Source: Stappia indica (GTDB taxonomy: Bacteria > Pseudomonadota > Alphaproteobacteria > Rhizobiales > Stappiaceae). Taken from it: 64,000 nt of DNA. The stretch spans positions 124,001-188,000 of the forward strand of contig NZ_JAIVMG010000001.1 in the NCBI RefSeq assembly GCF_020177335.1, in the 5' to 3' direction. The translations under genes were made by a program, and so were the position numbers. The notes under the pieces are model-generated. The model was not told where the DNA came from and did not search any database. It worked only from the letters and a program-made list of their open reading frames with translations. Shown here one piece after another: positions 1 to 64,000 of this stretch (position 1 is the stretch's first letter; each line of letters starts with the position of its first letter).

Positions 1-1
1 T

Positions 2-295
2 CCGATTGGCGTCATGCTCCTGACCCTGCCGGTGCTGCTGCCGATCTTCGACAATGCGGGCATCAGCCTGATCTACGCCGGTGTGATCATCACCAAGTAT
101 CTGGAGATCGGCCTGATCACGCCGCCGGTCGGGCTCAACGTGTTCGTCATCAAGAACGTGGTGTCGGGCAAGGTGTCGACCAGTGACGTGTTCCGCGGGG
201 TCGGGTGGTTCCTGCTTGCCGACGTGGTGACGGTCGCCATACTGATCGCATTTCCGGCGACGGTGCTGTGGCTGCCGGAACTGATACGGGGGTAG
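2..295 (+). CDS. TRAP transporter large permease (DctM family), C-terminal end only
   Basis: This is the last 97 codons of a gene that begins before the window. The residues are almost all hydrophobic, forming two to three membrane helices, and include PPVGLNVFVIKNV, a signature near the C-terminus of DctM-type TRAP permeases. DctM is the ion-coupled membrane subunit that works with a small permease and a periplasmic binding protein to import organic acids or related solutes; those partners should lie upstream. Its stop lies 4 bp before the RpiR regulator start, so transporter, regulator and the following aminotransferase probably share a transcript. The substrate cannot be read from this fragment. 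Confidence 0.88.
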   Translation, partial: PIGVMLLTLPVLLPIFDNAGISLIYAGVIITKYLEIGLITPPVGLNVFVIKNVVSGKVSTSDVFRGVGWFLLADVVTVAILIAFPATVLWLPELIRG

Positions 296-299
296 GGCC

Positions 300-1199
300 A
301 TGAGCGAACCGGCGTCCACGCCAACGACCCTCGATGCGCTGAACGCGCGCATGATCGCCGACATGGACGCGCTGCCGCGCCGGCTGGCCGACGGGGCACG
401 CTATCTGATCGACCATCCCGATGATGTGGTGATCAGCTCCATGCGCGAGATCGCGGCACGGGCCGGCGTTGCTCCGGCGACGCTGGTGCGGCTCGCCCGC
501 AGCTTCGGCTTCGCCGACTGGTCGCAGATGCGCGCGCTTTACACCGAGCATCTGCGCACCGTTCCGGCGCGCTATGCGGACAAGGCGCGGGCGGCGGTGG
601 AAAGCGACAAGGCCGGCGGGCTGATGGCGGAGACCTTCCGGGCGCAGGAGGCAAGCCTTGCCTTCGCCGCGCAGGTCAACCCGCCGGAAGCCTTCACCGA
701 GGCCGCCCGCACCCTGGCCCATGCCAAGCGGGTCTATGTGGCCGCCTTCATGAGCTGCCGGGGGCCGGGGCTGACCTTCACCTATCTGTGCAAGATGCTG
801 CGGCCGAATGTGGAACTGCTCGGCGGCGAGGGCTCATCCCTCGTTGCCGATCTGTCCATGCTGGAGCCGGGCGATGCGGTGTTGTCGATCAACTTCCAGC
901 CCTATGGGCGGGAGATCGCGCAGGTCGGCGAGGCGGTGCAGCGTTCGGGCGCGGATCTGATCAGCCTCAGCGACAGCCGGGCCACGCCGCTGCAGGCCCA
1001 GGCACGGACCGTGTTGCTCTACTCCGCCGAAAGCCCGTCTTTCTTCCCGTCCATCGTCTCCGCCGTTGCGCTGGTGGAGAGCCTGGCCGGAGCAATTCTC
1101 GCCGAACTGCGCGACACGGCGACGGATCGTATCAACCGGATCGAGGAGCAACTTTACGCCTCCGGATCCTATCAGCATTCGCGCCGCAGCAAGTCATAA
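300..1199 (+). CDS. MurR/RpiR family transcriptional regulator
   Basis: The 299-residue protein has an N-terminal RpiR-type helix-turn-helix (about residues 20-90, including REIAARAGVAPATLVRLARS) and a C-terminal SIS sugar/phosphosugar-binding domain (about 130-270, including YVAAFMSCRGPG and GDAVLSINFQPYGRE). Length is normal for the family. The ATG follows a purine-rich GGGGTAGGG. RpiR proteins usually control transport and catabolism of sugars, amino sugars or amines. Placement between a TRAP permease and an aminotransferase suggests it regulates that unit in response to the imported substrate or an intermediate; the ligand is unknown. Confidence 0.9.
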   Translation: MSEPASTPTTLDALNARMIADMDALPRRLADGARYLIDHPDDVVISSMREIAARAGVAPATLVRLARSFGFADWSQMRALYTEHLRTVPARYADKARAAVESDKAGGLMAETFRAQEASLAFAAQVNPPEAFTEAARTLAHAKRVYVAAFMSCRGPGLTFTYLCKMLRPNVELLGGEGSSLVADLSMLEPGDAVLSINFQPYGREIAQVGEAVQRSGADLISLSDSRATPLQAQARTVLLYSAESPSFFPSIVSAVALVESLAGAILAELRDTATDRINRIEEQLYASGSYQHSRRSKS

Positions 1200-1211
1200 A
1201 GAAGATCTGCC

Positions 1212-2540
1212 ATGAGCTACGTTTTCCATCGCACCGCACTTGGCGGCTTGCCGGTCGCCGCCTCGGGCCAGGGCGCCGAAATCATCGACACCGAGGGGCG
1301 CCGCTACATCGACGCCTGCGGTGGTGCCGCCGTCTCCTGTCTGGGCCATGGCGAGCCGCGCGTTCTGGAAGCGATCCAGCGCCAGCTTTCCACCCTCGAC
1401 TACGCCCATTCGAGCTTCTTTACCACCGAAGGGGCGGAGGAACTGGCCGAGCACCTGTGCACGGCGACGCCGCTGCCGCTGGAGAAGGTCTATTACGTGT
1501 GCAGCGGCTCGGAAGCGGTGGAGACCGCCGTGAAGATGGCCCGCCAGTATCACGTGGAGCGGGGCGAGCCGCAGCGCCGGGTGCTGATCTCCCGGCACCA
1601 GAGCTACCACGGCAACACGCTCGGTGCCCTGTCCTTCGGCGGCAATCCGGGCCGGCAGAAGCCCTATGCGCCGCTGCTTCTGGAACAGCGCAAGATCGCG
1701 CCCTGCTTCGACTATCGTTACCGGCAGGCGGAGGAAACGCCCGAGGAATACGGCCTGCGTGCCGCCAATCTGCTGGAGGCGGAAATCCTCGCCGCCGGGC
1801 CGGACACGGTGATGGCATTCCTGGCCGAAACCGTGGTCGGGGCGACCTCCGGGGCGGTGGCGGCCGCGCCGGGCTACTTCCGGCGCATCCGCGAGATCTG
1901 CGACAAATACGGCGTCCTGCTGATTCTTGATGAGGTGATGTGCGGCGCCGGCCGGACGGGCCGGTTCCTCGCCTGCGAGGAAGAGGGCGTTGCGCCGGAT
2001 CTCGTCACGCTGGCCAAGGGGCTGGGCGGAGGCTTCCAGCCGGTGGCTGCTGTGATGTGCACCAGCGCCATTCATGAGACCTTCGCCAAGGGCAGCGGCA
2101 GCTTCGTGCACGGGCACACCTATTCGGCCCATCCGGTGGCCTGCGCGGCGGCGCTGGCAGTGCAAAAGGTGATCCGCGACGACCGGCTGATGGACAATGT
2201 CGCCGCCCGTGGCGCCGATCTTTCGGCGCGGCTCGGCGCCCGGTTCGGCAATCATGCCCATGTGGGCGACATTCGCGGGCGCGGCCTGTTGCAGGCCATC
2301 GAACTGGTGGAAGACCGGGCGCGCAAGACCCCGTTCGATCCTGCGCTGCGGATCGGTGCGCGCATCAAGCGCGAGGCAATGGATCTGGGCCTGCTGGTCT
2401 ATCCGGGGGCGGGAACCGTGGATGGCACCTGCGGCGATCACATCCTCTTGGCGCCGCCCTATAACATCGACGCGCAGATGGTCGGGGAGATCGTCGACCG
2501 CCTCGGCGATGCGGTCGACCGCGCGGTCGCCGCGCTCTGA
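1212..2540 (+). CDS. Class III (omega) aminotransferase, PLP-dependent
   Basis: The 442-residue protein is full length for class III aminotransferases. Visible landmarks are CSGSEAVETAVKMAR (cofactor phosphate cup, about residues 97-111), DEVMCGAGRTG with Asp240 (pyridine nitrogen contact) and LAKGLGGGFQPVAAV with Lys269 as the expected Schiff-base lysine. The family transfers an omega or terminal amino group to a keto acid in the cytoplasm. It starts 12 bp after the RpiR regulator, so it likely belongs to the same unit and deaminates a compound brought in by the TRAP system. Substrate specificity (beta-alanine, taurine, GABA, diamines and others) cannot be decided by eye. Confidence 0.88.
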   Translation: MSYVFHRTALGGLPVAASGQGAEIIDTEGRRYIDACGGAAVSCLGHGEPRVLEAIQRQLSTLDYAHSSFFTTEGAEELAEHLCTATPLPLEKVYYVCSGSEAVETAVKMARQYHVERGEPQRRVLISRHQSYHGNTLGALSFGGNPGRQKPYAPLLLEQRKIAPCFDYRYRQAEETPEEYGLRAANLLEAEILAAGPDTVMAFLAETVVGATSGAVAAAPGYFRRIREICDKYGVLLILDEVMCGAGRTGRFLACEEEGVAPDLVTLAKGLGGGFQPVAAVMCTSAIHETFAKGSGSFVHGHTYSAHPVACAAALAVQKVIRDDRLMDNVAARGADLSARLGARFGNHAHVGDIRGRGLLQAIELVEDRARKTPFDPALRIGARIKREAMDLGLLVYPGAGTVDGTCGDHILLAPPYNIDAQMVGEIVDRLGDAVDRAVAAL

Positions 2541-2567
2541 CCTTTGCAGGTATTCGGTCCCGCGTCT

Positions 2568-2834
2568 CTAGTCGGGCGCGGGGCCTTCGAACTGGACGCC
2601 GAGGTCGGTGCCCGTGCGCCAGCGCACCACGGCGATGACGCGAATGTCGTCATTGACGACGCGCAGCTCGAACTTGTCCGGGATCGACACCGTTGAGGGA
2701 AGCTTCAAGAGAGCTCCGTTTTCCGACAGGTTCCGAACGCGGCAATCGAACACCGAGCTCTGGCCATTGATGACGATCTTGCCGCTCTTGAGCGTGCGGT
2801 GTCGGGGAGAGCTGCGGCGTTCCGGACCGGTCAT
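2568..2834 (-). CDS. Small single-domain PilZ protein
   Basis: This 88-residue protein is essentially one PilZ domain. It has the c-di-GMP-binding arginine cluster near the N-terminus (ERRSSPRHR) and the second signature NLSENGALL, matching the RxxxR and D/NxSxxG patterns. I start it at the ATG at 2834, preceded by GAGG, rather than at the upstream TTG. Single-domain PilZ proteins act as c-di-GMP adaptors for motility, adhesion or exopolysaccharide control. It converges on the aminotransferase and diverges from NnrU, so context does not name a target. An EAL phosphodiesterase at 52.8 kb shows c-di-GMP signalling elsewhere in the window. Confidence 0.85.
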   Translation of the reverse strand: MTGPERRSSPRHRTLKSGKIVINGQSSVFDCRVRNLSENGALLKLPSTVSIPDKFELRVVNDDIRVIAVVRWRTGTDLGVQFEGPAPD

Positions 2835-3082
2835 GGCGTGTGTCGACCTCAAGTTTCCACGTCAACGTGTATATAGCACAGATTCCCTGTCGCTGGTGGG
2901 CAGGGGGACTGCGTCGCTTGTGAATAAGCGGCTGGGAGACCTGCCGCAAGGGACCCGTGGACTGTGGGAAATGCGTAGACGCGGAAGTCCGGACGCGGAC
3001 CGTCATGCTTGACCCTGCACGCTGCGTCATGCGATCCACAGCCAGCAATTGCTCTTCCGGTTGAGAGGGATGGACCAAGGAC

Positions 3083-3658
3083 ATGAGCATCTTGATTTCA
3101 GGGCTGATCCTGTTTTTCGCGGCGCATGCCGTGCCGATGCGTCCGGCCTTGCGCACCGCCCTGCGCGGCAAGCTGGGCGAGATCGGCTACAAGGCGGCCT
3201 TTTCGGTGGTTTCGCTGATCGGTTTCGCGCTGATCGTCTATGGCTATGGCGAGGCGCGCATGGCCGGCTCGCCGCTGCTCTACGACCCGCCCCTGTGGCT
3301 GCGGCATGTGACCATGCTGGTGATGGTGCCGGTCTTCGTGCTGCTGGTCGCGGCCTATGCGCCGGGCGGCCGGATCAAGGCTGGCGTCAAGCACCCGATG
3401 GTGCTGGCGGTGAAAATCTGGGCCGTGGCCCATCTGCTGGCCAATGGCGATCAGGCCTCGGTGCTGCTGTTCGGCGCGTTTCTCGCCTGGGGCGTCATCG
3501 ACCGGATCTCCCTGAAACGGCGCGGCGACATTGGCGGGGCGGCGATTGCCGTGCCATCCAGGAGCGGCGACGTGATTGCCATTCTCGCCGGTCTTGCCCT
3601 CTATGCCGCCTTCATCGTCGTGCTGCATGAGTGGCTGATCGGCGTGCCGGTGGTCTGA
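3083..3658 (+). CDS. NnrU family integral membrane protein
   Basis: The 191-residue protein has five to six predicted membrane helices, with typical NnrU wording such as FFAAHAVPMRP at the N-terminus, LRHVTMLVMVPVFVLLVAAY in the middle and HPMVLAVKIWAVAHLLANGD after it. NnrU was named from a denitrification (nitric oxide reductase) locus, but many family members lie away from denitrification genes and their biochemical role is unsettled. No nitrogen-oxide genes are nearby, so I do not infer such a role here. It is transcribed alone; the next gene starts 160 bp downstream. Confidence 0.85.
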   Translation: MSILISGLILFFAAHAVPMRPALRTALRGKLGEIGYKAAFSVVSLIGFALIVYGYGEARMAGSPLLYDPPLWLRHVTMLVMVPVFVLLVAAYAPGGRIKAGVKHPMVLAVKIWAVAHLLANGDQASVLLFGAFLAWGVIDRISLKRRGDIGGAAIAVPSRSGDVIAILAGLALYAAFIVVLHEWLIGVPVV

Positions 3659-3818
3659 TAACCGCTGGTTGGCGGGCGCCCTTGCCTCACTTGCGCCATG
3701 AAGAGGCGCGAGGAGGGCGCGAACGGCGTTTGCCAGTGGGATGGCAAATGGATAAGGTGGCGCCGCGCGGGCGCCGCTCGCATCACTTTCTCTTCTTTTC
3801 GTCAGGAAATCGCTGCGT

Positions 3819-4496
3819 ATGTCGGACATTTTTCGTGAGGTCGACGAGGAAATCAGGCACGAGCGCTACAAGCGCTTGTGGGATCGCTTCGGGCCCTGGT
3901 TGATCGCCCTCGCACTTGTCGTGGTCGTCGGCACGGCTGCCTATCGGGGCTGGCTGTACTGGCGCGAGACCGAGGCGCAGAAATCGGGCGATGTGTTCAT
4001 CAAGGCCTCCGAACTGGCCGAGGACGGCAAGCTGGCCGAGGCCCAGGAGCTGCTCGCCAGCCTGACCGATGCCGAGGGCGGATATCCTGCGCTTGCAGCC
4101 TTGCGCGCCGCCGGCGTTCAGGCCGAGGCCGGCGACAAGGCCGAGGCCATGGCCGCCTTTGACGCTTTCGCGGCCAAGTCGGGTGAGGATGCGTTGCTGC
4201 GCAATGTGGCGCGGCTGCGGGCCGGATACTTGGCGCTGGAGCTGGGCGATTTCGCCGGCGCGGCGGATCGTCTGGAGCCGCTCACCGGTCCGGACAGCGC
4301 CTGGCGGTTCCTGGCCGGCGAAGCGCTGGCGCTTGCCGCCTGGAAGAGCGGCGACAACGACGAGGCTCGCCGCCGGATCGAGGAAATCACCGAGAGCGCG
4401 GAGGCCCCCAGCGATGTGGTGGCGCGGGTCGGTACCGTTCTCGATCTCCTGAACGCGGCGGAAGGGACCCCCGACAAGAAGGCCGAATCGCAATGA
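3819..4496 (+). CDS. Membrane-anchored TPR-like protein (YfgM/TPR_21 family)
   Basis: The 225-residue protein has an N-terminal cytoplasmic stretch (MSDIFREVDEEIRHERYKRLW), one membrane helix at about residues 28-48, and an alanine-rich helical repeat domain typical of TPR_21/YfgM proteins. In Escherichia coli YfgM associates with the SecYEG-PpiD translocon. Its stop overlaps the bamB start by 4 bp (ATGA), and bamB and der follow, the same neighbourhood as yfgM-bamB-der in other proteobacteria. This supports a role in periplasmic chaperoning or envelope biogenesis. Confidence 0.85.
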   Translation: MSDIFREVDEEIRHERYKRLWDRFGPWLIALALVVVVGTAAYRGWLYWRETEAQKSGDVFIKASELAEDGKLAEAQELLASLTDAEGGYPALAALRAAGVQAEAGDKAEAMAAFDAFAAKSGEDALLRNVARLRAGYLALELGDFAGAADRLEPLTGPDSAWRFLAGEALALAAWKSGDNDEARRRIEEITESAEAPSDVVARVGTVLDLLNAAEGTPDKKAESQ

Positions 4497-5818
4497 CGCG
4501 TGGTTTCATGATCCGCGCCGCGCTGCTGTGCGGTGCCCTGGCGCTCGCGGGATGCGAGACCGTTTCCGATCTCAACCCGTTCTCCAAGGATGACAAGATC
4601 CTGCCGGGTGAGCGCGAGGCGCTGTTCGAAGGGGCGGACCCGCTCGCCGAGACCACCGGCAAGACCGCGCGGGTCGGTCCGGCCACCTCGGCTGGCTCCT
4701 GGACCCATGGCGGCGGCAACGCCGCGAACAATCCGGGCAATGTCGCCACCAACATCTCCGGCGGCCGTGCCTGGCGGGCCTCGGTTGGCGGCAGCGGCGG
4801 CGGATTGTTCTCCGGCGCGGTGCGGATCGCCGCGCGCCCTGTCGCCGCTGGCGGTCGGATCTTCGTTTATGCCCAGAATGGCGACGTGGTGGCCCTGTCC
4901 ACCAATGGCGGGCGCGCGTGGCGCCGCTCGCTGCGCCCGGAAGGCGAGAATGACGTGGCCTCCGGCGGCGGTGTCGTCGTCGATGGCGGCCGTGTCTTCG
5001 CCGCCACCGGCTACGGCCAGCTTGCCGCACTGGATGCCGGCTCGGGCCGGGTGCTGTGGACCAAGGACATCGGCGCTCCGGCGCGTCAGGCGCCGGCAGC
5101 GGCCAATGGCACGGTGTTCGCCGTCACCCAGACCGGCGAGGTGCACGCCCTTGCCCAGGACGACGGCGCCGAGCGCTGGACCTATTCCGGTATTGCCGAA
5201 AACAGTGGTCTGCTCGCCTTCGCCAATCCGGCGATCTCCGGCGGCCTCGTGATCGTTCCCTTCACCTCGGGCGAGGTGATGGCGGTCGATATCAAGAGCG
5301 GCGAACCGAAGTGGATCGAGGGGGTGACGCGCTCCTTCCGCACCCGCGCCGTTTCCGGTTTTTCCGACGTCTCCGCCAGCCCGGTGATCGCCGACGGGGT
5401 GGTCTATGCCTCCGGCGTGTCCGGGCGACTGGTCGCGTCGAAGCTCAGGACCGGCGAGCGCCTGTGGGAGCAGAATGTCGGTTCGGTGCACACGCCGGTC
5501 GTCTCTGGCGGGGCGGTGTTCCTGGTCGACATCGAGGACCGGATGGTTGCGATCGACCGCAAGAGCGGCGAACCGCTGTGGCGGACCGCGCTGCCGAGCC
5601 TTGAGAAGAAGAAGCGCATCAACTGGGCCGGACCGGTGCTTGCCAACGGGGTTCTCGTGGCGGTATCGAGCGACGGGCGCCTCGTGCGCATCGACGCGGC
5701 CTCCGGCCGGATCCTGGCGACCACACAGACCTCGGAGGACATCTACGTTACTCCGATCATCGCTGGTGGGCGCATGATCACGATCACCAGCAAGGGCGAC
5801 GTCGTCGCCTTCAATTGA
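4493..5818 (+). CDS. bamB: Outer membrane protein assembly lipoprotein BamB (PQQ-like beta-propeller)
   Basis: The 441-residue protein begins with a lipoprotein signal ending in LALAGC (Cys21) and continues as a repeated beta-propeller with many PQQ-like blades (for example GRVFAATGYGQLAALDAGSG and GVVYASGVSGRLVA). BamB is the scaffold lipoprotein of the BAM complex that inserts beta-barrel proteins into the outer membrane. Position between the TPR protein and der matches the conserved bacterial order. A second ATG at codon 6 could be the true start; it leaves the lipobox intact. Confidence 0.92.
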   Translation: MTRGFMIRAALLCGALALAGCETVSDLNPFSKDDKILPGEREALFEGADPLAETTGKTARVGPATSAGSWTHGGGNAANNPGNVATNISGGRAWRASVGGSGGGLFSGAVRIAARPVAAGGRIFVYAQNGDVVALSTNGGRAWRRSLRPEGENDVASGGGVVVDGGRVFAATGYGQLAALDAGSGRVLWTKDIGAPARQAPAAANGTVFAVTQTGEVHALAQDDGAERWTYSGIAENSGLLAFANPAISGGLVIVPFTSGEVMAVDIKSGEPKWIEGVTRSFRTRAVSGFSDVSASPVIADGVVYASGVSGRLVASKLRTGERLWEQNVGSVHTPVVSGGAVFLVDIEDRMVAIDRKSGEPLWRTALPSLEKKKRINWAGPVLANGVLVAVSSDGRLVRIDAASGRILATTQTSEDIYVTPIIAGGRMITITSKGDVVAFN

Positions 5819-5888
5819 CCCAGGACCGTTCGTCCTGCTCGCGCCCGCCGCGCCGCTTGTCGGCGGGCGACCATGAAGTGGTAATACC

Positions 5889-7304
5889 GTGCCTGCGACC
5901 ATCGCGATTATCGGCCGACCGAATGTCGGCAAGTCCACGCTGTTCAACCGTCTCGTCGGCAAACGCCTGGCGCTTGTCGACGATACGCCCGGCGTCACCC
6001 GGGATCGGCGCGCAGGCGATGCGCGCCTCGGCGACCTGAAATTCACCATCATCGACACCGCCGGTCTGGAAGAAGCCGATCAGCGCTCGCTGGAAGGGCG
6101 GATGCGGGCGCAGACCGAGGAAGCGATTGCCGATGCGGATGCGGTGCTGTTCGTCATTGATGCGCGCGCCGGGGTGACCCCGAGCGACGCCCATTTCGCC
6201 AATCTGCTGCGTCGCACCGAGACGCCGATCATTCTTCTGGCCAACAAGGCCGAGGGGCGGGCCGGCGAGAGCGGGCTCTACGAGGCCTTCGGGCTCGGCT
6301 TTGGCGATCCGATTGCCATGTCGGCGGAACACGGCGAGGGGCTGGCGGATCTTTACGACGCGCTGCTGCCGATCATCGATGGGGTCGAGGCAGCCCAGGG
6401 GACGGGTGCCGAGGCACAGACCGACGTGGATGTGGAGGATGCCGAGGACGAGGCGCCGGCCGGCAGCCGCGAACGGCCCCTGCGGGTGACCATCGTCGGC
6501 CGGCCGAATGCGGGCAAGTCCACCCTGATCAACCGGATTCTTGGCGAGGACCGGCTGCTGACGGGCCCGGAAGCGGGCATCACCCGGGATTCCATCTCCG
6601 TCGACTGGGTCTGGAACGACCGGCATGTGAAGCTGTTCGACACCGCCGGCATTCGCCGCAAGGCGCGGGTGCAGGAAAAGCTGGAGAAGCTGTCCGTCGC
6701 CGATGCGCTGCGGGCGATCAAGTTCGCCGAGGTGGTGATCGTCACGCTCGATGCCACCATCCCGTTCGAGAAGCAGGACCTGCAGATCATCGATCTGGTC
6801 GCCCGCGAGGGGCGGGCGCTTGTGATCGCCATCAACAAATGGGATCTGATCGAGGATCGCACGGCGGCGATGCAGGTGATCAGTGACGCCTCCGAACGCT
6901 ATCTCAACCAGATTCGCGGTGTGCGCATCGTCACCCTGTCCGGCCTGCACGGGCGGGGCATCGACAAGCTGATGGAAGCGGCCTTCAGCGCCTATGAGGT
7001 CTGGAACCGCCGCGTGTCGACCGGACGCCTGAACCGTTGGCTGGATGGCGTGTTGATCCATCATCCGCCCCCGGCGGTCGCCGGGCGGCGGGTCAAGCTG
7101 CGCTATCTGACCCAGCCGAAGACCCGGCCGCCACATTTCGTGGTGTTCTGTTCGCGGCCCGAAACCCTGCCGGAAAGCTACACCCGCTATCTGGTGAACG
7201 GCCTGCGCGAGACCTTCGACATGCCGGGAACACCGATCCGGCTGAGCTACCGCAAGGGCGAGAACCCTTACGCGGCCAAGGCGCAAAAGCGCAAGATCCA
7301 GTAG
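5889..7304 (+). CDS. der: Ribosome biogenesis GTPase Der (EngA)
   Basis: The 471-residue protein carries two tandem GTPase domains, the hallmark of Der. P-loops are GRPNVGKS (about residues 9-16) and GRPNAGKS (about 204-211), with DTAG switch motifs and NKWD (second domain) and NKAE (first domain) base-recognition motifs. A KH-like C-terminal domain follows, ending in a lysine-rich tail. It acts in 50S subunit maturation. The start is a GTG at 5889, supported by immediate entry into the first P-loop. It lies 70 bp after bamB and is followed by a strong terminator. Confidence 0.96.
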
Positions 7305-7336
7305 CCGGACGTGCTGTCCCACAGGACCCATCAAGA

Positions 7337-7372
7337 AGCCCGCCGCTGCCATCTGGCAGGGCGGGCTTTTTT
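7337..7372 (+). terminator. Intrinsic terminator after der
   Basis: A stem with arms AGCCCGCC (7337-7344) and GGCGGGCT (7360-7367), extended inward by CTGCC/GGCAG around the loop ATCT, is followed by a run of six T. It sits 33 bp after the der stop and is a textbook rho-independent terminator. Confidence 0.9.
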
Positions 7373-7385
7373 CATTTCTGACCGA

Positions 7386-7695
7386 GGGCAACGGTGCCGC
7401 TCGGCGTCATCAACTCATTGCGGTGAATTCGTCTCTCATTCATGCGCTGACGAAGACGATGACCGCGCGCATGGCGGTATTCGGTGCCCCGCACCTCGGC
7501 GTCCTCCCGGCCCCCGAGCCGGGATCGGGGGGCCAGAAGACGTGCGTTTTCATCGGGGTGGAGGCGCGGGGCCGTGGCTCTCCGGTCCCGGGTCGCGCTG
7601 ACGCTTCGTCCGGGAGGACGCGCGGAGAGCGGGGCCGTCTCAAGAGCAGAGCAGCCCCTACCACGGCTCCGCTTTGCTGCGTCAGGGATGACGCC
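7386..7695 (+). repeat. Dispersed intergenic repeat, copy A (with 12-bp inverted ends)
   Basis: This non-coding block between two terminators contains GCGTCCTCCCGG at 7499-7510 and its exact inverse CCGGGAGGACGC at 7610-7621. The sequence between, and the left-hand extension beginning GGGCAACGG with CGTCATCAACTCATT, recur at 42278-42533 in the same orientation. The inverted-end unit recurs in reverse orientation at 32.3 kb and, incomplete, at 47.9 kb. It has no plausible protein frame. It is possibly a small non-autonomous element or a mosaic REP/RIME-like intergenic repeat. Outer boundaries are approximate. Confidence 0.72.
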
Positions 7696-7704
7696 CGATT
7701 ACAT

Positions 7705-7744
7705 GAAAAAGGCCCGCCTGTTGGATAACAGGCGGGCCTTTTTC
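7705..7744. terminator. Bidirectional terminator between der and the SDR gene
   Basis: A perfect 18-bp inverted repeat (7705-7722 and 7727-7744) with loop GGAT has A5 on its left and T5 on its right edge, so either strand reads as a GC stem followed by U-run. It ends 14 bp beyond the stop of the minus-strand SDR gene, for which it is the likely main terminator. Confidence 0.92.
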
Positions 7745-7758
7745 ACGTTCTGGCTTCC

Positions 7759-8502
7759 TTACGAGGAGACTTGCACGAAGTCCCGCAACTCCTTCGACGG
7801 GAAGTCGAAAAGCTGGCCATTCGCCGTGTTCTCCGGGGACACGAGGTCGAGCAGATGCGGTACCAGCTCGGACGGGTGCGGCAGGGTCTCCGGATCCTCG
7901 CCGGGCATGGCCTGCGCCCGCATGGCGGTGCGCATCGGGCCGGGGTTGACCAGCATGCCGGTGATCGGCGTGGTCAGGGTCTCGGCGACATAGGTGCGCA
8001 CCAGCGCTTCCAGGGCTGCCTTCGATACCGAGTAGGGGCCCCAGTAGGCCTTGCACTTGTGAGCCGCGCCTGAGGACAGGAACAGGGCACGCCCGGCATC
8101 CGACTGGCGCAGCAACGGGTCGAGCGAGCGGATCAGACGCCAATTGGCGGTGACGTTGATCGCCATCACCTTGTCCCAGGTCTTGGGATCGACATGGCCG
8201 AGCGGCGACAGGCCGCCGAGGATGCCGGCGTTGCCGATGAGGATATCCAGCTTCTTCCAGCGTTCGTAAAGTGCGGCGCCGAGCCGGTCGAGAGCGTCGT
8301 AGTCGGTCAGGTCGACCGGCACCAGCGTCGCCTGGCCACCGTCGGCGCGGATCTCGTCGTCGAGCTCCTCCAACCCGCCGACCGTGCGTGCGACCGCCAC
8401 CACATGGGCACCTTCCGCCGCCAGCGCGCGGGCCGTGAAATAGCCGATACCGCGCGAGGCGCCGGTGACCACGGCGACCCGTCCTTCAAACCGTTTCGTC
8501 AT
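7759..8502 (-). CDS. SDR family NAD(P)-dependent oxidoreductase
   Basis: The 247-residue classical short-chain dehydrogenase has the nucleotide-binding TGASRGIG (about residues 14-21), NAG (about 91-93), and the catalytic Ser plus YSVSK. The C-terminal region has PGPMRTAMR, typical of the flexible substrate-loop segment. The family reduces or oxidises carbonyl/hydroxyl groups in the cytoplasm; the substrate is unknown. It begins 7 bp after purF ends on the same strand, so it is the last gene of the purF transcript and ends at a strong bidirectional terminator. Confidence 0.88.
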   Translation of the reverse strand: MTKRFEGRVAVVTGASRGIGYFTARALAAEGAHVVAVARTVGGLEELDDEIRADGGQATLVPVDLTDYDALDRLGAALYERWKKLDILIGNAGILGGLSPLGHVDPKTWDKVMAINVTANWRLIRSLDPLLRQSDAGRALFLSSGAAHKCKAYWGPYSVSKAALEALVRTYVAETLTTPITGMLVNPGPMRTAMRAQAMPGEDPETLPHPSELVPHLLDLVSPENTANGQLFDFPSKELRDFVQVSS

Positions 8503-8509
8503 GCGTGAT

Positions 8510-9985
8510 TTATCCTACTTCGACCAGACGCGGGAGGTGGGTGACATCGCCTTCCTCGGCCATGTCCGTGAGCGGCGTCGGATAGTCGCCGGTGAAGCAG
8601 TGATCGGTAAACTGCGGGGCGTCGTTGTCGCGCCCTTCGTAGCCGATGGCCTTGTAGATGCCGTCGACCGACAGGAAGGCCAGGGAATCGGCGCCAATGT
8701 AATTGCGCATTTCCTCAAGGCTGTACTTGGCGGCCAGCAGCTTCTCGCGCACCGGCGTGTCGATGCCGTAATAGTCGGAGAAGCGGATCGGCGGCGAGGC
8801 CAGCCGGAAATGTACCTCGCGCGCGCCCGCATCGCGGATCATCTGCACGATCTTCACCGAGGTGGTGCCGCGCACCAGGCTGTCATCAACCAGAACCACC
8901 CGCTTGCCCTCGATCTGGGCCCGGTTGGCGGAGTGCTTCAGCCGCACGCCGAGGGTGCGGATCTGCTGGGTCGGCTCGATGAAAGTCCGGCCGACGTAGT
9001 GGTTGCGGATGATGCCGAGCTCGAAGGGAATGCCGGAGGCATCGGCGTAGCCGAGCGCGGCGGGAACACCGGAATCGGGCACCGGCACCACCACATCGGC
9101 CTCGACCGGGGTTTCCTGCGCGAGCTGGCGACCGAACTCCTTGCGCACATTGTAGACGCTGCGCCCGCCCAGGATGGAATCGGGCCGCGAGAAGTAGATG
9201 TATTCGAAGATGCAAGGGCGGGCCGGCCGGCGGCCGAAGGGGAAGTAGCTTTCGATGCCGCTGGGGCTGCAGACCACCACTTCGCCGTTTTCCACCTCAC
9301 GGATGAAGGTGGCGCCGATGATGTCGAGGGCGCAGGTCTCCGAGGCGAAGATCGGCGCGCCATTGAGGTCGCCGAGCACCAGCGGGCGGATGCCATAGGG
9401 ATCGCGGGCGCCGATCAGCTTCTTGCGGGTCAGCGCCACCAGCGAATAGGCGCCTTCCATCTGCGAGATGGCATCGATGAACCGGTCGACGATCTTGTCC
9501 TTGCGGCTGCGGGCCACAAGCTGGAGCACGACCTCAGAATCGGAGGTCGACTGGCAGATGGCGCCTTCCTTGATCAGCTTGCGCCGCAAGGTCATGGCAT
9601 TGGTGAAATGGCCGTTGTGGCAAACGGCGATGCCGCCGCCATCCAGCTCGGCGAACAAGGGCTGCACATTGCGCAGGATCGTTTCGCCGGAGGTGGAATA
9701 GCGCACATGGCCGATGGCGTAGGGGCCGTTCAGGCGGCTGATCGTCTCCGCATTGGAGAAGTGATCGCCGACGAGGCCGAGATGGCGCTCGGAGCGGAAC
9801 TGGCTGCCGTCGAAGGTGACGATGCCGGCCGCTTCCTGCCCGCGGTGCTGCAGAGCATGAAGGCCGAGCGCCGTGATGGCGGCCGCGTCATCATGGCCGA
9901 GAACGCCGAACACCCCACATTCTTCGTGCAGGGTATCGCCGTCCAAATCATCCTGTGAAAGCTCCAGCGTGGTGTCGCTGATCAT
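8510..9985 (-). CDS. purF: Amidophosphoribosyltransferase
   Basis: PurF makes 5-phosphoribosylamine from PRPP and glutamine, the first committed step of purine synthesis. The N-terminal glutaminase domain starts at Cys23 in HEECGVFGVLGHDD, so a short propeptide must be cleaved to expose the nucleophile. The PRPP-binding signature VVLVDDSLVRGTTS lies in the C-terminal half. I chose the ATG at 9985, which gives 491 residues; an ATG ten codons upstream is possible. cvpA lies directly upstream, the same pairing as in Escherichia coli. Confidence 0.95.
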   Translation of the reverse strand: MISDTTLELSQDDLDGDTLHEECGVFGVLGHDDAAAITALGLHALQHRGQEAAGIVTFDGSQFRSERHLGLVGDHFSNAETISRLNGPYAIGHVRYSTSGETILRNVQPLFAELDGGGIAVCHNGHFTNAMTLRRKLIKEGAICQSTSDSEVVLQLVARSRKDKIVDRFIDAISQMEGAYSLVALTRKKLIGARDPYGIRPLVLGDLNGAPIFASETCALDIIGATFIREVENGEVVVCSPSGIESYFPFGRRPARPCIFEYIYFSRPDSILGGRSVYNVRKEFGRQLAQETPVEADVVVPVPDSGVPAALGYADASGIPFELGIIRNHYVGRTFIEPTQQIRTLGVRLKHSANRAQIEGKRVVLVDDSLVRGTTSVKIVQMIRDAGAREVHFRLASPPIRFSDYYGIDTPVREKLLAAKYSLEEMRNYIGADSLAFLSVDGIYKAIGYEGRDNDAPQFTDHCFTGDYPTPLTDMAEEGDVTHLPRLVEVG

Positions 9986-10044
9986 CGCTTTGCTCCTGGG
10001 CAGATGTCGCATCAAGGATGCCGGAAGCCGGTCCGGCGCGCCGT

Positions 10045-10677
10045 TCAGTTGTTGGTCGAACCGGGCGCGGTCAATTGTTCGAGACCGCGACGTTCAGAAT
10101 CCGAATAGGCCGGCTCTTCCGCCGGAACCGCGCCACCTTGCGCGGGAGACGGGGCCTGGCCGGTGCGGTTGCGGATCCGGTCAAGGATTTCCTTTTCCGG
10201 GTTCTCCGGCAGCGTGGCGACCAGCTTGTCGCCGATCGTGTCCAGCATCGGCTTCGACTTGGCGCCGGCGACCCAGGCGGGCTGTTCCGTCGCCGGGACG
10301 AACCAGTTGAAGAACAGCATCGCGACCACCACCAGCAGCAGCCCGCGCAGCGCGCCGAAGACAAAGCCAAGGGTCCGATCAAGCGCGCCAATCCGGCTGT
10401 CGAGCACGAAATCCGAAATCCGCATGGTAATATAGCTGACGATGATCAGCGTGACGAGGAAAACACCGGCCACGGAGACACCGAGTGCCACCTGCTCATG
10501 GCCGATATACTGCTTGGCGAAGGGCAGAACCTGGCCATAAAGGAAATAGGCGGCCACAGCCGCCGCGACCCATGAAGCGATCGACAGGACCTCGCGGACG
10601 AAGCCGCGGATCATGGCGAGGACCGCCGACATGAGCATGATGACGAGGAGGATTCCGTCGAGAAGCGTGATCGGCAT
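10045..10677 (-). CDS. cvpA: CvpA family inner membrane protein
   Basis: The 210-residue protein starts at MPITLLDGILLVIMLMSA, a typical CvpA N-terminus, and has about four membrane helices in its first 130 residues, including GFVREVLSIASWVAAAVAAYF. The C-terminal 80 residues are polar and probably lie outside the membrane. CvpA was named for colicin V production; in other bacteria it contributes to envelope stress tolerance, and its biochemical activity is unclear. The start at 10677 is preferred over an upstream ATG at 10725 because it matches the family N-terminus. It lies just upstream of purF. Confidence 0.9.
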   Translation of the reverse strand: MPITLLDGILLVIMLMSAVLAMIRGFVREVLSIASWVAAAVAAYFLYGQVLPFAKQYIGHEQVALGVSVAGVFLVTLIIVSYITMRISDFVLDSRIGALDRTLGFVFGALRGLLLVVVAMLFFNWFVPATEQPAWVAGAKSKPMLDTIGDKLVATLPENPEKEILDRIRNRTGQAPSPAQGGAVPAEEPAYSDSERRGLEQLTAPGSTNN

Positions 10678-10755
10678 TGCTCCGCACAGTCCCTGATCGC
10701 TGCCATTACGGCGTGGTCGGCCCATTGATCCGCGTGGGCCGGGCGCGGTTCGATC

Positions 10756-12150
10756 CTATGACGCGGGATCTCCGGCAGAGCCGGCTGCGATACGGCTTAC
10801 CAGTTCGGCCAATTCCGAAAGTCCGGTAACCGCCGCTTCTTCGACCTTGCCGTCACTGATGTTTGCCTCCGGCACGACCGCAGTCGAGAACCCGAGCTTG
10901 CGTGCTTCCTTCAACCGGCTTTGCCCTTGCGAGACCGGCCGTACCGCCCCGGAAAGGCTGACCTCGCCGAAATAGACGCAATCGGCTGGAAGGGCAACCC
11001 CGCTGAGCGAGGAGATCAGCGCCGCGGCCACCGCAAGATCGGCGCCGGTCTCGGTAATCCGCAAGCCGCCGGCGACGTTGAGGTAGACGTCGTTCTGGGA
11101 AAAGCGGACGCCGCAGCGCGCTTCCAGCACGGCGAGAATCATCGACAGGCGGGCGCTGTCCCAGCCCAGCACCGAACGGCGCGGGGTGCCGAGCGGCGAG
11201 GGAGCGACCAGCGCCTGGATCTCGATCAGCAGCGGCCGGGTGCCTTCAAGGCCGGCGAACACCGCCGCGCCAGGGGACCGGCCGCTGCGTTCGCCGAGGA
11301 ACATCGCCGACGGGTTGGCGACCTCGCGCAGGCCAGCGTCGGACATCTCGAAGACGCCGATTTCGTCGGTGGCGCCGAAGCGGTTCTTCACCGAGCGCAG
11401 GATACGGTACTGATGCGCGCCATCGCCCTCGAAATAGAGCACCGCATCGACCATGTGCTCGACGACCCGGGGGCCGGCGATTTGCCCGTCCTTGGTGACG
11501 TGGCCGACGAGAATCACGGTGGCGCCGCTCGACTTGGCATAGCGCACCAGCGCCTGGGCCGAGGCGCGGACCTGGGAGACCGTTCCGGGTGTGGAATCGA
11601 TGGTCTCGGTCCACAGGGTCTGGATGGAATCGATGATCACCAGCGCCGGCGGCGGTCCGGCGGTCAGGGTGGCGAGGATATCCTCCACGCTGGTTTCCGC
11701 CGCCAGCCCCACCGGCGCATCGGCAAGGCCAAGGCGGGCGGCGCGCAGACGCACCTGGCCGATGGCCTCCTCGCCGGAAATGTAGACCGCCTTGTGCCCC
11801 AGCCGGGCGACCCGGGCCGCCGCCTGGATCAGGAGGGTCGATTTGCCAATCCCCGGATCGCCGCCGACCAGCAGCGCCGAGCCGCGCACGAAGCCGCCGC
11901 CGGTCACCCGGTCGAGTTCGCCGACCTTGGTGGCGATGCGCGGAGCTTCTTCCGTGTCGCCGGTCAGCCCAACGAGCGGGACGACCCGGCCCTTGCGTCC
12001 GGCCACCGGGTTGGGGGTGCCGCCGACGCCGCCGCCGGTGCGTTCCTCGACCAGGGTGTTCCATTCGCCGCAGGCATCGCAGCGGCCGGCCCATTTGCCA
12101 GTGGTGGCACCGCAGGACTGGCAGACGAAGGAGGTGCCGCGCTTGGCCAT
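10756..12150 (-). CDS. radA: DNA repair protein RadA (Sms)
   Basis: The 464-residue protein has the complete RadA layout: an N-terminal C4 zinc finger (CQSCGATTGKWAGRCDACGEW, about residues 10-30), a RecA-like ATPase with Walker A GGDPGIGKST, the RadA-specific motif VKNRFGATDE and a Lon-protease-like C-terminal domain. RadA promotes branch migration during recombinational repair. The start codon overlaps the alr stop by one base (TGATG), so the two genes are translationally linked. Confidence 0.95.
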   Translation of the reverse strand: MAKRGTSFVCQSCGATTGKWAGRCDACGEWNTLVEERTGGGVGGTPNPVAGRKGRVVPLVGLTGDTEEAPRIATKVGELDRVTGGGFVRGSALLVGGDPGIGKSTLLIQAAARVARLGHKAVYISGEEAIGQVRLRAARLGLADAPVGLAAETSVEDILATLTAGPPPALVIIDSIQTLWTETIDSTPGTVSQVRASAQALVRYAKSSGATVILVGHVTKDGQIAGPRVVEHMVDAVLYFEGDGAHQYRILRSVKNRFGATDEIGVFEMSDAGLREVANPSAMFLGERSGRSPGAAVFAGLEGTRPLLIEIQALVAPSPLGTPRRSVLGWDSARLSMILAVLEARCGVRFSQNDVYLNVAGGLRITETGADLAVAAALISSLSGVALPADCVYFGEVSLSGAVRPVSQGQSRLKEARKLGFSTAVVPEANISDGKVEEAAVTGLSELAELVSRIAAGSAGDPAS

Positions 12151-13355
12151 CAGTTGGCCGCGTCCGCGGCGGTGCCGTTGTCGGCGGCGGTGTCCGGCAG
12201 GTAGCGCCGGGTGAAACGTGCGCCCAGCGAGGTGAGGAACTCATAGCCGATGGTGCCGGCGCAGGAAGCGGCTTCATCGACGGAGACATGCGGGCCGAAC
12301 AGCTCGACCAGAGCGCCGGGGACGGCCTTGTCCATCGGGACGTTGGTGACGTCGAAGGCGGTCATGTCCATGGAGACCCGGCCAAGCACCGGCAGATAAT
12401 GGCCGGCGAGCCAGGCGCGGGCGCCAGGCTGTCCGCTGGCGGAGCCGGCGCGCCGCATGTAGCCATCCGCGTAGCCGGCGGCCACCATGGCCACCTGCAT
12501 GTCCCGCTCGGCGGCGAAGGCCGCGCCATAGCCGATGGTGTCGCCCTTTTTCAGCGGGTGCACCTGAAGGATGCGCGCTTCCAGCGTGACGACGGTCTTG
12601 AGGAGGCTTTCCTCGTTCGCCGTGGCCTGCGAGCCATAAAGGGCGATGCCGGGGCGGGCGAGATCGAAATGATATTCCGGCCCAAGGAAGATGCCGGCGG
12701 AATTGGCCAGCGACTTGCGCGCATCCGGAAACAGCCTGGCAAGTTCGCGAAAGCGGCCGAGCTGGCGGTCGTTCATCGGGTTTCCCGGCATGTCCGCGCA
12801 GGCCAGATGCGAGATCACCAGCGCGGGGCGAAAGCCGGAGGCGGCAACCGCCCGCGCCTCGTCCGGGGAGAGGCCAAGCCGGCTGATGCCGGTGTCCACA
12901 TGCAGGGCGGCGGGGCAGGGGGCGTCGGTGCGGCGGGCGTGATCGGCCCATTCCGCCACATCGGCGGGGGTGGCGAGAACCGGCCGCAGGCCGTGGCGGC
13001 TGTAGGCGGGGGCGGCGCCCGAGTAGAGGCCGTTCAGCACATAGATTTCCGCCTCAGCCGCTTCCGGACCCATGGCGGCAAGGTCGCGGCGCAGATTTGC
13101 CCCTTCCTGCGGGGTGGCGACGAAGAAGCTGCGGCAGCCGGCGCGCCACAGGGTACGGGTCGCTTCACCCGCACCAAGGCCGTAGCCGTCGGCCTTGACG
13201 GCGGCACCGCAGCGGGCACCGCCCGAAAGCTGTGCGGCCAGCGTGCGCCAGTTGTCGGCCAGCGCGCCGAGGTCGACCGTAATCCGACCGTTTTCCGGGA
13301 ACTCCGCCCCGTCCCGGTCACCCGTTCCTTGCGAGACCTTCACATCCTGATCCAT
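12150..13355 (-). CDS. alr: Alanine racemase
   Basis: Alr interconverts L- and D-alanine for peptidoglycan. The 401-residue protein has the PLP lysine in AAVKADGYGLG (near residue 50), then LHVDTGISRLG, and KKGDTIGYGAAF and AAGYADGYMRR in the C-terminal beta domain. The reading frame extends upstream into the dnaB region, but the first 97 codons are unlike any Alr. I therefore start at the ATG at 13355, with a GTG at 13379 as an alternative. It lies between dnaB and radA on the same strand, a typical alphaproteobacterial order. Confidence 0.93.
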   Translation of the reverse strand: MDQDVKVSQGTGDRDGAEFPENGRITVDLGALADNWRTLAAQLSGGARCGAAVKADGYGLGAGEATRTLWRAGCRSFFVATPQEGANLRRDLAAMGPEAAEAEIYVLNGLYSGAAPAYSRHGLRPVLATPADVAEWADHARRTDAPCPAALHVDTGISRLGLSPDEARAVAASGFRPALVISHLACADMPGNPMNDRQLGRFRELARLFPDARKSLANSAGIFLGPEYHFDLARPGIALYGSQATANEESLLKTVVTLEARILQVHPLKKGDTIGYGAAFAAERDMQVAMVAAGYADGYMRRAGSASGQPGARAWLAGHYLPVLGRVSMDMTAFDVTNVPMDKAVPGALVELFGPHVSVDEAASCAGTIGYEFLTSLGARFTRRYLPDTAADNGTAADAAN

Positions 13356-13437
13356 CAGTTCGTTTGTCGCCGTGGGCACGGCTGCGCCCTCTAACGTCCC
13401 GGCTTCGCGCGCCAGAATCGGATGGCGCGTTGGTAAC

Positions 13438-14916
13438 CTACTCGTGAGGTTCGGGGAAACGGTCACTTTCGGCAAGGTCGGAGAAGCGGGTGAACTCGCC
13501 CTGGAAGTGCAGGTTGGCGGTGCCGGTCGGGCCGTGACGCTGCTTGGCGACGATGACTTCCGCCCGGTTCCGAACCCGTTCCAGCTTTTCCATGTCCTCG
13601 GGCGTTGCCTCGTTGCCGATAGCCTTGGCCAGATAATATTCCTCACGGAACACGAACATCACCACGTCCGCGTCCTGCTCGATCGAGCCCGATTCGCGAA
13701 GGTCCGACAGGATCGGCCGCTTGTCGTCGCGCGATTCGACCTGGCGGGAGAGCTGGGACAGGGCGATGATCGGGACGTTCAACTCCTTCGCCAGCGCCTT
13801 GAGCCCGGTGGTGATCTCGGTGATTTCCTGGACGCGGTTACCCTGGTTCTTCTGCGAGCCGGACAGAAGCTGGATGTAGTCGACGATCAAAAGGTCAAGG
13901 CCGCGCTGACGCTTCAGGCGGCGGGCGCGGGCGACGAGCTGCGCGATGGAGATACCACCGGTCTGGTCCACATGCAGCGGCACGGCCTGCATGGTCTGGG
14001 ATGCGGCCGCCAGCTTCTCGAAGTCATGCTCGCTGATGTCGCCACGGCGGATCTTCGAGGAGGAGATTTCGGTTTGCTCGGAAATGATACGGGTGGCCAG
14101 CTGTTCGGCCGACATTTCCAGCGAGAAGAAGCCGACCACACCGCCATTGGTGGTCTTGAGCGCGCCGTCGGGCTGTTCCTCGGCCCGGTAGGCCTCGGCG
14201 ACATTATAGGCGATGTTGGTGGCGAGCGAGGTCTTGCCCATGGCCGGACGTCCGGCCAGGACGATAAGGTCGGAGGGCTGCAAGCCGCCCATCAGCGCAT
14301 CGAGATCCTTCAGCCCGCTGGAAATGCCCGACAGGGCGCCCTCGCGCTGGTAGGCGGCGGCGGCCATTTCGATGGTGGCCGAAAGGGCGTCACCGAAGGA
14401 GACGAAGCCGGCGTCGCTGCGGCCCTTTTCCGCCAGTTCGAACAGGCGCCGTTCCGCATCGTCGATCTGCGCTTCCGGCGGCATTTCGATCGGCGCGTCA
14501 TAGGCGATGTTGACCATGTCCTCGCCGATGCGGATCAGATTGCGGCGAATGGCAAGGTCATAGATCGCCTGGCCGTAATCCTCGGCATTGATGATCGAGG
14601 CAGCATCGGCGGTCAGGCGCAGGATGTATTGCGCCGCCGGCAGGTCGGCGATCCGCGCGTCATGCGCGAAGAAGGTCTTCAGCGTGATCGGCGAGGCGAT
14701 CTTGCCGGCGCGGATGAGCTGGCCGGCCTTCTCGTAGATCTCGCGATGCGGCTGAATATAGAAATGGCCGGGTTCGAGGAAATCCGAGACCCGGTAGTAG
14801 GTTTCGTTGTTGACGATGATCGCGCCCAGGAGCTGCCGTTCGGCTTCCGCGTTATGCGGCGCCACGCGCATCACGGTTGCGTCGTTCTTGTCGGGCGCTG
14901 GTGCCGGACCGTTCAT
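13438..14916 (-). CDS. dnaB: Replicative DNA helicase DnaB
   Basis: The 492-residue protein has an N-terminal DnaB domain (HNAEAERQLLGAIIVNNE) that contacts primase, a linker, and a RecA-like helicase core with Walker A GRPAMGKTS, the segment RRLKRQRGLDLLIVDYIQL and the arginine-finger region DLRESGSIEQDADVV. No intein is present. The ATG at 14916 follows GAGGAAACGAG, better than the upstream ATG at 15015. It is the hexameric helicase of the replication fork. Confidence 0.96.
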   Translation of the reverse strand: MNGPAPAPDKNDATVMRVAPHNAEAERQLLGAIIVNNETYYRVSDFLEPGHFYIQPHREIYEKAGQLIRAGKIASPITLKTFFAHDARIADLPAAQYILRLTADAASIINAEDYGQAIYDLAIRRNLIRIGEDMVNIAYDAPIEMPPEAQIDDAERRLFELAEKGRSDAGFVSFGDALSATIEMAAAAYQREGALSGISSGLKDLDALMGGLQPSDLIVLAGRPAMGKTSLATNIAYNVAEAYRAEEQPDGALKTTNGGVVGFFSLEMSAEQLATRIISEQTEISSSKIRRGDISEHDFEKLAAASQTMQAVPLHVDQTGGISIAQLVARARRLKRQRGLDLLIVDYIQLLSGSQKNQGNRVQEITEITTGLKALAKELNVPIIALSQLSRQVESRDDKRPILSDLRESGSIEQDADVVMFVFREEYYLAKAIGNEATPEDMEKLERVRNRAEVIVAKQRHGPTGTANLHFQGEFTRFSDLAESDRFPEPHE

Positions 14917-15076
14917 CTCGTTTCCTCGCTGCTGCCTCTCTCGTAGCGGAGGCAGGCAGGCGAGGGAAGGGTGTGGCGCGGGATTCCCGGCAAGCGTGAC
15001 GCGCCCGTGAATCACCGGGATAACCTGTGAATCACGGTTGACGTTGAGAATGTGAAGACTTTCGCCGGCTCAGGAG

Positions 15077-15102
15077 TGCCCCGCCGCCGAGACGGCGGGG
15101 CA
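15077..15102 (-). terminator. Stem-loop after the PhoX-like gene
   Basis: A perfect 10-bp stem (TGCCCCGCCG / CGGCGGGGCA) with loop CCGAGA lies 24 bp after the stop of the minus-strand phosphatase gene. It lacks a clear U-run, so it may be a weak terminator or a 3'-end stabiliser. Confidence 0.55.
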
Positions 15103-15125
15103 TCCGGTTGGCGCGGCCGGGGAGG

Positions 15126-17147
15126 TCAGCCGCCGATCTTGCCGCCATCCTTGCGGGTGACCACGACCACCGAGGGGCGCGGCGGCATGCCCTCGACGAA
15201 GTCCGGCCAGCGGGTTGCCGGATCCTCGAAGGTCGAGTTGCGCTCGAACCCCTTGAAGTTCTTCGTGCCGTCCGTCCCCGGATGCTGGACGGCGAGGAAC
15301 AGGGCGCTCTGGTCCGGCGTAAAGTAGGGGCCGCACAGCTCGCCGCCGACGGGGCAGCGGAAGAACAGCTTCGAGGAGCCGCGCAGTGCCCCCTCGGTTT
15401 CGACCGCATAAAGCCCGTCCGACTTGCCGGTCTTGCCCCAGTTGGAGCCCTGGTCGGTGGAGACCCAGAGCCGGCCGGCGGCGTCGATCGCGCAGTTGTC
15501 GGGGGAGGCGAACCAGCCGTGCTCGGAGGTTTCCGGTCCCCACTGGGCGCCGACCTCGGCGACGCGCGGATCGCCGCATTTGACCAGGATGCTCCAGGTG
15601 AATTCCCGGGCCGCATGATCTTCCTGCGGCGCGACCATCTCGACGATATGACCGAAGGCGTTGTCGGCGCGCGGGTTGGCCGCATCCTCCTGGCCTTCCT
15701 TGCGGCGGGTGTTGTTGGTCAGCATCATGTAGACTCGCCCCTTTTCGCCCGGCTGGACGTCTTCCGGCCGATCCATCGGGGTGGCGCCAAGGGCATCGGC
15801 GGCAAGGCGGGTGTCGATCAAGACGTCGGCCTGGCTTTCAAAGCCGTTTTCTGCCGTCAGCGGGCCTTCGCCATGGACCAGCGGCAGCCATTCGAGCCGG
15901 CCATCGGCCTGGAACCGGCCGACATAGAGCGTGCCTTCGGACAACAGCTTCTTGTTTGCCTCGCGGTCGTCCGACACGGTGCCGCTGGAGACGAACTTGT
16001 AGACGTAGTCGAAGCGGGCATCGTCGCCGCTGTAGATCACGACCCGGCCATCGCCGTTGACGATCGCCTCGGCGCCTTCATGGCGGAAACGGCCAAGGGC
16101 GGTGTGCTTGACCGGGGTGGAGGCGGGATCGAGCGGGTCCACCTCGACGATCCAGCCGAAGCGGTTCACCTCGTTCGGCTCCTTGTCGAGATTGAACCGG
16201 TCGTGGTGCTGGCCCCAGTTGTACCAGCGCCCCGGCGCGCCATAGCGCTTGAGGCTGGCGGCCTGCGGGCCTTCGATCACCGGCTTGCCGTCGGCATTCA
16301 GCTTGTCGGTCCAGAAGTAGCCGTGGAAGTTTTCCTCGGCCATCAGGTAGGTGCCCCAGGGGGTCATGCCGCCGGCGCAGTTGTTCAAGGTGCCGATCAC
16401 CCGGGTGCCTTCCGGATCGGCGGCGGTCTTCAGGCGCGCATGTCCTGCGGCGGGGCCATCGACGGTCATTTCCGTGTCGAGCATGCTGATGCGGCGATTG
16501 TATTTGGAGCCGGTGACCACCGACCATTTGCCGGCGTCATCGCGGGCGATCTCGAAGACGGAACCGCCATGGGCCGCCATCTCGATATCGACCAGCGCGC
16601 GGGTCATGTCGGCGAAGTCCTTGTTGTCCTGCCGGCCAATGCCGGGGAACATGACTTCCTCGTTGGTGTATTCGTGATTGACGCAAAGCAGGCCGCGCTT
16701 GCCGTCTTCCGACAGGGGCAGGAAGCCGACATAGTCGTTGTTGTAGCCAAAGCGGCGGAGCTGATCCGCGGCGCTCTGATTCTGCGGATCGAACGGGCCG
16801 ACATCGTCGAACAGCGGATCGCCCCAGCGGATCAGTACATCGGCATCGTAGCCCTCGGCGACATGGTGGCGCTCGTCATTGCCGCTTTCCAGCTCGGCAA
16901 AGGCAAAGCTGCCGCTGGCCGCGCGGGCGGTGCCGGGCGCGGCGGTCAGCGCGGTGGTGCCGAAGAGGGCGGTGACGGCGCTCACGCCAAGAACGCCGCG
17001 CAGGACGTCGCGGCGGCCATAACGGGCGTTGACGATGTCGCCGAAGGTTTTCGCTTCGGCCGGGCTCAGTACCGTGTTGTCGGCCTCTTCGAAAGCCTCG
17101 GCCTTGTTTCCGAAATCATCCGTCTGGCGCAGTCTGGTCATTGCCAT
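15126..17147 (-). CDS. phoX: PhoX family (DUF839) alkaline phosphatase, Tat-exported
   Basis: The 673-residue protein belongs to the PhoX/DUF839 beta-propeller family, whose studied members are calcium/iron phosphatases that release phosphate from organic phosphate esters. Residues about 43-77 form a twin-arginine signal (GRRDVLRG followed by a hydrophobic stretch and AARAA-like end), so it should be folded and exported to the periplasm. Family landmarks include GLLCVNHEYTNEE, NNCAGGMTPWGTYLMAEEN and VYMMLTNNTRR. It diverges from ugpBAEC with a Pho-box candidate about 80 bp upstream, fitting induction under phosphate limitation. Confidence 0.87.
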   Translation of the reverse strand: MAMTRLRQTDDFGNKAEAFEEADNTVLSPAEAKTFGDIVNARYGRRDVLRGVLGVSAVTALFGTTALTAAPGTARAASGSFAFAELESGNDERHHVAEGYDADVLIRWGDPLFDDVGPFDPQNQSAADQLRRFGYNNDYVGFLPLSEDGKRGLLCVNHEYTNEEVMFPGIGRQDNKDFADMTRALVDIEMAAHGGSVFEIARDDAGKWSVVTGSKYNRRISMLDTEMTVDGPAAGHARLKTAADPEGTRVIGTLNNCAGGMTPWGTYLMAEENFHGYFWTDKLNADGKPVIEGPQAASLKRYGAPGRWYNWGQHHDRFNLDKEPNEVNRFGWIVEVDPLDPASTPVKHTALGRFRHEGAEAIVNGDGRVVIYSGDDARFDYVYKFVSSGTVSDDREANKKLLSEGTLYVGRFQADGRLEWLPLVHGEGPLTAENGFESQADVLIDTRLAADALGATPMDRPEDVQPGEKGRVYMMLTNNTRRKEGQEDAANPRADNAFGHIVEMVAPQEDHAAREFTWSILVKCGDPRVAEVGAQWGPETSEHGWFASPDNCAIDAAGRLWVSTDQGSNWGKTGKSDGLYAVETEGALRGSSKLFFRCPVGGELCGPYFTPDQSALFLAVQHPGTDGTKNFKGFERNSTFEDPATRWPDFVEGMPPRPSVVVVTRKDGGKIGG

Positions 17148-17227
17148 TCTCCCTCAAGGACACGCTTCAGGTTGCGTGGATAACTGGCGGGGTCACATTC
17201 CGCTCGGGAAATTGATGCGGCCGATCC

Positions 17228-17245
17228 GTGACATTTTCATGAAAT
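17228..17245 (-). promoter_or_regulatory. Candidate Pho box before the PhoX-like gene
   Basis: Read on the minus strand, this is ATTTCAT-GAAA-ATGTCAC: two 7-mers that each match 5 of 7 positions of the PhoB half-site CTGTCAT, with the expected 4-bp spacer. It lies 81-98 bp upstream of the phosphatase start. The 394-bp divergent gap 17148-17541 holds no gene. Confidence 0.55.
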
Positions 17246-17375
17246 ATTCCATCACTTTAGTCGCATTTCCTGGACGGTGCGCCCTCAAAATAGCCCGATC
17301 GCGCCCAGCATTTACCGGTTGTGATGCCGCCGGGCGGGCAGGAGAGGTGTGGGTGTCGCCGTTCCGGGGTTGCGA

Positions 17376-17430
17376 ACGTCATGGAACTGTCGCTTAATGT
17401 TCATGTGAGCGACATTTCGCGTTCATATGA
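17376..17430 (+). promoter_or_regulatory. Candidate array of five 11-bp-phased Pho-box units before ugpB
   Basis: Starting at 17376, every 11 bp a CTGTCAT-like 7-mer appears: ACGTCAT, CTGTCGC, TGTTCAT, GCGACAT and CGTTCAT. The core TCAT (or one-mismatch forms) sits at 17379, 17390, 17401, 17412 and 17423 in exact register. PhoB binds head-to-tail 11-bp units on one DNA face, and glycerol-3-phosphate uptake genes are PhoB targets in other proteobacteria. The array ends about 110 bp before the ugpB start. Confidence 0.6.
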
Positions 17431-17541
17431 AAACAATACGAAATGCGGGCGTTTTCGTTCGGCATGATCCGGGTTCTCCGATCATGGGCCTCAGTTCAAC
17501 CGCATGTCGGGTCGTCCCCCGAGTTTGGGAGCTAAACAAAC

Positions 17542-18861
17542 ATGGCACATCGCAAGACACTCGCCGGTCTCGTCGCAGCGACGATTCTGGCTGGCAGCAC
17601 CGGCGTTTCCTACGCCGCGACCGAAATCCAGTGGTGGCATGCATTCTCCGGCCGTCTGGCCGAATTGCTCACCGAGCAGGTCGAGAAGTTCAACTCCTCG
17701 CAGAGCGACTATGTGGTCGTGGCCTCGCACAAGGGCAATTATTCCGAGACCCTGAACGCGGGCATCGCCGCCTTCCGCGCCGGCGAGCAACCGCATATCC
17801 TGCAGGTGTTCGAGGTCGGCACCGCGACGATGATGTCGGCCAAGGGCGCGATCAAGCCCGTCTTCGAGGTGATGGAAGAGACTGGCAAGCCGTTCGACGC
17901 GGATGCGTATCTGGCCGCCGTCAAGGGCTACTACACCACCACCGACGGCAAGATGCTGTCGCTGCCGTACAACTCCTCCACCCCGGTTCTCTACGTCAAC
18001 CGCGACGCGCTGACCAAGGCCGGCCTCGATCCGGACATGGACCTGTCGACCTGGGACAAGGTCAACGAGGCGATGGATGCGGTGAAGGCCTCCGGGTCGA
18101 GCTGCCCGCTGACCACCGCGTGGCAGAGCTGGGTGCATCTTGAGAACCTCTCCGCCTATCACAACGTTCCCTTCGCGACGAAGGAGAACGGCTTTGCCGG
18201 CCTCGACACCGAGCTGTCGTTCAACGGTCCGGTCCAGGTGAAGCACATCGAAGCCATGGGCCAGTGGGCGAAGGACGGCAAGTTCATCTATGCCGGCCGC
18301 CGCAATGAGGGTGGCGCCCGCTTCCGCGCTGGCGAATGCGCCTTCTTCACCGAATCCTCCGCCGGCTACGCGGGCGTGAAGGCGGAAGCCGACTTTGCCT
18401 TCGACATTCGTCCGCTGCCGTATTGGGCGGGCACCGAGGGTGCGCCGCAGAACACCATCATCGGCGGTGCGTCGCTGTGGGTGATGGCCGGCCACAAGGA
18501 TGAGGAATACGCCGGCGTCGCCGAGTTCCTCAACTTCCTGTCGAGCGCCGACATCCAGGCCTCCTGGCACCAGAACACCGGCTACCTGCCGATCACCATG
18601 GCCGCCTACGAGCAGACCAAGGACGCCGGCTTCTACAAGGAGAACCCGGGCACCGACATCGCCATCCTGCAGATGACCGGCAAGGCGCCGACGGCCAACT
18701 CCAAGGGCCTGCGTCTCGGCAGCTTCGACCAGATCCGCGGCATCATCGACGAGGAACTGGAAGCTGTGTGGTCCGGCGACAAGACGGCTCAGGCCGCCCT
18801 CGACAACGCGGTCGCCCGTGGCAACCAGCTGCTGCGCCGCTTCGAGCAGGCCAACCGCTGA
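17542..18861 (+). CDS. ugpB: sn-glycerol-3-phosphate ABC transporter, periplasmic binding protein
   Basis: The 439-residue protein has a Sec signal (about residues 1-25, ending SYAAT) and is a family 1 solute-binding protein. WWHAFSGRLAELLTEQVEKFN at its mature N-terminus and the downstream LPYNSSTPVLYVNRDA are characteristic of UgpB. It captures glycerol-3-phosphate or glycerophosphodiesters for import as a phosphorus source. GGGAG precedes the ATG. ugpA, ugpE and ugpC follow in order. Codon use and length are normal. Confidence 0.93.
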   Translation: MAHRKTLAGLVAATILAGSTGVSYAATEIQWWHAFSGRLAELLTEQVEKFNSSQSDYVVVASHKGNYSETLNAGIAAFRAGEQPHILQVFEVGTATMMSAKGAIKPVFEVMEETGKPFDADAYLAAVKGYYTTTDGKMLSLPYNSSTPVLYVNRDALTKAGLDPDMDLSTWDKVNEAMDAVKASGSSCPLTTAWQSWVHLENLSAYHNVPFATKENGFAGLDTELSFNGPVQVKHIEAMGQWAKDGKFIYAGRRNEGGARFRAGECAFFTESSAGYAGVKAEADFAFDIRPLPYWAGTEGAPQNTIIGGASLWVMAGHKDEEYAGVAEFLNFLSSADIQASWHQNTGYLPITMAAYEQTKDAGFYKENPGTDIAILQMTGKAPTANSKGLRLGSFDQIRGIIDEELEAVWSGDKTAQAALDNAVARGNQLLRRFEQANR

Positions 18862-18933
18862 GGCGGGACGCGGGATCACCGTTGACGGTGGCCGGTCTCC
18901 GGCCGGCCTGACGCCAGCGGCCCCGAGAACAGC

Positions 18934-18966
18934 GCGCGCGGCCCGGGAGCTTCCCGGGGCGCGCGT
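18934..18966 (+). terminator. Strong intra-operon stem-loop between ugpB and ugpA
   Basis: CCCGGGA and TCCCGGG pair around a 3-nt loop, and after one mismatch a further seven base pairs of alternating G/C extend the stem. No U-run follows. Such a hairpin in the 165-bp gap likely protects the 3' end of the ugpB message or partly terminates, giving more binding protein than permease. Confidence 0.6.
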
Positions 18967-19026
18967 CTTCCCATTTTCCGGCGCGGTCCGCTCAGGCGCG
19001 CCGCGTCCTCTTCCGGTGATCGGGAC

Positions 19027-19908
19027 ATGCAAAAACGCGTCGTATTCAACAATCGCCTGTTGCCCTACGCCCTGCTGGCGCCCCAGATCCTGGTCACGGC
19101 GGTGTTCTTCTTCTGGCCGGCCGGGCAGGCGATCTACCAGTCGGCCTTCATTCCCGATCCGTTCGGGCTGAAGTCGCAGTTCGTCGGCTTCGGCAACTTC
19201 GAATTCCTGTTTTCCGACCCCTATTACCTGGCCTCCTTCCAGACCACGGCGGTGTTCTCCGCCGCCGTCACCCTCCTGTCGATGGGGGCGGCTCTGTGGC
19301 TGGCGGTGATGGCCGACCGGATCATCAAGGGATCGGGTGCCTATCGCACGCTCCTGATCTGGCCCTACGCGGTCGCCCCGGCGATTGCCGGCGTCTTGTG
19401 GCTGTTCATGTTCAACCCCAACGTCGGTCTCGTCGCGTGGTATCTCAACGCCATCGGCTATGACTGGAACCACGTGCTGAACGATGGCGAGGCGATGGGG
19501 CTGGTCGTGGTCGCCTCGGCCTGGCGGCAGATCAGCTACAACTTCCTGTTCTTCCTCGCCGGCCTGCAGGCGATTCCGCGTAGCGTCATCGAGGCGGCGG
19601 CGATCGACGGGGCGAGCTTCTGGAAGCGGTTCTGGACCATCGTCTTCCCGCTGCTGTCGCCGACCACTTTCTTCCTGCTGGTGGTGAACATCGTCTACGC
19701 CTTCTTCGAGACCTTCGGCGTGATCCACACCATCACCGGCGGCGGGCCGCAGCAGGCGACGACGATCCTTGTCTACAAGGTCTACGCGGACGGGTTCATC
19801 GGCCAGGATCTCGGCTCCTCCGCCGCCCAGTCGGTGGTTCTGCTCGTCGTCGTCGGCCTTTTGACGGTGGTGCAGTTCCGCTATGTCGAACGCAAGGTGC
19901 ATTACTGA
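19027..19908 (+). CDS. ugpA: sn-glycerol-3-phosphate ABC transporter, permease UgpA
   Basis: The 293-residue MalF-type permease has six predicted membrane helices and the cytoplasmic EAA loop ([24 protein letters not shown]) that contacts the ATPase. The N-terminus [25 protein letters not shown] is UgpA-like. Its stop codon overlaps the ugpE start by one base (TGATG), linking translation of the two permease subunits. It forms the inner membrane channel with UgpE. Confidence 0.93.
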
Positions 19909-20753
19909 TGAGCGGCATGGTCGAAAAACGCGGGATCGGCACCTGGCTGACCCATATGAGCCTGATCGCCGGCATCGCGGCGATCTGTTTCCCGATCTAT
20001 CTGGCCTTCGTCGCCTCGACGGTGACCCAGCAGGAAATCGCCCGCCCGCCGATGCCCCTGCTGCCGGGGCCGCACTTCCTGGAGAACTACGGCACGGCGC
20101 TGTCCCAGGGCATCAACTCGCCGGTTTGGCTGATGCTGATGAATTCCAGCGTCATGGCGCTCGGCATCGCCATCGGCAAGATCGCCATCTCGATCCTGTC
20201 CGCCTATGCGATCGTCTATTTCCGCTTTCCCTTCCGGATGGTGTTCTTCTGGCTGATCTTCCTCACCCTGATGCTGCCGGTGGAGGTGCGGATCGTGCCG
20301 ACCTACGAGGTCGCTGCCGGCTTCGGGATGCTCAACTCCTACTCCGGTCTGATCCTGCCGCTGATCGCCTCGGCGACGGCGACCTTCCTGTTCCGCCAGT
20401 TCTTCCTGACGGTGCCGGATGAGTTGATCGAGGCGGCGCGGGTCGATGGGGCGGGGCCGATCCGGTTCTTCGTCGATATCCTGTTGCCGATGTCGCGCAC
20501 GAATATCGCGGCGCTGTTCGTCATTCTGTTCATCTATGGCTGGAACCAGTACCTGTGGCCGCTGCTGATCACCACCAAGCCGGAAATGAACACCATCGTC
20601 ATGGGCATCAAGCAGATGTTCCCATCCGGCGACGATGTGGCCGAATGGCCGGTCATCATGGCAACCGCACTGATGGCGATGCTGCCGCCGGTCGCCGTTG
20701 TCGTCTTCATGCAGGGGCTTTTCGTCAAGGGCCTCGTGGATACTGAGAAATAG
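19908..20753 (+). CDS. ugpE: sn-glycerol-3-phosphate ABC transporter, permease UgpE
   Basis: The 281-residue MalG-type permease has six helices and an EAA loop ([20 protein letters not shown]). The segment [14 protein letters not shown] near the C-terminus is typical of UgpE. It starts on the last base of the ugpA stop and ends 7 bp before ugpC, so the operon is compact from here on. Confidence 0.93.
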
Positions 20754-20760
20754 GGTTCCG

Positions 20761-21804
<1,044 letters not shown>

Positions 21805-21811
21805 AGCAATG

Positions 21812-21848
21812 AAAAAAAAACGGCGGCCGCCCGTGCTGGCGGCCGCCG
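21812..21848 (-). terminator. Intrinsic terminator for the M20 peptidase gene
   Basis: A perfect 11-bp stem (21821-21831 with 21838-21848, loop CGTGCT) is bordered by nine A on the plus strand, i.e. a U9 run for minus-strand transcripts. It lies 8 bp beyond the M20 stop and also separates it from the convergent ugp operon. Confidence 0.92.
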
Positions 21849-21856
21849 GAAGGCTG

Positions 21857-22990
21857 TCAGTCGAGGGTTTCGACCAGCCGGCGCATGAGCTGCATCCGGG
21901 GCAGCAGCGACGAGATGTAGATGTGCTCGTTGAGCGTATGGACATGGTCGCCGTCGGGCCCAAGCCCGTCGAGGGTCGGGACCTTGGCGGCGATGAAGTT
22001 GGCGTCCGAGCCGCCGCCGGTGGTCTCGTCGATCAGCTCGAAACCGATCTCGGCGGCAAGCTCTGCCGCATGATCGAACAGGGCGGTGATGGCCGGCGTC
22101 TTCTCGAACGGCGGACGGTTCATGCCACCGGTCACCGTCACGGTGACATCCGGGGTCTTCGGCGTCAGGCCGGTGATGCGGGCGACCATTTCCTCCGCCG
22201 CCGCGACGCTCGGCACCCGCAGGTCGATTTCCGCGCTGGCATGTTGCGGCACCACGTTGGTTCCGCTGCCGCCGGTGATCTGGCCGACGTTGATGGTGAT
22301 GTCCCGGTCATAGTCGGTCATCGCTTCCAGCGCGATGACCTGATGGGCCAGTTCGGTGACCGCGCTGCGTCCCTGCCAATGGCGGGCGCCGGCATGGGCC
22401 GGGCGGCCTTCGACGCGCAGGGTGAAGCGGCCGACGCCCTTGCGGGCGGTGACGATATGTCCGCCATTGCGTGCCGGCTCGGTGACGAGGGCGTATTTCG
22501 CGGTTTTCGCCTGCTCCTCGATCAGCCCCCGGGAGGTCGGGCTGCCGACTTCCTCGTCGGAGGTGAAGAGAATGCGCATCGGCAGGGCCGGGGCGGGAGC
22601 GCCGCCGGCAATCGCCGCCGTGATGGTGCGCATGGCCGCAAGCCCGTTGTAGGCGCCGCCCTTCATGTCGCAGATGCCCGGTCCATAGCAGGCATCGCCC
22701 TCAATGCGGATCGGCAGGTCCTTGTCGATGGTCCCCTTCGGGTGCACCGTGTCCAGATGGCTCAGGAACAGGATGCCGGGCTGGCTGTGGTCGCCCCAGG
22801 GCGAGCGCACCAGCAGATGGTCGCCATAGCCCGTGGCGCCGGGAAACCGCTCACAGGTGGCGCCGAAGGCCTCCGCCTCCTGGGTCACCAGATCCATCAG
22901 GCTGTTGATGCCGGTCACATCCGGTGTGTGCGTCTCGATACGAACCCATCTCAGCAATCCAGTCAGCAAGTCATCGGTCGACGGGTCCAT
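21857..22990 (-). CDS. M20 family zinc metallopeptidase (carboxypeptidase G2/glutamate carboxypeptidase-like)
   Basis: The 377-residue protein shows the di-zinc M20 core: FLSHLDTVHPKG (first metal His/Asp), GPGICDMKGG (bridging Asp) and FTSDEEVGSPTSRG (catalytic Glu pair), plus a dimerisation domain with GRPAHAGARHWQGRSA and the late GGGSDANFIAA. There is no signal peptide, so it is cytoplasmic. Carboxypeptidase G2-like enzymes remove C-terminal glutamate from peptides or folate-like amides; the actual substrate is unknown. GAGGA precedes the ATG. Confidence 0.88.
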   Translation of the reverse strand: MDPSTDDLLTGLLRWVRIETHTPDVTGINSLMDLVTQEAEAFGATCERFPGATGYGDHLLVRSPWGDHSQPGILFLSHLDTVHPKGTIDKDLPIRIEGDACYGPGICDMKGGAYNGLAAMRTITAAIAGGAPAPALPMRILFTSDEEVGSPTSRGLIEEQAKTAKYALVTEPARNGGHIVTARKGVGRFTLRVEGRPAHAGARHWQGRSAVTELAHQVIALEAMTDYDRDITINVGQITGGSGTNVVPQHASAEIDLRVPSVAAAEEMVARITGLTPKTPDVTVTVTGGMNRPPFEKTPAITALFDHAAELAAEIGFELIDETTGGGSDANFIAAKVPTLDGLGPDGDHVHTLNEHIYISSLLPRMQLMRRLVETLD

Positions 22991-23098
22991 GCCAGTCCTC
23001 TTCGCTCGTTCTGTGTTTTGAAAAAGGGTGTCAGGTGAGGGGCGTACCCTAGCGCGATGCGGGTGCGGGCGCGAGTGCGAACAGCACGAGGCGCAACA

Positions 23099-24046
23099 TC
23101 ATGGCCGGCCGCGCAGATCCATGCGGCGATCAAGCAGCACCCCGGTCAGGTGATCGGCGACGGCGCGCACCCGGGCGGACTGGATCAGGTCCGAATGTAC
23201 CGCCAGCCAGATCGGCTGGTCGACGCCAAGATCGTCAAACAGACAGGTGAAGCCGGCTGGCCGGGCGAGGCTGTGCGGCAGGATGGCGAGCCCGAGCCCG
23301 GCGCTGACGGCGCTGATCTGGGCGGTGAGGGTGGTGGTCCTGAGCCGGCAGGGACGACCGCGCAGGCAACGCTCGATCCACTGCGCCGCCGGCAGGTGGC
23401 TGTAGTCCTCGGTCCAGCCGATGAAATCATCCTCCTCGAAACCGGCGCGTTCTTCTGAGCGGGCGCGCGTATCGAGATAGGCGGGTGCGCCATAAAGACC
23501 GAAACCGAGGGTGCCGAGCCGGCGGGTGGTGAGATGCCCCCGCTCCGGCTTGATCATGCGCACCGCCAGATCTGCGTCGCGGCGGTGAAGATTGATCGTG
23601 CGCACATCGGTGACGACATCGACCTGAAGGCCGGGATGGCGGGCGAACAGCGCAGGCAGGGACGGGACGATCAGTGAGGTTGCCAGATTTTCCGCCGTGG
23701 CGAGGCGAACATGGCCGCAAACCTGTCCCTGTCCGCGCGCGGCCTCGCCAAAGGCATGGCCGGCCTGTTCCAGTGCCTCGGCGCGGGGCACCAGGGCGGT
23801 GCCGTCATCGGTCAGCCGGTAGCCGCTCTGATGCCGGCTGAACAGCGGGACGGCGAGCGCGGTTTCCAACCGGTCGAGCCGCCGGGACACGGTGGCAAGT
23901 CCGAGACCGAGTGCGGCAGCGGCGCCGCTGAGCGTGCCCGCTCGGGCGATGGCGAGAAAGATCCGGGCGTCGTCCCAGCTCGGCTGATGCGTCGCTTGTT
24001 TTCCGAAATCGGAAATCGAACCGCCATGTATCGCTGTTTCTTTCAT
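23099..24046 (-). CDS. LysR family transcriptional regulator
   Basis: The 315-residue protein has an N-terminal winged helix-turn-helix (about residues 22-80; FLAIARAGTLSGAAAALGLG, then VSRRLDRLE) and a type 2 periplasmic-binding-like effector domain. It diverges from the aldo/keto reductase with only 47 bp between the starts, the classic arrangement in which a LysR protein controls its neighbour and itself. The first 20 residues are not LysR-like, so the real start could be slightly downstream. Confidence 0.9.
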   Translation of the reverse strand: MKETAIHGGSISDFGKQATHQPSWDDARIFLAIARAGTLSGAAAALGLGLATVSRRLDRLETALAVPLFSRHQSGYRLTDDGTALVPRAEALEQAGHAFGEAARGQGQVCGHVRLATAENLATSLIVPSLPALFARHPGLQVDVVTDVRTINLHRRDADLAVRMIKPERGHLTTRRLGTLGFGLYGAPAYLDTRARSEERAGFEEDDFIGWTEDYSHLPAAQWIERCLRGRPCRLRTTTLTAQISAVSAGLGLAILPHSLARPAGFTCLFDDLGVDQPIWLAVHSDLIQSARVRAVADHLTGVLLDRRMDLRGRP

Positions 24047-24093
24047 CTATCGAGGAAAGCATGATTGCGCCCTGTCGGACAAGGAGAAGATGG

Positions 24094-25077
24094 ATGCAAC
24101 GGCGAAAACTGGGAATGGATCTGGAGGTTTCGGCTCTTGGTCTCGGCTGCATGGGTATGAGCGAATTCTATGGGCCGCGCGATGATGAAGAGGCGCTGCG
24201 GGTGCTCGACCGGGCGCTGGAGCTCGGGATCGATTTCTTCGACACGGCCGACATGTACGGCCCTTTTCACAATGAGGAGCTGCTCGGCCGTTTTCTCGCC
24301 GACCGCCGCCCCGATGTGCGGCTCGCGACGAAATTCGGCATTGTTCGCAAGCCCGGCGAATATGCGCGCAGCATCGACAACAGCCCCGACTATGCGAGGG
24401 CCAGCTGCGAGGCCTCCCTGCGCCGGCTCGGGGTGGAGTGCATCGACCTTTATTACGTGCACCGGGTCGATCGCCAGCGGCCGATCGAGGAGACCATGGA
24501 GGGGCTTGCCGACCTGGTGCGCGCGGGCAAGATCGCGCGGATCGGCCTGTGCGAGGTCAGTGCGCAGACGTTGCGGCGGGCGCATGCGGTCCATCCGGTC
24601 AGCGCGGTGCAGACGGAGTATTCGCTCTGGACCCGGGATGTGGAACGCGAGGTGCTGCCGACATGCCGGGACCTGGGCATCGGCTTCGTGCCCTATTCGC
24701 CGCTCGGGCGCGGCTTTCTCACCGGACGGTTCCACAGTGGCGATGCTTTCGAGTCGGGCGATTTCCGCGCGGCGCTGCCGCGCTTTACCGACGCCAATAT
24801 GGCGACCAACCGGCAATTGGTCGACGCGCTTGGCGCGGTCGCCGCGCGCAAGGACGCGACGACGGCGCAGGTGGCGATTGCCTGGCTTCTGGCACAAGGA
24901 CCGGACATCGTGCCGATCCCCGGAACGAAGCGGCGCGCCTATCTGGAGGACAACGCGGCGGCGGCCTCCTTGGTGCTTGGCGCGGAAGACCTGGCCGAAC
25001 TGGATACCCTGAGCGCACGGCTGCCGGTTGCCGGCGCCCGCTACACGGAAGAGGGGATGAAGGGGGTGAATGCCTGA
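24094..25077 (+). CDS. Aldo/keto reductase
   Basis: The 327-residue TIM-barrel oxidoreductase has GLGCMGMSEFYG, the catalytic DFFDTADMYG (Asp and Tyr of the tetrad), Lys in ATKF, YYVHRVD and the NADP site IPGTKRRAYLEDN. Members of this AKR13-like group reduce aldehydes such as methylglyoxal using NADPH; the physiological substrate is not evident. AAGGAGA lies 7 nt before the ATG at 24094, so I reject the longer frame from 24061. It is probably controlled by the divergent LysR regulator. Confidence 0.92.
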   Translation: MQRRKLGMDLEVSALGLGCMGMSEFYGPRDDEEALRVLDRALELGIDFFDTADMYGPFHNEELLGRFLADRRPDVRLATKFGIVRKPGEYARSIDNSPDYARASCEASLRRLGVECIDLYYVHRVDRQRPIEETMEGLADLVRAGKIARIGLCEVSAQTLRRAHAVHPVSAVQTEYSLWTRDVEREVLPTCRDLGIGFVPYSPLGRGFLTGRFHSGDAFESGDFRAALPRFTDANMATNRQLVDALGAVAARKDATTAQVAIAWLLAQGPDIVPIPGTKRRAYLEDNAAAASLVLGAEDLAELDTLSARLPVAGARYTEEGMKGVNA

Positions 25078-25116
25078 TGGACAGGGCTCGCCCCCGGCCA
25101 GCAATTGGGAGCGCTT

Positions 25117-25154
25117 GAAAAGAAAACCGCCGGTGCTTTTGGGCGCCGGCGGTT
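25117..25154 (-). terminator. Intrinsic terminator for the chemoreceptor gene
   Basis: Arms at 25125-25136 and 25143-25154 pair over 12 bp with one G-T wobble around loop TTTTGG. For the minus strand the stem is followed by a T-rich stretch (TTTTCTTTTC). It lies about 30 bp past the receptor stop and faces the convergent aldo/keto reductase gene. Confidence 0.88.
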
Positions 25155-25185
25155 CAGGTTTGCCGAAAAGGTCGCGCTGATCCGA

Positions 25186-26862
25186 TCAGGCAGCGCGCAC
25201 GTCGTGCAGGAAGCGCTCCACCTCGGTCTTGAGGGCCGAAGCATCCCGGCTGACGGCGGTCGCCGCGTTGGTGACATCATTTGCCGCGGCTCGGGTCTCG
25301 TTGGCGGCATCGGAGACGCCGAGGATGTTGCCTGTCACGTCCTGGGTGCCGCGCGCGGCCTCTTCCACGTTGCGGGCGATCTCGCCGGTCGCCGCGCCCT
25401 GTTCCTCAACCGCTGCCGCAATTGCCGAGGCGATCGCGTTCATTTCCTCGACGATCTTGCCGATCGACTGTACCGCACCGACGGCGGTTTCCGTCTCGCG
25501 CTGGATCGAGCTGATCTGCGCGGTGATTTCCTCCGTGGCGTTCGAGGTCTGGCTGGCCAGCTCCTTCACCTCGGCGGCGACGACGGCAAAGCCACGCCCC
25601 GCGTCACCGGCGCGGGCGGCCTCAATGGTGGCGTTGAGCGCCAGAAGGTTGGTCTGCTCGGCAATGGCGGCGATCATGTTCACGACCTGGCCGATCTTCT
25701 CCGCCGCCTCGGCGAGGCCGTGGATCTGATGGTTGGTGCGCTCGGCCTCGGAGACGGCCTGCGAGGCGATCTCGGACGACTTGGAGACCTGGGATCCGAT
25801 CTCCAGGATGGAGGAGCTGAGTTCCTCGGTCGCGGAAGCCACGGTCTGCACATTGGCGGCCGCCTGCTGGGCGGCTGAGGCGACGGTGGTCGCCCGGGCG
25901 TTGGTGTCGTCGGCGGTCTCCGACATGTTGCGGGCGTTGCGCTCCATATCGTCGGCGGAGGCGGTCACCGTCCGCAGCAGGGCGGCGGCGCTCTCATCGA
26001 AGCTCTGGGTCAGCGCCTGGATGCGCAGGGCGCGGGCATCGCGGGACTTCTGCTCGTCGGACTGGGCGGCGGACAGCTCCTGCGCGCGGATCATGTTGTC
26101 GCGGAAAACACCGGTCGCGGAGGCCATGTGGCCGATTTCGTCGTTGCGGCCTTCACCCGGGATCTCGATGTTCATCTGTCCATCGGCAAGCTGACGCATG
26201 GCATCGGTGATCGCCGCCAGCGGGCGGGTCACGCTGTTTGACAGAAAGAGCCCGGCGGCGATGATCAACGCCAGCATCGGCACCACCCACATGGCGGTAC
26301 GGGTCATCTCTGCTGAAAACGCCTCGTTCACATCATCGACGTAAAGCGCCGAGGTGATGGTCCACTGCCAGGGCGCGAAACTCAGCGAATAGCTCACCTT
26401 CGGCGCGGGTTCGGTCTCGCCGAGACGGGGGAACACGAACTCCGTATAGCCACCGCCCCTTCGGGCCGCCTCAAGCTGGCCGACGACGAGTTCCACCCCA
26501 TTGGCGTCCTTCATGCTGAGAAGGCTCTTGCCCTCGACTTCGGGGCTGGGATGCATCACGACGAAGCCTTCCCGCTCGGCACTGGAATCGATGACCAGGA
26601 AGTAGTCCGTCCCATTGTAGCGCAGCACGCGCAGCATATCGCGGGCAGCTTCCTGCGCCTGTTCCAGGGTCAGCTTGCCGGCCTTTGCATCCTCCGCCAG
26701 CTTCGTGATCAGGGAGTGGGCGGTCTCGACCTGCGAGCGCACCATGTCGCGGCGGCCTTCCATCATGGAGCCGTAGAACGTGTATGTCTGGACGCCGAGC
26801 ACCAGAAGGAGCGCGGCAAGCGAGCCGGCAACCAGCACCAGCATTTTCTGTTTGATGGACAT
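25186..26862 (-). CDS. Methyl-accepting chemotaxis protein with sCache sensor
   Basis: The 558-residue protein has two membrane helices (about 7-28 and 190-212) flanking a periplasmic single-Cache domain ([20 protein letters not shown] and [17 protein letters not shown]), then HAMP ([20 protein letters not shown]) and a long coiled-coil signalling domain with the conserved hairpin [20 protein letters not shown]. sCache receptors often bind short organic acids. It feeds CheA/CheW, whose genes are not in the window. No pentapeptide tether for CheR is seen at the C-terminus. Confidence 0.94.
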
Positions 26863-27320
26863 CGGGGAAGCGACCTCTTGAAACGAGCTATGTCGCCAGA
26901 AGACGTATTTCCTCTAAATCTTTGGTAAAAATTCTGAAGACTCAATTTTGTAACTACTTCGGCTTCTCCGGAGGTTCCCATGCGGAAGGTGTGGTTCGTC
27001 ATTTCCTTGAAATAGGCGGTGTTCGGGACGCCGTGCGCGGACCGATGGTCGACGGGGCGCGCGCCGACGGCCGCGAAGCACCTTCGTCCGCGGCGCGTGC
27101 GGTAGACCATCCGATGCCAGAAACTGGCGCGTGTTTCCTGGCGATCACGTCCCGGATGGCCTTGCGGCGAGACGGCTGCGCCGCTATACGCATGCGGCAA
27201 CCGGCCGCTGGCCGTTCGCCGCGGCTTCGTGCCCGGCGGCACGGCCCGCCGGATCTGGAATTCACGATTATCCGAGCCGGCCCACCGGTTTCGGCGCAAC
27301 AGACCACAGGACAGCAGACC
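26863..27320. other. 458-bp divergent intergenic region, no gene recognised
   Basis: It separates the chemoreceptor (minus) from ndk (plus). The 26920-26960 part is AT-rich compared with the surroundings and probably holds promoters, but no convincing -35/-10 pair can be named. A reading frame continuous with ndk runs through it, but has no family-like sequence and no start support. Confidence 0.5.
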
Positions 27321-27743
27321 ATGGCGATTGAACGCACCTTTTCGATGATCAAGCCGGACGCCACCAAGCGCAACCTGACGGGCGCCATCACGGCGAAGCT
27401 GGAAGAGGCCGGCCTGCGCGTCGTCGCTTCCAAGCGCGTGTGGATGTCCCGCCGCGAGGCCGAGGGCTTCTATGCGGTGCACAAGGATCGTCCGTTCTTC
27501 GGCGAGCTGGTCGAGTTCATGTCCTCCGCGCCGACCGTCGTGCAGGTGCTGGAAGGCGAGAACGCCGTTGCCAAGAATCGCGAAGTGATGGGCGCGACCA
27601 ACCCGGCCGATGCTGCCGAGGGCACCATCCGCAAGACCTTCGCCCTGTCGATCGGCGAGAACTCGGTGCATGGTTCCGACGCTCCGGAGACCGCTGCCGA
27701 GGAGATCGCCTACTGGTTCTCCGAGACCGAGATCGTCGGCTAA
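27321..27743 (+). CDS. ndk: Nucleoside diphosphate kinase
   Basis: The 140-residue protein is the standard NDK length and balances NTP pools by passing phosphate through an enzyme histidine. It opens with [18 protein letters not shown]; the active-site His is in [13 protein letters not shown] and the nucleotide loop is [15 protein letters not shown]. The longer frame upstream was rejected because the family N-terminus begins exactly at 27321. Confidence 0.97.
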
Positions 27744-27790
27744 GGCCTCTCGTCTCTCCGGCGGCGCGCCGCCGAACACATCCGATATGC

Positions 27791-27826
27791 ACAAGGCCGG
27801 CCCGCAAGCCGGCCTTGTTGTGTTTT
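27791..27826 (+). terminator. Intrinsic terminator after ndk
   Basis: Arms ACAAGGCCGGC (27791-27801) and GCCGGCCTTGT (27808-27818) pair perfectly around CCGCAA and are followed by TGTGTTTT. A smaller GC hairpin just upstream (near 27760-27775) may help. Confidence 0.9.
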
Positions 27827-27921
27827 GGAAGGGGTGCGCCTGCGACAAGCCGGGGCTTGACAGGACAGGGTGCGCTGATGACCTTGCCGGTCCCCGCATT
27901 CCGTTTACGCAAGGTGGCTTG

Positions 27922-30003
27922 ATGACCGCGCCCGTCCTGAAATCCTCCGCTTGCCCGCATGATTGCCCTTCCACTTGCGCGCTCGATGTGGAGCTTCTGG
28001 CCGATGGGCGGGTCGGGCGGCTGCGGGGCGCGCGCGGCAATGCCTATACCGCCGGTGTGATCTGCGCCAAGGTCGCGCGCTATGCGGACCGGCTCTATCA
28101 TCCGGACCGGCTGCTGACGCCGCTGCGGCGGGTCGGCGCCAAGGGGGAAGGGCGGTTCGAGCCGATCTCCTGGGACGAGGCGCTCGATACGGTCGCCGAG
28201 CGCTTTCTCGCGGCTGAAGCCCGGCATGGCGCGGAGACGGTCTGGCCCTACCACTATGCCGGGACCATGGGGCTGGTGCAGCGCGATTCCATTCACCGGT
28301 TGCGGCACGCCAAGGGGTATTCGCGGCAGTTCGACACCATCTGTACCAATCCGGCCTGGACCGGGTTCATCGCCGGCACGGGGCGTCTTGCCGGTCCCGA
28401 TCCGCGCGAAATGGCGGTGTCCGACCAGATCGTCATCTGGGGCACCAACCCTGTCTCCACCCAGGTCAATGTGATGACCCACGCGATGACCGCGCGCAAG
28501 AAACGCGGTGCGAAGATCATCGCGGTGGATGTCTATCGCACGCAGACGGTGAAACAGGCCGATCTAGGGCTTGTGCTCAAGCCGGGAACCGATGCGGCGC
28601 TTGCCTGCGCGGTGATGCATGTCCTGTTCCGCGACGATCTGGCGGACCGGGAGTATCTCGCCGCGCATACGGATTGTCCGCAGGAGCTGGAGGCGCATCT
28701 GGCGACCCGGACCCCGGAATGGGCGGCGGCGATCACCGGGCTGTCCACCGACGAGATCGAGCAGTTCGCGGCGATGGTCGGCCGGACCAAGAGGACCTAC
28801 TTCCGGCTTGGTTACGGCTTCACCCGCTCGCGCAACGGGGTGGTGTCCATGCATGCGGCCTCATCCATTGCCGCGGTGACCGGCGCCTGGACCGTCGAAG
28901 GAGGCGGTGCGTTCCACAACAACGGCGCGATCTATCAGCTGGACAAGAGCCGGGTGGAGGCGCTTGACCTTTGCGACGGGCGCACCCGCCAGCTCGACCA
29001 GAGCCAGATCGGCCGGATTTTGACCGGCGATGCGGCGGCCCTGCAGGGCGGACCGCCGGTGACGGCGATGCTGATCCAGAACACCAATCCGGTCTCGGTC
29101 GCCCCGGAGCAGGAGTTGGTGAAGCAGGGCTTTGCCCGGGACGATCTGTTCGTCTGCGTCCATGAGCAGTTCATGACCGAAACGGCGAAGATGGCCGATA
29201 TCGTGTTGCCGGCGACCCAGTTCCTGGAACACGACGATATCTACAAGGGCGGCGGACACCAGTATCTGATCCTCGGGCCGAAGGTGACCGACGGTCCCGG
29301 CGAGACCCGGGAGAATCTCGTCGTTCTCAACGAACTCGCCCGACGGCTTGGTGCCACCGAGCATCCCGGGTTCGAGATGGATGCCCGCGCCCATATCGAC
29401 TGGATGCTGCAGGCCTCCGGTCTGGGTACGCTGGAGCGGATCGAGGCGAACCGCTGGATCGATTGCCAGCCGGACTTCGAGACCGCGCATTACCTCAAGG
29501 GCTTTGCCTGGCCGGATCGGCGGTTCCGGTTCAAGCCCGACTGGCCGAGCATTCCGGCGCCCAATGACGGGCCGATGGGGCCTTGGGCCGACCTTCCGGC
29601 CTTACCCGATTTCTGGCCGGTGATCGAGGAGGCCGACGAGGCCCATCCGTTCCGGCTGGTCACGGCGCCGGCGCGCTCCTTCCTCAACACCACCTTCAAC
29701 AAGACGCCGGAATCCCTTGCCAAGGAAGGGAAACCGACTCTGATGATCCGGCCCGATGAGGCCGAACGCCTTGGCATCTCGGACGGTGCGGCGATCCTGG
29801 TCGGCAATCGGCGCGGCGCCGTCCGGTTGCAGGCCCGGCTGTTCGAGGGAGTGAAGCCGGGGGTGGTGATCGCCGAAGGCATCTGGCCGAACGACGCCTA
29901 TCCGGATGGGCGCGGCATCAACACGCTGACCGGCGGCGATGCCGTCGCGCCCTATGGCGGGGCCGCCTTCCATGACACCGCCGTGTGGGTGCGGCTGGCC
30001 TGA
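27922..30003 (+). CDS. Molybdopterin-dependent oxidoreductase (DMSO reductase superfamily)
   Basis: The 693-residue protein has an N-terminal [4Fe-4S] site (Cys11, Cys15, Cys19, Cys48), molybdopterin domains with WGTNPVSTQVNVM and NTNPVSV, and a C-terminal molydopterin-binding domain (from about 590). Cys141 in DTICTNPAWTGF aligns with the position that supplies the molybdenum ligand in NapA/Fdh-type enzymes. There is no Tat signal, so it should be cytoplasmic. No FeS or membrane subunit or maturation chaperone is adjacent, so it appears to work alone or with a remote electron carrier. AAGGTGG precedes the ATG. The substrate is unknown. Confidence 0.88.
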   Translation: MTAPVLKSSACPHDCPSTCALDVELLADGRVGRLRGARGNAYTAGVICAKVARYADRLYHPDRLLTPLRRVGAKGEGRFEPISWDEALDTVAERFLAAEARHGAETVWPYHYAGTMGLVQRDSIHRLRHAKGYSRQFDTICTNPAWTGFIAGTGRLAGPDPREMAVSDQIVIWGTNPVSTQVNVMTHAMTARKKRGAKIIAVDVYRTQTVKQADLGLVLKPGTDAALACAVMHVLFRDDLADREYLAAHTDCPQELEAHLATRTPEWAAAITGLSTDEIEQFAAMVGRTKRTYFRLGYGFTRSRNGVVSMHAASSIAAVTGAWTVEGGGAFHNNGAIYQLDKSRVEALDLCDGRTRQLDQSQIGRILTGDAAALQGGPPVTAMLIQNTNPVSVAPEQELVKQGFARDDLFVCVHEQFMTETAKMADIVLPATQFLEHDDIYKGGGHQYLILGPKVTDGPGETRENLVVLNELARRLGATEHPGFEMDARAHIDWMLQASGLGTLERIEANRWIDCQPDFETAHYLKGFAWPDRRFRFKPDWPSIPAPNDGPMGPWADLPALPDFWPVIEEADEAHPFRLVTAPARSFLNTTFNKTPESLAKEGKPTLMIRPDEAERLGISDGAAILVGNRRGAVRLQARLFEGVKPGVVIAEGIWPNDAYPDGRGINTLTGGDAVAPYGGAAFHDTAVWVRLA

Positions 30004-30035
30004 GCGCCGTGCTTTTTGCGTTCGCGGTATGACGG

Positions 30036-31040
30036 TCAGGCGGTGTCGCGGGCCTGCCAGGCGCTGGGGCTCATGCCGGTGACGCGCGCGAACTCGCGGT
30101 TGAAGTTGGATTTCGTGTTGAAGCCGCTGGCCAGCATGGCGCCGGTGATGTTGTCGCCGGCACGTAGCCGCTCGCAGGCGTGGGCGATGCGAAAGCCATT
30201 CACGTAGCGCGAGACGTTGTCGCCGGTGGCGCGGTTGATGGCGGCGGAAAGCTGTTTGGCCGGCACCTGCAGCCGCCGGGCAAGGCGTGCGAGGGTCAAG
30301 CCAGGGTCGAGATAAAGCGTGCTGTCGCGCAGCAGGGCGTCGAGCCGGGCCATCAGGTCCTTGTCGGCGGCCGGGTCGCCCGCATCCGGACGCGGGGCTT
30401 GCGGGGCCGTGCGCTCCTCCGGAGCGCCGACGACGCTTTGTGACAGGCTGAGCAGGCCGATGCTGAAGAGGGCGGCGGACGACAGCAGGCTGACGATCCA
30501 GGGCTGAAGCCAGCCCCGGCCGGTGGCGAGGGCAATGGCGATGAGTCCATCGCTGACGGCCGACAGGATCAGCGCGAGGGCAATGGCGCTCCAGACGAGG
30601 CTGGGCAGAGGGCCGGTTTCAAGGCGCATCAGCGGCAACCCATCCGGCCCCTGCCGGAGCCGCAGCAGGATCGCCCCGCCATAGGCGAGGAAGACCGCCG
30701 GGACGACGACATCCAGCGTGTCCGGCGCGAAGGCCATGCAGAAGGCGGTGAACACCGGCACGGCGAGATGGACGGCATCGCGCGCGGGATCGAAAGCACG
30801 AATGGCGGTTGCCTGAAAGGCGACCCAGGCAAGCGGCGGGATCAGCGTCGCCGTGATCGGCTGAACCGCCAGCAAGGCGGCGATTCCATAGTGCTGATGC
30901 AGCGAGACCACCACACCTTGCAAGGCGCAGACGGCGAGCAGCGCGCAAAAGAGATGAGGGCGATCTCCGGTCAGCAGAGCGCGCAGAAACAGAAAACCCA
31001 GAACGAGGGCAACGATCATCGGGATCGGCAGGGCAAGCAT
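30036..31040 (-). CDS. Membrane-bound AraC family transcriptional regulator
   Basis: The 334-residue protein has six to seven hydrophobic helices over the first about 210 residues and then a complete AraC DNA-binding domain (LTLARLARRLQVPAKQLSAA for the first helix-turn-helix; SGFNTKSNFNREFARVTGMSPSAWQ for the second). Such 7TM-AraC proteins are thought to sense signals in or across the membrane while bound to DNA. I start at the ATG at 31040, where the first helix begins, rather than at 31118. It diverges from an exported hydrolase gene, a plausible target. Confidence 0.85.
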   Translation of the reverse strand: MLALPIPMIVALVLGFLFLRALLTGDRPHLFCALLAVCALQGVVVSLHQHYGIAALLAVQPITATLIPPLAWVAFQATAIRAFDPARDAVHLAVPVFTAFCMAFAPDTLDVVVPAVFLAYGGAILLRLRQGPDGLPLMRLETGPLPSLVWSAIALALILSAVSDGLIAIALATGRGWLQPWIVSLLSSAALFSIGLLSLSQSVVGAPEERTAPQAPRPDAGDPAADKDLMARLDALLRDSTLYLDPGLTLARLARRLQVPAKQLSAAINRATGDNVSRYVNGFRIAHACERLRAGDNITGAMLASGFNTKSNFNREFARVTGMSPSAWQARDTA

Positions 31041-31173
31041 GGGCGGCCTTCGGTTGTTTCCGTCTGAATAGTCCGAAATCCGGTTTCGGGCGACCTGATA
31101 CCGGTTTGAGGACGCCAAATGGATGGGATGGAGGTTCTTTCGCTGGAGTGTTTTCAGTCGAAAGGAGCTTCCG

Positions 31174-32208
31174 ATGAAACGTCTGCTGCTTGCCGTCTCT
31201 CTTGTTTCGAGCCTCGCGCTGCCGTCGGCTGCCGCCGAACCGAAGATGGAACCGATCGCCGGATACGACCGGCTGGAGGTTGACGCGCCGCACCGCGCCC
31301 GGCCGCTCGATGCTTCGCTCTGGTATCCGGCGGGGCGGCGGACCTATCGCGGGTTGATCGGCGACAATGCGGTGTTCAAGGGCTCCTCCGGGCTTGTCGG
31401 CGCGGCCATTGCCGAGGGGCGGTTTCCGCTGGTGGTGCTGTCGCATGGCTCCGGCGGCAATATGGACGCAATCTCGTGGATTTCCTCGGGGCTGGCGCTG
31501 CGCGGCGCCATGGTGCTTGCGGTCAATCACCCGGGCAGCACCTCCGGCGATTCCTCGCCGCGCCGCTCCCTGCGGCTGGATGAGCGTGCGGCGGATCTGA
31601 CCACCGCGCTGGATCACCTACTGGCCGAGCCGGAATTCGCACGCCATGTCGACGCCGCCCGCATCGCCTCGCTGGGGTTTTCGCTCGGCGGGGCGACGGC
31701 GCTCAACCTGGCCGGCGCCCGGTGGGACCGGGAGGCTTATCGCACCTATTGCGCGCGCATGGGCGATCTGGCCGAGGACTGCGTCTTCTTTGCCAAGGGG
31801 GGCGTGGATGTGGCGGCCCTGCCGGACGGGTTTGCGGCGGAGATGCGTGATCCGCGCATCAGCGCGGCCATTGCCGTTGATCCGGGCATGAGCTATGCGA
31901 TCACCGAGGCGAGCGCTGCGGAGCTCTCCATGCCAGTGCTGCTGATCAGCCTGGGGGAGAAGAATCTCTGGAAGGCGGCGGATGTCGGACCGGCGGGAAG
32001 CAACCTCGCCGGGCGTCTCGCCAATGCCCGGCACGCGGTGGTCAAGCCGGCGCATCACTTCACCTTCCTGGCCGAGTGCAAGCCGGAAGGGGCGGCGGTG
32101 CTGGCCGAGGAGCAGGACGATCCGGTGTGTGACGACCCGGAGGGCACGGACCGCGCCCGCATTCATGCCGAGATCATCGACCAGATCGCCGACTTCATGG
32201 GGCTTTGA
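31174..32208 (+). CDS. Exported alpha/beta hydrolase (dienelactone hydrolase-like)
   Basis: The 344-residue protein has a Sec signal (about 1-21, ending SAAAEP), then an alpha/beta hydrolase fold with oxyanion segment VVLSHGSGGN and nucleophile elbow GFSLGGATAL (Gly-x-Ser-x-Gly). A late His in KPAHHFTFL may be the catalytic base. Substrates could be esters or lactones in the periplasm. AAAGGAG precedes the ATG. It is divergent from the membrane AraC regulator, 133 bp apart. Confidence 0.85.
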   Translation: MKRLLLAVSLVSSLALPSAAAEPKMEPIAGYDRLEVDAPHRARPLDASLWYPAGRRTYRGLIGDNAVFKGSSGLVGAAIAEGRFPLVVLSHGSGGNMDAISWISSGLALRGAMVLAVNHPGSTSGDSSPRRSLRLDERAADLTTALDHLLAEPEFARHVDAARIASLGFSLGGATALNLAGARWDREAYRTYCARMGDLAEDCVFFAKGGVDVAALPDGFAAEMRDPRISAAIAVDPGMSYAITEASAAELSMPVLLISLGEKNLWKAADVGPAGSNLAGRLANARHAVVKPAHHFTFLAECKPEGAAVLAEEQDDPVCDDPEGTDRARIHAEIIDQIADFMGL

Positions 32209-32217
32209 CGACAGCGA

Positions 32218-32245
32218 GGCCGGGCGCGCATCGCCGCGCCCGGCC
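32218..32245 (+). terminator. GC stem-loop after the hydrolase gene
   Basis: GGCCGGGCGCG and CGCGCCCGGCC form a perfect 11-bp stem with loop CATCGC, 9 bp after the stop. There is no T-run, so termination efficiency is uncertain. Confidence 0.6.
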
Positions 32246-32420
32246 AGTGATGCACCAAGCCCCGTGAGGGGCGTCCTCCCGGACGAAGCGCTAGCGAAGA
32301 TCCGGGAACGGCGAGCCACGGCCTTTCGGTTCCAGCCCTATGAAAACGCCCGCCTTTCGGCTCCCCGATCCCGGCTCGGGGGCGGGGATGACGCCGAGGC
32401 GCGTTCGTCCGGCCTCATTT
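32246..32420 (-). repeat. Dispersed intergenic repeat, copy B
   Basis: Inverted ends GCGTCCTCCCGG (32271-32282) and a degenerate partner CGGGGATGACGC (32383-32394) enclose a block matching the reverse complement of copy A and the plus strand of copy D. Shared words include GATCCGGGAACGGCGAGCCA versus GATCCGGGATCGGCGAGGCA in D, ATGAAAACGC in B, D and inverted A, and CCCCGATCCCGGCTCGGGGG shared with inverted A. It fills the convergent gap between the hydrolase and the GST gene. Confidence 0.7.
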
Positions 32421-32436
32421 TGTCGGCGGCAGTAAC

Positions 32437-33159
32437 TCAGGCGGCTTCCGGCAGCATCGCGGCGGCGCCGAATACCGTTTCCTCGACCCGGCGGACATAG
32501 GCGCTGAAGGCGGGGATGGCGGCGGCGTGGCGCTGCAGCGGCGATTGGAGTTCCGGGCAGAGGATGTTGATCAGAAGCCCGGCGAGGGTTGCGTCGATGG
32601 TCGTCGGCCGGTCGGCGAGAAAGAACGGCTTGTCGTCGAGGACGGCGGCAATGGCATCGAGATCGCGGCGGCCGAACTCATAGATCGCCTCAGGGGCGTG
32701 CCGGCCCAGCCCCTGATGATAGAGCGCCTGGCCCACGGTTTCTCGCACCTCTGCGAGAATACCCGCCCGGGCCGGCGCGGGCAGGAAGCCGAGCACCTTG
32801 TCGCGCATCACAGCTTCGTTCGCCGGTTCGATCCAGCGACTGTAGACGAGGCACCAGCGCAGGTGTTCCTCGGCCATGCGTCGGAACGCCTCGGCGGTGG
32901 CCATCTCATAGGCTGTCAAACTTCTGTCTGCATCGAGGCCATGGTGCTGTTCCAGATGCTGCTGGATCAGCGAGCTGTCGGGAATGAGCCGGTCGCCATC
33001 CTTCAGCACCGGCACCTTGCCATGGGGCAACAGGGCCTCTTCCGGGGCCTGCTTGCTGTAGTCGAGCCCGGCAAGCGCGAGCAGGACCTCGGCCTTGTAG
33101 CCAAAGGGAGACAGGCTGCGCAGGCCGAAGGTGGAGGGAAAATCGATCAGGACAAGCAT
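32437..33159 (-). CDS. Glutathione S-transferase family protein
   Basis: The 240-residue protein has an N-terminal thioredoxin-like GST domain (LSPFGYKAEVLLALAGLDY; cis-proline site GKVPVLKDGD; DSSLIQQHLE) and an all-helical C-terminal domain (PTTIDATLAGLLIN). The usual N-terminal catalytic residue is probably the Ser in SLSPFGYK. The start at 33159 is preceded by GGAGT; the longer frame has no GST-like sequence. It is divergent from a WYL-type regulator with a dyad between them, suggesting joint control. Confidence 0.88.
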   Translation of the reverse strand: MLVLIDFPSTFGLRSLSPFGYKAEVLLALAGLDYSKQAPEEALLPHGKVPVLKDGDRLIPDSSLIQQHLEQHHGLDADRSLTAYEMATAEAFRRMAEEHLRWCLVYSRWIEPANEAVMRDKVLGFLPAPARAGILAEVRETVGQALYHQGLGRHAPEAIYEFGRRDLDAIAAVLDDKPFFLADRPTTIDATLAGLLINILCPELQSPLQRHAAAIPAFSAYVRRVEETVFGAAAMLPEAA

Positions 33160-33209
33160 GGGGTTACTCCCGGTGTGACGTTGCGATGGGCTTGTGATAG
33201 AGCAAGGCC

Positions 33210-33229
33210 GCTGACAGCATGGTGTCAGC
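33210..33229. promoter_or_regulatory. Perfect dyad operator candidate between GST and WYL regulator
   Basis: GCTGACA-GCATGG-TGTCAGC is a 7-6-7 perfect inverted repeat located 51 bp from the GST start and 43 bp from the regulator start. Its position and symmetry fit a binding site for the adjacent WYL regulator controlling both genes. Confidence 0.6.
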
Positions 33230-33271
33230 ATCAAACACAGCGCCATGACGAAACGGCAGGGAGGAACGGGA

Positions 33272-34033
33272 ATGCGCCGCGCAGACAGGTTGTTGCAGAT
33301 CATCCAGATCCTGCGTCGGGCTCGCGGACCGGTCAGCGGCGGGGCGATGGCGCGCGAGCTTGAAGTATCCTTGCGCACGCTCTATCGCGACATGGTGGCG
33401 CTGGAAGCGTCCGGCGTGCCGGTGCGGGGGGAAGCGGGCCTCGGCTATGTGCTGGAAGAGGGCTACGACCTTCCGCCGTTGATGTTCACCGCCGAGGAGC
33501 TGGAAACGGTGATGCTGGGCCTGCGCATGGCCGAGGCCAAGGGCGATGCGGCGCTTGGCCGGGCCGCGCGCGATGCGGTGGCGAAGATCGCCGCCGTGCT
33601 GCCGGAGGGGCTGCGCGGCCCGTTCATCGACGCGCCGCTTTATGCGCCGTCGCCAGCGTTGGTGCCCGCCGATATCATCGACCCCGCGCTGTTGCGCGAG
33701 GCGCTGCGTAGCGAACGCAAGGTCGAGATCCTCTATCAGGTGCCGGACCGGGTGCCGGAACGACGGGTGGTCTGGCCCATCGTGCTGGCGTTTTTCGAGC
33801 GGGCGCGGGTGATGGCCGCCTATTGCGAGCTGCGCCAGGATTTCCGCAACTTCCGCACCGACCGGATGCTGGAGCTGAAGGTGCTCGACAGCCGCTCGCC
33901 CCGGCCGCGCAAGCGGCTTTACGCCGAATGGTGGCGCCAGATCCGCGCGGGCGGGGAAGAGGGGAACTCTTGCGTGCCACAGCCCGGACCGGCCACGGCA
34001 GGCGTGACCGGGCAAGCTGCGGGAGGACGTTAG
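33272..34033 (+). CDS. YafY/WYL-type HTH transcriptional regulator
   Basis: The 253-residue protein has an N-terminal HTH_11 winged helix (about 1-58; ADRLLQIIQILRRARGPVSG, SLRTLYRDMVALE) and a central/C-terminal WYL-like domain (SERKVEILYQ through RTDRMLELKVLD) expected to bind a nucleotide-derived or small ligand. GGGAGGAAC precedes the ATG at 33272. It probably represses itself and the divergent GST through the dyad at 33210-33229. Its stop overlaps the convergent purN stop by 4 bp. The low-complexity Gly/Ala-rich last 25 residues may be an extension. Confidence 0.87.
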   Translation: MRRADRLLQIIQILRRARGPVSGGAMARELEVSLRTLYRDMVALEASGVPVRGEAGLGYVLEEGYDLPPLMFTAEELETVMLGLRMAEAKGDAALGRAARDAVAKIAAVLPEGLRGPFIDAPLYAPSPALVPADIIDPALLREALRSERKVEILYQVPDRVPERRVVWPIVLAFFERARVMAAYCELRQDFRNFRTDRMLELKVLDSRSPRPRKRLYAEWWRQIRAGGEEGNSCVPQPGPATAGVTGQAAGGR

Positions 34034-34704
34034 CTGTCGCTGCCGGATGGGCTGACGAACCGCCGGCTTGCGGCATCGGTGGCCGTGTCGGCGGTCAACA
34101 CCCGGTTGCCCTCGATCCGGGTGCGGCCGGAGGCGACGAGCGCCAACGCCTGCGGGTAGATCTCATGCTCCACCGTCAGCACACGGGCGGCGAGGGTCGC
34201 TTCCGTGTCGTCATCGAGAACGGCAACGGCCCCTTGTACGACGATAGGCCCTGCATCCATTTCGCTGCGGACAAAATGAACGGTGGCGCCATGCAGCTTG
34301 CAGCCATCGGCCAGCGCCCTGGCGTGGGTGTCGAGCCCCTTGAACGCGGGCAGGAGGGCCGGATGGATGTTGAGCAGCCGATCACGCCAGCGGTCGACGA
34401 ACCAGGGCGTGAGCAGGCGCATGAAGCCGGCAAGGCACACGAGCTCGATCCGCGCCTCGCGCAGCACCGCATCGAGCCGCTCCTCGAAGGCCTGGCGTCC
34501 GGAAAAGGCGCGATGGGCGACGGTCTCGGTGGCGATCCCCACAGCCTCAGCCCGCTCCAGCGCCGGGGCGCCGGGTACGTTGGCGACCACAAGCACGATC
34601 TCCGCCGGATAGGCAGGGTCGGCGGCGGCGGCCAGCAGCGACACCATGTTGCTGCCGCGCCCGGAGACAAGCACGGCCGTGCGTTTGCGAGCGGAAGAGG
34701 TCAC
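34030..34704 (-). CDS. purN: Phosphoribosylglycinamide formyltransferase 1
   Basis: PurN transfers a formyl group from 10-formyltetrahydrofolate to GAR, the third step of purine synthesis. The 224-residue protein has SGRGSNM at the N-terminus, [12 protein letters not shown] (catalytic Asn-His) and [16 protein letters not shown] (catalytic Asp). The start is a GTG at 34704 that overlaps the purM stop by 4 bases (GTGA); the long upstream frame is out-of-frame purM sequence. Confidence 0.95.
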
Positions 34705-35792
34705 AGGGTCAGCGCGCCGTCGAACACGACCGCGTCCTCTTCGGGGGCTCCGGCCACGCGCGCTTCCAGCGCACCGAGGCGAACGACGGTCTCGCCGGCT
34801 CCCTCCAGGGTGGCGGTGACCGCGTCGACGGCGTCGGCGGCAACCGCGACAACCATGCCGATGCCGCAGTTGAAGGTGCGCAGCATCTCCGCTTCGGCCA
34901 CGCCGCCGGTGCGGGCGAGCCACTGGAAGACCGGCGGCACGGAAATCGCCGCAAGGTCGATGCGCGCGGCAAGCCCCTCGGGCAGCACCCGGGGCAGGTT
35001 TTCCGGCAGACCGCCGCCGGTGATATGCGCCAGCGCCTTGATGCCGTCACCGGCGGCGAGCGTCGCAAGCAGCGATTTGACGTAGATCCGGGTCGGGGTC
35101 ATCAGCGCGGCGCCGAGCGAGGTGTCAGCGGCGAAGGGGGCGGGGTCGGCCCAGCCGAGACCGCTGCGCTCAACGATACGGCGCACCAAGGAGAAGCCGT
35201 TGGAGTGAACGCCGGTGGAGGCGAGGCCGAGCAGAACGTCGCCTTCGGCAAGATCGCCGCGCGGCAGCAGGCGGCCACGCTCGGCGGCGCCGACGGCAAA
35301 GCCGGCCAGATCGTAGTCGCCGCTGGCGTACATGCCCGGCATTTCCGCCGTCTCACCGCCGATCAGCGCGCAGCCGGCGAGGCGGCAACCATCGGCGATG
35401 CCCTTGACCACCGCCGTCGCCGTCTCCAGATCGAGGGCGCCGCAGGCGTAATAGTCGAGGAAGAAAAGGGGTTCCGCGCCTTGAACGACGAGATCGTTGA
35501 CGCACATGGCGACAAGGTCGATGCCGACGGTGGCATGCTGGCCGCTGTCGATGGCGATCTTCAGCTTGGTGCCGACGCCGTCATTGGCGGCGACCAGCAC
35601 CGGATCGGAGAACCCCGCCGCCTTCAGGTCGAACAGGCCGCCGAAGCCGCCGATGTCGCTGTCCGCGCCGGGCCGGGCCGTCGCCTTGACATGCGGCTTG
35701 ATGCGCTTGACGAGCGTATTGCCCGCATCAATATCCACTCCGGCGTCGGCATAGGTCATCCCGTTGCCGCCGGTTGTTGGCGCCTGGCTCAT
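34701..35792 (-). CDS. purM: Phosphoribosylformylglycinamidine cyclo-ligase
   Basis: PurM (AIR synthetase) closes the imidazole ring in the fifth step of purine synthesis. The 363-residue protein has [50 protein letters not shown] and [16 protein letters not shown], all standard PurM landmarks. The ATG at 35792 follows GGAGA; the frame extends 39 codons upstream without support. It is translationally coupled to purN. Confidence 0.96.
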
Positions 35793-35896
35793 GATGTCGT
35801 CTCCAAGTCCCGATTTGGGCGGGCATACAAACACAGAAAGACCGGAATGCAAGAAAAACCGGGCGTCCTGTTCACAACCTTCGACCGTGTGATGCC

Positions 35897-36445
35897 GTGA
35901 CCTTGCCAAACCTGATTACCTTGGTTCGGCTGGCCCTGGTGCCGGTGATCGTCTGGTTGATCGCTGAGGACCGGTTCGGACCCGCGTTCTGGCTGTTCGT
36001 TCTGTCCGGAATTTCGGACGGTGTCGATGGCTATATCGCGCGCCGCTTCGCGATGCAAAGTGCCTTGGGCGCCTTCCTTGATCCGCTGGCTGACAAGGCG
36101 CTGTTGCTGTCGGTGTTCGCAGCCCTTTATCTGTCCGGCCTGCTGCCGCTGTGGTTGCTGGTGGCGGTGGTGCTGCGCGATCTTCTGATCATGGGCGCCA
36201 TCGGCCTTTCGGAGCTGATCGGCCGGCGGGTGACGATCAAGCCGCTTCTGATCGGCAAGGCAACCACCGTGATGCAGATCGGGTTGGCGGCAACCTTGCT
36301 CGCAAAGACGGCGTTTACCATCGACCTTCCCGTATTTGAAAACTGCCTGATGCTGGGGACCGGCGGCTTGACGCTCCTGTCCGGGGCTGCCTATCTGCTG
36401 AGTTGGATCCGGCATCTGCGGATGGCGGAGCGAAAGACCGGCTAA
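35897..36445 (+). CDS. CDP-alcohol phosphatidyltransferase family protein (PgsA-like)
   Basis: The 182-residue membrane protein has about five helices and the family signature [11 protein letters not shown]...[10 protein letters not shown], giving the eight conserved residues that bind CDP-diacylglycerol and metal. Start is a GTG at 35897 (then [11 protein letters not shown], the usual N-terminus). It makes a phospholipid such as phosphatidylglycerophosphate or cardiolipin; exact product is uncertain because a genome usually has several paralogues. It is divergent from purM and is followed by an AI-2E family permease. Confidence 0.87.
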
Positions 36446-36514
36446 CTTCGGGAACCGCCGGGCGCGCGCTGACGCCGGCACCGGCCATCGGAAAACTTGC
36501 GGGGACAGAGCATC

Positions 36515-37618
36515 GTGTCGTTGAAACGGCAAATCTATTTCTGGCTGGGGTCGCTGGCGCTGTTCGCCGGCTTCATTTACCTGTTCAGCCCGATCCTGTT
36601 GCCGTTCATCGCCGGCATGGCGCTGGCCTATCTGCTCGATCCGATCGCCGACCGGCTGGAGCGCCTGGGCATGGGGCGGCTGCTGGCCACCGTGACCATC
36701 CTCCTGCTGTTCGTTGTCGCCTTCGCGCTGGTGTTGCTCCTGCTTCTGCCGGTGCTGGGCGGTCAGCTCGCCGGGTTCCTTGAGGCCATTCCCGGCCTTG
36801 TCGGCGCATTGCAGACGCTGGTGATGGAAAACTTCGGCGATCAGTTGCGGGCCATCTCCGGCATTGGCGGCGAGGAGCTGAAATCGAGCGTCGGTGCTCT
36901 GCTCGGTGAAGGGGCAGGCTGGATCGGCGGGCTGGTGAAATCGGTCTGGAGCGGGGGGCAGGCGCTGCTGTCGCTCGCCGCGCTGTTTGTGGTGACGCCG
37001 GTGGTAGCGTTCTATCTGCTGCTCGATTGGGACCGGATGGTCGCGCGGATCGACGGCTGGTTGCCGCTGCATCACCGCGAGGTGATCCGCGCGCTGGCCC
37101 GGGACATGGACAGGGCCGTTGCCGGGTTCGTGCGCGGGCAGGTGAGCGTCTGCGTTCTGCTCGGTCTGTTCTATGCCATTGGCCTTGCCGTCGTCGGGCT
37201 CAACTTCGGCCTCTTGATCGGCATCGGCGCCGGCCTCGTCAGCTTCATTCCCTATGTGGGCGCGACCCTTGGGCTGGTGGTCTCGCTCGGGGTGGCGCTG
37301 GTGCAGTTCTGGCCGGACTGGATGTCGATCGGGTTGGTGATGCTGGTGTTCGGCGCCGGACAGTTTCTGGAAGGCAATGTGCTGCAGCCCAAGCTGGTCG
37401 GCGGCAATGTGGGCCTCCATCCGGTGTGGCTGATGTTCGCGCTATTCGCCTTCGGCTATCTGTTCGGCTTCGTCGGCATGTTGATCGCGGTTCCCGCCGC
37501 AGCGGTGATCGGGGTGCTGACCCGGTTCGCCCTGGCGCAATACATGGCAAGTTCCCTCTACTATGGCCCGGGTGGCCGGCCGCTCGTTGAGGGCGATGAG
37601 GAGGGCTCCGATGTCTGA
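36515..37618 (+). CDS. AI-2E family transporter (PerM/YfgO-like)
   Basis: The 367-residue protein has about eight membrane helices and the family wording SPILLPFIAGMALAYLLDPI, FYLLLDWDRMV and GQFLEGNVLQPKLVG. The function of most members is unresolved; some export AI-2 or act as Na+/H+ antiporters. I start at a GTG at 36515 with GGGGA upstream; a TTG at 36497 is an alternative. The 3' end overlaps hdaA by 8 bp. PerM-hdaA pairing is common in alphaproteobacteria. Confidence 0.86.
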   Translation: MSLKRQIYFWLGSLALFAGFIYLFSPILLPFIAGMALAYLLDPIADRLERLGMGRLLATVTILLLFVVAFALVLLLLLPVLGGQLAGFLEAIPGLVGALQTLVMENFGDQLRAISGIGGEELKSSVGALLGEGAGWIGGLVKSVWSGGQALLSLAALFVVTPVVAFYLLLDWDRMVARIDGWLPLHHREVIRALARDMDRAVAGFVRGQVSVCVLLGLFYAIGLAVVGLNFGLLIGIGAGLVSFIPYVGATLGLVVSLGVALVQFWPDWMSIGLVMLVFGAGQFLEGNVLQPKLVGGNVGLHPVWLMFALFAFGYLFGFVGMLIAVPAAAVIGVLTRFALAQYMASSLYYGPGGRPLVEGDEEGSDV

Positions 37619-38309
37619 GCGGGCCAATGGACCCCGGCAGTTGCCGCTGGTGTTGCCGCATGAAGCGGCCCGGGGGCGGGAAGACTTTCTCCATGGCGCC
37701 TCCAACGAGGCGGCCTTCCGCTTCATCGATTCCTGGCCGAACTGGGCGGCGCCGGTCGCCATTCTCGCCGGTCCGGTGGGGGTGGGCAAAACCCATCTGG
37801 TTAATGTCTGGCACGAGGCCAGCGGCTGCGCGGTGATCGCCGCGTCCGATCTGACCGGCGACAAGGTGTCGGAACTGGTCGAAGCGGGGGCCGTCGCGGT
37901 CGAGGATGCCCATGAGGGGCTTGATGAGAACGCCCTGTTCCATCTGCTCAACGCGGCGCGTGAGCGCGGGGCGCTGGTGCTCGTGACCGCGCGTACCTGG
38001 CCGCGCAGCTGGGGGCTGAAGCTGCCCGATCTCGCCTCGCGTCTGCGCGCGGCAACGCCGATCGAAATGGCCGAGCCGGATGACGATCTGCTCCGGCGGG
38101 TGCTGGTCAAGCTGTTCGCCGACCGCCAGGTGTTCGTCGATCCGGCGGTGATCGAGTTCCTCGCCGTGCGCATGGAGCGTTCCATCGCCGCCGCGCAGGT
38201 GCTGGTGGATGCGCTCGACCGGGCAGCCCTGTCGGTGGGGCGCCGGATCACCCGGCCGCTGGCCGCCGAGGTGCTGGAAGCGATGGAGGGCGAGTCGCGG
38301 CAAGGCTAG
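37611..38309 (+). CDS. hdaA: DnaA regulatory inactivator HdaA
   Basis: The 232-residue protein is DnaA-like AAA+ without the DNA-binding domain. It has QLPLVLPH near the N-terminus, matching the beta-clamp-binding QL[S/P]L[P/F] motif (about residues 9-14), a Walker A GPVGVGKTH and an arginine-rich sensor region. With the sliding clamp it stimulates ATP hydrolysis on DnaA after initiation. GGAGG precedes the ATG, which overlaps the upstream permease gene. Confidence 0.9.
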   Translation: MSERANGPRQLPLVLPHEAARGREDFLHGASNEAAFRFIDSWPNWAAPVAILAGPVGVGKTHLVNVWHEASGCAVIAASDLTGDKVSELVEAGAVAVEDAHEGLDENALFHLLNAARERGALVLVTARTWPRSWGLKLPDLASRLRAATPIEMAEPDDDLLRRVLVKLFADRQVFVDPAVIEFLAVRMERSIAAAQVLVDALDRAALSVGRRITRPLAAEVLEAMEGESRQG

Positions 38310-38518
38310 GTGGCGCAGACCGCTCATCGCACGCAGATCCGCCCTTTGGCCTTTTCGAATGAACGTCGAGAGAGGCGCGAATGCGCAAATCCGCGTTCAC
38401 ATGAGCGCCTTTTTCCTGGAAACGACCGGAGCGATGCAAATCCGTCAAACCCGTCCTATAAGGTGATGGCCGAGCGGCGTTTTGAGGCGCCCGGCACGAC
38501 GGCTGACAGGAGACAGGC

Positions 38519-40735
38519 ATGAACGAGATTGACGCGCACGCACCGACCCCGGCGGAGAACGGCGAGACGGATGCGCATGAAGCCGTCTCGGATGCCGCCG
38601 AGGCGCTGTCCGGTCACCCCAGCCGGTTCATCAATCGCGAGCTGTCCTGGCTGCAGTTCAATCGCCGGGTGCTGGAGGAGGCGGAAAACATTTCGCATCC
38701 GGCGTTGGAGCGCCTGCGCTTCCTGTCGATTTCGGCCAACAATCTCGATGAGTTCTTCATGGTCCGCGTCGCTGGCCTGCGCGCCCAGCAGCGCGAGGGG
38801 GTGACTACCCGCTCCGACGATGGGCTGACGCCGACCGAGCAGCTTGAGAAGATCTCCGCCGCCGTGCTGGCGCTGCAAAGCGAACAGCAGGCGGTGTGGC
38901 TGGAAATGCGCAAGGTTCTTGCCGGCGAAGGGGTGGTCATCGTCGATGGGCCGGACCTGTCGGACAGCGACCGGCAATGGCTGCAGGAATATTTCCTGTC
39001 GCACATTTTCCCGGTGCTGACGCCTTTGGCGATCGACCCGGCGCATCCGTTTCCGTTCATCGCCAATCTCGGCTTTTCGCTGGTGCTGGAGCTGGTCGCG
39101 GAGAAGGGCGGGCGCGGCATGACGGCGCTGTTGCGCATTCCCAGCCAGGTGGAGCGCTTCGTTCGTCTGCCGGCGAACGAGACGGGCGAGGTCAGCCGCT
39201 TCATTCCCATCGAGACCGCCGTCGGCCTGTTCATCACCCGGCTGTTCCCCGGCTATGAGATTCGCGGCAAGGGCGCCTTCCGGGTCATTCGCGATTCCGA
39301 TCTGGAAATCGAGGAAGAGGCGGAAGATCTGGTCCGGCTGTTCGAAAGCGCGCTCAAGCGGCGGCGCCGCGGCTCGGTGATCCGGCTGGAGATCGAGGCG
39401 ACCACGCCGGCCTCCTTGCGCGAGTTCGTGGCCGAGGCGCTGGACGTCACCGGCGACGAGACCTTCCTGGTGAACGGGCTGCTGGCGCTCAACAACCTGT
39501 CGCAGCTCGTCTCCATCGATCGGGACGATCTGAAGTTCGAGCCCTACACCCCGCGTTTCCCGGAACGGATCCGCGAGCATGGCGGCGATTGTTTCGCCGC
39601 GATCCAGCAGAAGGATCTGATCGTCCATCACCCGTACGAATCCTTCGACGTGGTGGTGCAATATCTGCGTCAGGCGGCGCAGGACCCGGATGTGGTGGCG
39701 ATCAAGCAGACCCTGTACCGCACCTCCAACAACTCGCCGATCGTCAAGGCGCTGGCGGAAGCGGCGGAAAGCGGCAAGTCGGTGACCGCGCTGGTGGAGC
39801 TGAAGGCCCGGTTCGACGAGGAGGCCAACATCCGCTGGGCGCGGGATCTGGAGCGGGCCGGCGTGCAGGTGGTGTTCGGCTTTCTGGAGCTGAAGACCCA
39901 CGCCAAGCTCTCCATGGTGGTGCGGCGCGAGCATGGCGAATTGCGCACCTACTGCCATATCGGCACCGGTAATTATCACCCCATCACCGCCCGCATCTAT
40001 ACGGACCTGTCCTATTTCACCGCCGATCCGCAGATCGGCCGGGAGGCGGCGAAGATCTTCAACTACATCACCGGCTACGCCGAGCCGGTGAAGCTGGAGA
40101 AGATGATGGTGTCGCCGGTCGCCCTGCGCCACGACATCACCGCGATGATCGCGGCGGAAGCGGAGCATGCGCGGGCCGGACGGCCGGCGCAGATCTGGAT
40201 GAAGATGAACTCGCTGGTCGATCCGCAGATCATCGACGCGCTCTATGCCGCCAGCCAGGCCGGGGTGCAGGTGGATCTGGTCATTCGCGGCATCTGCTGC
40301 CTGCGTCCGGGCATTCCGGGCCTGTCGGAGAACATCCGCGCCAAGTCGATCGTCGGCCGTTTCCTGGAGCACAGCCGGATTTTCTGCTTCGGCAACGGTC
40401 ACGGGCTTCCCTCGCCGAAGGCGGTCGTTTATATCGGCTCGGCGGATCTGATGCCGCGCAACATTGATCGTCGGGTCGAGGCCCTGGCACCGTTGCTGAC
40501 CGCAACGGTGCATGAACAGGTGCTCGATCAGATCATGGTGGCGAACCTGAAGGACAACCAGCAGAGCTGGCGTCTGCTCGCGGATGGAGGACATGAGCGC
40601 GTGAAGCTGTCTCGGGGCGAGAAGCGCTTTAACGCTCATCAGTACTTCATGACCAATCCCTCACTCTCCGGCCGGGGCAAATCCTTGCGCAACCATTCAC
40701 CGAAATCTTTTGTGGAGCCCAGGAAGCGTGGCTGA
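38519..40735 (+). CDS. ppk: Polyphosphate kinase 1
   Basis: PPK1 reversibly builds polyphosphate from ATP. The 738-residue protein has the four-domain layout: N-terminal [21 protein letters not shown], head domain, and two phospholipase-D-like catalytic domains containing [26 protein letters not shown] and [14 protein letters not shown] (His residues that are phosphorylated or assist). AGGAGA precedes the ATG. ppx follows with an 8-bp overlap, so synthesis and degradation are coupled. A tie to the Pho locus at 17 kb is plausible, but no Pho box is evident in the 209-bp upstream gap. Confidence 0.96.
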
Positions 40736-42254
40736 CAACACGCCTGGACGTGTCATTCGTGGCCGGTTGAACGGCAGCGGTCCCATCGCCGTCATCGACA
40801 TCGGATCGAACTCGATCCGGCTGGTCGTCTATGAGCGGCAGGCCCGCACGCCGACGGTTCTTTTCAATGAGAAGGTGCTCGCCGGGCTCGGTCGCGGTCT
40901 TGCCGCCAGCGGGCGCCTGTCCGAGACCGCCGTGGAGATGGCGCACAAGGCGCTGGTGCGGTTTCGCCGGCTGTGCGACCAGCTCGGGGTCGACAATCTC
41001 AACATCCTGGCGACGGCGGCCACTCGCGACGCGGAAAACGGCGCGGAGTTCATCGACGGCGTGCAGAAAATCTGCCGGACGCCGGTGCGCCTGCTGTCGG
41101 GCAAGGACGAGGCGCGGCTCGCCGCGCTTGGTATCGTTTGCGGCATGTGGCGACCGGATGGCATCGTCGGCGACCTTGGCGGCGGCAGCCTCGAACTGGT
41201 CGAGTTGACCGGCAGCACCATCGGCCGGGGGCAGACGCTGCCGCTCGGTGGCATCCGTCTGCAGGAAGAGGCGGGCGGCAAGCTGGCGCGGGCGCAAAAG
41301 CTCACCGAACAGGCGCTCTCAGGGGTGGAATGGTTGCCGGTCGGGTCCGGCAAGCCGTTTTATGCCGTTGGCGGCACCTGGCGTTCGCTGGCCCGTCTGC
41401 ACCTGTTCCAGAACGGCTATCCGCTCAATGTCATGCATGACTATGCGATCGAGGCGGAGGAGGCGATCGAGTTCTGCCAGATCGTCGCCCGGCGCAATCC
41501 GGACAGCCTCGACATGATCGACGTGGTCTCCCGCGCCCGCCGGCCGCTCCTCGCCTATGGCGCGACGGTGATGGAACACGTGTTGCGGCGGAGCGGGGCC
41601 GACCGGGTGGTGATGTCGGCGCTCGGTCTGCGCGAAGGGCTGCTCTACGACCTTCTCAGCGAGGAGATCCGGGCGCAGGATCCGCTGGTGGAAGCGGCGC
41701 GGGAACTCTCGCTGTTGCGCTCGCGCTCGCCCGATTACGCCGAAGAGCTGGTGGTGTGGACCGACCGTCTGTTTCCCACCGTGGGGATCGACGAGACCGA
41801 ATACGAACGGCGGCTGCGTACGGCGGGGTGCCTCCTGTCGGACATCGGCTGGCGCGCCCATCCCGACTATCGCGGCGAGCAGAGCCTGAACATCATTTCC
41901 AATGCGGGTTTTGTTGGCATCGACCACGCGGGACGGGCTTATCTGGCCCTGTCCGTCTTCTATCGCCATCAGGGGCTGATCGACGACAGTCTCAGCCCGC
42001 GCATTCGCGAACTGGCGCACACCCGGCTGAAGGAGCGCGCGCGGCTTCTGGGCGGCGCCTTGCGGCTCGCCTCGGTGCTGAGCGCCTCGGTCGATGGCAT
42101 TCTGCCGCAGATCGGCATGGCGGTGGAGAAGGGCGAACTCGTCCTGCGTCTGCCCGGCGAGCTGGCGGCGCTGGACGGCGAGCGCCTGAGCAAGCGGGCC
42201 AACCAGTTCAGCCGTCTGCTCGGCCTGCGCAGCCGCATCGAGGCGGTCATCTGA
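40728..42254 (+). CDS. ppx: Exopolyphosphatase (Ppx/GppA family)
   Basis: The 508-residue protein has the actin-like ATPase fold with [17 protein letters not shown] and [13 protein letters not shown] as phosphate loops, and a C-terminal HD-like helical region ([15 protein letters not shown]). It removes terminal phosphates from polyphosphate or acts on pppGpp. I start at the GTG at 40728, preceded by GGAG and AGGA and overlapping the ppk stop; a TTG at 40710 is the alternative. Its last 12 bases (GCGGTCATCTGA) recur 290 bp downstream. Confidence 0.93.
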
Positions 42255-42277
42255 CCGTCTTCAGACGGCTGGCAAAG

Positions 42278-42533
42278 GGCAACGGCGCGTCCCGGCGTCA
42301 TCAACTCATTGTGCGGCGAATTCGTCTCTCATGCGCGCTTTGCGGGGGACGATGTTCCTTGCGTATGATCGAAGTCGATGCCCCGTGCCTCTGCGTCCTC
42401 CTGGCCCCCGAGGCGGGATTGGGGCGCCGAAAGATGGGGCTGGAACCGGGAGACCGTGCCGCCCCGATCCCGGATCTCCGCTTTGCTCCGTCCGGGAGGA
42501 CGCGGAGAGTGGGGCTGTGTCGTCACATTCGAC
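42278..42533 (+). repeat. Dispersed intergenic repeat, copy C
   Basis: It matches copy A along its full length: left extension GGGCAACGG then GTCATCAACTCATT and GAATTCGTCTCTCAT, followed by the inverted-end unit GCGTCCTCCTGG (42393-42404) to CCGGGAGGACGC (42492-42503). It lies between convergent ppx and rnd and is bracketed by a 12-bp direct repeat GCGGTCATCTGA at 42244-42255 and 42534-42545. Confidence 0.72.
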
Positions 42534-42575
42534 GCGGTCATCTGAGCGGCCGGCAAATCTGACCGTATGGCAAAT

Positions 42576-42610
42576 CGGGCGCCGCCGGCATTTTGCGTCG
42601 GCGGCGCCCG
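42576..42610 (-). terminator. Stem-loop after rnd
   Basis: A perfect 12-bp GC stem (42576-42587 with 42599-42610, loop GCATTTTGCGT) lies 40 bp past the rnd stop. On the minus strand it is followed by ATTTGCC, only a weak U-run. Confidence 0.6.
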
Positions 42611-42650
42611 GGATGCGTCGATTGCTCTTCAGAGCTTCACCGAAGAGCCG

Positions 42651-43874
42651 TTATTCGGCAGAGGATTTCTGGCGGCTGCGCCGCTTGCCCCGTCCCTTGG
42701 ACGGCTGCTCGCTGACGACCGGTTCGCCCTGCTCGACGGCGACGATCCGCCGGCCGTTGAAGGCAAGCGCCATCTCGCCGCGCTTCAGCTTGAGCGCGAC
42801 CTCGCCGAACAGCTCCCGGCGCCAGCCTTTCAGGGCCCCCACATCGGCGTCGTCGTCGGCGGCGATCTTTTCCAGATCCTCCACCGTGGCGATCACCTTG
42901 GCGGCTACCCCATGGGCTTCGCTGACCAGCTTCAAGAGCACCTTCAGAAGATCGACCGCGGCGGCCGAGCCATCGGGCGCGGACCGGCCCTTGGGCACTT
43001 CCGGAAGCTGGTCCTTGGGCAGATCGAGCGCCCGCTTGACGGCGGCAAGGATATCCTCCGCCGTGCGTGAGCGCTCAAAGCCGCGCGGAATGGTGCGCAG
43101 GGCGCCAAGGGCGCTGACCGTCGTCGGCTGCTGGGCGGCGATCTCGTAGATCGCGTCGTCCTTGATGATGCGGTTGCGCGGCACGTTGCGCGAATGGGCC
43201 TCGCGCTCCCGCCAGGCGGCGACTTCCTGCAGCACGGCGAATTCGATCGGCTTGCGCACCCGGAGCTTGAGCCGGCGCCAAGCGTTTTCCGGCTCGCTGC
43301 GGTAGGTGTCTTCGGAGGTCAGCACCTCCATTTCGTCACCGACCCAATGGGAGCGGCCCTGCTCGGCGAGATTCGCCTTCAGGAAGCTGTAGACGTCGCG
43401 CAGATGGGTCACATCGGCGAGCGCGTAGTCGAGCTGCTTGGTGGTCAGCGGCCGGCGCGCCCAGTCGGTGAAGCGGGACGACTTGTCGATCCGCTTGTCG
43501 GTGATGCGCTGTACGAGCTGGTCGTAGGAGATCGAATCGCCGAAGCCGCAGACCATTGCCGCGACCTGGGTATCGAACACGGGGTGGGGGATGAAACCGC
43601 CGAGGTGATAGACGATTTCGATGTCCTGCCGGGCCGCGTGGAACACCTTGATGACGCTTTCATCGCGCATCAGGTCGAAGAACGGGGCAAGGTCAAGACC
43701 TTCCGCCAGAGCATCGACGATCACCGCTTCTTCCGGGCTGGCCATCTGGACGACGCAGAGCTTCGGCCAGAAGGTGGTTTCGCGCAGGAATTCGGTATCG
43801 ACCGTGACGAAGTCATGGCGGGCAAGACGTTGGCAAACGTCGGCGAGGTCGGAGGTGCTGGTTACGATCTGCAT
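42651..43874 (-). CDS. rnd: Ribonuclease D
   Basis: The 407-residue 3'-5' exonuclease matures tRNA 3' ends. The DEDDy exonuclease core is visible as VDTEFLRE (Asp, Glu), [12 protein letters not shown] (Asp) and [11 protein letters not shown] (Tyr, Asp); an HRDC domain ([20 protein letters not shown]) follows. The start at 43874 ([13 protein letters not shown]) fits the family better than the upstream ATG at 43928. It is divergent from aspS, 233 bp away. Confidence 0.93.
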
Positions 43875-44107
43875 GTTGATCGCGACGTATATCCCAGCTT
43901 TTTCATCTTGTCGCCACGAAACCGCCATGAGTTGCGGTCAGGCAGATTTTTCTTCGAAACTGTGTCCCGGCTGCCAGACCGGGCGAGCGGCGTCCAAGTG
44001 GATCGACCGTGCCGTATCCTTGACTTTGCGGCGCTCCCGTGGCTTGTGCACCCGGCGCAGGAATGCGCCGGTCACCCGTTTTTCCAAGTCAGGCCATCGA
44101 GGAAATA

Positions 44108-45892
44108 ATGCATCGCTATCGCAGCCACACGTGCGGGGAACTGCGCGAAGACCATGTCGGTGAAACCGCGCGCCTGTCCGGCTGGGTTCATCGTGTGCGC
44201 GATCATGGCGGCTTGCTGTTCATCGATCTGCGCGATCACTATGGCATTACCCAATGCGTGGTCGATCCCGATTCGCCGGCCTTTGCCAAGGCCGAGGCGG
44301 TCCGTGCCGAATGGTGCGTGCGCATCGATGGCGAGATCAAGCGGCGCGATGCCGAGGTCATCAACGAGAATCTGCCGACGGGGCACATCGAGCTCTTCAT
44401 TCGCGATCTGGAAGTGCTGGGCGATGCGCGCGAGTTGCCGCTGCCGGTGTTCGCCGAGCCGGAGTATCCGGAAGACATTCGCCTGACCTACCGGTTCCTG
44501 GACCTGCGCCGTGAGACGCTGCACCAGAACATCATGACCCGGTCGAAGATCATCGCCTCCCTGCGCCGCCGCATGGAAGGGGTGGGCTTTGCCGAGTTCC
44601 AGACGCCGATCCTGACGGCCTCCTCGCCGGAGGGTGCCCGCGACTTCCTCGTGCCCTCGCGCCTGCATCCGGGCAAGTTCTACGCGCTGCCGCAGGCACC
44701 GCAGCAGTTCAAGCAGCTGCTGATGGTGTCGGGCTTCGACCGCTATTTCCAGATCGCGCCGTGTTTCCGCGACGAGGATCCGCGCGCCGACCGCCTGCCG
44801 GGCGAGTTCTATCAGCTTGACGTCGAGATGAGCTTCGTCGAGCAGGAGGACGTGTTCACGTCGATGGAGCCGGTCATTCGCGGCGTCTTCGAGGAGTTTG
44901 CCGAGGGCAAGCCGGTCAGCGAGACCTTCGCCCGCATTCCCTATGCTGAGGCGATCCGCAAATATGGCAGCGACAAGCCGGACCTGCGCAACCCGATCGA
45001 GATGCAGGACGTGGGCGAGCATTTCGCCGGCTCCGGCTTCAAGATCTTCGCGCGGATGCTGGAAGACCCGAAGAATGCGGTCTGGGCGATCCCGGCAAAG
45101 ACCGGCGGTAGCCGGGCCTTCTGCGACCGGATGAACTCCTGGGCGCAGGGCGAAGGCCAGCCGGGCCTTGGCTATATCTTCTGGCGTCAGGAAGGCGAGA
45201 CGGTGGAAGGCGCCGGTCCGCTGGCCAAGAACATCGGCCCGGAGCGCACCGAGGCGATCCGCCAGCAGCTCGGCCTGGAAGCAGGCGATGCGGCGTTCTT
45301 CGTCGCCGGCGATCCGAAGAAGTTCGCCGATTTTGCCGGCAAGGCCCGGACCCGCGCCGGCGAGGAGCTCGATCTGGTCGACCGCGACCGGTTCGAGCTG
45401 GCCTGGATCGTCGATTTCCCGATGTACGAATGGGACGAGGACGAGAAGAAGGTCGATTTCTCGCACAATCCGTTCTCCATGCCCCAGGGCGGCCTGGAAG
45501 GGCTTGAAACCACCGATCCGCTGGAACTGAACGCCTGGCAGTACGACATCGTCTGCAACGGCTACGAGATCGCCTCCGGCGCGATCCGGAACCACAAGCC
45601 GGAGATCATGAAGCGTGCCTTCGAGATCGCCGGCTATGACGAGGCGGTGCTGGAAGAGCGCTTCGGCGGCATGTACCGGGCTTTCCAGTATGGCGCGCCG
45701 CCGCATGGTGGCATGGCCGCCGGCATCGACCGGATCGTCATGCTGCTGGTCGGCGCGAAGAACCTGCGCGAGGTCACGCTGTTCCCGATGAACCAGCAGG
45801 CGCAGGACCTCTTGATGGGCGCGCCGTCCGACGTGTTCCCGAGCCAGTTGCGCGATCTGCATATCCGGCTCAACCTGCCGGAAAACGGCTGA
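44108..45892 (+). CDS. aspS: Aspartate--tRNA ligase
   Basis: The 594-residue class II synthetase has the N-terminal OB-fold ([19 protein letters not shown]), motif 2 ([19 protein letters not shown]), the bacterial GAD insertion and motif 3 (GIDRIVMLL). It charges tRNA-Asp; alphaproteobacterial enzymes may be non-discriminating and also charge tRNA-Asn when the GatCAB route is used, which cannot be decided from this window. AGGAAA precedes the ATG at 44108; the frame extends 23 codons upstream without support. Confidence 0.96.
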
Positions 45893-45986
45893 CCCGGATG
45901 ACCGGTTCACGGCACGCCGGCCGATTGGGGCCGGTATGCCGGTGGCCGGTCGCGACCGGATCCATTGCGCAACGAGGCATGGTCAC

Positions 45987-47774
45987 GTGTTGAAGCGGAT
46001 CGAACGCCTGCTGTTTGGCGATACGGAAGGGGCGCTCTTCCTGATCCGCCGCCTGGTGATGGAAAACGCCAGGGCTTTTGCCTGGCAGTATGCGCTTGCC
46101 TTTGTCTTCATGGGGGTGATCGCGGCGACCACCGCCGCCAGCGCCTGGATCATGCGGGACATCATCAATCAGGTGTTCCTGGAACGGAACGCCACGATGG
46201 TGCTGGTGATCGCCGGTGTCGTGCTGGTGATCTTTTCCCTTAAAGGCGCGGCCACTTATGGCCAGATGGTGGTGCTTGGGCGGATCGGCAATGCGATCGT
46301 CGCCGCCACCCAGCGCCGGTTGTTCGAGACGATCACCCGGCAGGACGTGGCCTTCTTCGAAAGCTCCGGTCTTGGCGATCTGGCCACCCGCCTGTCGCAC
46401 AATGCCGCTGCGGCGCGGGCCGCGCTCGACATGGTGGTGACCGCGGTCGGCCGCGATCTGCTGACCGTCATTGCCCTTGTCGCGGTGATGGTGGCGCAGG
46501 ATCCGGTGATGAGCCTCATTGCGCTGGTGATCGCACCGCCGGCGATCCTGCTTGTCGGCGGGCTGGTTCGCCGGGTGCGCCGGGTCGCCAAGTCGCAGTT
46601 CGTCTCGCTGTCGCGGATCCTGTCGGTGTCGCAGGAGACCGTGACTGGCATCCGGACCGTCAAGGCGTTCGGCGCCGAAGACCGGATGCGGGCCGACATG
46701 AATGCGGCTGTCGCGGAGGTGGAACGGCAGTCGAACAAGATCGTCCGCCTGACGGCGCGCACCTCGCCGGTGATGGAAACCCTCGGCGGTGTGGCGATCG
46801 CGCTGGTCATTCTCTATGGCGGCTATGCGGTGATCGAGCTGGGAAGCGATCCGGGGGCGTTCTTCGCCTTCATCACCGCGCTGCTTCTGGCCTATGATCC
46901 GGCCCGCCGGCTGGCCCGGCTCAACGTCAACCTGTCCAACAATCTGGTTGGCGTGCGGTTGATGTACGAGGTGCTGGATCGGGCGGTGGGGGAAACCGAG
47001 ACGGCAGGCTCCGCGCCGCTCGCCGTGCCGCAAGGGCGCGTCACTTTTGAGGATGTCCGCTTTCACTACGGCGAGGCGCCGGCGCTCGATGGTCTGTCCT
47101 TCGACGCGCGGCCGGGCGAGATCACCGCGCTGGTCGGTCCGTCAGGGGCGGGCAAGTCGACGGTCTTCGGCCTGCTGGAGCGGTTCTATACGCCCAACGC
47201 GGGGGCGATCCGCATCGACGGGCAGGATATCCGCGCCGCCGACACCGCCTCGGTGCGGGCGGCACTGGCCTTCGTGTCGCAGGATACCTTCCTGTTCAAC
47301 ACCACCGTGCGCGAGAATATCGCCATGGGACGGCCCGGCGCGGATGAGGCGGCCATTCGTCAGGCGGCCATTGAGGCCAATGCCCATGAGTTCATCATGG
47401 CGCTGGATCAGGGCTACGACAGCGAAGTGGGCGAGGGCGGCGGGCGCCTGTCCGGCGGTCAGCGCCAGCGGATCGCCATTGCCCGGGCCTTGCTGCGCGA
47501 TGCGCCGATCCTGTTGCTGGACGAGGCAACCTCGGCGCTCGATTCAGAATCGGAAGCCAAGGTTCAGGCGGCGCTCGCCAATCTGATGCGCGGCCGCACC
47601 ACCCTTGTCATCGCCCACCGGCTGGCGACGGTACGCGAGGCGGCGCAGATCGTTGTCATGGACCGGGGACGTGTGGTGGAGCGCGGCTCTCATGCGGAGC
47701 TCAATGCACGCGATGGCCTCTACCGGCGCCTGTGCGATCTGCAGTTCAACGGGAACGGCAACGGCGCCTCCTGA
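45987..47774 (+). CDS. ABC exporter, fused permease and ATPase (MsbA/LmrA-like)
   Basis: The 595-residue half-transporter has six membrane helices (first about 330 residues) and a nucleotide-binding domain with Walker A GPSGAGKST, signature [15 protein letters not shown] and Walker B ILLLDEATSALD. It should form a homodimer exporting lipids, peptides or drugs. Start is a GTG at 45987 with GAGG nine bases upstream; TTG at 45990 is possible. It follows aspS by 94 bp. The substrate is not evident; an MsbA-like lipid flippase role is one possibility. Confidence 0.87.
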   Translation: MLKRIERLLFGDTEGALFLIRRLVMENARAFAWQYALAFVFMGVIAATTAASAWIMRDIINQVFLERNATMVLVIAGVVLVIFSLKGAATYGQMVVLGRIGNAIVAATQRRLFETITRQDVAFFESSGLGDLATRLSHNAAAARAALDMVVTAVGRDLLTVIALVAVMVAQDPVMSLIALVIAPPAILLVGGLVRRVRRVAKSQFVSLSRILSVSQETVTGIRTVKAFGAEDRMRADMNAAVAEVERQSNKIVRLTARTSPVMETLGGVAIALVILYGGYAVIELGSDPGAFFAFITALLLAYDPARRLARLNVNLSNNLVGVRLMYEVLDRAVGETETAGSAPLAVPQGRVTFEDVRFHYGEAPALDGLSFDARPGEITALVGPSGAGKSTVFGLLERFYTPNAGAIRIDGQDIRAADTASVRAALAFVSQDTFLFNTTVRENIAMGRPGADEAAIRQAAIEANAHEFIMALDQGYDSEVGEGGGRLSGGQRQRIAIARALLRDAPILLLDEATSALDSESEAKVQAALANLMRGRTTLVIAHRLATVREAAQIVVMDRGRVVERGSHAELNARDGLYRRLCDLQFNGNGNGAS

Positions 47775-47893
47775 GCGGTGCGCCCGATCCTCCAGACACG
47801 ACTGATACGTTTCCGCTTTGGTTCTTTTTATCTTGCGCGCGCCGAAGTGTCGGCAAGGGCGCGGGCACCCGGGTCTTGTCTCGCCCCATGCAC

Positions 47894-47924
47894 AAAAAAA
47901 CGCCGCCGGTGGGAGCCGGCGGCG
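47894..47924 (-). terminator. Intrinsic terminator, minus strand
   Basis: CGCCGCCGG and CCGGCGGCG pair around TGGGAG, with seven A on the plus strand giving a U7 run for minus-strand RNA. Transcripts of the exported-protein gene at 48151 would cross the repeat copy D before ending here. Confidence 0.85.
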
Positions 47925-47930
47925 CGAGTG

Positions 47931-48066
47931 TGATGCCAAAGCCCCGAAAGAGGCGTCTTCCCGGACGACGCGCACGCGGAGATCCGGGATCGGCGAGGCA
48001 CGGCCTGTCGGTTCAGCCCCATGAAAACGCGTGTCTTCTGGCTCTCCGAGCCCGGGTCGCGCTAGA
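47931..48066 (-). repeat. Dispersed intergenic repeat, copy D (incomplete)
   Basis: The left end GCGTCTTCCCGG (47953-47964) is one mismatch from the repeat's 12-bp end. The body contains GATCCGGGATCGGCGAGGCA, ATGAAAACGC and a divergent CTCCGAGCCCGGGTCGCG. The opposite inverted end is missing; similarity fades at about 48066. Same orientation as copy B, again between convergent genes. Confidence 0.68.
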
Positions 48067-48110
48067 GCTTGCCCGGGGGGGCGCTGGCGGTGGCGTTTGC
48101 ATAGGCGGTG

Positions 48111-48137
48111 TTTCCGGACGCAGGGCGCGTCCGGAAA
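48111..48137 (-). terminator. Stem-loop immediately after the first unknown exported protein gene
   Basis: TTTCCGGACGC and GCGTCCGGAAA form a perfect 11-bp stem with loop AGGGC, 13 bp past the stop. There is no U-run, so it may protect the 3' end rather than terminate. Confidence 0.55.
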
Positions 48138-48150
48138 TCCTGTTTCTGCG

Positions 48151-50232
48151 TCAGGGAGCTGCGGAGACCGAGGCGTTGAGCAGCTCGGGCAGCATTTGCG
48201 GCGAGGTGGCGAGCATCCCGAGGATCTGCGTTGCCGGCACCGGGGCGTTCGGCTCCACATGCAGCTCGAACCGGCCCGGCGAGACCAGGAAGGTCTTGAT
48301 CGCCGCATGCAGGTTCTGGCCGAAGGGGGTATCCTTGACCGGGCCGAGATTGGTCATGGCCTCGTCGGCGAGCATCTGCGCGAACTCTTCAGAGGTCGCG
48401 GTCAGATCCTCGGGCGTGTCGCCCTTGTTGCCGTTGATGCTGTCGAGGATCGACGTGACCAGACGTGCGTCGGTGATCGCGAGGCGCAGCCGGTTGACGG
48501 TGGCCGTCGCCATCGCCGCCTGTGCCTGCTCGGGATCCTCGAAGACGATGCGGGGAATCCCACCGAGTTCGAACGCCAGTTCGACCGTGCCGCCGCCGTC
48601 GATCGCGATCTTCATCGGGTCGAGGCGCAGGGTCTGGTCGTCCGCGTTCCAGGCCAGCTTGATCTCGTCGGAGTAGCGCACGCTTTCCAGCCCGAGCCGG
48701 CCGAAGATGCGGCGGGCGTCCCTGTTGTCGAGCGCCCTGACCGGGATTTCCAGACCCTTGGTTTTGCCATCGATCCGGGTCGGGAACGGGGCAATGAAGT
48801 CGCTCATGGCAAAGCGGTAGTGGGTGAGCGAGATCGGCGTCGGCAGTTTGTTGGACGCAACCTTCAGGCCCTGGACGTCGATCAGGCCGAGGGTCGGCAC
48901 CATCGAGAGATAGTCCGTCAGGGACGGTTCCTTCTCGTCCGCAAACACCATAAAGCCGAGATAGGAGGCGAGCGGGCTGAGGGCAAGATCCGACATCTGG
49001 AAGCGCGCAAGCGCGAAATCGGTGTCGTTCTCGCGGATCTTGAAGGCGGTTCCTTCGATGGTGAGATCGCCGAGGTTGCGATAGGACGCATTCTTCACGG
49101 CAATCTTGTCGATTCCGCCGTTGATCTCTTCGGATTTGATCGCCAGAGCGTCCAGCTCCAGATCGGCGACCGACAGGCCCTCAAGGGTGGTCAGCGCCTT
49201 GCGGCCGAGCTCTAGAACTGCCGCCCTATCCTCCGGCAGGGTGCCGAGCACCGCCTGGTCGGCCAGCTCGCCAATCGGGAACACCGGCGTTTCCGGTGCG
49301 ATATGGGCGTTGTCGGCGAAGGCCTTCTTCAGGCTACCGGAGCCAAACGGCGTGGAGACGGTCACATCATTGACCTCAACCCGCTCAAGGACGGTGTCGC
49401 GCACCTTGGTATCCGCCGGTAGGACGCCGATGAGCCGCAGAACCGGCTTTATGTCCTGGCCGAGCACCAGGTAGACACCGTTCTCCTGACGCATGGCCAC
49501 GGGTTTGTCGGTGTCGTCGTCCGGTGTCAGGTCGAGCGTGCTTTCGGACACCATGCGCTCGATGCGCTGCTCGGCGATCCGTCCGTCGTGGATGCCCTTG
49601 ATCGAGAAGCCTTCGTAGCGGTCGGTCTGGATGGAGCCGTCGGCAAGGTGCGTTTCCGCCTCAACCAGTCGCGCGGACGAGGTTTCGGCCTGCATCTTGA
49701 GGGCGGTGCGCAGCAGCGGGAAGAAGCGGGATACCGGCTGTTCCGGCGCCTCCGCAATCGTCGGCAAGGTCGGCTGGAAATATCCGGTGGTGACCGCGTC
49801 GTGCTGGCGTCCGGTGAGTGCGAAAAGGGTTTTGTCGTCGCCCTCGTCCGCAGCCTTTTCCGTGGCATTCACCCGGAACTCGAACACGCCCGGCTGCTCG
49901 ACTTTCTGGAAGAACATCCCGCCATCGCCTTCCTTCGCGCCGAAGAAGCGGGTTTCGGGGGCGTCCATGGCCAGATCGACGGTCAGCTCGTCGCCGCCGA
50001 ACTTGAAGGAGAAGGACCAGGCGAGCTTGGCGTCCCGCAGGATCGCGTCTTCCGGGCCGGTCTCGACAAGGCTGCCGTATTCGGCAGTCACCGCACCGGT
50101 TTCCTTGGCCCAGGCGAAGAAGCGCTCGACGGAGTCGGTGGCCGGATTGGCCAGCGCCGGCGTCAGGCCGACAAAGCCCAGCGACACGGTCAGCGCGCCG
50201 CTCATGAGGTAGGTTCTGATCTTGTGCGTCAT
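48151..50232 (-). CDS. Exported protein of unknown function (larger of two paralogues)
   Basis: I do not recognise this 693-residue protein. It has a clear Sec signal peptide (about 1-28, ending PALANP), no lipobox and no later membrane helix, so it should be periplasmic. The body alternates amphipathic beta-type segments rich in Asp/Glu with LxLxxLxVxD-like spacing, reminiscent of AsmA/YdgA-type repeats, but that is only an impression. Its C-terminal third resembles the neighbouring 50360-51544 product: SVRYSDEIKLAWNADDQTLRL versus SITLSLEMQANWDPDGGVLSL, and PVPATQILGMLATSPQMLPE versus PVPFAQILGTAMMAPQSLPD. The N-termini share ATD...RF and GAV...Y. The two are same-strand neighbours, 127 bp apart with a terminator between, so they may be separately transcribed. 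Confidence 0.8.
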   Translation of the reverse strand: MTHKIRTYLMSGALTVSLGFVGLTPALANPATDSVERFFAWAKETGAVTAEYGSLVETGPEDAILRDAKLAWSFSFKFGGDELTVDLAMDAPETRFFGAKEGDGGMFFQKVEQPGVFEFRVNATEKAADEGDDKTLFALTGRQHDAVTTGYFQPTLPTIAEAPEQPVSRFFPLLRTALKMQAETSSARLVEAETHLADGSIQTDRYEGFSIKGIHDGRIAEQRIERMVSESTLDLTPDDDTDKPVAMRQENGVYLVLGQDIKPVLRLIGVLPADTKVRDTVLERVEVNDVTVSTPFGSGSLKKAFADNAHIAPETPVFPIGELADQAVLGTLPEDRAAVLELGRKALTTLEGLSVADLELDALAIKSEEINGGIDKIAVKNASYRNLGDLTIEGTAFKIRENDTDFALARFQMSDLALSPLASYLGFMVFADEKEPSLTDYLSMVPTLGLIDVQGLKVASNKLPTPISLTHYRFAMSDFIAPFPTRIDGKTKGLEIPVRALDNRDARRIFGRLGLESVRYSDEIKLAWNADDQTLRLDPMKIAIDGGGTVELAFELGGIPRIVFEDPEQAQAAMATATVNRLRLAITDARLVTSILDSINGNKGDTPEDLTATSEEFAQMLADEAMTNLGPVKDTPFGQNLHAAIKTFLVSPGRFELHVEPNAPVPATQILGMLATSPQMLPELLNASVSAAP

Positions 50233-50327
50233 GATCCTGCTATGCGTTCAATATGGCCTCGCCAGCGGGGGAGGAACGAGCCGCGCGAGGCCGACAGTCG
50301 GGTCAATGGATATGGTCTTGCAAAGAG

Positions 50328-50350
50328 AAGAGGGCCCATGGGGCCCTCTT
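50328..50350 (-). terminator. Terminator between the two unknown exported-protein genes
   Basis: A perfect 10-bp stem AAGAGGGCCC / GGGCCCTCTT with loop ATG lies 9 bp after the stop of the upstream gene. Minus-strand RNA continues CTCTTTGC, a partial U-run; the plus side has GCGTTTTC. Confidence 0.75.
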
Positions 50351-50359
50351 GCGTTTTCG

Positions 50360-51544
50360 TCAGTCCTCGTTGGCGGAGATGCTGACACCGAGGATATCGG
50401 GCAGGGACTGCGGCGCCATCATGGCGGTTCCGAGAATCTGCGCGAAGGGCACCGGTGCCGGCGGTGCCGCCTTGGCGGTGAGCGACTTCGGATCCTTCAA
50501 GAATGCCGTCGCGGCGCTCGCCACTTTCTTCTGGAAATCGGCGTTGTTGATGACCGAGAGCATCAGGGGGAGGGCGCCGGCCAGCTGGCCGACGAATTCC
50601 TCGCGCGAGGAGCCTGCTTCCTTCGCCTGCTTGTCGAGAACGCGGTCAACCAGCGAATCGTTGTCGATCCGGATGGAGATCTGGTCGACGAGCAGGTTCT
50701 GCATCAGGCCCATTGCTTGCTCCGGGTTGTCCTGCGCCTTCTCCAGCTCCGCCATCACTTCGCGGGTCACACCGCTCATCCGCAGGGATGCTATCAGCGT
50801 TGCCGCTTCCTCGCCGGAAACCTTGAGGGTGTTGAGCGACAGGACGCCGCCATCCGGATCCCAGTTGGCCTGCATTTCCAGGCTGAGGGTGATCGACTCG
50901 TAACCGAGGTCGGTCATCGCCTTCTTGCCGTCGGCATCCAGCGACGCGGCGGCGATGGTGATGCCTTCGGCCTGGACGGAGCCGGCGGTCGGCAGGTCGC
51001 CGTCCATGGAGTCGATCTGCGCCAGCACACGGGCGACCGGGACCTGACCTTCCTCGCCAGCGTCGATCAGCATGTCGACCAGTTCGGCGCGCGAATAGGA
51101 CGGGGCGACGGCGTCGGCGCCGCCTTTCGCTTCCACTTCCTCGGGGGAGGGAAGAACCGCATCGGCGACATTGATGGTCTTGACGGTGATGCGCACATCG
51201 TCGTCGTCGTCATCCTCGATGGTCACGCCCTTCAGGGTCATGGTGACGACCGACAGCCGGCCGTTTTCAAGGATCTTGGCGCCCGACAGCAGCGTTTCGT
51301 CGATTGTCAGCCGCGCTTCGTCGTCATCGGCCAGGGTCGCCTCAAGGCCGGAGATGGTAACCGTGTCGTTGGCGCTTTCGACGCTCTTGTACCCGGTCAC
51401 GACAGCATCGCCGGCCTCGACCGTCTCCAGGAAACGCTGGGCGATGGCATTGTCTGTCGCCTCGAAGGCGAAGCCTGCGGAGGGCAGGAGCAGCGGACAG
51501 GCGAGCACGAGGGCCATGGCCGATCGTGAAGGGTAGTGCAACAT
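50360..51544 (-). CDS. Exported protein of unknown function (smaller paralogue)
   Basis: The 394-residue protein starts with a Sec signal (about 1-26, ending SAGFAFE). It shares with its neighbour a diverged domain covering ATDNAIAQRFLETVEAGDAV, the LGYESITLS segment, ISIRIDNDSLVDRVLD and a C-terminal PVPFAQILG...PQSLPDILGVSIS block, so the two probably arose by duplication. It is shorter because much of the neighbour's central region is absent. A run of six Asp (DDDDDD, near residue 110) suggests a possible cation or surface interaction. I start at the ATG at 51544, five codons into the longest frame. No family name is recognised. Confidence 0.8.
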   Translation of the reverse strand: MLHYPSRSAMALVLACPLLLPSAGFAFEATDNAIAQRFLETVEAGDAVVTGYKSVESANDTVTISGLEATLADDDEARLTIDETLLSGAKILENGRLSVVTMTLKGVTIEDDDDDDVRITVKTINVADAVLPSPEEVEAKGGADAVAPSYSRAELVDMLIDAGEEGQVPVARVLAQIDSMDGDLPTAGSVQAEGITIAAASLDADGKKAMTDLGYESITLSLEMQANWDPDGGVLSLNTLKVSGEEAATLIASLRMSGVTREVMAELEKAQDNPEQAMGLMQNLLVDQISIRIDNDSLVDRVLDKQAKEAGSSREEFVGQLAGALPLMLSVINNADFQKKVASAATAFLKDPKSLTAKAAPPAPVPFAQILGTAMMAPQSLPDILGVSISANED

Positions 51545-51742
51545 GTAAGATGTCTCCAAACTCGGTTGGGTTGGTTTCCGCTCCCTGCCAGCGGACCGTT
51601 ACGATGCGCCAAGATGAAAGGCAGGACAACCCGTAGCGGCAGGCAGGGGGAGTGCATGCACGGGGAAATCGTGAAAAATGTGATGGGGACGACATAAATC
51701 CGTCGCCCGCGCGAGCGGGAGCAAGGTGCCCCGGCGGTGCGT

Positions 51743-52654
51743 TCAGCCTTGCGCCGGGGTCGGGGGCCGTTCGGGCAGGCTTGCCATCGCCGCGCAGACA
51801 TCGCTGAGGGCGGGCAAGCTGGCTTCGTTGCCCAGGTGCTGGATGGCATGGGCGGAGGCGGCCCGGGCAAAGGTGAAGTGCTTTGACCAGGGGGCGTCCG
51901 GGGAGGTCAGGAATGCGTTGATATAGGCGCCGTGAAAAACGTCGCCGGCGCCATTGGTGTCGATCACCTTGTCGGAGGGGACATCGAGCGCGGGCAGATG
52001 CCGCATCGGTGAGGTGCCCTCATACCAGTACATTCCCTCCTCTCCGAGGGTGACGCCGCCAACCCGGCAGCCCCTTTCGCGCAGGTAGGCGAGGGTGTCC
52101 GGCACGCTCAGGTTCAGTTGCTCGCAGAACCGGGCGGAGACGATCGCCACGTCGATGAACCTCAGCAGTTCCTCGGTGTCCTCGCGCACCGCGCCGCCGT
52201 CCAGCGAGGTGAGGATGCCCGCTTCCCGGCAGGCGCGCGCATAATAAAGCGCGGCGTCGGGCATATGACCGTCCAGATGCAGGGCACGGCAGCCGGAAAG
52301 GTTCAGCTTCTGAAAGGGGTGCAGGAAGTCGTTGTCCCGACAGCGGACGATGGCACGCTTCCCGCCCTTGGGCATGATGAAGGACAGGGACGATTCATGC
52401 ACCTTGCGGCCATGGACCGTGACCCCGTATTGCGCCGCCATGTCGAGGAACATGCGGGCCAGCCAGTCATCGGCCTGGGAACACATCAGGTCCGGCTGGA
52501 CGCCGAGACGGGCACAGGTGAAGGCGGCGTTCACCGCATTGCCGCCGAAACTGACGGCGTAGTCGCGGGCAATGGCCTTTTCGTCGCCCGTCGGCAGGGT
52601 GTCGGTGAGAAAGGTAATGTCGATATATGCCTGGCCGATAAATAAAGCCTGCAT
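51743..52654 (-). CDS. PfkB family sugar kinase
   Basis: The 303-residue ribokinase-fold protein has GGNAVNAAFTCARLG (first PfkB signature) and DTNGAGDVFHGAYINAF (second signature with catalytic Asp and anion hole). It phosphorylates a sugar or nucleoside with ATP; the substrate is unresolved, and no sugar transporter adjoins it. The ATG at 52654 is preceded by GAGGAG, which decides against the upstream ATG at 52699. It diverges from the EAL protein gene. Confidence 0.88.
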   Translation of the reverse strand: MQALFIGQAYIDITFLTDTLPTGDEKAIARDYAVSFGGNAVNAAFTCARLGVQPDLMCSQADDWLARMFLDMAAQYGVTVHGRKVHESSLSFIMPKGGKRAIVRCRDNDFLHPFQKLNLSGCRALHLDGHMPDAALYYARACREAGILTSLDGGAVREDTEELLRFIDVAIVSARFCEQLNLSVPDTLAYLRERGCRVGGVTLGEEGMYWYEGTSPMRHLPALDVPSDKVIDTNGAGDVFHGAYINAFLTSPDAPWSKHFTFARAASAHAIQHLGNEASLPALSDVCAAMASLPERPPTPAQG

Positions 52655-52776
52655 GAGTTTGAAACTCCTCGCGGCGGGACCGTGAAAAACCACTTTCAAC
52701 AGGTAGCCGGTCTTTGCGTCTTTTTCAAAGACTTGTCATGTCTTCAGGGGTCATTTACCAAGCTGGTGCATGATAA

Positions 52777-54408
52777 GTGCAGGCTGAAATTCCGGAACCT
52801 CGCGTGTCGCATCGATATGCCCTTTTCTTCAGGACACTGCTGATCGCGCTTGTTCTCGCGGTCGCGCCCCTGATTGCGGCCAATTATATCCTCAATAACT
52901 ACGCTGTGACCCAGGCGCGGGCCGAGATGACGGCCGTCGCCGAACGCTATGTGATGCGCGCGGAAAAGGCGATCAATGATGCTGTCACCGTGCTGCAGGC
53001 CTTGCACAAGGACGGCAATGTCACCTGTGCGGCCATCGACCGGGCGGCGTTTCACGCCGGTCTGATCGCCGCGCCCTATGTGCAGATGATCGGCGTCGTC
53101 GACACCAACGGCGTCCTGATGTGCAACGTGCCTGACCAGATCACCAGCGGCGAGCCGGTGCTGCCGGCGTTGAAGGTGGATTCTCCGCTTGTGGGTATCG
53201 GCATGCGCGACAGGTCCTACGAGGGAACGCGCATTGCGCTGGTCAGTTGGCGGATCGGCAATGGCAACCGGCTGCTGGCGGAAATCTCGCCGGTGGCGAT
53301 CTCGATCGACCCCGGTCCGGAGTACTTGCGGGCCTATCGTCAGGCGGAGCTGCGGCTGGGGGATGGTGTTGTCTGGCTGAAATCCGGAGAGCCGACACCG
53401 AGCGGTCGCTTCGGGGAGGATCCGGAGCTGATCGTTGAGGTCAGGTCGGAGAAGTATCCGATGGTGGCGCAGGTCACGGCACCGGCATCGGCCGCCGACA
53501 ATCTGGTGCGGGACCTGAAGGTGGTGGCGGCGATTGCCTGCGTCGGCTTCGCGATCCTGTTTGTCGCGGTGGGCGTCTGGATTTCCTGGCGACCGGAAAG
53601 CGAGGCGGAGGACGATTTCGTCCAGGCGATCCGCAACGGCGAATTCGTGCCCTACTACCAGCCGGTGATGGATATCGAGACCGGTCGCCTGCGCGGCTGC
53701 GAGGTGTTGATGCGGTGGGCTCGGCCGGACGGATCGGTGATCTCGCCCGGCGCGTTCATGACCTTCGCCGAGACTCACGGGCACATCTTCGAGATGACCC
53801 GGCAGATCATGCGCAAGACCCGGGACGAGGTGGCGGATCTCTACCACGAGAACCCGGAATTCAAGCTGTCCGTCAACCTGTTCGCCGGCCATTTCGAGGA
53901 CCGGCAGGTGATCGAGGACATCAAGCAGATCTATGGGGGCTCGAAGATCGCCTACCAGCAGATCGTGCTGGAGGTCACCGAGCGCCAACCCCTGTCGGAC
54001 ATGGAGACGGCGCGCAAGATCATCGCCGAACTGCAGGCCTTCGGGGTGCGTGTCGCGCTGGATGACGTGGGCACGGGCCATGGCGGCTTTGCCTATCTGC
54101 AGAAGCTGGGGATCGACATCATCAAGATCGACAAGATGTTCATCGACAGCCTGGGGACCGACGACAATTCCACCACCATCGTCGATACGATGGTGGAGCT
54201 GGCCGACAACCTGGGCATGGGCATCATCGCCGAGGGCGTCGAGACGATGGAGCAGATCGAGCGGTTGCGCGAGTTGGGCGTTTCCGCCGCTCAGGGGTAT
54301 ATCTTCTCGCCGCCGCTGCCCGCGCCGCTGTTCATCGAGCTGGCGCAGGCGCTGTCCTCCGGCGAGGCGGACATGGGCGAAAGTGAGGCCGAGGCCGAGG
54401 TTGCCTGA
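52777..54408 (+). CDS. Membrane c-di-GMP phosphodiesterase with CSS-like sensor and EAL domain
   Basis: The 543-residue protein has two membrane helices (about 17-40 and 249-271) enclosing a periplasmic domain with two cysteines (NVTCAAID and VLMCNV), as in CSS-motif sensors whose disulfide state controls activity. The cytoplasmic EAL domain (about 285-530) retains catalytic motifs: EVLMRW, VNLFAGHF (Asn), ERQ, LDDVGTGHGG and KIDKMFID, then GIIAEGVET. It should hydrolyse c-di-GMP. Start is GTG at 52777; a GTG at 52804 is also possible. No GGDEF domain is present. Confidence 0.9.
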   Translation: MQAEIPEPRVSHRYALFFRTLLIALVLAVAPLIAANYILNNYAVTQARAEMTAVAERYVMRAEKAINDAVTVLQALHKDGNVTCAAIDRAAFHAGLIAAPYVQMIGVVDTNGVLMCNVPDQITSGEPVLPALKVDSPLVGIGMRDRSYEGTRIALVSWRIGNGNRLLAEISPVAISIDPGPEYLRAYRQAELRLGDGVVWLKSGEPTPSGRFGEDPELIVEVRSEKYPMVAQVTAPASAADNLVRDLKVVAAIACVGFAILFVAVGVWISWRPESEAEDDFVQAIRNGEFVPYYQPVMDIETGRLRGCEVLMRWARPDGSVISPGAFMTFAETHGHIFEMTRQIMRKTRDEVADLYHENPEFKLSVNLFAGHFEDRQVIEDIKQIYGGSKIAYQQIVLEVTERQPLSDMETARKIIAELQAFGVRVALDDVGTGHGGFAYLQKLGIDIIKIDKMFIDSLGTDDNSTTIVDTMVELADNLGMGIIAEGVETMEQIERLRELGVSAAQGYIFSPPLPAPLFIELAQALSSGEADMGESEAEAEVA

Positions 54409-54538
54409 CGGGATGCGGCCTCATGCCCGGATTGCACTGGAAAATTCATCGTAACGCTGCGGCATGGTTTCGCCGTGAACGGCGTTTCTATATGGTCCGG
54501 CGCGGCGCGGGGGCGTGACGGATGATGGAGATCTGGGT

Positions 54539-55546
54539 GTGACGCATGAGGGCATGACTGGGCTGGGCCTGAGGTGGCTGCGGTGCGGGATCGCGGCGCT
54601 GGCCATTGCCGCGCTCGCAGGGTGTCAGACCGCGCCTTCAGGAAGCGCCGGCCGGATGGCGTCGCCTGTTGCGGCCGGAGCGGTTCAGACCGGCCAAACT
54701 TCGGATGCTCTGCCGGACGTTGCTGCGGCTCCCGAGAACGCCATGCTGGCCGCCTCGGCGGTGGGCACCGCGCCGCGGGCGCCCGGGCCCGCCTCGCTGG
54801 CTCTGGCCCCGTCCGGCGGCGCCGTGGCGCGGGCGCATTCGGCGATCGTCATCGATGCGCGCAGCGGCAAGGTGCTGCACGAGGAAGATGCGGATGGGCT
54901 GCGCAATCCTGCATCGCTCTCCAAGATGATGACGCTCTATCTGCTGTTTGATGCGCTCGATGCTGGCATCGTCACGCTGGACAGTCCGCTGACGGTGTCG
55001 CGGAAGGCCGCCTCCCAGCCTCCGGCGCGCATTGGCGTCAAGGCCGGCACGACCATCACCGTGGATCAGGCCATCCGGGCGTTGGCGGTCAAGTCGGCGA
55101 ATGACGTTGCCGTGGTGGTTGCGGAGAACATTGGCGGCACGGAGACCGCCTTCGCCCATCGGATGACCCGCAAGGCGCGCAGCCTGGGGATGCGGCGCAC
55201 CAATTTCGTCAATGCTTCCGGCCTGGAAAACCCCGGTCAGGTGACGACGGCGCGGGACATGGCGACCCTTGCCCGGGCGCTGAAGCGGAACCATGCGAGG
55301 CGGGCGCGCAACTTCACCGCGCGCAGCTTCACCTACAACGGGCGCACCTACAAGACCACCAACAACCTGCTTGGCCGGGTCGCCGGGGTCGATGGCATCA
55401 AGACCGGCTACATCAGCAAGGCCGGGTACAATCTGGCGGCCTCGGCGCGGCGCGGCGGCAAGAGCATCATTGCCGTGGTGATTGGCGGCCAGACCGAGGC
55501 CAAGCGCGACCGCGAGGTCACCAATCTGCTGGAGCGCTATCTGTAG
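54539..55546 (+). CDS. D-alanyl-D-alanine carboxypeptidase (peptidase S11), putative lipoprotein
   Basis: The 335-residue protein has penicillin-binding motifs S126-L-S-K129 (SxxK), SAN in VKSANDVAV and KTG in GIKTGYIS, all in the order of family S11 (DacA/DacF). It trims the terminal D-alanine of peptidoglycan stem peptides in the periplasm. The N-terminus reads as a lipoprotein signal ending in IAALAGC (Cys29), and there is no C-terminal amphipathic anchor domain, so membrane attachment by lipid is inferred. A Gly/Ala/Pro-rich linker (about 30-95) follows. Start is a GTG at 54539 with GGAG eight bases upstream. Confidence 0.9.
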   Translation: MTHEGMTGLGLRWLRCGIAALAIAALAGCQTAPSGSAGRMASPVAAGAVQTGQTSDALPDVAAAPENAMLAASAVGTAPRAPGPASLALAPSGGAVARAHSAIVIDARSGKVLHEEDADGLRNPASLSKMMTLYLLFDALDAGIVTLDSPLTVSRKAASQPPARIGVKAGTTITVDQAIRALAVKSANDVAVVVAENIGGTETAFAHRMTRKARSLGMRRTNFVNASGLENPGQVTTARDMATLARALKRNHARRARNFTARSFTYNGRTYKTTNNLLGRVAGVDGIKTGYISKAGYNLAASARRGGKSIIAVVIGGQTEAKRDREVTNLLERYL

Positions 55547-55568
55547 ACCTGCGGAGGGCACCGCAGGT
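55547..55568. terminator. Stem-loop between convergent DD-carboxypeptidase and GntR genes
   Basis: ACCTGCGG and CCGCAGGT form a perfect 8-bp stem around AGGGCA directly after the first stop codon. There is no U-run on either side, so it is a weak candidate. Confidence 0.45.
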
Positions 55569-55573
55569 GGCTG

Positions 55574-56422
55574 CTACAGCAGCTTGTAGAACTTCTCGAA
55601 CACCAGATAGGTGGACTGAATGTGCTGGCGGGCGGCGGTTTCGGCCGCGTCCGGATCGCGCGCCTTGAGTGCCCGGCCGATGTCCTCATGCTGATCCTGG
55701 AACAGCGCCGATTCCTCCGGTGTGACAAGCTGGGCGAAGCGGTGGGCGAAATAATATTGCGTGTTCTTCTTGATGAGATCGACAAGTCGCTCGTTGCCGG
55801 AAGCGGCATAGATGCGGTTGTGCAGGTCGCGGTTTGAGGTGAGCCGTTCCGACAGATCCGCATGGGTGAGGCGGGAGCGGGCGTTGGTCGCCTCCAGAAT
55901 CGCCGCCAGCTCCGCCTCGGTGGCACGAATCGCCGCCTGCGCCGTGGCAAAGCTCTCCAGCGACATGCGCACCTCGTAGGATTCGCGAATCTGGGTCATG
56001 TCGAGCTTCTTGACCTCCCAGCCCCGCTTGCGACGCGACAGCAGCCCATCAGCGGAAAGGCGCTGCATCGCCTCGCGCACCGGTGTCCGGCTGACGCTGA
56101 GCGCTTCGCCGATTTCCGCCTCGATCAACGGTGTGCCGGTCGGCAATGCGCCGGTGCGAATCGCCAGGCGCAGCACCTCGTAGACCAGCTCGACAAAGGC
56201 AACGGGCGTTTCGAGACGCCCGCCTGCGGGGGCGTCGTCGGCGGCAAGCTGGCGGAAGTCATGCGCCACCTGCCAGAAGTCGGCTCCGGCGATCACCCGG
56301 TTTTCCAGATCGCCCAGCCACTCGGGTGCGCCGCTTCCTGCCGGGGGGATGCGGGGCAGGCGCGGAGGGCCGGCAATTACCCAGTTTTCGTCTCCGGGGC
56401 GCAGGCCTGTGGAATTTTTCAT
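55574..56422 (-). CDS. GntR family transcriptional regulator (FCD/FadR subfamily)
   Basis: The 282-residue protein has an extra about 75-residue N-terminal segment, then a GntR winged helix (GTPLIEAEIGEALSVSRTPV, REAMQRLSADGLLSRRKRG) and an all-helical FCD domain (YEVRMSLESFATAQAAIRA ... RDLHNRIYAASGNERL) that binds a carboxylate effector with a metal. It is divergent from fumarylacetoacetase by 181 bp and likely regulates that operon; dyads lie in the gap. Confidence 0.88.
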   Translation of the reverse strand: MKNSTGLRPGDENWVIAGPPRLPRIPPAGSGAPEWLGDLENRVIAGADFWQVAHDFRQLAADDAPAGGRLETPVAFVELVYEVLRLAIRTGALPTGTPLIEAEIGEALSVSRTPVREAMQRLSADGLLSRRKRGWEVKKLDMTQIRESYEVRMSLESFATAQAAIRATEAELAAILEATNARSRLTHADLSERLTSNRDLHNRIYAASGNERLVDLIKKNTQYYFAHRFAQLVTPEESALFQDQHEDIGRALKARDPDAAETAARQHIQSTYLVFEKFYKLL

Positions 56423-56533
56423 GCGGCTTTCCGGGTCTTTCGGTGTCTGTCAGGTGTCTCTGCGGCCGTGGTGCAGCACGCATCTTCACAATCTCTCATA
56501 TGTGCCGCCAATCCAATCGCCAAAAGGGATGTC

Positions 56534-56571
56534 TTGACGCATCCATATCAGCATGCTTGTTTGCATGCAAA
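56534..56571 (+). promoter_or_regulatory. Candidate promoter/operator of the fumarylacetoacetase operon
   Basis: TTGACG (56534-56539) is a good -35; the -10 region about 17 bp on is weak (TTGTTT). Over it lie two palindromes, AGCATGCT (56550-56557) and TTTGCATGCAAA (56560-56571). FCD-type GntR proteins bind short palindromes of this kind, so the arrangement fits repression by the divergent regulator. Confidence 0.42.
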
Positions 56572-56603
56572 GTTTGTAACCAATTTGCGAGCGTGGCGAA
56601 ACG

Positions 56604-57926
56604 ATGCGGGTTCCGGGACTAGACGAAACACACGACCAGAAGCTGGAAAGCTGGGTGACGTCGGCGAATGCGCCCGGTTGCCCGTTCCCGATTCAGAATC
56701 TGCCGTTCGGCGTGGCGGAAACGGGCGAGGGCGCGGCACGACATATCGTCGTCGCCATTGGCGATCAGGCGCTGGATCTGGCCGCCTGTGTCGATCTGGG
56801 GCTGTTCGACGATCTGATGGGGGGGGCGGGGCGCGTCGTGCTCACCGCCGGGACGCTGAATGCGCTGATGGCGCGGCCGCCGGCCGACTGGCAGGCCCTT
56901 CGCCTCTGGCTCAGCCGGGCGCTGCGGACAGGCTCCGCCCTTCAGGGGCAGCTGGAGGCTTGTCTTCTGCCGCAGGACGGCCTGCGCATGGCGGTGCCGG
57001 CGAAAATCGGCGACTACACGGATTTCTACTGCTCGGTCGAGCACGCCACCAACATCGGCAAGATCTTCCGGCCCGACAATCCGCTGTTTCCGAACTTCAA
57101 GAGCCTGCCGATCGGCTACCACGGACGGGCGTCCTCGATTGTCGTTTCGGGAGCCGATGTGCACCGGCCGAGCGGGCAGCTGCGCCAGGCGGACGGCGTG
57201 GTGTTCGCGCCGTGCCGCATGCTCGATTTCGAATTGGAGCTTGGCGCCTTCATCGGTGGCCCCACCAACAAGGCTGGTCCGATGCCGCTCGCTGCCGCGC
57301 GTGAGCGTCTGTTCGGCTTCTGCCTCGTCAACGACTGGAGTGCGCGGGACATCCAGGCCTGGGAGTACCAGCCGCTCGGACCGTTCCTGGCCAAGAGCTT
57401 CGCCACCAGCATTTCGCCCTGGGTGGTGACCCGCGCGGCGCTGGCGCCGTTTCAGGTCCCGGCGCGGCTACGCGATGCCGGCGATCCGCCGCTGCTCGAC
57501 TACCTTGCCGACAGCGACGACGCGGCGGCCGGCGCGCTGGATATCCGCTTGCGGGTCGGACTGCGCGGCAAGGCAATCGAGGCGGGGGGCGGTACGGCGC
57601 ATGTGGTCGCCGAGACCAACTCCGCCGGGCTTTACTGGACCTTCGCCCAGATGGTGACGCACCACATGTCGAACGGCTGCCCGCTGGTCGCCGGCGACAT
57701 GATCGCCAGCGGCACGATTTCCGGCGAGGCGGAGGGCTCGCAAGGCTCGATGATGGAGCTGACCCGCCGCGGCGCCGAGCCGCTTTCCCTTGGCGAGGGG
57801 GAAACGCGGGGCTTCCTGCACGACTACGACGAGGTTGTTTTCGCCGGCCAATGCGAGCGCGACGGGTTCCGCTCGATCGGTTTCGGGGAATGCCGGGGCA
57901 TGGTGCTGCCGGCGGTGCAGGAGTGA
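56604..57926 (+). CDS. fahA: Fumarylacetoacetase
   Basis: The enzyme splits fumarylacetoacetate to fumarate and acetoacetate, the last step of tyrosine/homogentisate breakdown. The 440-residue protein has the full-length FAH layout: an N-terminal SH3-like domain (QNLPFGVAETGEG) and catalytic domain with DFYCSVEHATNIGKIFRP, YHGRASSIV, FELELGAFIG and NDWSARDIQAWEY, retaining the metal ligands and catalytic His. Unlike the usual setting, no homogentisate dioxygenase or maleylacetoacetate isomerase is adjacent; instead a complete ABC importer follows within 48 bp. The substrate may therefore be an imported acylpyruvate-type compound. Confidence 0.9.
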   Translation: MRVPGLDETHDQKLESWVTSANAPGCPFPIQNLPFGVAETGEGAARHIVVAIGDQALDLAACVDLGLFDDLMGGAGRVVLTAGTLNALMARPPADWQALRLWLSRALRTGSALQGQLEACLLPQDGLRMAVPAKIGDYTDFYCSVEHATNIGKIFRPDNPLFPNFKSLPIGYHGRASSIVVSGADVHRPSGQLRQADGVVFAPCRMLDFELELGAFIGGPTNKAGPMPLAAARERLFGFCLVNDWSARDIQAWEYQPLGPFLAKSFATSISPWVVTRAALAPFQVPARLRDAGDPPLLDYLADSDDAAAGALDIRLRVGLRGKAIEAGGGTAHVVAETNSAGLYWTFAQMVTHHMSNGCPLVAGDMIASGTISGEAEGSQGSMMELTRRGAEPLSLGEGETRGFLHDYDEVVFAGQCERDGFRSIGFGECRGMVLPAVQE

Positions 57927-57974
57927 TCTTGCACATGAGAACGCATGAATAATCATGCTGTTAGGGAGGACTAC

Positions 57975-59015
57975 ATGACGAAAGATCGCATGACGGTGAT
58001 GGAGAGGGTGGCCGGCTGGGTCGGCGGCAACCTGCGACGCACGGGGATTGCCGCCGCTGCGCTCGTGATGGGAAGCAGCCTGGCCGCTGCGGAGGAGTTG
58101 AAGCCGGTGACCATCGTGCTGCCGGGCTCCTCGGCGATGGCCTGGTATCCGATGATCGTTGCCCAGCAGCAGGGTTTCTTCGCCGAGGAAGGGCTTGATG
58201 TCACCATCAAGAGCCTCGACGGGTCGGGCGCCGTGTTGCAGGCGATGGCCGCGGGTCGGGCCGAATTCGGCGCGCCCGGACCGGGCCCTGTGCTGAACGC
58301 GGTGGCGCGCGGCGCCGACGTGAAGTTCTTCTACAACCTTTTCTCGCGCGGGCTGTTCATGCTCGCCGGCGACCGCAACGACGGCATCACCTCCGCCGAG
58401 GGACTGCGCGGCAAGCAGATCGGCGTCTCCACCGCGGATGGCGCCGAAGTCTCCTTCGCCCGCAGCGCGCTTGCCTCCGTTGGCGTGCAGCCGGATGAGT
58501 ACAAGTTCGTCACCATCGGCCAGGAAGGCATGGCCGTGACCGCGTTCCAGCGCGACACGATCCACGCCTTCGCCGCTTCCTTCACCGGCATCGCCGTGCT
58601 CAAGGATCGCGGCGTCGATGTGTTCGATCTGACGCCGGAGGGGCTCGACCTGTTCGGCAACGGCCTGGCGGTGCGCGGCGATATCTACCGCGACTCCCCG
58701 GAAATGGTCGCGGGATTCGCCAAGGCGGTGCACAAGGCGACGCTCTGGGGCATGAAGAACCCGGATGGCGTGCTGAAGGATGGCGAGACCTACAATCCGC
58801 AGGAAGTGGAGCGTGCCGCCTACGCCCGGGCACTGCTTGAGACCGTCAACCAGCAGTACATGCCGATCGGTTCCAACAAACTCGGCTATCTGCCGGCAAG
58901 CGGTTGGGACGCCTGGCACAAGAGCCTCCTGACCACCGGCGAACTGGACGCGCCGATCGAGGATCTGTCGGTGGTCTACACCAACGAGTTCGTCGAGAAC
59001 CTTGGAGACGAATGA
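57975..59015 (+). CDS. ABC transporter substrate-binding protein (SsuA/NMT1-like)
   Basis: The 346-residue protein has a long signal peptide (about 1-38, ending SLAAAEE) and a type 2 periplasmic-binding fold of the NMT1/THI5/SsuA group (VLPGSSAMAWYPMIVAQQQG, FFAEEGLDVTIKSLDGSG, AMAAGRAEFG). Members bind sulfonates, nitrate, pyrimidines or aromatic acids; the ligand here is unknown. AGGGAGGA precedes the ATG at 57975, so the frame from 57945 is rejected. Its stop overlaps the ATPase start by 4 bp (ATGA). Confidence 0.9.
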   Translation: MTKDRMTVMERVAGWVGGNLRRTGIAAAALVMGSSLAAAEELKPVTIVLPGSSAMAWYPMIVAQQQGFFAEEGLDVTIKSLDGSGAVLQAMAAGRAEFGAPGPGPVLNAVARGADVKFFYNLFSRGLFMLAGDRNDGITSAEGLRGKQIGVSTADGAEVSFARSALASVGVQPDEYKFVTIGQEGMAVTAFQRDTIHAFAASFTGIAVLKDRGVDVFDLTPEGLDLFGNGLAVRGDIYRDSPEMVAGFAKAVHKATLWGMKNPDGVLKDGETYNPQEVERAAYARALLETVNQQYMPIGSNKLGYLPASGWDAWHKSLLTTGELDAPIEDLSVVYTNEFVENLGDE

Positions 59016-59833
59016 TGCATGCACCGCGGCCTGACGGAGCACCCATCCTCCGTCTTACCAATGTGAACAAGCATTACCGCCGCGCGAGACAGGGTCAAAG
59101 CGACATCATTCATGCTGCGAAGGATGTGTCGTTCGATCTGGAGAGGGGCCAATTGGCCTCTCTCGTCGGCGCAAGCGGTTGCGGCAAGTCCACGGTCCTG
59201 AAAATGATTGCCGGGTTGATCCCGGCGACCGGCGGCGAGATCCAGCTCAAGGGCGACAAGCTGACCGGCCCGAACGAGCAGATCGGCATCATGTTCCAGC
59301 AGCCGACGCTGTTGCCCTGGCGCAGCGTGCTGGAAAACGTGCTGTTGCCGATCGAGATCCGCGAGGGGCGCGGTGCGGCCAAGGCCGCCCGGGACCGGGC
59401 CATGCAGCTTCTGCAGATGGCCGGCCTTGCGGAGTTTGCCCACGCTGTGCCGGGCGAATTGTCCGGCGGCATGGCCCAGCGGGCGGCGATCTGCCGGATG
59501 CTGGTCACCCAGCCGGAGCTTCTGCTTCTGGATGAGCCGTTCGGCGCGCTGGACGAGTTCACCCGCGAGCAGATGAACGTGGAGTTCGAGCGCATCTGCC
59601 GGTCGCGCGAGGCGACCGCGATCATCGTCACCCACTCGATCCAGGAAGCGGTGTTCCTCGCCGATGCGGTGTTCGTGATGTCACCGCGTCCGGGGCGGAT
59701 CATCAAGCGCATCGAGATCGACCTGCCGCGCCCGCGCACCTCGGACATGATCACCAGCACCCGGTTCAATGACTACGTGCGCGAGATTCACGACCTGTTG
59801 TTCGGCGGCGAAAAGGAAGCGGCACATGTCTGA
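59012..59833 (+). CDS. ABC transporter ATPase (SsuB/TauB-like)
   Basis: The 273-residue ATPase has Walker A GASGCGKST, Q-loop MFQQPTLLPWRS, signature LSGGMAQRAAI, Walker B LLLLDEPFGALD and H-loop VTHSIQEAV, the pattern of nitrate/sulfonate/taurine importers. It opens at tandem ATGs overlapping the binding-protein stop, with GGAGA upstream. It powers the permease encoded next, with an 8-bp overlap. Confidence 0.92.
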   Translation: MMHAPRPDGAPILRLTNVNKHYRRARQGQSDIIHAAKDVSFDLERGQLASLVGASGCGKSTVLKMIAGLIPATGGEIQLKGDKLTGPNEQIGIMFQQPTLLPWRSVLENVLLPIEIREGRGAAKAARDRAMQLLQMAGLAEFAHAVPGELSGGMAQRAAICRMLVTQPELLLLDEPFGALDEFTREQMNVEFERICRSREATAIIVTHSIQEAVFLADAVFVMSPRPGRIIKRIEIDLPRPRTSDMITSTRFNDYVREIHDLLFGGEKEAAHV

Positions 59834-60659
59834 GACCCAGTCTGTCGATCCCGAAACCCTCATTGCCCTGGCCGAGAACGAGCGCAAGACTCTGGTCGAG
59901 CGCATGCCGCAATGGCTGCTCGTGCTCCTTTTTGGCGCGGCGATTGTTGGCGTCTGGCAGGGCGCGGTCAGCTACAGCGGCATCTCCGAACTGGTGCTGC
60001 CGGGCCCCTATCAGGTGCTTCAGGACCTGATCTTCACGCTGAAGAACCTGTTCAGCGGCGGCTATGTGGCCCATGCCACCTGGATCACCCTGGTCGAGGT
60101 GGTGTTCGGCTTCGCCCTTGCCTCGGCCATCGGCCTGACGCTCGGGATGATCATCGGCGCGACCGCCTTCGGCCGCAAGGCGATCATGCCTTACGTGGTG
60201 GCGATCAACACCATGCCGAAGGTCGCCTTCGCGCCGCTGTTCGTGGCCTGGTTCGGCTTCGGCATCGAATCCAAGATCATGATGGCGGCGTTCATCTCCT
60301 TCTTCCCCGTCACCATCAACACGGCGGCCGGGCTGGCGGCGACCGACAGCAGCATGGCCATGCTGTTCAGGTCGCTTGAGGCCAACCGCTGGCAGACGTT
60401 GATCAAGCTGCAGATGCCGTTTGCCACGCCCTATATCTTCGCCGGGCTGAAGCTGGCGGCGGTGTGGAGCGTCATCGGCGTTGTCGTCGGCGAGTACATG
60501 GGCGGCGGCGAGGGTCTTGGCGAACTCGTCCGCGTGGCCGCCAGCCAGTTGCGCGTCGGCCGCGTGTTCGCGCAGATCCTGCTGCTCAGCCTGATGGGTC
60601 TGTCGGTCTTCGGCTTCGTGACGCTGCTCGAACGCTACTTCGTGCGCTGGAAGAAATAA
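59826..60659 (+). CDS. ABC transporter permease (SsuC/TauC-like)
   Basis: The 277-residue permease has a polar N-terminus, six membrane helices and the cytoplasmic EAA-type loop (SLEANRWQTLIKLQMPFATP). LPGPYQVLQDL at the first periplasmic region and TMPKVAFAPLFVAWFGFG are typical of the SsuC group. It overlaps the ATPase gene by 8 bp and closes the operon, which ends at a terminator. Confidence 0.92.
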   Translation: MSETQSVDPETLIALAENERKTLVERMPQWLLVLLFGAAIVGVWQGAVSYSGISELVLPGPYQVLQDLIFTLKNLFSGGYVAHATWITLVEVVFGFALASAIGLTLGMIIGATAFGRKAIMPYVVAINTMPKVAFAPLFVAWFGFGIESKIMMAAFISFFPVTINTAAGLAATDSSMAMLFRSLEANRWQTLIKLQMPFATPYIFAGLKLAAVWSVIGVVVGEYMGGGEGLGELVRVAASQLRVGRVFAQILLLSLMGLSVFGFVTLLERYFVRWKK

Positions 60660-60735
60660 CCGGCCCGACACCTGATGCCACTGTCCGCTGCGCGCCTTCA
60701 TCTCTGGGGAAGGCGGGCGCGGGAATAACCGATGA

Positions 60736-60771
60736 GCAACCCGGCCGGGCCCTTCCCGCGCCGGGTTGTTT
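60736..60771 (+). terminator. Intrinsic terminator of the fahA-ABC importer operon
   Basis: CAACCCGGC (60736-60744) pairs with GCCGGGTTG (60759-60767), with an inner CGGG/CCCG extension, followed by TTTC. It lies 76 bp after the permease stop. Confidence 0.82.
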
Positions 60772-60895
60772 CATGTTCCGCCCGTCTCAGGGGCAGGTAT
60801 TGACAATGACGCGAGCGGAGCTGTAGGTCTCCAGCCACCGGAAAGAAGGAGATTTATGCGCAGATGACCCGACGCGCCCCTTGAGGGCTTGAATC

Positions 60896-60919
60896 ATCAA
60901 CGACTCGGTAGTCGTTGAT
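60896..60919 (+). other. Leader hairpin upstream of the GNAT gene
   Basis: ATCAACGACT and AGTCGTTGAT pair perfectly around CGGT, ending 32 bp before the GNAT start. Upstream are a -35-like TTGACA (60800-60805) and a strong Shine-Dalgarno AAGGAG serving an ATG (60856) that stops after three codons. It may be a leader or attenuator; function is not known. Confidence 0.45.
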
Positions 60920-60951
60920 TTCCTGTGCGTATTCCACTTTCTGGAAAAATC

Positions 60952-61401
60952 ATGACAGATGACAATCTGACGATCCGCGCCTTTCGCGCGGACGATACCG
61001 ACTGCCTTTCCGAGATCTGGTATCGGGCATCCCTCAAAGCGCATCCCTTCCTTGGGAAGGAGCTGCTTCAGGACCAACGCAAGCAGATCGAAGAGATCTA
61101 TCTGCCGCAGGCGGAGATCTGGGTGGCCACGATCTCGCAGCGACCCGTCGGCTTCATCGGCTTGCTCGACAGCTTCATCGGCGGGCTGTTCGTTGATCCG
61201 GCAGAGCAGAGGGGCGGCATTGGCCGCGCTCTGGTGGCCCATGGCCTGGGGCTCAAGCAGGAACTGACGCTTGAGGTCTATGCGCAGAACACCGAGGCGG
61301 TCGCGTTCTATCGGCATCTCGGCTTCAGGGAGGTCAGCCGGCGTCCCCGCGATGACAACGGCTTGCCGTTTGAAAACATCCACATGCACCTGGCGGAATG
61401 A
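60952..61401 (+). CDS. GNAT family N-acetyltransferase
   Basis: The 149-residue protein fits one GNAT domain: LTIRAFRADD at the start, GLFVDPAEQRGGIGRALVAH (acetyl-CoA-binding V/I-x-P-x-x-R-x-x-G-x-G) in the middle and NTEAVAFYRHLGFREVSR near the end. It transfers acetyl groups to an unknown amine. I start at the ATG at 60952 rather than a GTG at 60925. It converges on the MFS gene. Confidence 0.88.
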   Translation: MTDDNLTIRAFRADDTDCLSEIWYRASLKAHPFLGKELLQDQRKQIEEIYLPQAEIWVATISQRPVGFIGLLDSFIGGLFVDPAEQRGGIGRALVAHGLGLKQELTLEVYAQNTEAVAFYRHLGFREVSRRPRDDNGLPFENIHMHLAE

Positions 61402-61471
61402 CACTTGGGCGGGGCGGGGCGGGCAGTCGCTCCGCCCTGCTCACCGGCAAATGAAGCAGCAACGCATTCCA

Positions 61472-62662
61472 TCAATGAAGTGCGGGACGGCGCGCGCGCC
61501 GACTGAGCTCAACGGCAAGCACGAGGGCCGCGCCCAGCGGGACCAGCGCGCCCACCGCCAGCAGGGTGAGCAGGCCATGCGGCCCATAGGCATCGATCAG
61601 CATCGCCCCGAGGAGCGGGGCCAATGCGGAGGCGATCAGCGCCGGGCGAGCCAGCCGGCCCATGATCGGTGCGTAGTCCTCCGGGGCGAAGATGGCGAGC
61701 GGCAAGGCGCCGCGTGCAATCGACCACAGCCCATTGCCCGCCCCATAGGCCACAAGAGCCGCGCCCGCCGGAAACTCCCACTGAAGCCCGAGGAAACCGA
61801 TCAGCACCAGTGAGGTCGACACGAGCATGGTCCAGATCGGATGATGGCGGCCGCGCCCCAGCATCTCCAGAACCCGGGCACCGACCTGCGCCGGGCCGAT
61901 CAGCGTGCCCAACCCGACTGCGGCGGCAAGCGCATACCCCTTGGCGGTCAGGATGGTGATCAGGTGTACCGACCAGAGCGAGGCGAGCATCGCCAGTGCG
62001 GACCCGGCGCAGGCAATGCACCAGAAGCGAAGGTCGAAGCGGCCAGGCGACCGGTCAGGGGCGACAGTCGCCGAAAGGGAGGGCGCAGGGACGGGCGGCG
62101 CGCTTGCCGGCAGTGCGTACCAGCACAGCGGCAGGGTGACGGTCAGATGGAGCGCGGCATAGGCGAAACAAGTGCCGCGCCACCCGACGCTTTCGACCAG
62201 AAATGCCGAGATCGGCCAGCAGACAGTGCTGGCAAAGCCGCCCCACAGGGTCAGGGCGGTGATGGCCGAACGTGCCTCCCGCCCGTAGAGCCGGCCAAGG
62301 GTTGAAAACGCGGCATCATAGAGTGCCGCCGCCATGCCAAGCCCGAGAATGCCCCAGGCGATCAGATAGACCGCCAGGGACTGGGCCAGACCGAGAAGCC
62401 CAAGCCCTGCGGCGATCAAAAGGGCCCCGGCCGCGAGCACCCGCCGGCCGCCCTCACGCTGGATGAAACTGCCGATCCGGCTGGCCGCGAGGCCGGACAC
62501 CAGCAGCCCAAGCGAGACGCCAAGTGTCACTTCTCCCGCGCTCCAGCCGGTCTCGGCCTGGATCGGGCCGGACAGGATCGCCAGCAGGTAGAAGCTGCTT
62601 CCCCAGGTGAGGATCATCACCAGGCCGAGAGCCGAGATCACCCGTGTTCGTTCCGAGATCAT
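61472..62662 (-). CDS. MFS transporter, possibly metalloid efflux
   Basis: The 396-residue protein has 12 predicted membrane helices and MFS loop motifs (RIGSFIQREGGRR, FSTLGRLYGREARSA). It lies 70 bp downstream of an ArsR-type regulator on the same strand, so the two likely form an operon. ArsR-linked MFS carriers such as ArsK export trivalent arsenic or antimony in some alphaproteobacteria, but other toxic-compound substrates are possible. No arsenate reductase or other ars gene is in view. Confidence 0.85.
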   Translation of the reverse strand: MISERTRVISALGLVMILTWGSSFYLLAILSGPIQAETGWSAGEVTLGVSLGLLVSGLAASRIGSFIQREGGRRVLAAGALLIAAGLGLLGLAQSLAVYLIAWGILGLGMAAALYDAAFSTLGRLYGREARSAITALTLWGGFASTVCWPISAFLVESVGWRGTCFAYAALHLTVTLPLCWYALPASAPPVPAPSLSATVAPDRSPGRFDLRFWCIACAGSALAMLASLWSVHLITILTAKGYALAAAVGLGTLIGPAQVGARVLEMLGRGRHHPIWTMLVSTSLVLIGFLGLQWEFPAGAALVAYGAGNGLWSIARGALPLAIFAPEDYAPIMGRLARPALIASALAPLLGAMLIDAYGPHGLLTLLAVGALVPLGAALVLAVELSRRARRPALH

Positions 62663-62732
62663 GATCGGACCGCCTTCGCGCCGGCTGCGGCGCCGCCGTC
62701 TTCGATCTTGTGTCTTTCCGCTTCAGTCAGCA

Positions 62733-63041
62733 TCAGTCGTCGCCCCGGTTGCGGCCTTCCTCGGCACAGCATTCGTCGCTCAGAAAGCCCAGCAGCGCGT
62801 TCATCGCTGGGTATTCCGCATGACAGATCAAGCTGGTGCCCGCTCGTTCCTGGCGGACCAGACCGGCGGCGACCAGTCGCTTGAGGTGATGGGACAGGGT
62901 CGAGGCGGGCATGTCGAGCCGCTCCTGCACATGGCCCACCGGCAAGCCACCGCGCCCAGCGCGGACAAGCGTCCGGTAAAGGGTCAGCCGGGTCGGGTTG
63001 CCAAGAGCTTCAAGCTGGCGGGAGGCTATTTCGATGTTCAT
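62733..63041 (-). CDS. ArsR/SmtB family transcriptional regulator
   Basis: The 102-residue winged-helix protein has LEALGNPTRLTLYRTLV, the recognition helix region MPASTLSHHLKRLVAAGLV and a C-terminal CC pair in LSDECCAEEG. A C-terminal cysteine pair is seen in some alphaproteobacterial As(III)-sensing ArsR proteins, where it binds the metalloid; I see no other cysteine-rich site. I start at MNIEIASRQ (63041), the usual family start, although no Shine-Dalgarno is obvious and an ATG at 63053 is possible. It probably represses itself and the downstream MFS gene. Confidence 0.88.
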   Translation of the reverse strand: MNIEIASRQLEALGNPTRLTLYRTLVRAGRGGLPVGHVQERLDMPASTLSHHLKRLVAAGLVRQERAGTSLICHAEYPAMNALLGFLSDECCAEEGRNRGDD

Positions 63042-63103
63042 GGAAATAGGCATGCGCGCATGCGCGCGGGTCGTCAAGTGATCATTCCATGACTGTCGAA
63101 ATA
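63027..63103 (-). promoter_or_regulatory. Candidate ArsR operator pair
   Basis: At 63027-63047 is a dyad ATTTC-N-ATG-NN-CAT-N-GAAAT that covers the arsR start codon. At 63083-63103, in inverted orientation, a copy matches it at 16 of 21 positions. Repressor binding here would block transcription of arsR and the MFS gene. Confidence 0.5.
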
Positions 63104-63150
63104 TGGGGAGCGGGGCGCGTCAGGCGACCCGGCCCGTCGGGGGAAGACAA

Positions 63151-63181
63151 GCCCCGCCAAGCCGTCTCTGGCGGGCGGGGC
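63151..63181 (-). terminator. GC stem-loop after the Dabb gene
   Basis: GCCCCGCC and GGCGGGGC can pair (63151-63158 with 63174-63181) about 60 bp beyond the Dabb stop on the minus strand. No strong U-run is present. Confidence 0.4.
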
Positions 63182-63238
63182 GATGCCTTTGCGACGAGCG
63201 CCTGAGCGAGCGCGTTTCAGCCTTTCAGGCCAGTGCGA

Positions 63239-63565
63239 TCAGGCCGGTTCGGTGACCGTATTCAGTGGCCGGGTGACGGCTTGGTCACTGTCGAAATCGG
63301 CGGCGAAGCGCGTCTCGCGCAGCGGCTTCACCGTCTCGGTCGAAAGCTGGTAGTCCGGATGTTGCTGGAAGGCGGCGAGATCGGCCTCGGTCTCGAACTC
63401 ACCGTAGACGATGAAGTCGACCTCATTGCCCCACTGGTCGCGCTTCAGGTTTTCGCCGATTTCCAGCTTGGTCGCGTGAGAGATACCGGTCAGGCGCGAC
63501 AGGCCGGCCCGGACAGCCTCGTGGTTCTCTTCCCGGGCGGTAAAGAACACAATATGTCGAATCAT
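63239..63565 (-). CDS. Dabb (stress-responsive alpha/beta barrel) family protein
   Basis: The 108-residue protein opens with MIRHIVFFTAREENHEAVRA and contains VDFIVYGEFETEADLAAFQQ HPDY-like wording typical of dimeric ferredoxin-fold Dabb proteins. AGAGG precedes the ATG at 63565; the longer frame to 63781 is low-complexity and rejected. The molecular role is unknown; related folds act as stress proteins or cyclases. It is on the same strand as arsR, about 200 bp upstream of it. Confidence 0.85.
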   Translation of the reverse strand: MIRHIVFFTAREENHEAVRAGLSRLTGISHATKLEIGENLKRDQWGNEVDFIVYGEFETEADLAAFQQHPDYQLSTETVKPLRETRFAADFDSDQAVTRPLNTVTEPA

Positions 63566-63987
63566 CTCATACCTCTGAAGCGCGTCGTTCAATCGAAACG
63601 TCATGTCCGCCGCCCCGCCGAAATCCTTGGTCGTTGGGGCAGGAACTCGCCGGCCACCAGCCGCATGGGGGCGCGGGGATGCGCCGGTTCCACGGCGTCG
63701 GTGGGAGCGGGGCGCTCGGGGGGGCAGGGCCGTTGCCACCGCCGTTCCGGATGCCGGCCGGTGAAGGGGTGTCACAAACACCGGCGCGCTTCAATCGGGA
63801 CGAACATCTTTCCAAGCGCTGATACCCAATTCCCGGCCTCAAATGGCCGGCGCAAAAGGTCGCAGCCAGCCCGTCACCGTGAAAAAAGCCGGAAAACTCC
63901 AGCCACCGGCGGTCTAAAGTTCGGTCTCAGAGCACGAACCATCGGACTCCGCTCAGCAGCGGAAGAGAATTGGGTCTCGGGGAAAGA
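63566..63987. other. 422-bp region without a recognised gene
   Basis: No supported protein frame, RNA gene or copy of the dispersed repeat was found. The first half is very GC-rich and low in complexity; the second half (from about 63790) is less so and may hold a promoter for a gene starting at 63988. Confidence 0.45.
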
Positions 63988-64000
63988 ATGAACAACGCCA
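63988..64000 (+). CDS. Possible start of a gene running off the window
   Basis: An ATG at 63988 is preceded by GGGGAAAG and begins M-N-N-A. Only four codons are visible, so neither reality nor identity can be judged. Confidence 0.25.

What the first reader, a model, noticed from the sequence alone, without database searches (positions are those of the whole stretch)
7386..48066. A dispersed inverted-end repeat occupies four convergent gene junctions
Copies A (7386-7695), B (32246-32420), C (42278-42533) and D (47931-48066) share a unit bounded by GCGTCCTCCCGG and its inverse, about 110 bp apart (D lacks the right end). All four lie between genes that point at each other (der/SDR, hydrolase/GST, ppx/rnd, exporter/unknown exported protein), which are the four longest convergent gaps in the window. 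A and C face one way and also share a left-hand extension of about 100 bp; B and D face the other. No protein frame is plausible. It could be a non-autonomous element, or a REP/RIME-like element selected as a 3'-end insulator or terminator. The element type may already be known elsewhere; I cannot search.
Basis: seen in the sequence. Interest (0 to 1): 0.72.

Follow-up and report, generated by a model that had tools for sequence, protein, structure and literature searches.

The report
Mobile repeats inserted at terminator hairpins
Short repeats in this marine bacterium (Stappia) tend to sit where two genes end face to face because they are small mobile DNA elements that insert into hairpins at gene ends, sometimes copying the whole hairpin as they land; their relatives are known, but how they move was an open question.

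Summary
The four blocks are real copies of one dispersed repeat and occupy the four longest of the window's 11 convergent gaps. In 1.56 Mb of the same genome (33%) I found 45 copies, 44 of them in 32 gene gaps: 23 convergent, 9 tandem, 0 divergent. The unit is a pair of outward-tagged GCGTC...CCCGG hairpins, a variant of the published CGTC-tagged REP dimers of alphaproteobacteria, for which no transposase is known.

Comparison with the sister species Stappia taiwanensis shows recent mobility: 15 of 23 comparable gaps are empty there, including those of all four window copies. Of the 15, five carry 20-26 bp target duplications, four carry 6-9 bp, six none. Insertion points fall inside predicted hairpins in 9 of 15 (4.2 expected). 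In 14 further cases, from this genome and relatives, hairpins of 19-37 bp flank the element on both sides.

Best reading: a non-autonomous mobile element whose insertion is guided by terminator-like hairpins. That would explain the convergent bias without an insulator role. RAYT and IS1182-type transposases were not detected in this genome; Cas1 is not required. The mobilising enzyme is unknown. New variant of a known kind.

The parts
7499..7621 (+). Copy A core: two inverted CGTC-type hairpin arms and spacer
   Evidence: profile match; alignment of 52 copies
7386..7498 (+). Copy A left extension module (holds CATCAACTCATTG, IHF-like by recall)
   Evidence: shared with copy C and other copies
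7337..7367 (+). Terminator-like hairpin after der, left of A; present in S. taiwanensis without the element
   Evidence: hairpin read by eye
7360..7380 (+). Left copy of a suggested 21/22 bp target duplication at A (3' half of the hairpin and T-run)
   Evidence: flank comparison p = 0.014 against mismatched flanks; no overlap in the empty-site test
7731..7752 (+). Right copy of the suggested duplication at A, part of a second terminator-like hairpin (about 7706-7744)
32271..32394 (-). Copy B core
32216..32245 (+). Target hairpin of B; in S. taiwanensis the same hairpin is uninterrupted and ends CCGGCCTC
32246..32408 (-). Inserted element B, 163 bp between CCGGCC at 32240-32245 and 32409-32414
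   Evidence: filled/empty alignment (overlap 9 bp by the aligner)
42393..42503 (+). Copy C core (shorter spacer)
42278..42392 (+). Copy C left extension module
42238..42257 (+). Left copy of 20 bp target duplication at C, includes the stop codon of the ppx-like gene
   Evidence: p = 0.0046; 24 bp overlap on the empty site
42529..42548 (+). Right copy of the target duplication at C
47953..48084 (-). Copy D core, degenerate right end
   Evidence: strand by spacer reading, profile nearly ambiguous
47917..47924 (+). Left copy of 8 bp target duplication at D (3' arm of a hairpin preceded by an A-run)
48088..48095 (+). Right copy of the 8 bp target duplication at D (one mismatch)

Best explanation
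The blocks are copies of a non-autonomous mobile element, about 165-195 bp as a single unit and about 270-280 bp with the extension, whose core is a pair of CGTC-type REP hairpins with tags outside and whose ends are imperfect inverted repeats (about CAGACTGCYGACAAAGG and GTGATGACAAAGCC). A trans-acting enzyme, not identified, inserts it at the 3' ends of genes, often into terminator-like hairpins or other palindromes. I infer that when both strands are attacked at the 5' feet of the extruded hairpin, gap repair duplicates the whole hairpin (19-37 bp), and that attack inside an arm gives the 6-9 bp duplications. Shown: recent insertion, empty sites, target duplications at part of the sites, preference for hairpins, convergent bias. 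Inferred: attack at hairpin feet, the trans-acting enzyme, and that whole-hairpin duplication leaves each neighbouring gene a terminator and so makes insertion there tolerable. The convergent bias would then follow from where terminators are, reinforced by loss of insertions elsewhere.
For: 45 copies in C1+C3, 44 in 32 gaps: 23 convergent, 9 tandem, 0 divergent; convergent vs rest p = 6.5e-14, and odds ratio 36 stratified by gap length after subtracting 190 bp per copy. S. taiwanensis: 15 of 23 comparable gaps empty, 8 shared, 9 further gaps not comparable with what I held. No core in the fetched surroundings (about 1.5 kb each side) of the matching gene in 13 of 13 (A, C, D) and 7 of 7 (B) other Stappia. 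Target overlaps at the 15 empty sites: five of 20-26 bp, four of 6-9 bp, six none. Insertion midpoint inside a hairpin 9 of 15, expected 4.2 from the same gaps, P = 0.003. Flank duplications: 5 of 30 gaps at p<0.01, 0.3 expected; 16 of 60 further clusters at p<0.02, 1.2 expected, of which by eye 4 are element-internal repeats and 12 are duplicated hairpins, in this genome (4) and in G005, G008, G011, G015 (8). Distance between duplicates is 166-197 bp in 11 of the 19 cases that I listed.
Against: Six of 15 empty sites show no duplication (A among them), 6 of 15 insertion points lie outside a hairpin by the rule used, and 25 of 30 gaps show no flank duplication at p<0.01. No mobilising enzyme was found. 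Duplication length varies from 6 to 37 bp, unusual for one DDE transposase (recalled). Hairpins are common in these gaps, and only 11 of 19 duplicated segments lie in the most stable 5% of same-length windows from copy-free convergent gaps. In relatives the convergent share is lower (12 of 30; 16 tandem, 1 divergent, 1 unresolved). Two duplicated targets (C1:952563, C1:968268) are palindromes without an obvious T-run.
Confidence: 0.75

Rival explanations
1. Random insertion followed by purifying selection: the element lands anywhere, and mainly insertions in convergent gaps (no promoter, no operon to break) survive. No target preference.
For: 0 of 182 divergent pairs carry copies, p = 0.016; 3'-end location is described for REPs in other genomes (PMC3733652).
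Against: Within the same gaps insertion points prefer hairpins (9 of 15 vs 4.2), and hairpins are duplicated at a number of sites; selection alone does not predict that.
Confidence: 0.12
2. The repeat is kept as a bidirectional terminator or insulator at 3' ends.
For: Strong structure: pairs of the local-arm model change on both sides in 43 cells vs 20.5 +- 3.4 shuffled, 0 of 500; three of four window copies fold better than shuffles (z -4.8, -2.6, -2.1; copy B -0.6).
Against: Most compared sites had a terminator-like hairpin or palindrome before insertion (9 of 15 at the insertion point by rule; others by eye); A lies between two such hairpins; the arms are not followed by T-runs; the window copies are absent from the matching place in other Stappia.
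Confidence: 0.08
3. It acts at the RNA level in 3' UTRs (stability or RNase sites), as proposed for other REPs, in addition to being mobile.
For: Two-sided changes in both arms; at D the A-run side of the target hairpin lies beyond the element, so the right-hand gene's transcript may include it.
Against: Covariation comes mainly from one closing pair per arm (21 and 14 of 43 cells), through swaps of whole arm types; the same signal could keep a DNA hairpin that an enzyme recognises. No expression data.
Confidence: 0.2
4. CRISPR adaptation-like integration: Cas1 places the element at palindromes and duplicates them as it duplicates CRISPR repeats.
For: This genome has two Cas1 matches (one with an in-frame stop) and Cas1 occurs in 7 of 14 Stappia; hairpin-sized duplications resemble repeat duplication (recalled).
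Against: G005 (completeness 100, contamination 3) has 42 matches and two hairpin duplications (L316, L330) but no Cas1 hit; the two loci inspected here look like ordinary CRISPR loci.
Confidence: 0.03

Closest known systems
CGTC-tagged REPs (Di Nocera et al. 2013, PMC3733652; abstract, passages and section 15 seen)
   Same: CGTC tag outside a GC-rich stem, head-head (tags outside) heterodimers with a conserved structured spacer, alphaproteobacterial host, location at 3' ends, no associated transposase known
   Different: Loops here are 6 or about 15-18 nt rather than 4-5, and what follows the stem is CGG rather than CCA; the dimer lies in a larger element with its own ends; target duplications and hairpin targeting are shown here ('target site' and 'terminator' have 0 occurrences in that main text)
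IS1272 / IS1182 family (PMC5678879; passages and Discussion part 1 seen)
   Same: Targets inverted repeats, with four insertions immediately downstream of genes; [quoted passage not shown]
   Different: IS1272 replaces the stem-loop and leaves no duplication; no DDE_Tnp_1_6 (PF13751) hit in this genome; that this domain marks the family is recalled
REPIN / RAYT system (PMC3116915 and PMC2817692, search listing only; otherwise recalled)
   Same: Inverted REP pair with spacer as the mobile unit
   Different: No RAYT-type (PF01797) hit in this genome; CGTC not GTAG tag; target duplications, which Y1 transposition is not known to make (recalled)
CIR repeats of Caulobacter and Brucella (passages of review PMC2229807)
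   Same: About 110 bp intergenic repeats with two arms and a linker
   Different: CIRs carry conserved GANTC; here 5 of 52 copies have one, 15.8 on average after shuffling. No CIR sequence was compared

Membership tests
CGTC-tagged REP superfamily | CGTC tag at one end of each hairpin | tested here: met
   GCGTC at the left end and GACGC at the right end of most of 52 rows; outer bases vary or are missing in some
CGTC-tagged REP superfamily | Stem of 8-9 bp with AT pairs in first and second position | tested here: inconclusive
   Second position paired in 49 of 52 on either arm; first position paired in 32 of 52 (left) and 7 of 52 (right); the other six pairs of each arm are paired in 45 to 52 of 52
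CGTC-tagged REP superfamily | Loop of 4-5 nt and 3-nt tail, mostly CCA | tested here: not met
   Loops 6 nt (CCCCGA type) or about 15-18 nt; CGG after the stem. The paper reports other loops in some families
CGTC-tagged REP superfamily | Predominantly head-head dimers (tags outside), often heterodimers | tested here: met
   All 52 rows have this layout, though the profile was built on it and single arms were not sought; arms of different loop types combine
CGTC-tagged REP superfamily | Located mainly between convergent and unidirectional genes | tested here: met
   23 convergent, 9 tandem, 0 divergent gaps
GTAG REP / REPIN-RAYT | GTAG tag and a RAYT (Y1) transposase in the genome | tested here: not met
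   No PF01797 hit in the genome; the control rang in 10 of 14 genomes
MITE (non-autonomous DNA transposon) | Terminal inverted repeats | tested here: inconclusive
   Imperfect and read by eye from 19 listed elements
MITE (non-autonomous DNA transposon) | Target-site duplication | tested here: met
   At part of the sites: 9 of 15 empty sites, 5 of 30 gaps, 12 of 60 clusters; length not fixed
MITE (non-autonomous DNA transposon) | A parent IS with the same ends | tested here: inconclusive
   None convincing in C1, C3 and 800 kb of S. taiwanensis by two simple scans (one weak pair at C1:707549-710039 not followed); two thirds of the genome not scanned
IS1182/IS1272 stem-loop targeting elements | DDE_Tnp_1_6 transposase; target stem-loop replaced, no duplication | tested here: not met
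   No PF13751 hit (the control rang in only 1 of 14 genomes); duplications present
CIR repeats | Conserved GANTC site | tested here: not met
   5 of 52 copies
Rfam families | Score above gathering threshold | tested here: not met
   0 matches in the window

The most novel reading that the evidence does not exclude
CGTC-type REP dimers belong to a class of non-autonomous elements that use structure-guided insertion: an unknown trans-acting enzyme attacks the feet of an extruded terminator hairpin and copies the entire terminator, so that the genes on both sides keep their transcription stop. This would be a natural case of the whole-stem-loop duplication predicted on paper for IS1272-like transposition, and would answer how REPs without RAYTs move.
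Probability: 0.5. Interest if true: 0.78.

Novelty: new variant of a known kind. Interest (0 to 1): 0.66.

Why it matters
The 2013 survey left open which transposases, if any, mobilise CGTC REPs and whether new copies still form (abstract). Here copies inserted after two close Stappia species split, and some leave a distinctive footprint (duplicated terminator-like hairpins). That makes the question directly testable, offers a target-based reason for the often noted 3'-end bias of REPs, and shows a way in which mobile DNA can multiply terminators.

Tried and rejected
Known RNA families: none in the window. Terminator or insulator as the primary role: see rivals. RAYT mobilisation: no PF01797. 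IS1182-type transposase: no PF13751. Cas1: present in 7 of 14 Stappia but not found in G005, rich in copies; the two loci of this genome look ordinary. CIR elements: GANTC scarce. Pairing of the two arms with each other: close to the lowest-energy fold of single copies but fewer two-sided changes than shuffles (9 vs 17.3), so local arm hairpins fit better. RNAalifold alone found only the right arm. Autonomous partner with the same ends: none convincing by two simple scans (one search printed one weak pair, C1:707549-710039, not followed). Plasmid collection: one 37-base match in Bosea; phages not searched. Literature searches: among the listed titles and abstract openings I recognised no paper describing this element or terminator-duplicating insertions; they cover only the held open-licence library.

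Rows dropped: duplicate locus L027; 12 of 64 copies under 115 profile positions left out of the alignment; two of 32 gaps left out of the flank test, one over 700 bp and one with a flank under 30 bases (C1:952563, which has a 22 bp overlap); 4 of 16 rows set aside by eye as element-internal (L314 twice, L320, L333). The 19 cases are chosen ones: 12, 5, plus A (p = 0.014) and C3:324452 (p = 0.06). Relatives' loci are the best matches only. One of 45 copies lies inside a called ORF and is not in the gap counts.
Full report
What is there. The four blocks share one repeat unit. A profile grown from copy A by iterated nhmmer finds cores at window 7499-7621, 32271-32394, 42393-42503 and 47953-48084 (the window is bases 124001-188000 of contig C1). 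Gene calls from my own codon-usage script give 11 convergent gaps in the window, and the four longest hold the four copies.

Host. Rnd of this genome is 99% identical to that of Stappia taiwanensis CCM 7757. The unnamed relative G013 has a contig of exactly the same length as the matching record (837,195 bases) and 98-99% identical Der and Rnd, so I treat G013 as that strain. Mean identity over 747 kb of aligned DNA is 93.3%.

Copies and gene directions. Copy A alone gives 97 BLAST matches in the genome, many of them the same place on both strands. In contigs C1 and C3, fetched whole (1,557,833 bases, 33% of the genome), the profile finds 45 copies: 44 in 32 gaps and one inside a called ORF. 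The gaps are 23 convergent, 9 tandem, 0 divergent. Of adjacent gene pairs, 23 of 183 convergent, 9 of 936 tandem and 0 of 182 divergent carry copies; convergent against the rest p = 6.5e-14; the effect remains in length strata after subtracting 190 bp per copy (odds ratio 36). Thirteen loci on other contigs, chosen as best matches to A, give 9 convergent and 4 tandem. Thirty best loci from seven relatives give 12 convergent, 16 tandem, 1 divergent, 1 unresolved. Avoidance of divergent gaps is thus seen in relatives too, while the convergent excess is strongest here. Matches to the A unit occur in 24 of 41 genomes tested (this one included), in 8 of 23 genera, and profile matches in two of 80 named loci around rnd, both Roseibium.

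Anatomy. Fifty-two of 64 cores are long enough to align. Each is GCGTC + left hairpin + spacer + right hairpin + GACGC. The left arm has three interchangeable loop types; the right arm has two main ones. The closing pair of each arm changes on both sides in many copies (21 and 14 cells), and overall 43 cells change on both sides against 20.5 +- 3.4 in shuffles (0 of 500). The number of pairs with any two-sided change is not above shuffles (7 vs 6.4), nor is the number of further pair types (29 vs 31.2). The alternative in which the two arms pair with each other shows fewer two-sided cells than shuffles (9 vs 17.3), although the lowest-energy folds of single copies pair the outer arms with each other over much of their length. 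Because whole arm types are exchanged, this is evidence that each arm is kept as a hairpin, in DNA or RNA; it does not say which.

Recent insertion. For 23 of the 32 gaps I held the orthologous stretch of S. taiwanensis: 15 are empty and 8 hold a core; 9 could not be compared. All four window copies are among the empty ones. None of 13 other Stappia has a core in the fetched surroundings of the matching der, rnd or exported-protein gene, nor any of the 7 with a hydrolase match. In the first 800 kb of S. taiwanensis contig C1 there are 2 copies, where the matching part of this genome has 13 copies in 10 gaps (counted from the list).

Target sites. At B the empty site is a perfect hairpin, GAGGCCGGGCGCGCATCGCCGCGCCCGGCCTC; the element sits in its 3' arm and CCGGCC is present on both sides. 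At D the empty site is an A-run plus hairpin plus T-run, and the element sits between two copies of CGGYGGCG, the 3' arm. At C a 20-24 bp segment including the stop codon of the ppx-like gene is present on both sides. At A two terminator-like hairpins flank the element, and their 3' halves align over 21/22 bp (p = 0.014), but the empty-site comparison shows no overlap. Elsewhere: 26 bp at C1:553291 (half of a terminator-like hairpin and its loop), 25-26 bp at C1:968268 and 22 bp at C1:952563 (palindromes), 20 bp at C3:324394, and 19 and 20 bp hairpins at C3:149734 and C3:316917. Over 15 empty sites the insertion midpoint lies inside a predicted hairpin in 9, against 4.2 expected for random points in the same gaps (P = 0.003). 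In 60 further clusters from this genome and relatives, 16 pass p<0.02; after setting aside 4 element-internal rows by eye, 12 show duplicated hairpins of 19-37 bp, three with T-runs in the duplicated segment (L016, L021, L335). The distance between duplicates is 166-197 bp in 11 of 19 listed cases, which gives the element's size; longer cases carry the extension or several units. Against: six empty sites show no duplication, 25 of 30 gaps show no flank duplication at p<0.01, and 8 of 19 duplicated segments are not exceptional in stability for such gaps.

How it most likely works. Shown: the unit has moved recently, prefers hairpins at gene ends, and at part of the sites duplicates the hairpin. 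Inferred: strand attack at the feet of an extruded hairpin. A published model for IS1272 (PMC5678879, Discussion part 1) predicts this outcome as its pathway b, while IS1272 itself replaces the stem-loop. The enzyme is unknown: no RAYT-type and no IS1182-type transposase was detected in the genome, no convincing parent element with the same ends was found in the stretches held, and Cas1 was not found in copy-rich G005. I also infer that a copied terminator on each side keeps insertion harmless, which together with loss elsewhere would yield the convergent bias.

Comparison with the known. The arms fit the CGTC-tagged REP superfamily in tag, head-head heterodimer layout, host group and location, only partly in stem, and not in loop length and tail. 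[quoted passage not shown] The present case adds recent movement and a footprint. It is a new variant of a known kind; the insertion mode may prove new.

Limits. Gene calls are my own, not a published annotator's. One third of the genome was read. The hairpin rule was fixed before the test, but after I had seen the first alignments. The end motifs, the T-runs and the sorting of element-internal rows were done by eye. No expression data were available here.

Noticed in passing
L340 (G000:C24:14000-24500) and L339 (G000:C5:197500-208500): Two decaying CRISPR-Cas loci: one with Cas1 carrying an in-frame TAG and repeats like GTTTCAATCCACGCCCCCGTGAGGGGGCGAC, one with a Cas1 match beside a Cas9-like frame split in two where S. 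taiwanensis (L341) has one 1106-codon ORF. Only Cas1 was identified by a family search; Cas2, Cas4 and Cas9 names are recalled from the look of the ORFs.
   Followed up: partly
window 7386-7498 and 42278-42392; also C1:874965, C1:968486, C3:364231, L002-L005, L013: The left extension carries a largely conserved CATCAACTCATTG, close to the recalled IHF consensus WATCAANNNNTTR, as in some enterobacterial REP composites (recalled).
   Followed up: partly
own C1:952563-953053: Three units in one gap, two of them 171 bp apart with an identical linker; the block is flanked by the two copies of a 22 bp palindrome that S. taiwanensis has once.
   Followed up: no
own C1:882092-882674 versus L300 (S. 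taiwanensis): The relative has about 660 bp more, apparently with an ORF, beside a shared copy; lost here or gained there.
   Followed up: no
L188 (Roseibium denhamense) 4417-4544, L192 (Roseibium sediminicola) 5249-5380: Named Roseibium contigs carry related cores, so the family reaches beyond Stappia.
   Followed up: no
flanks of L311, L316, L003, L016: The two duplicated hairpins of one element differ mainly in or near the loop while both keep the stem, as if each is still kept as a hairpin (by eye).
   Followed up: no
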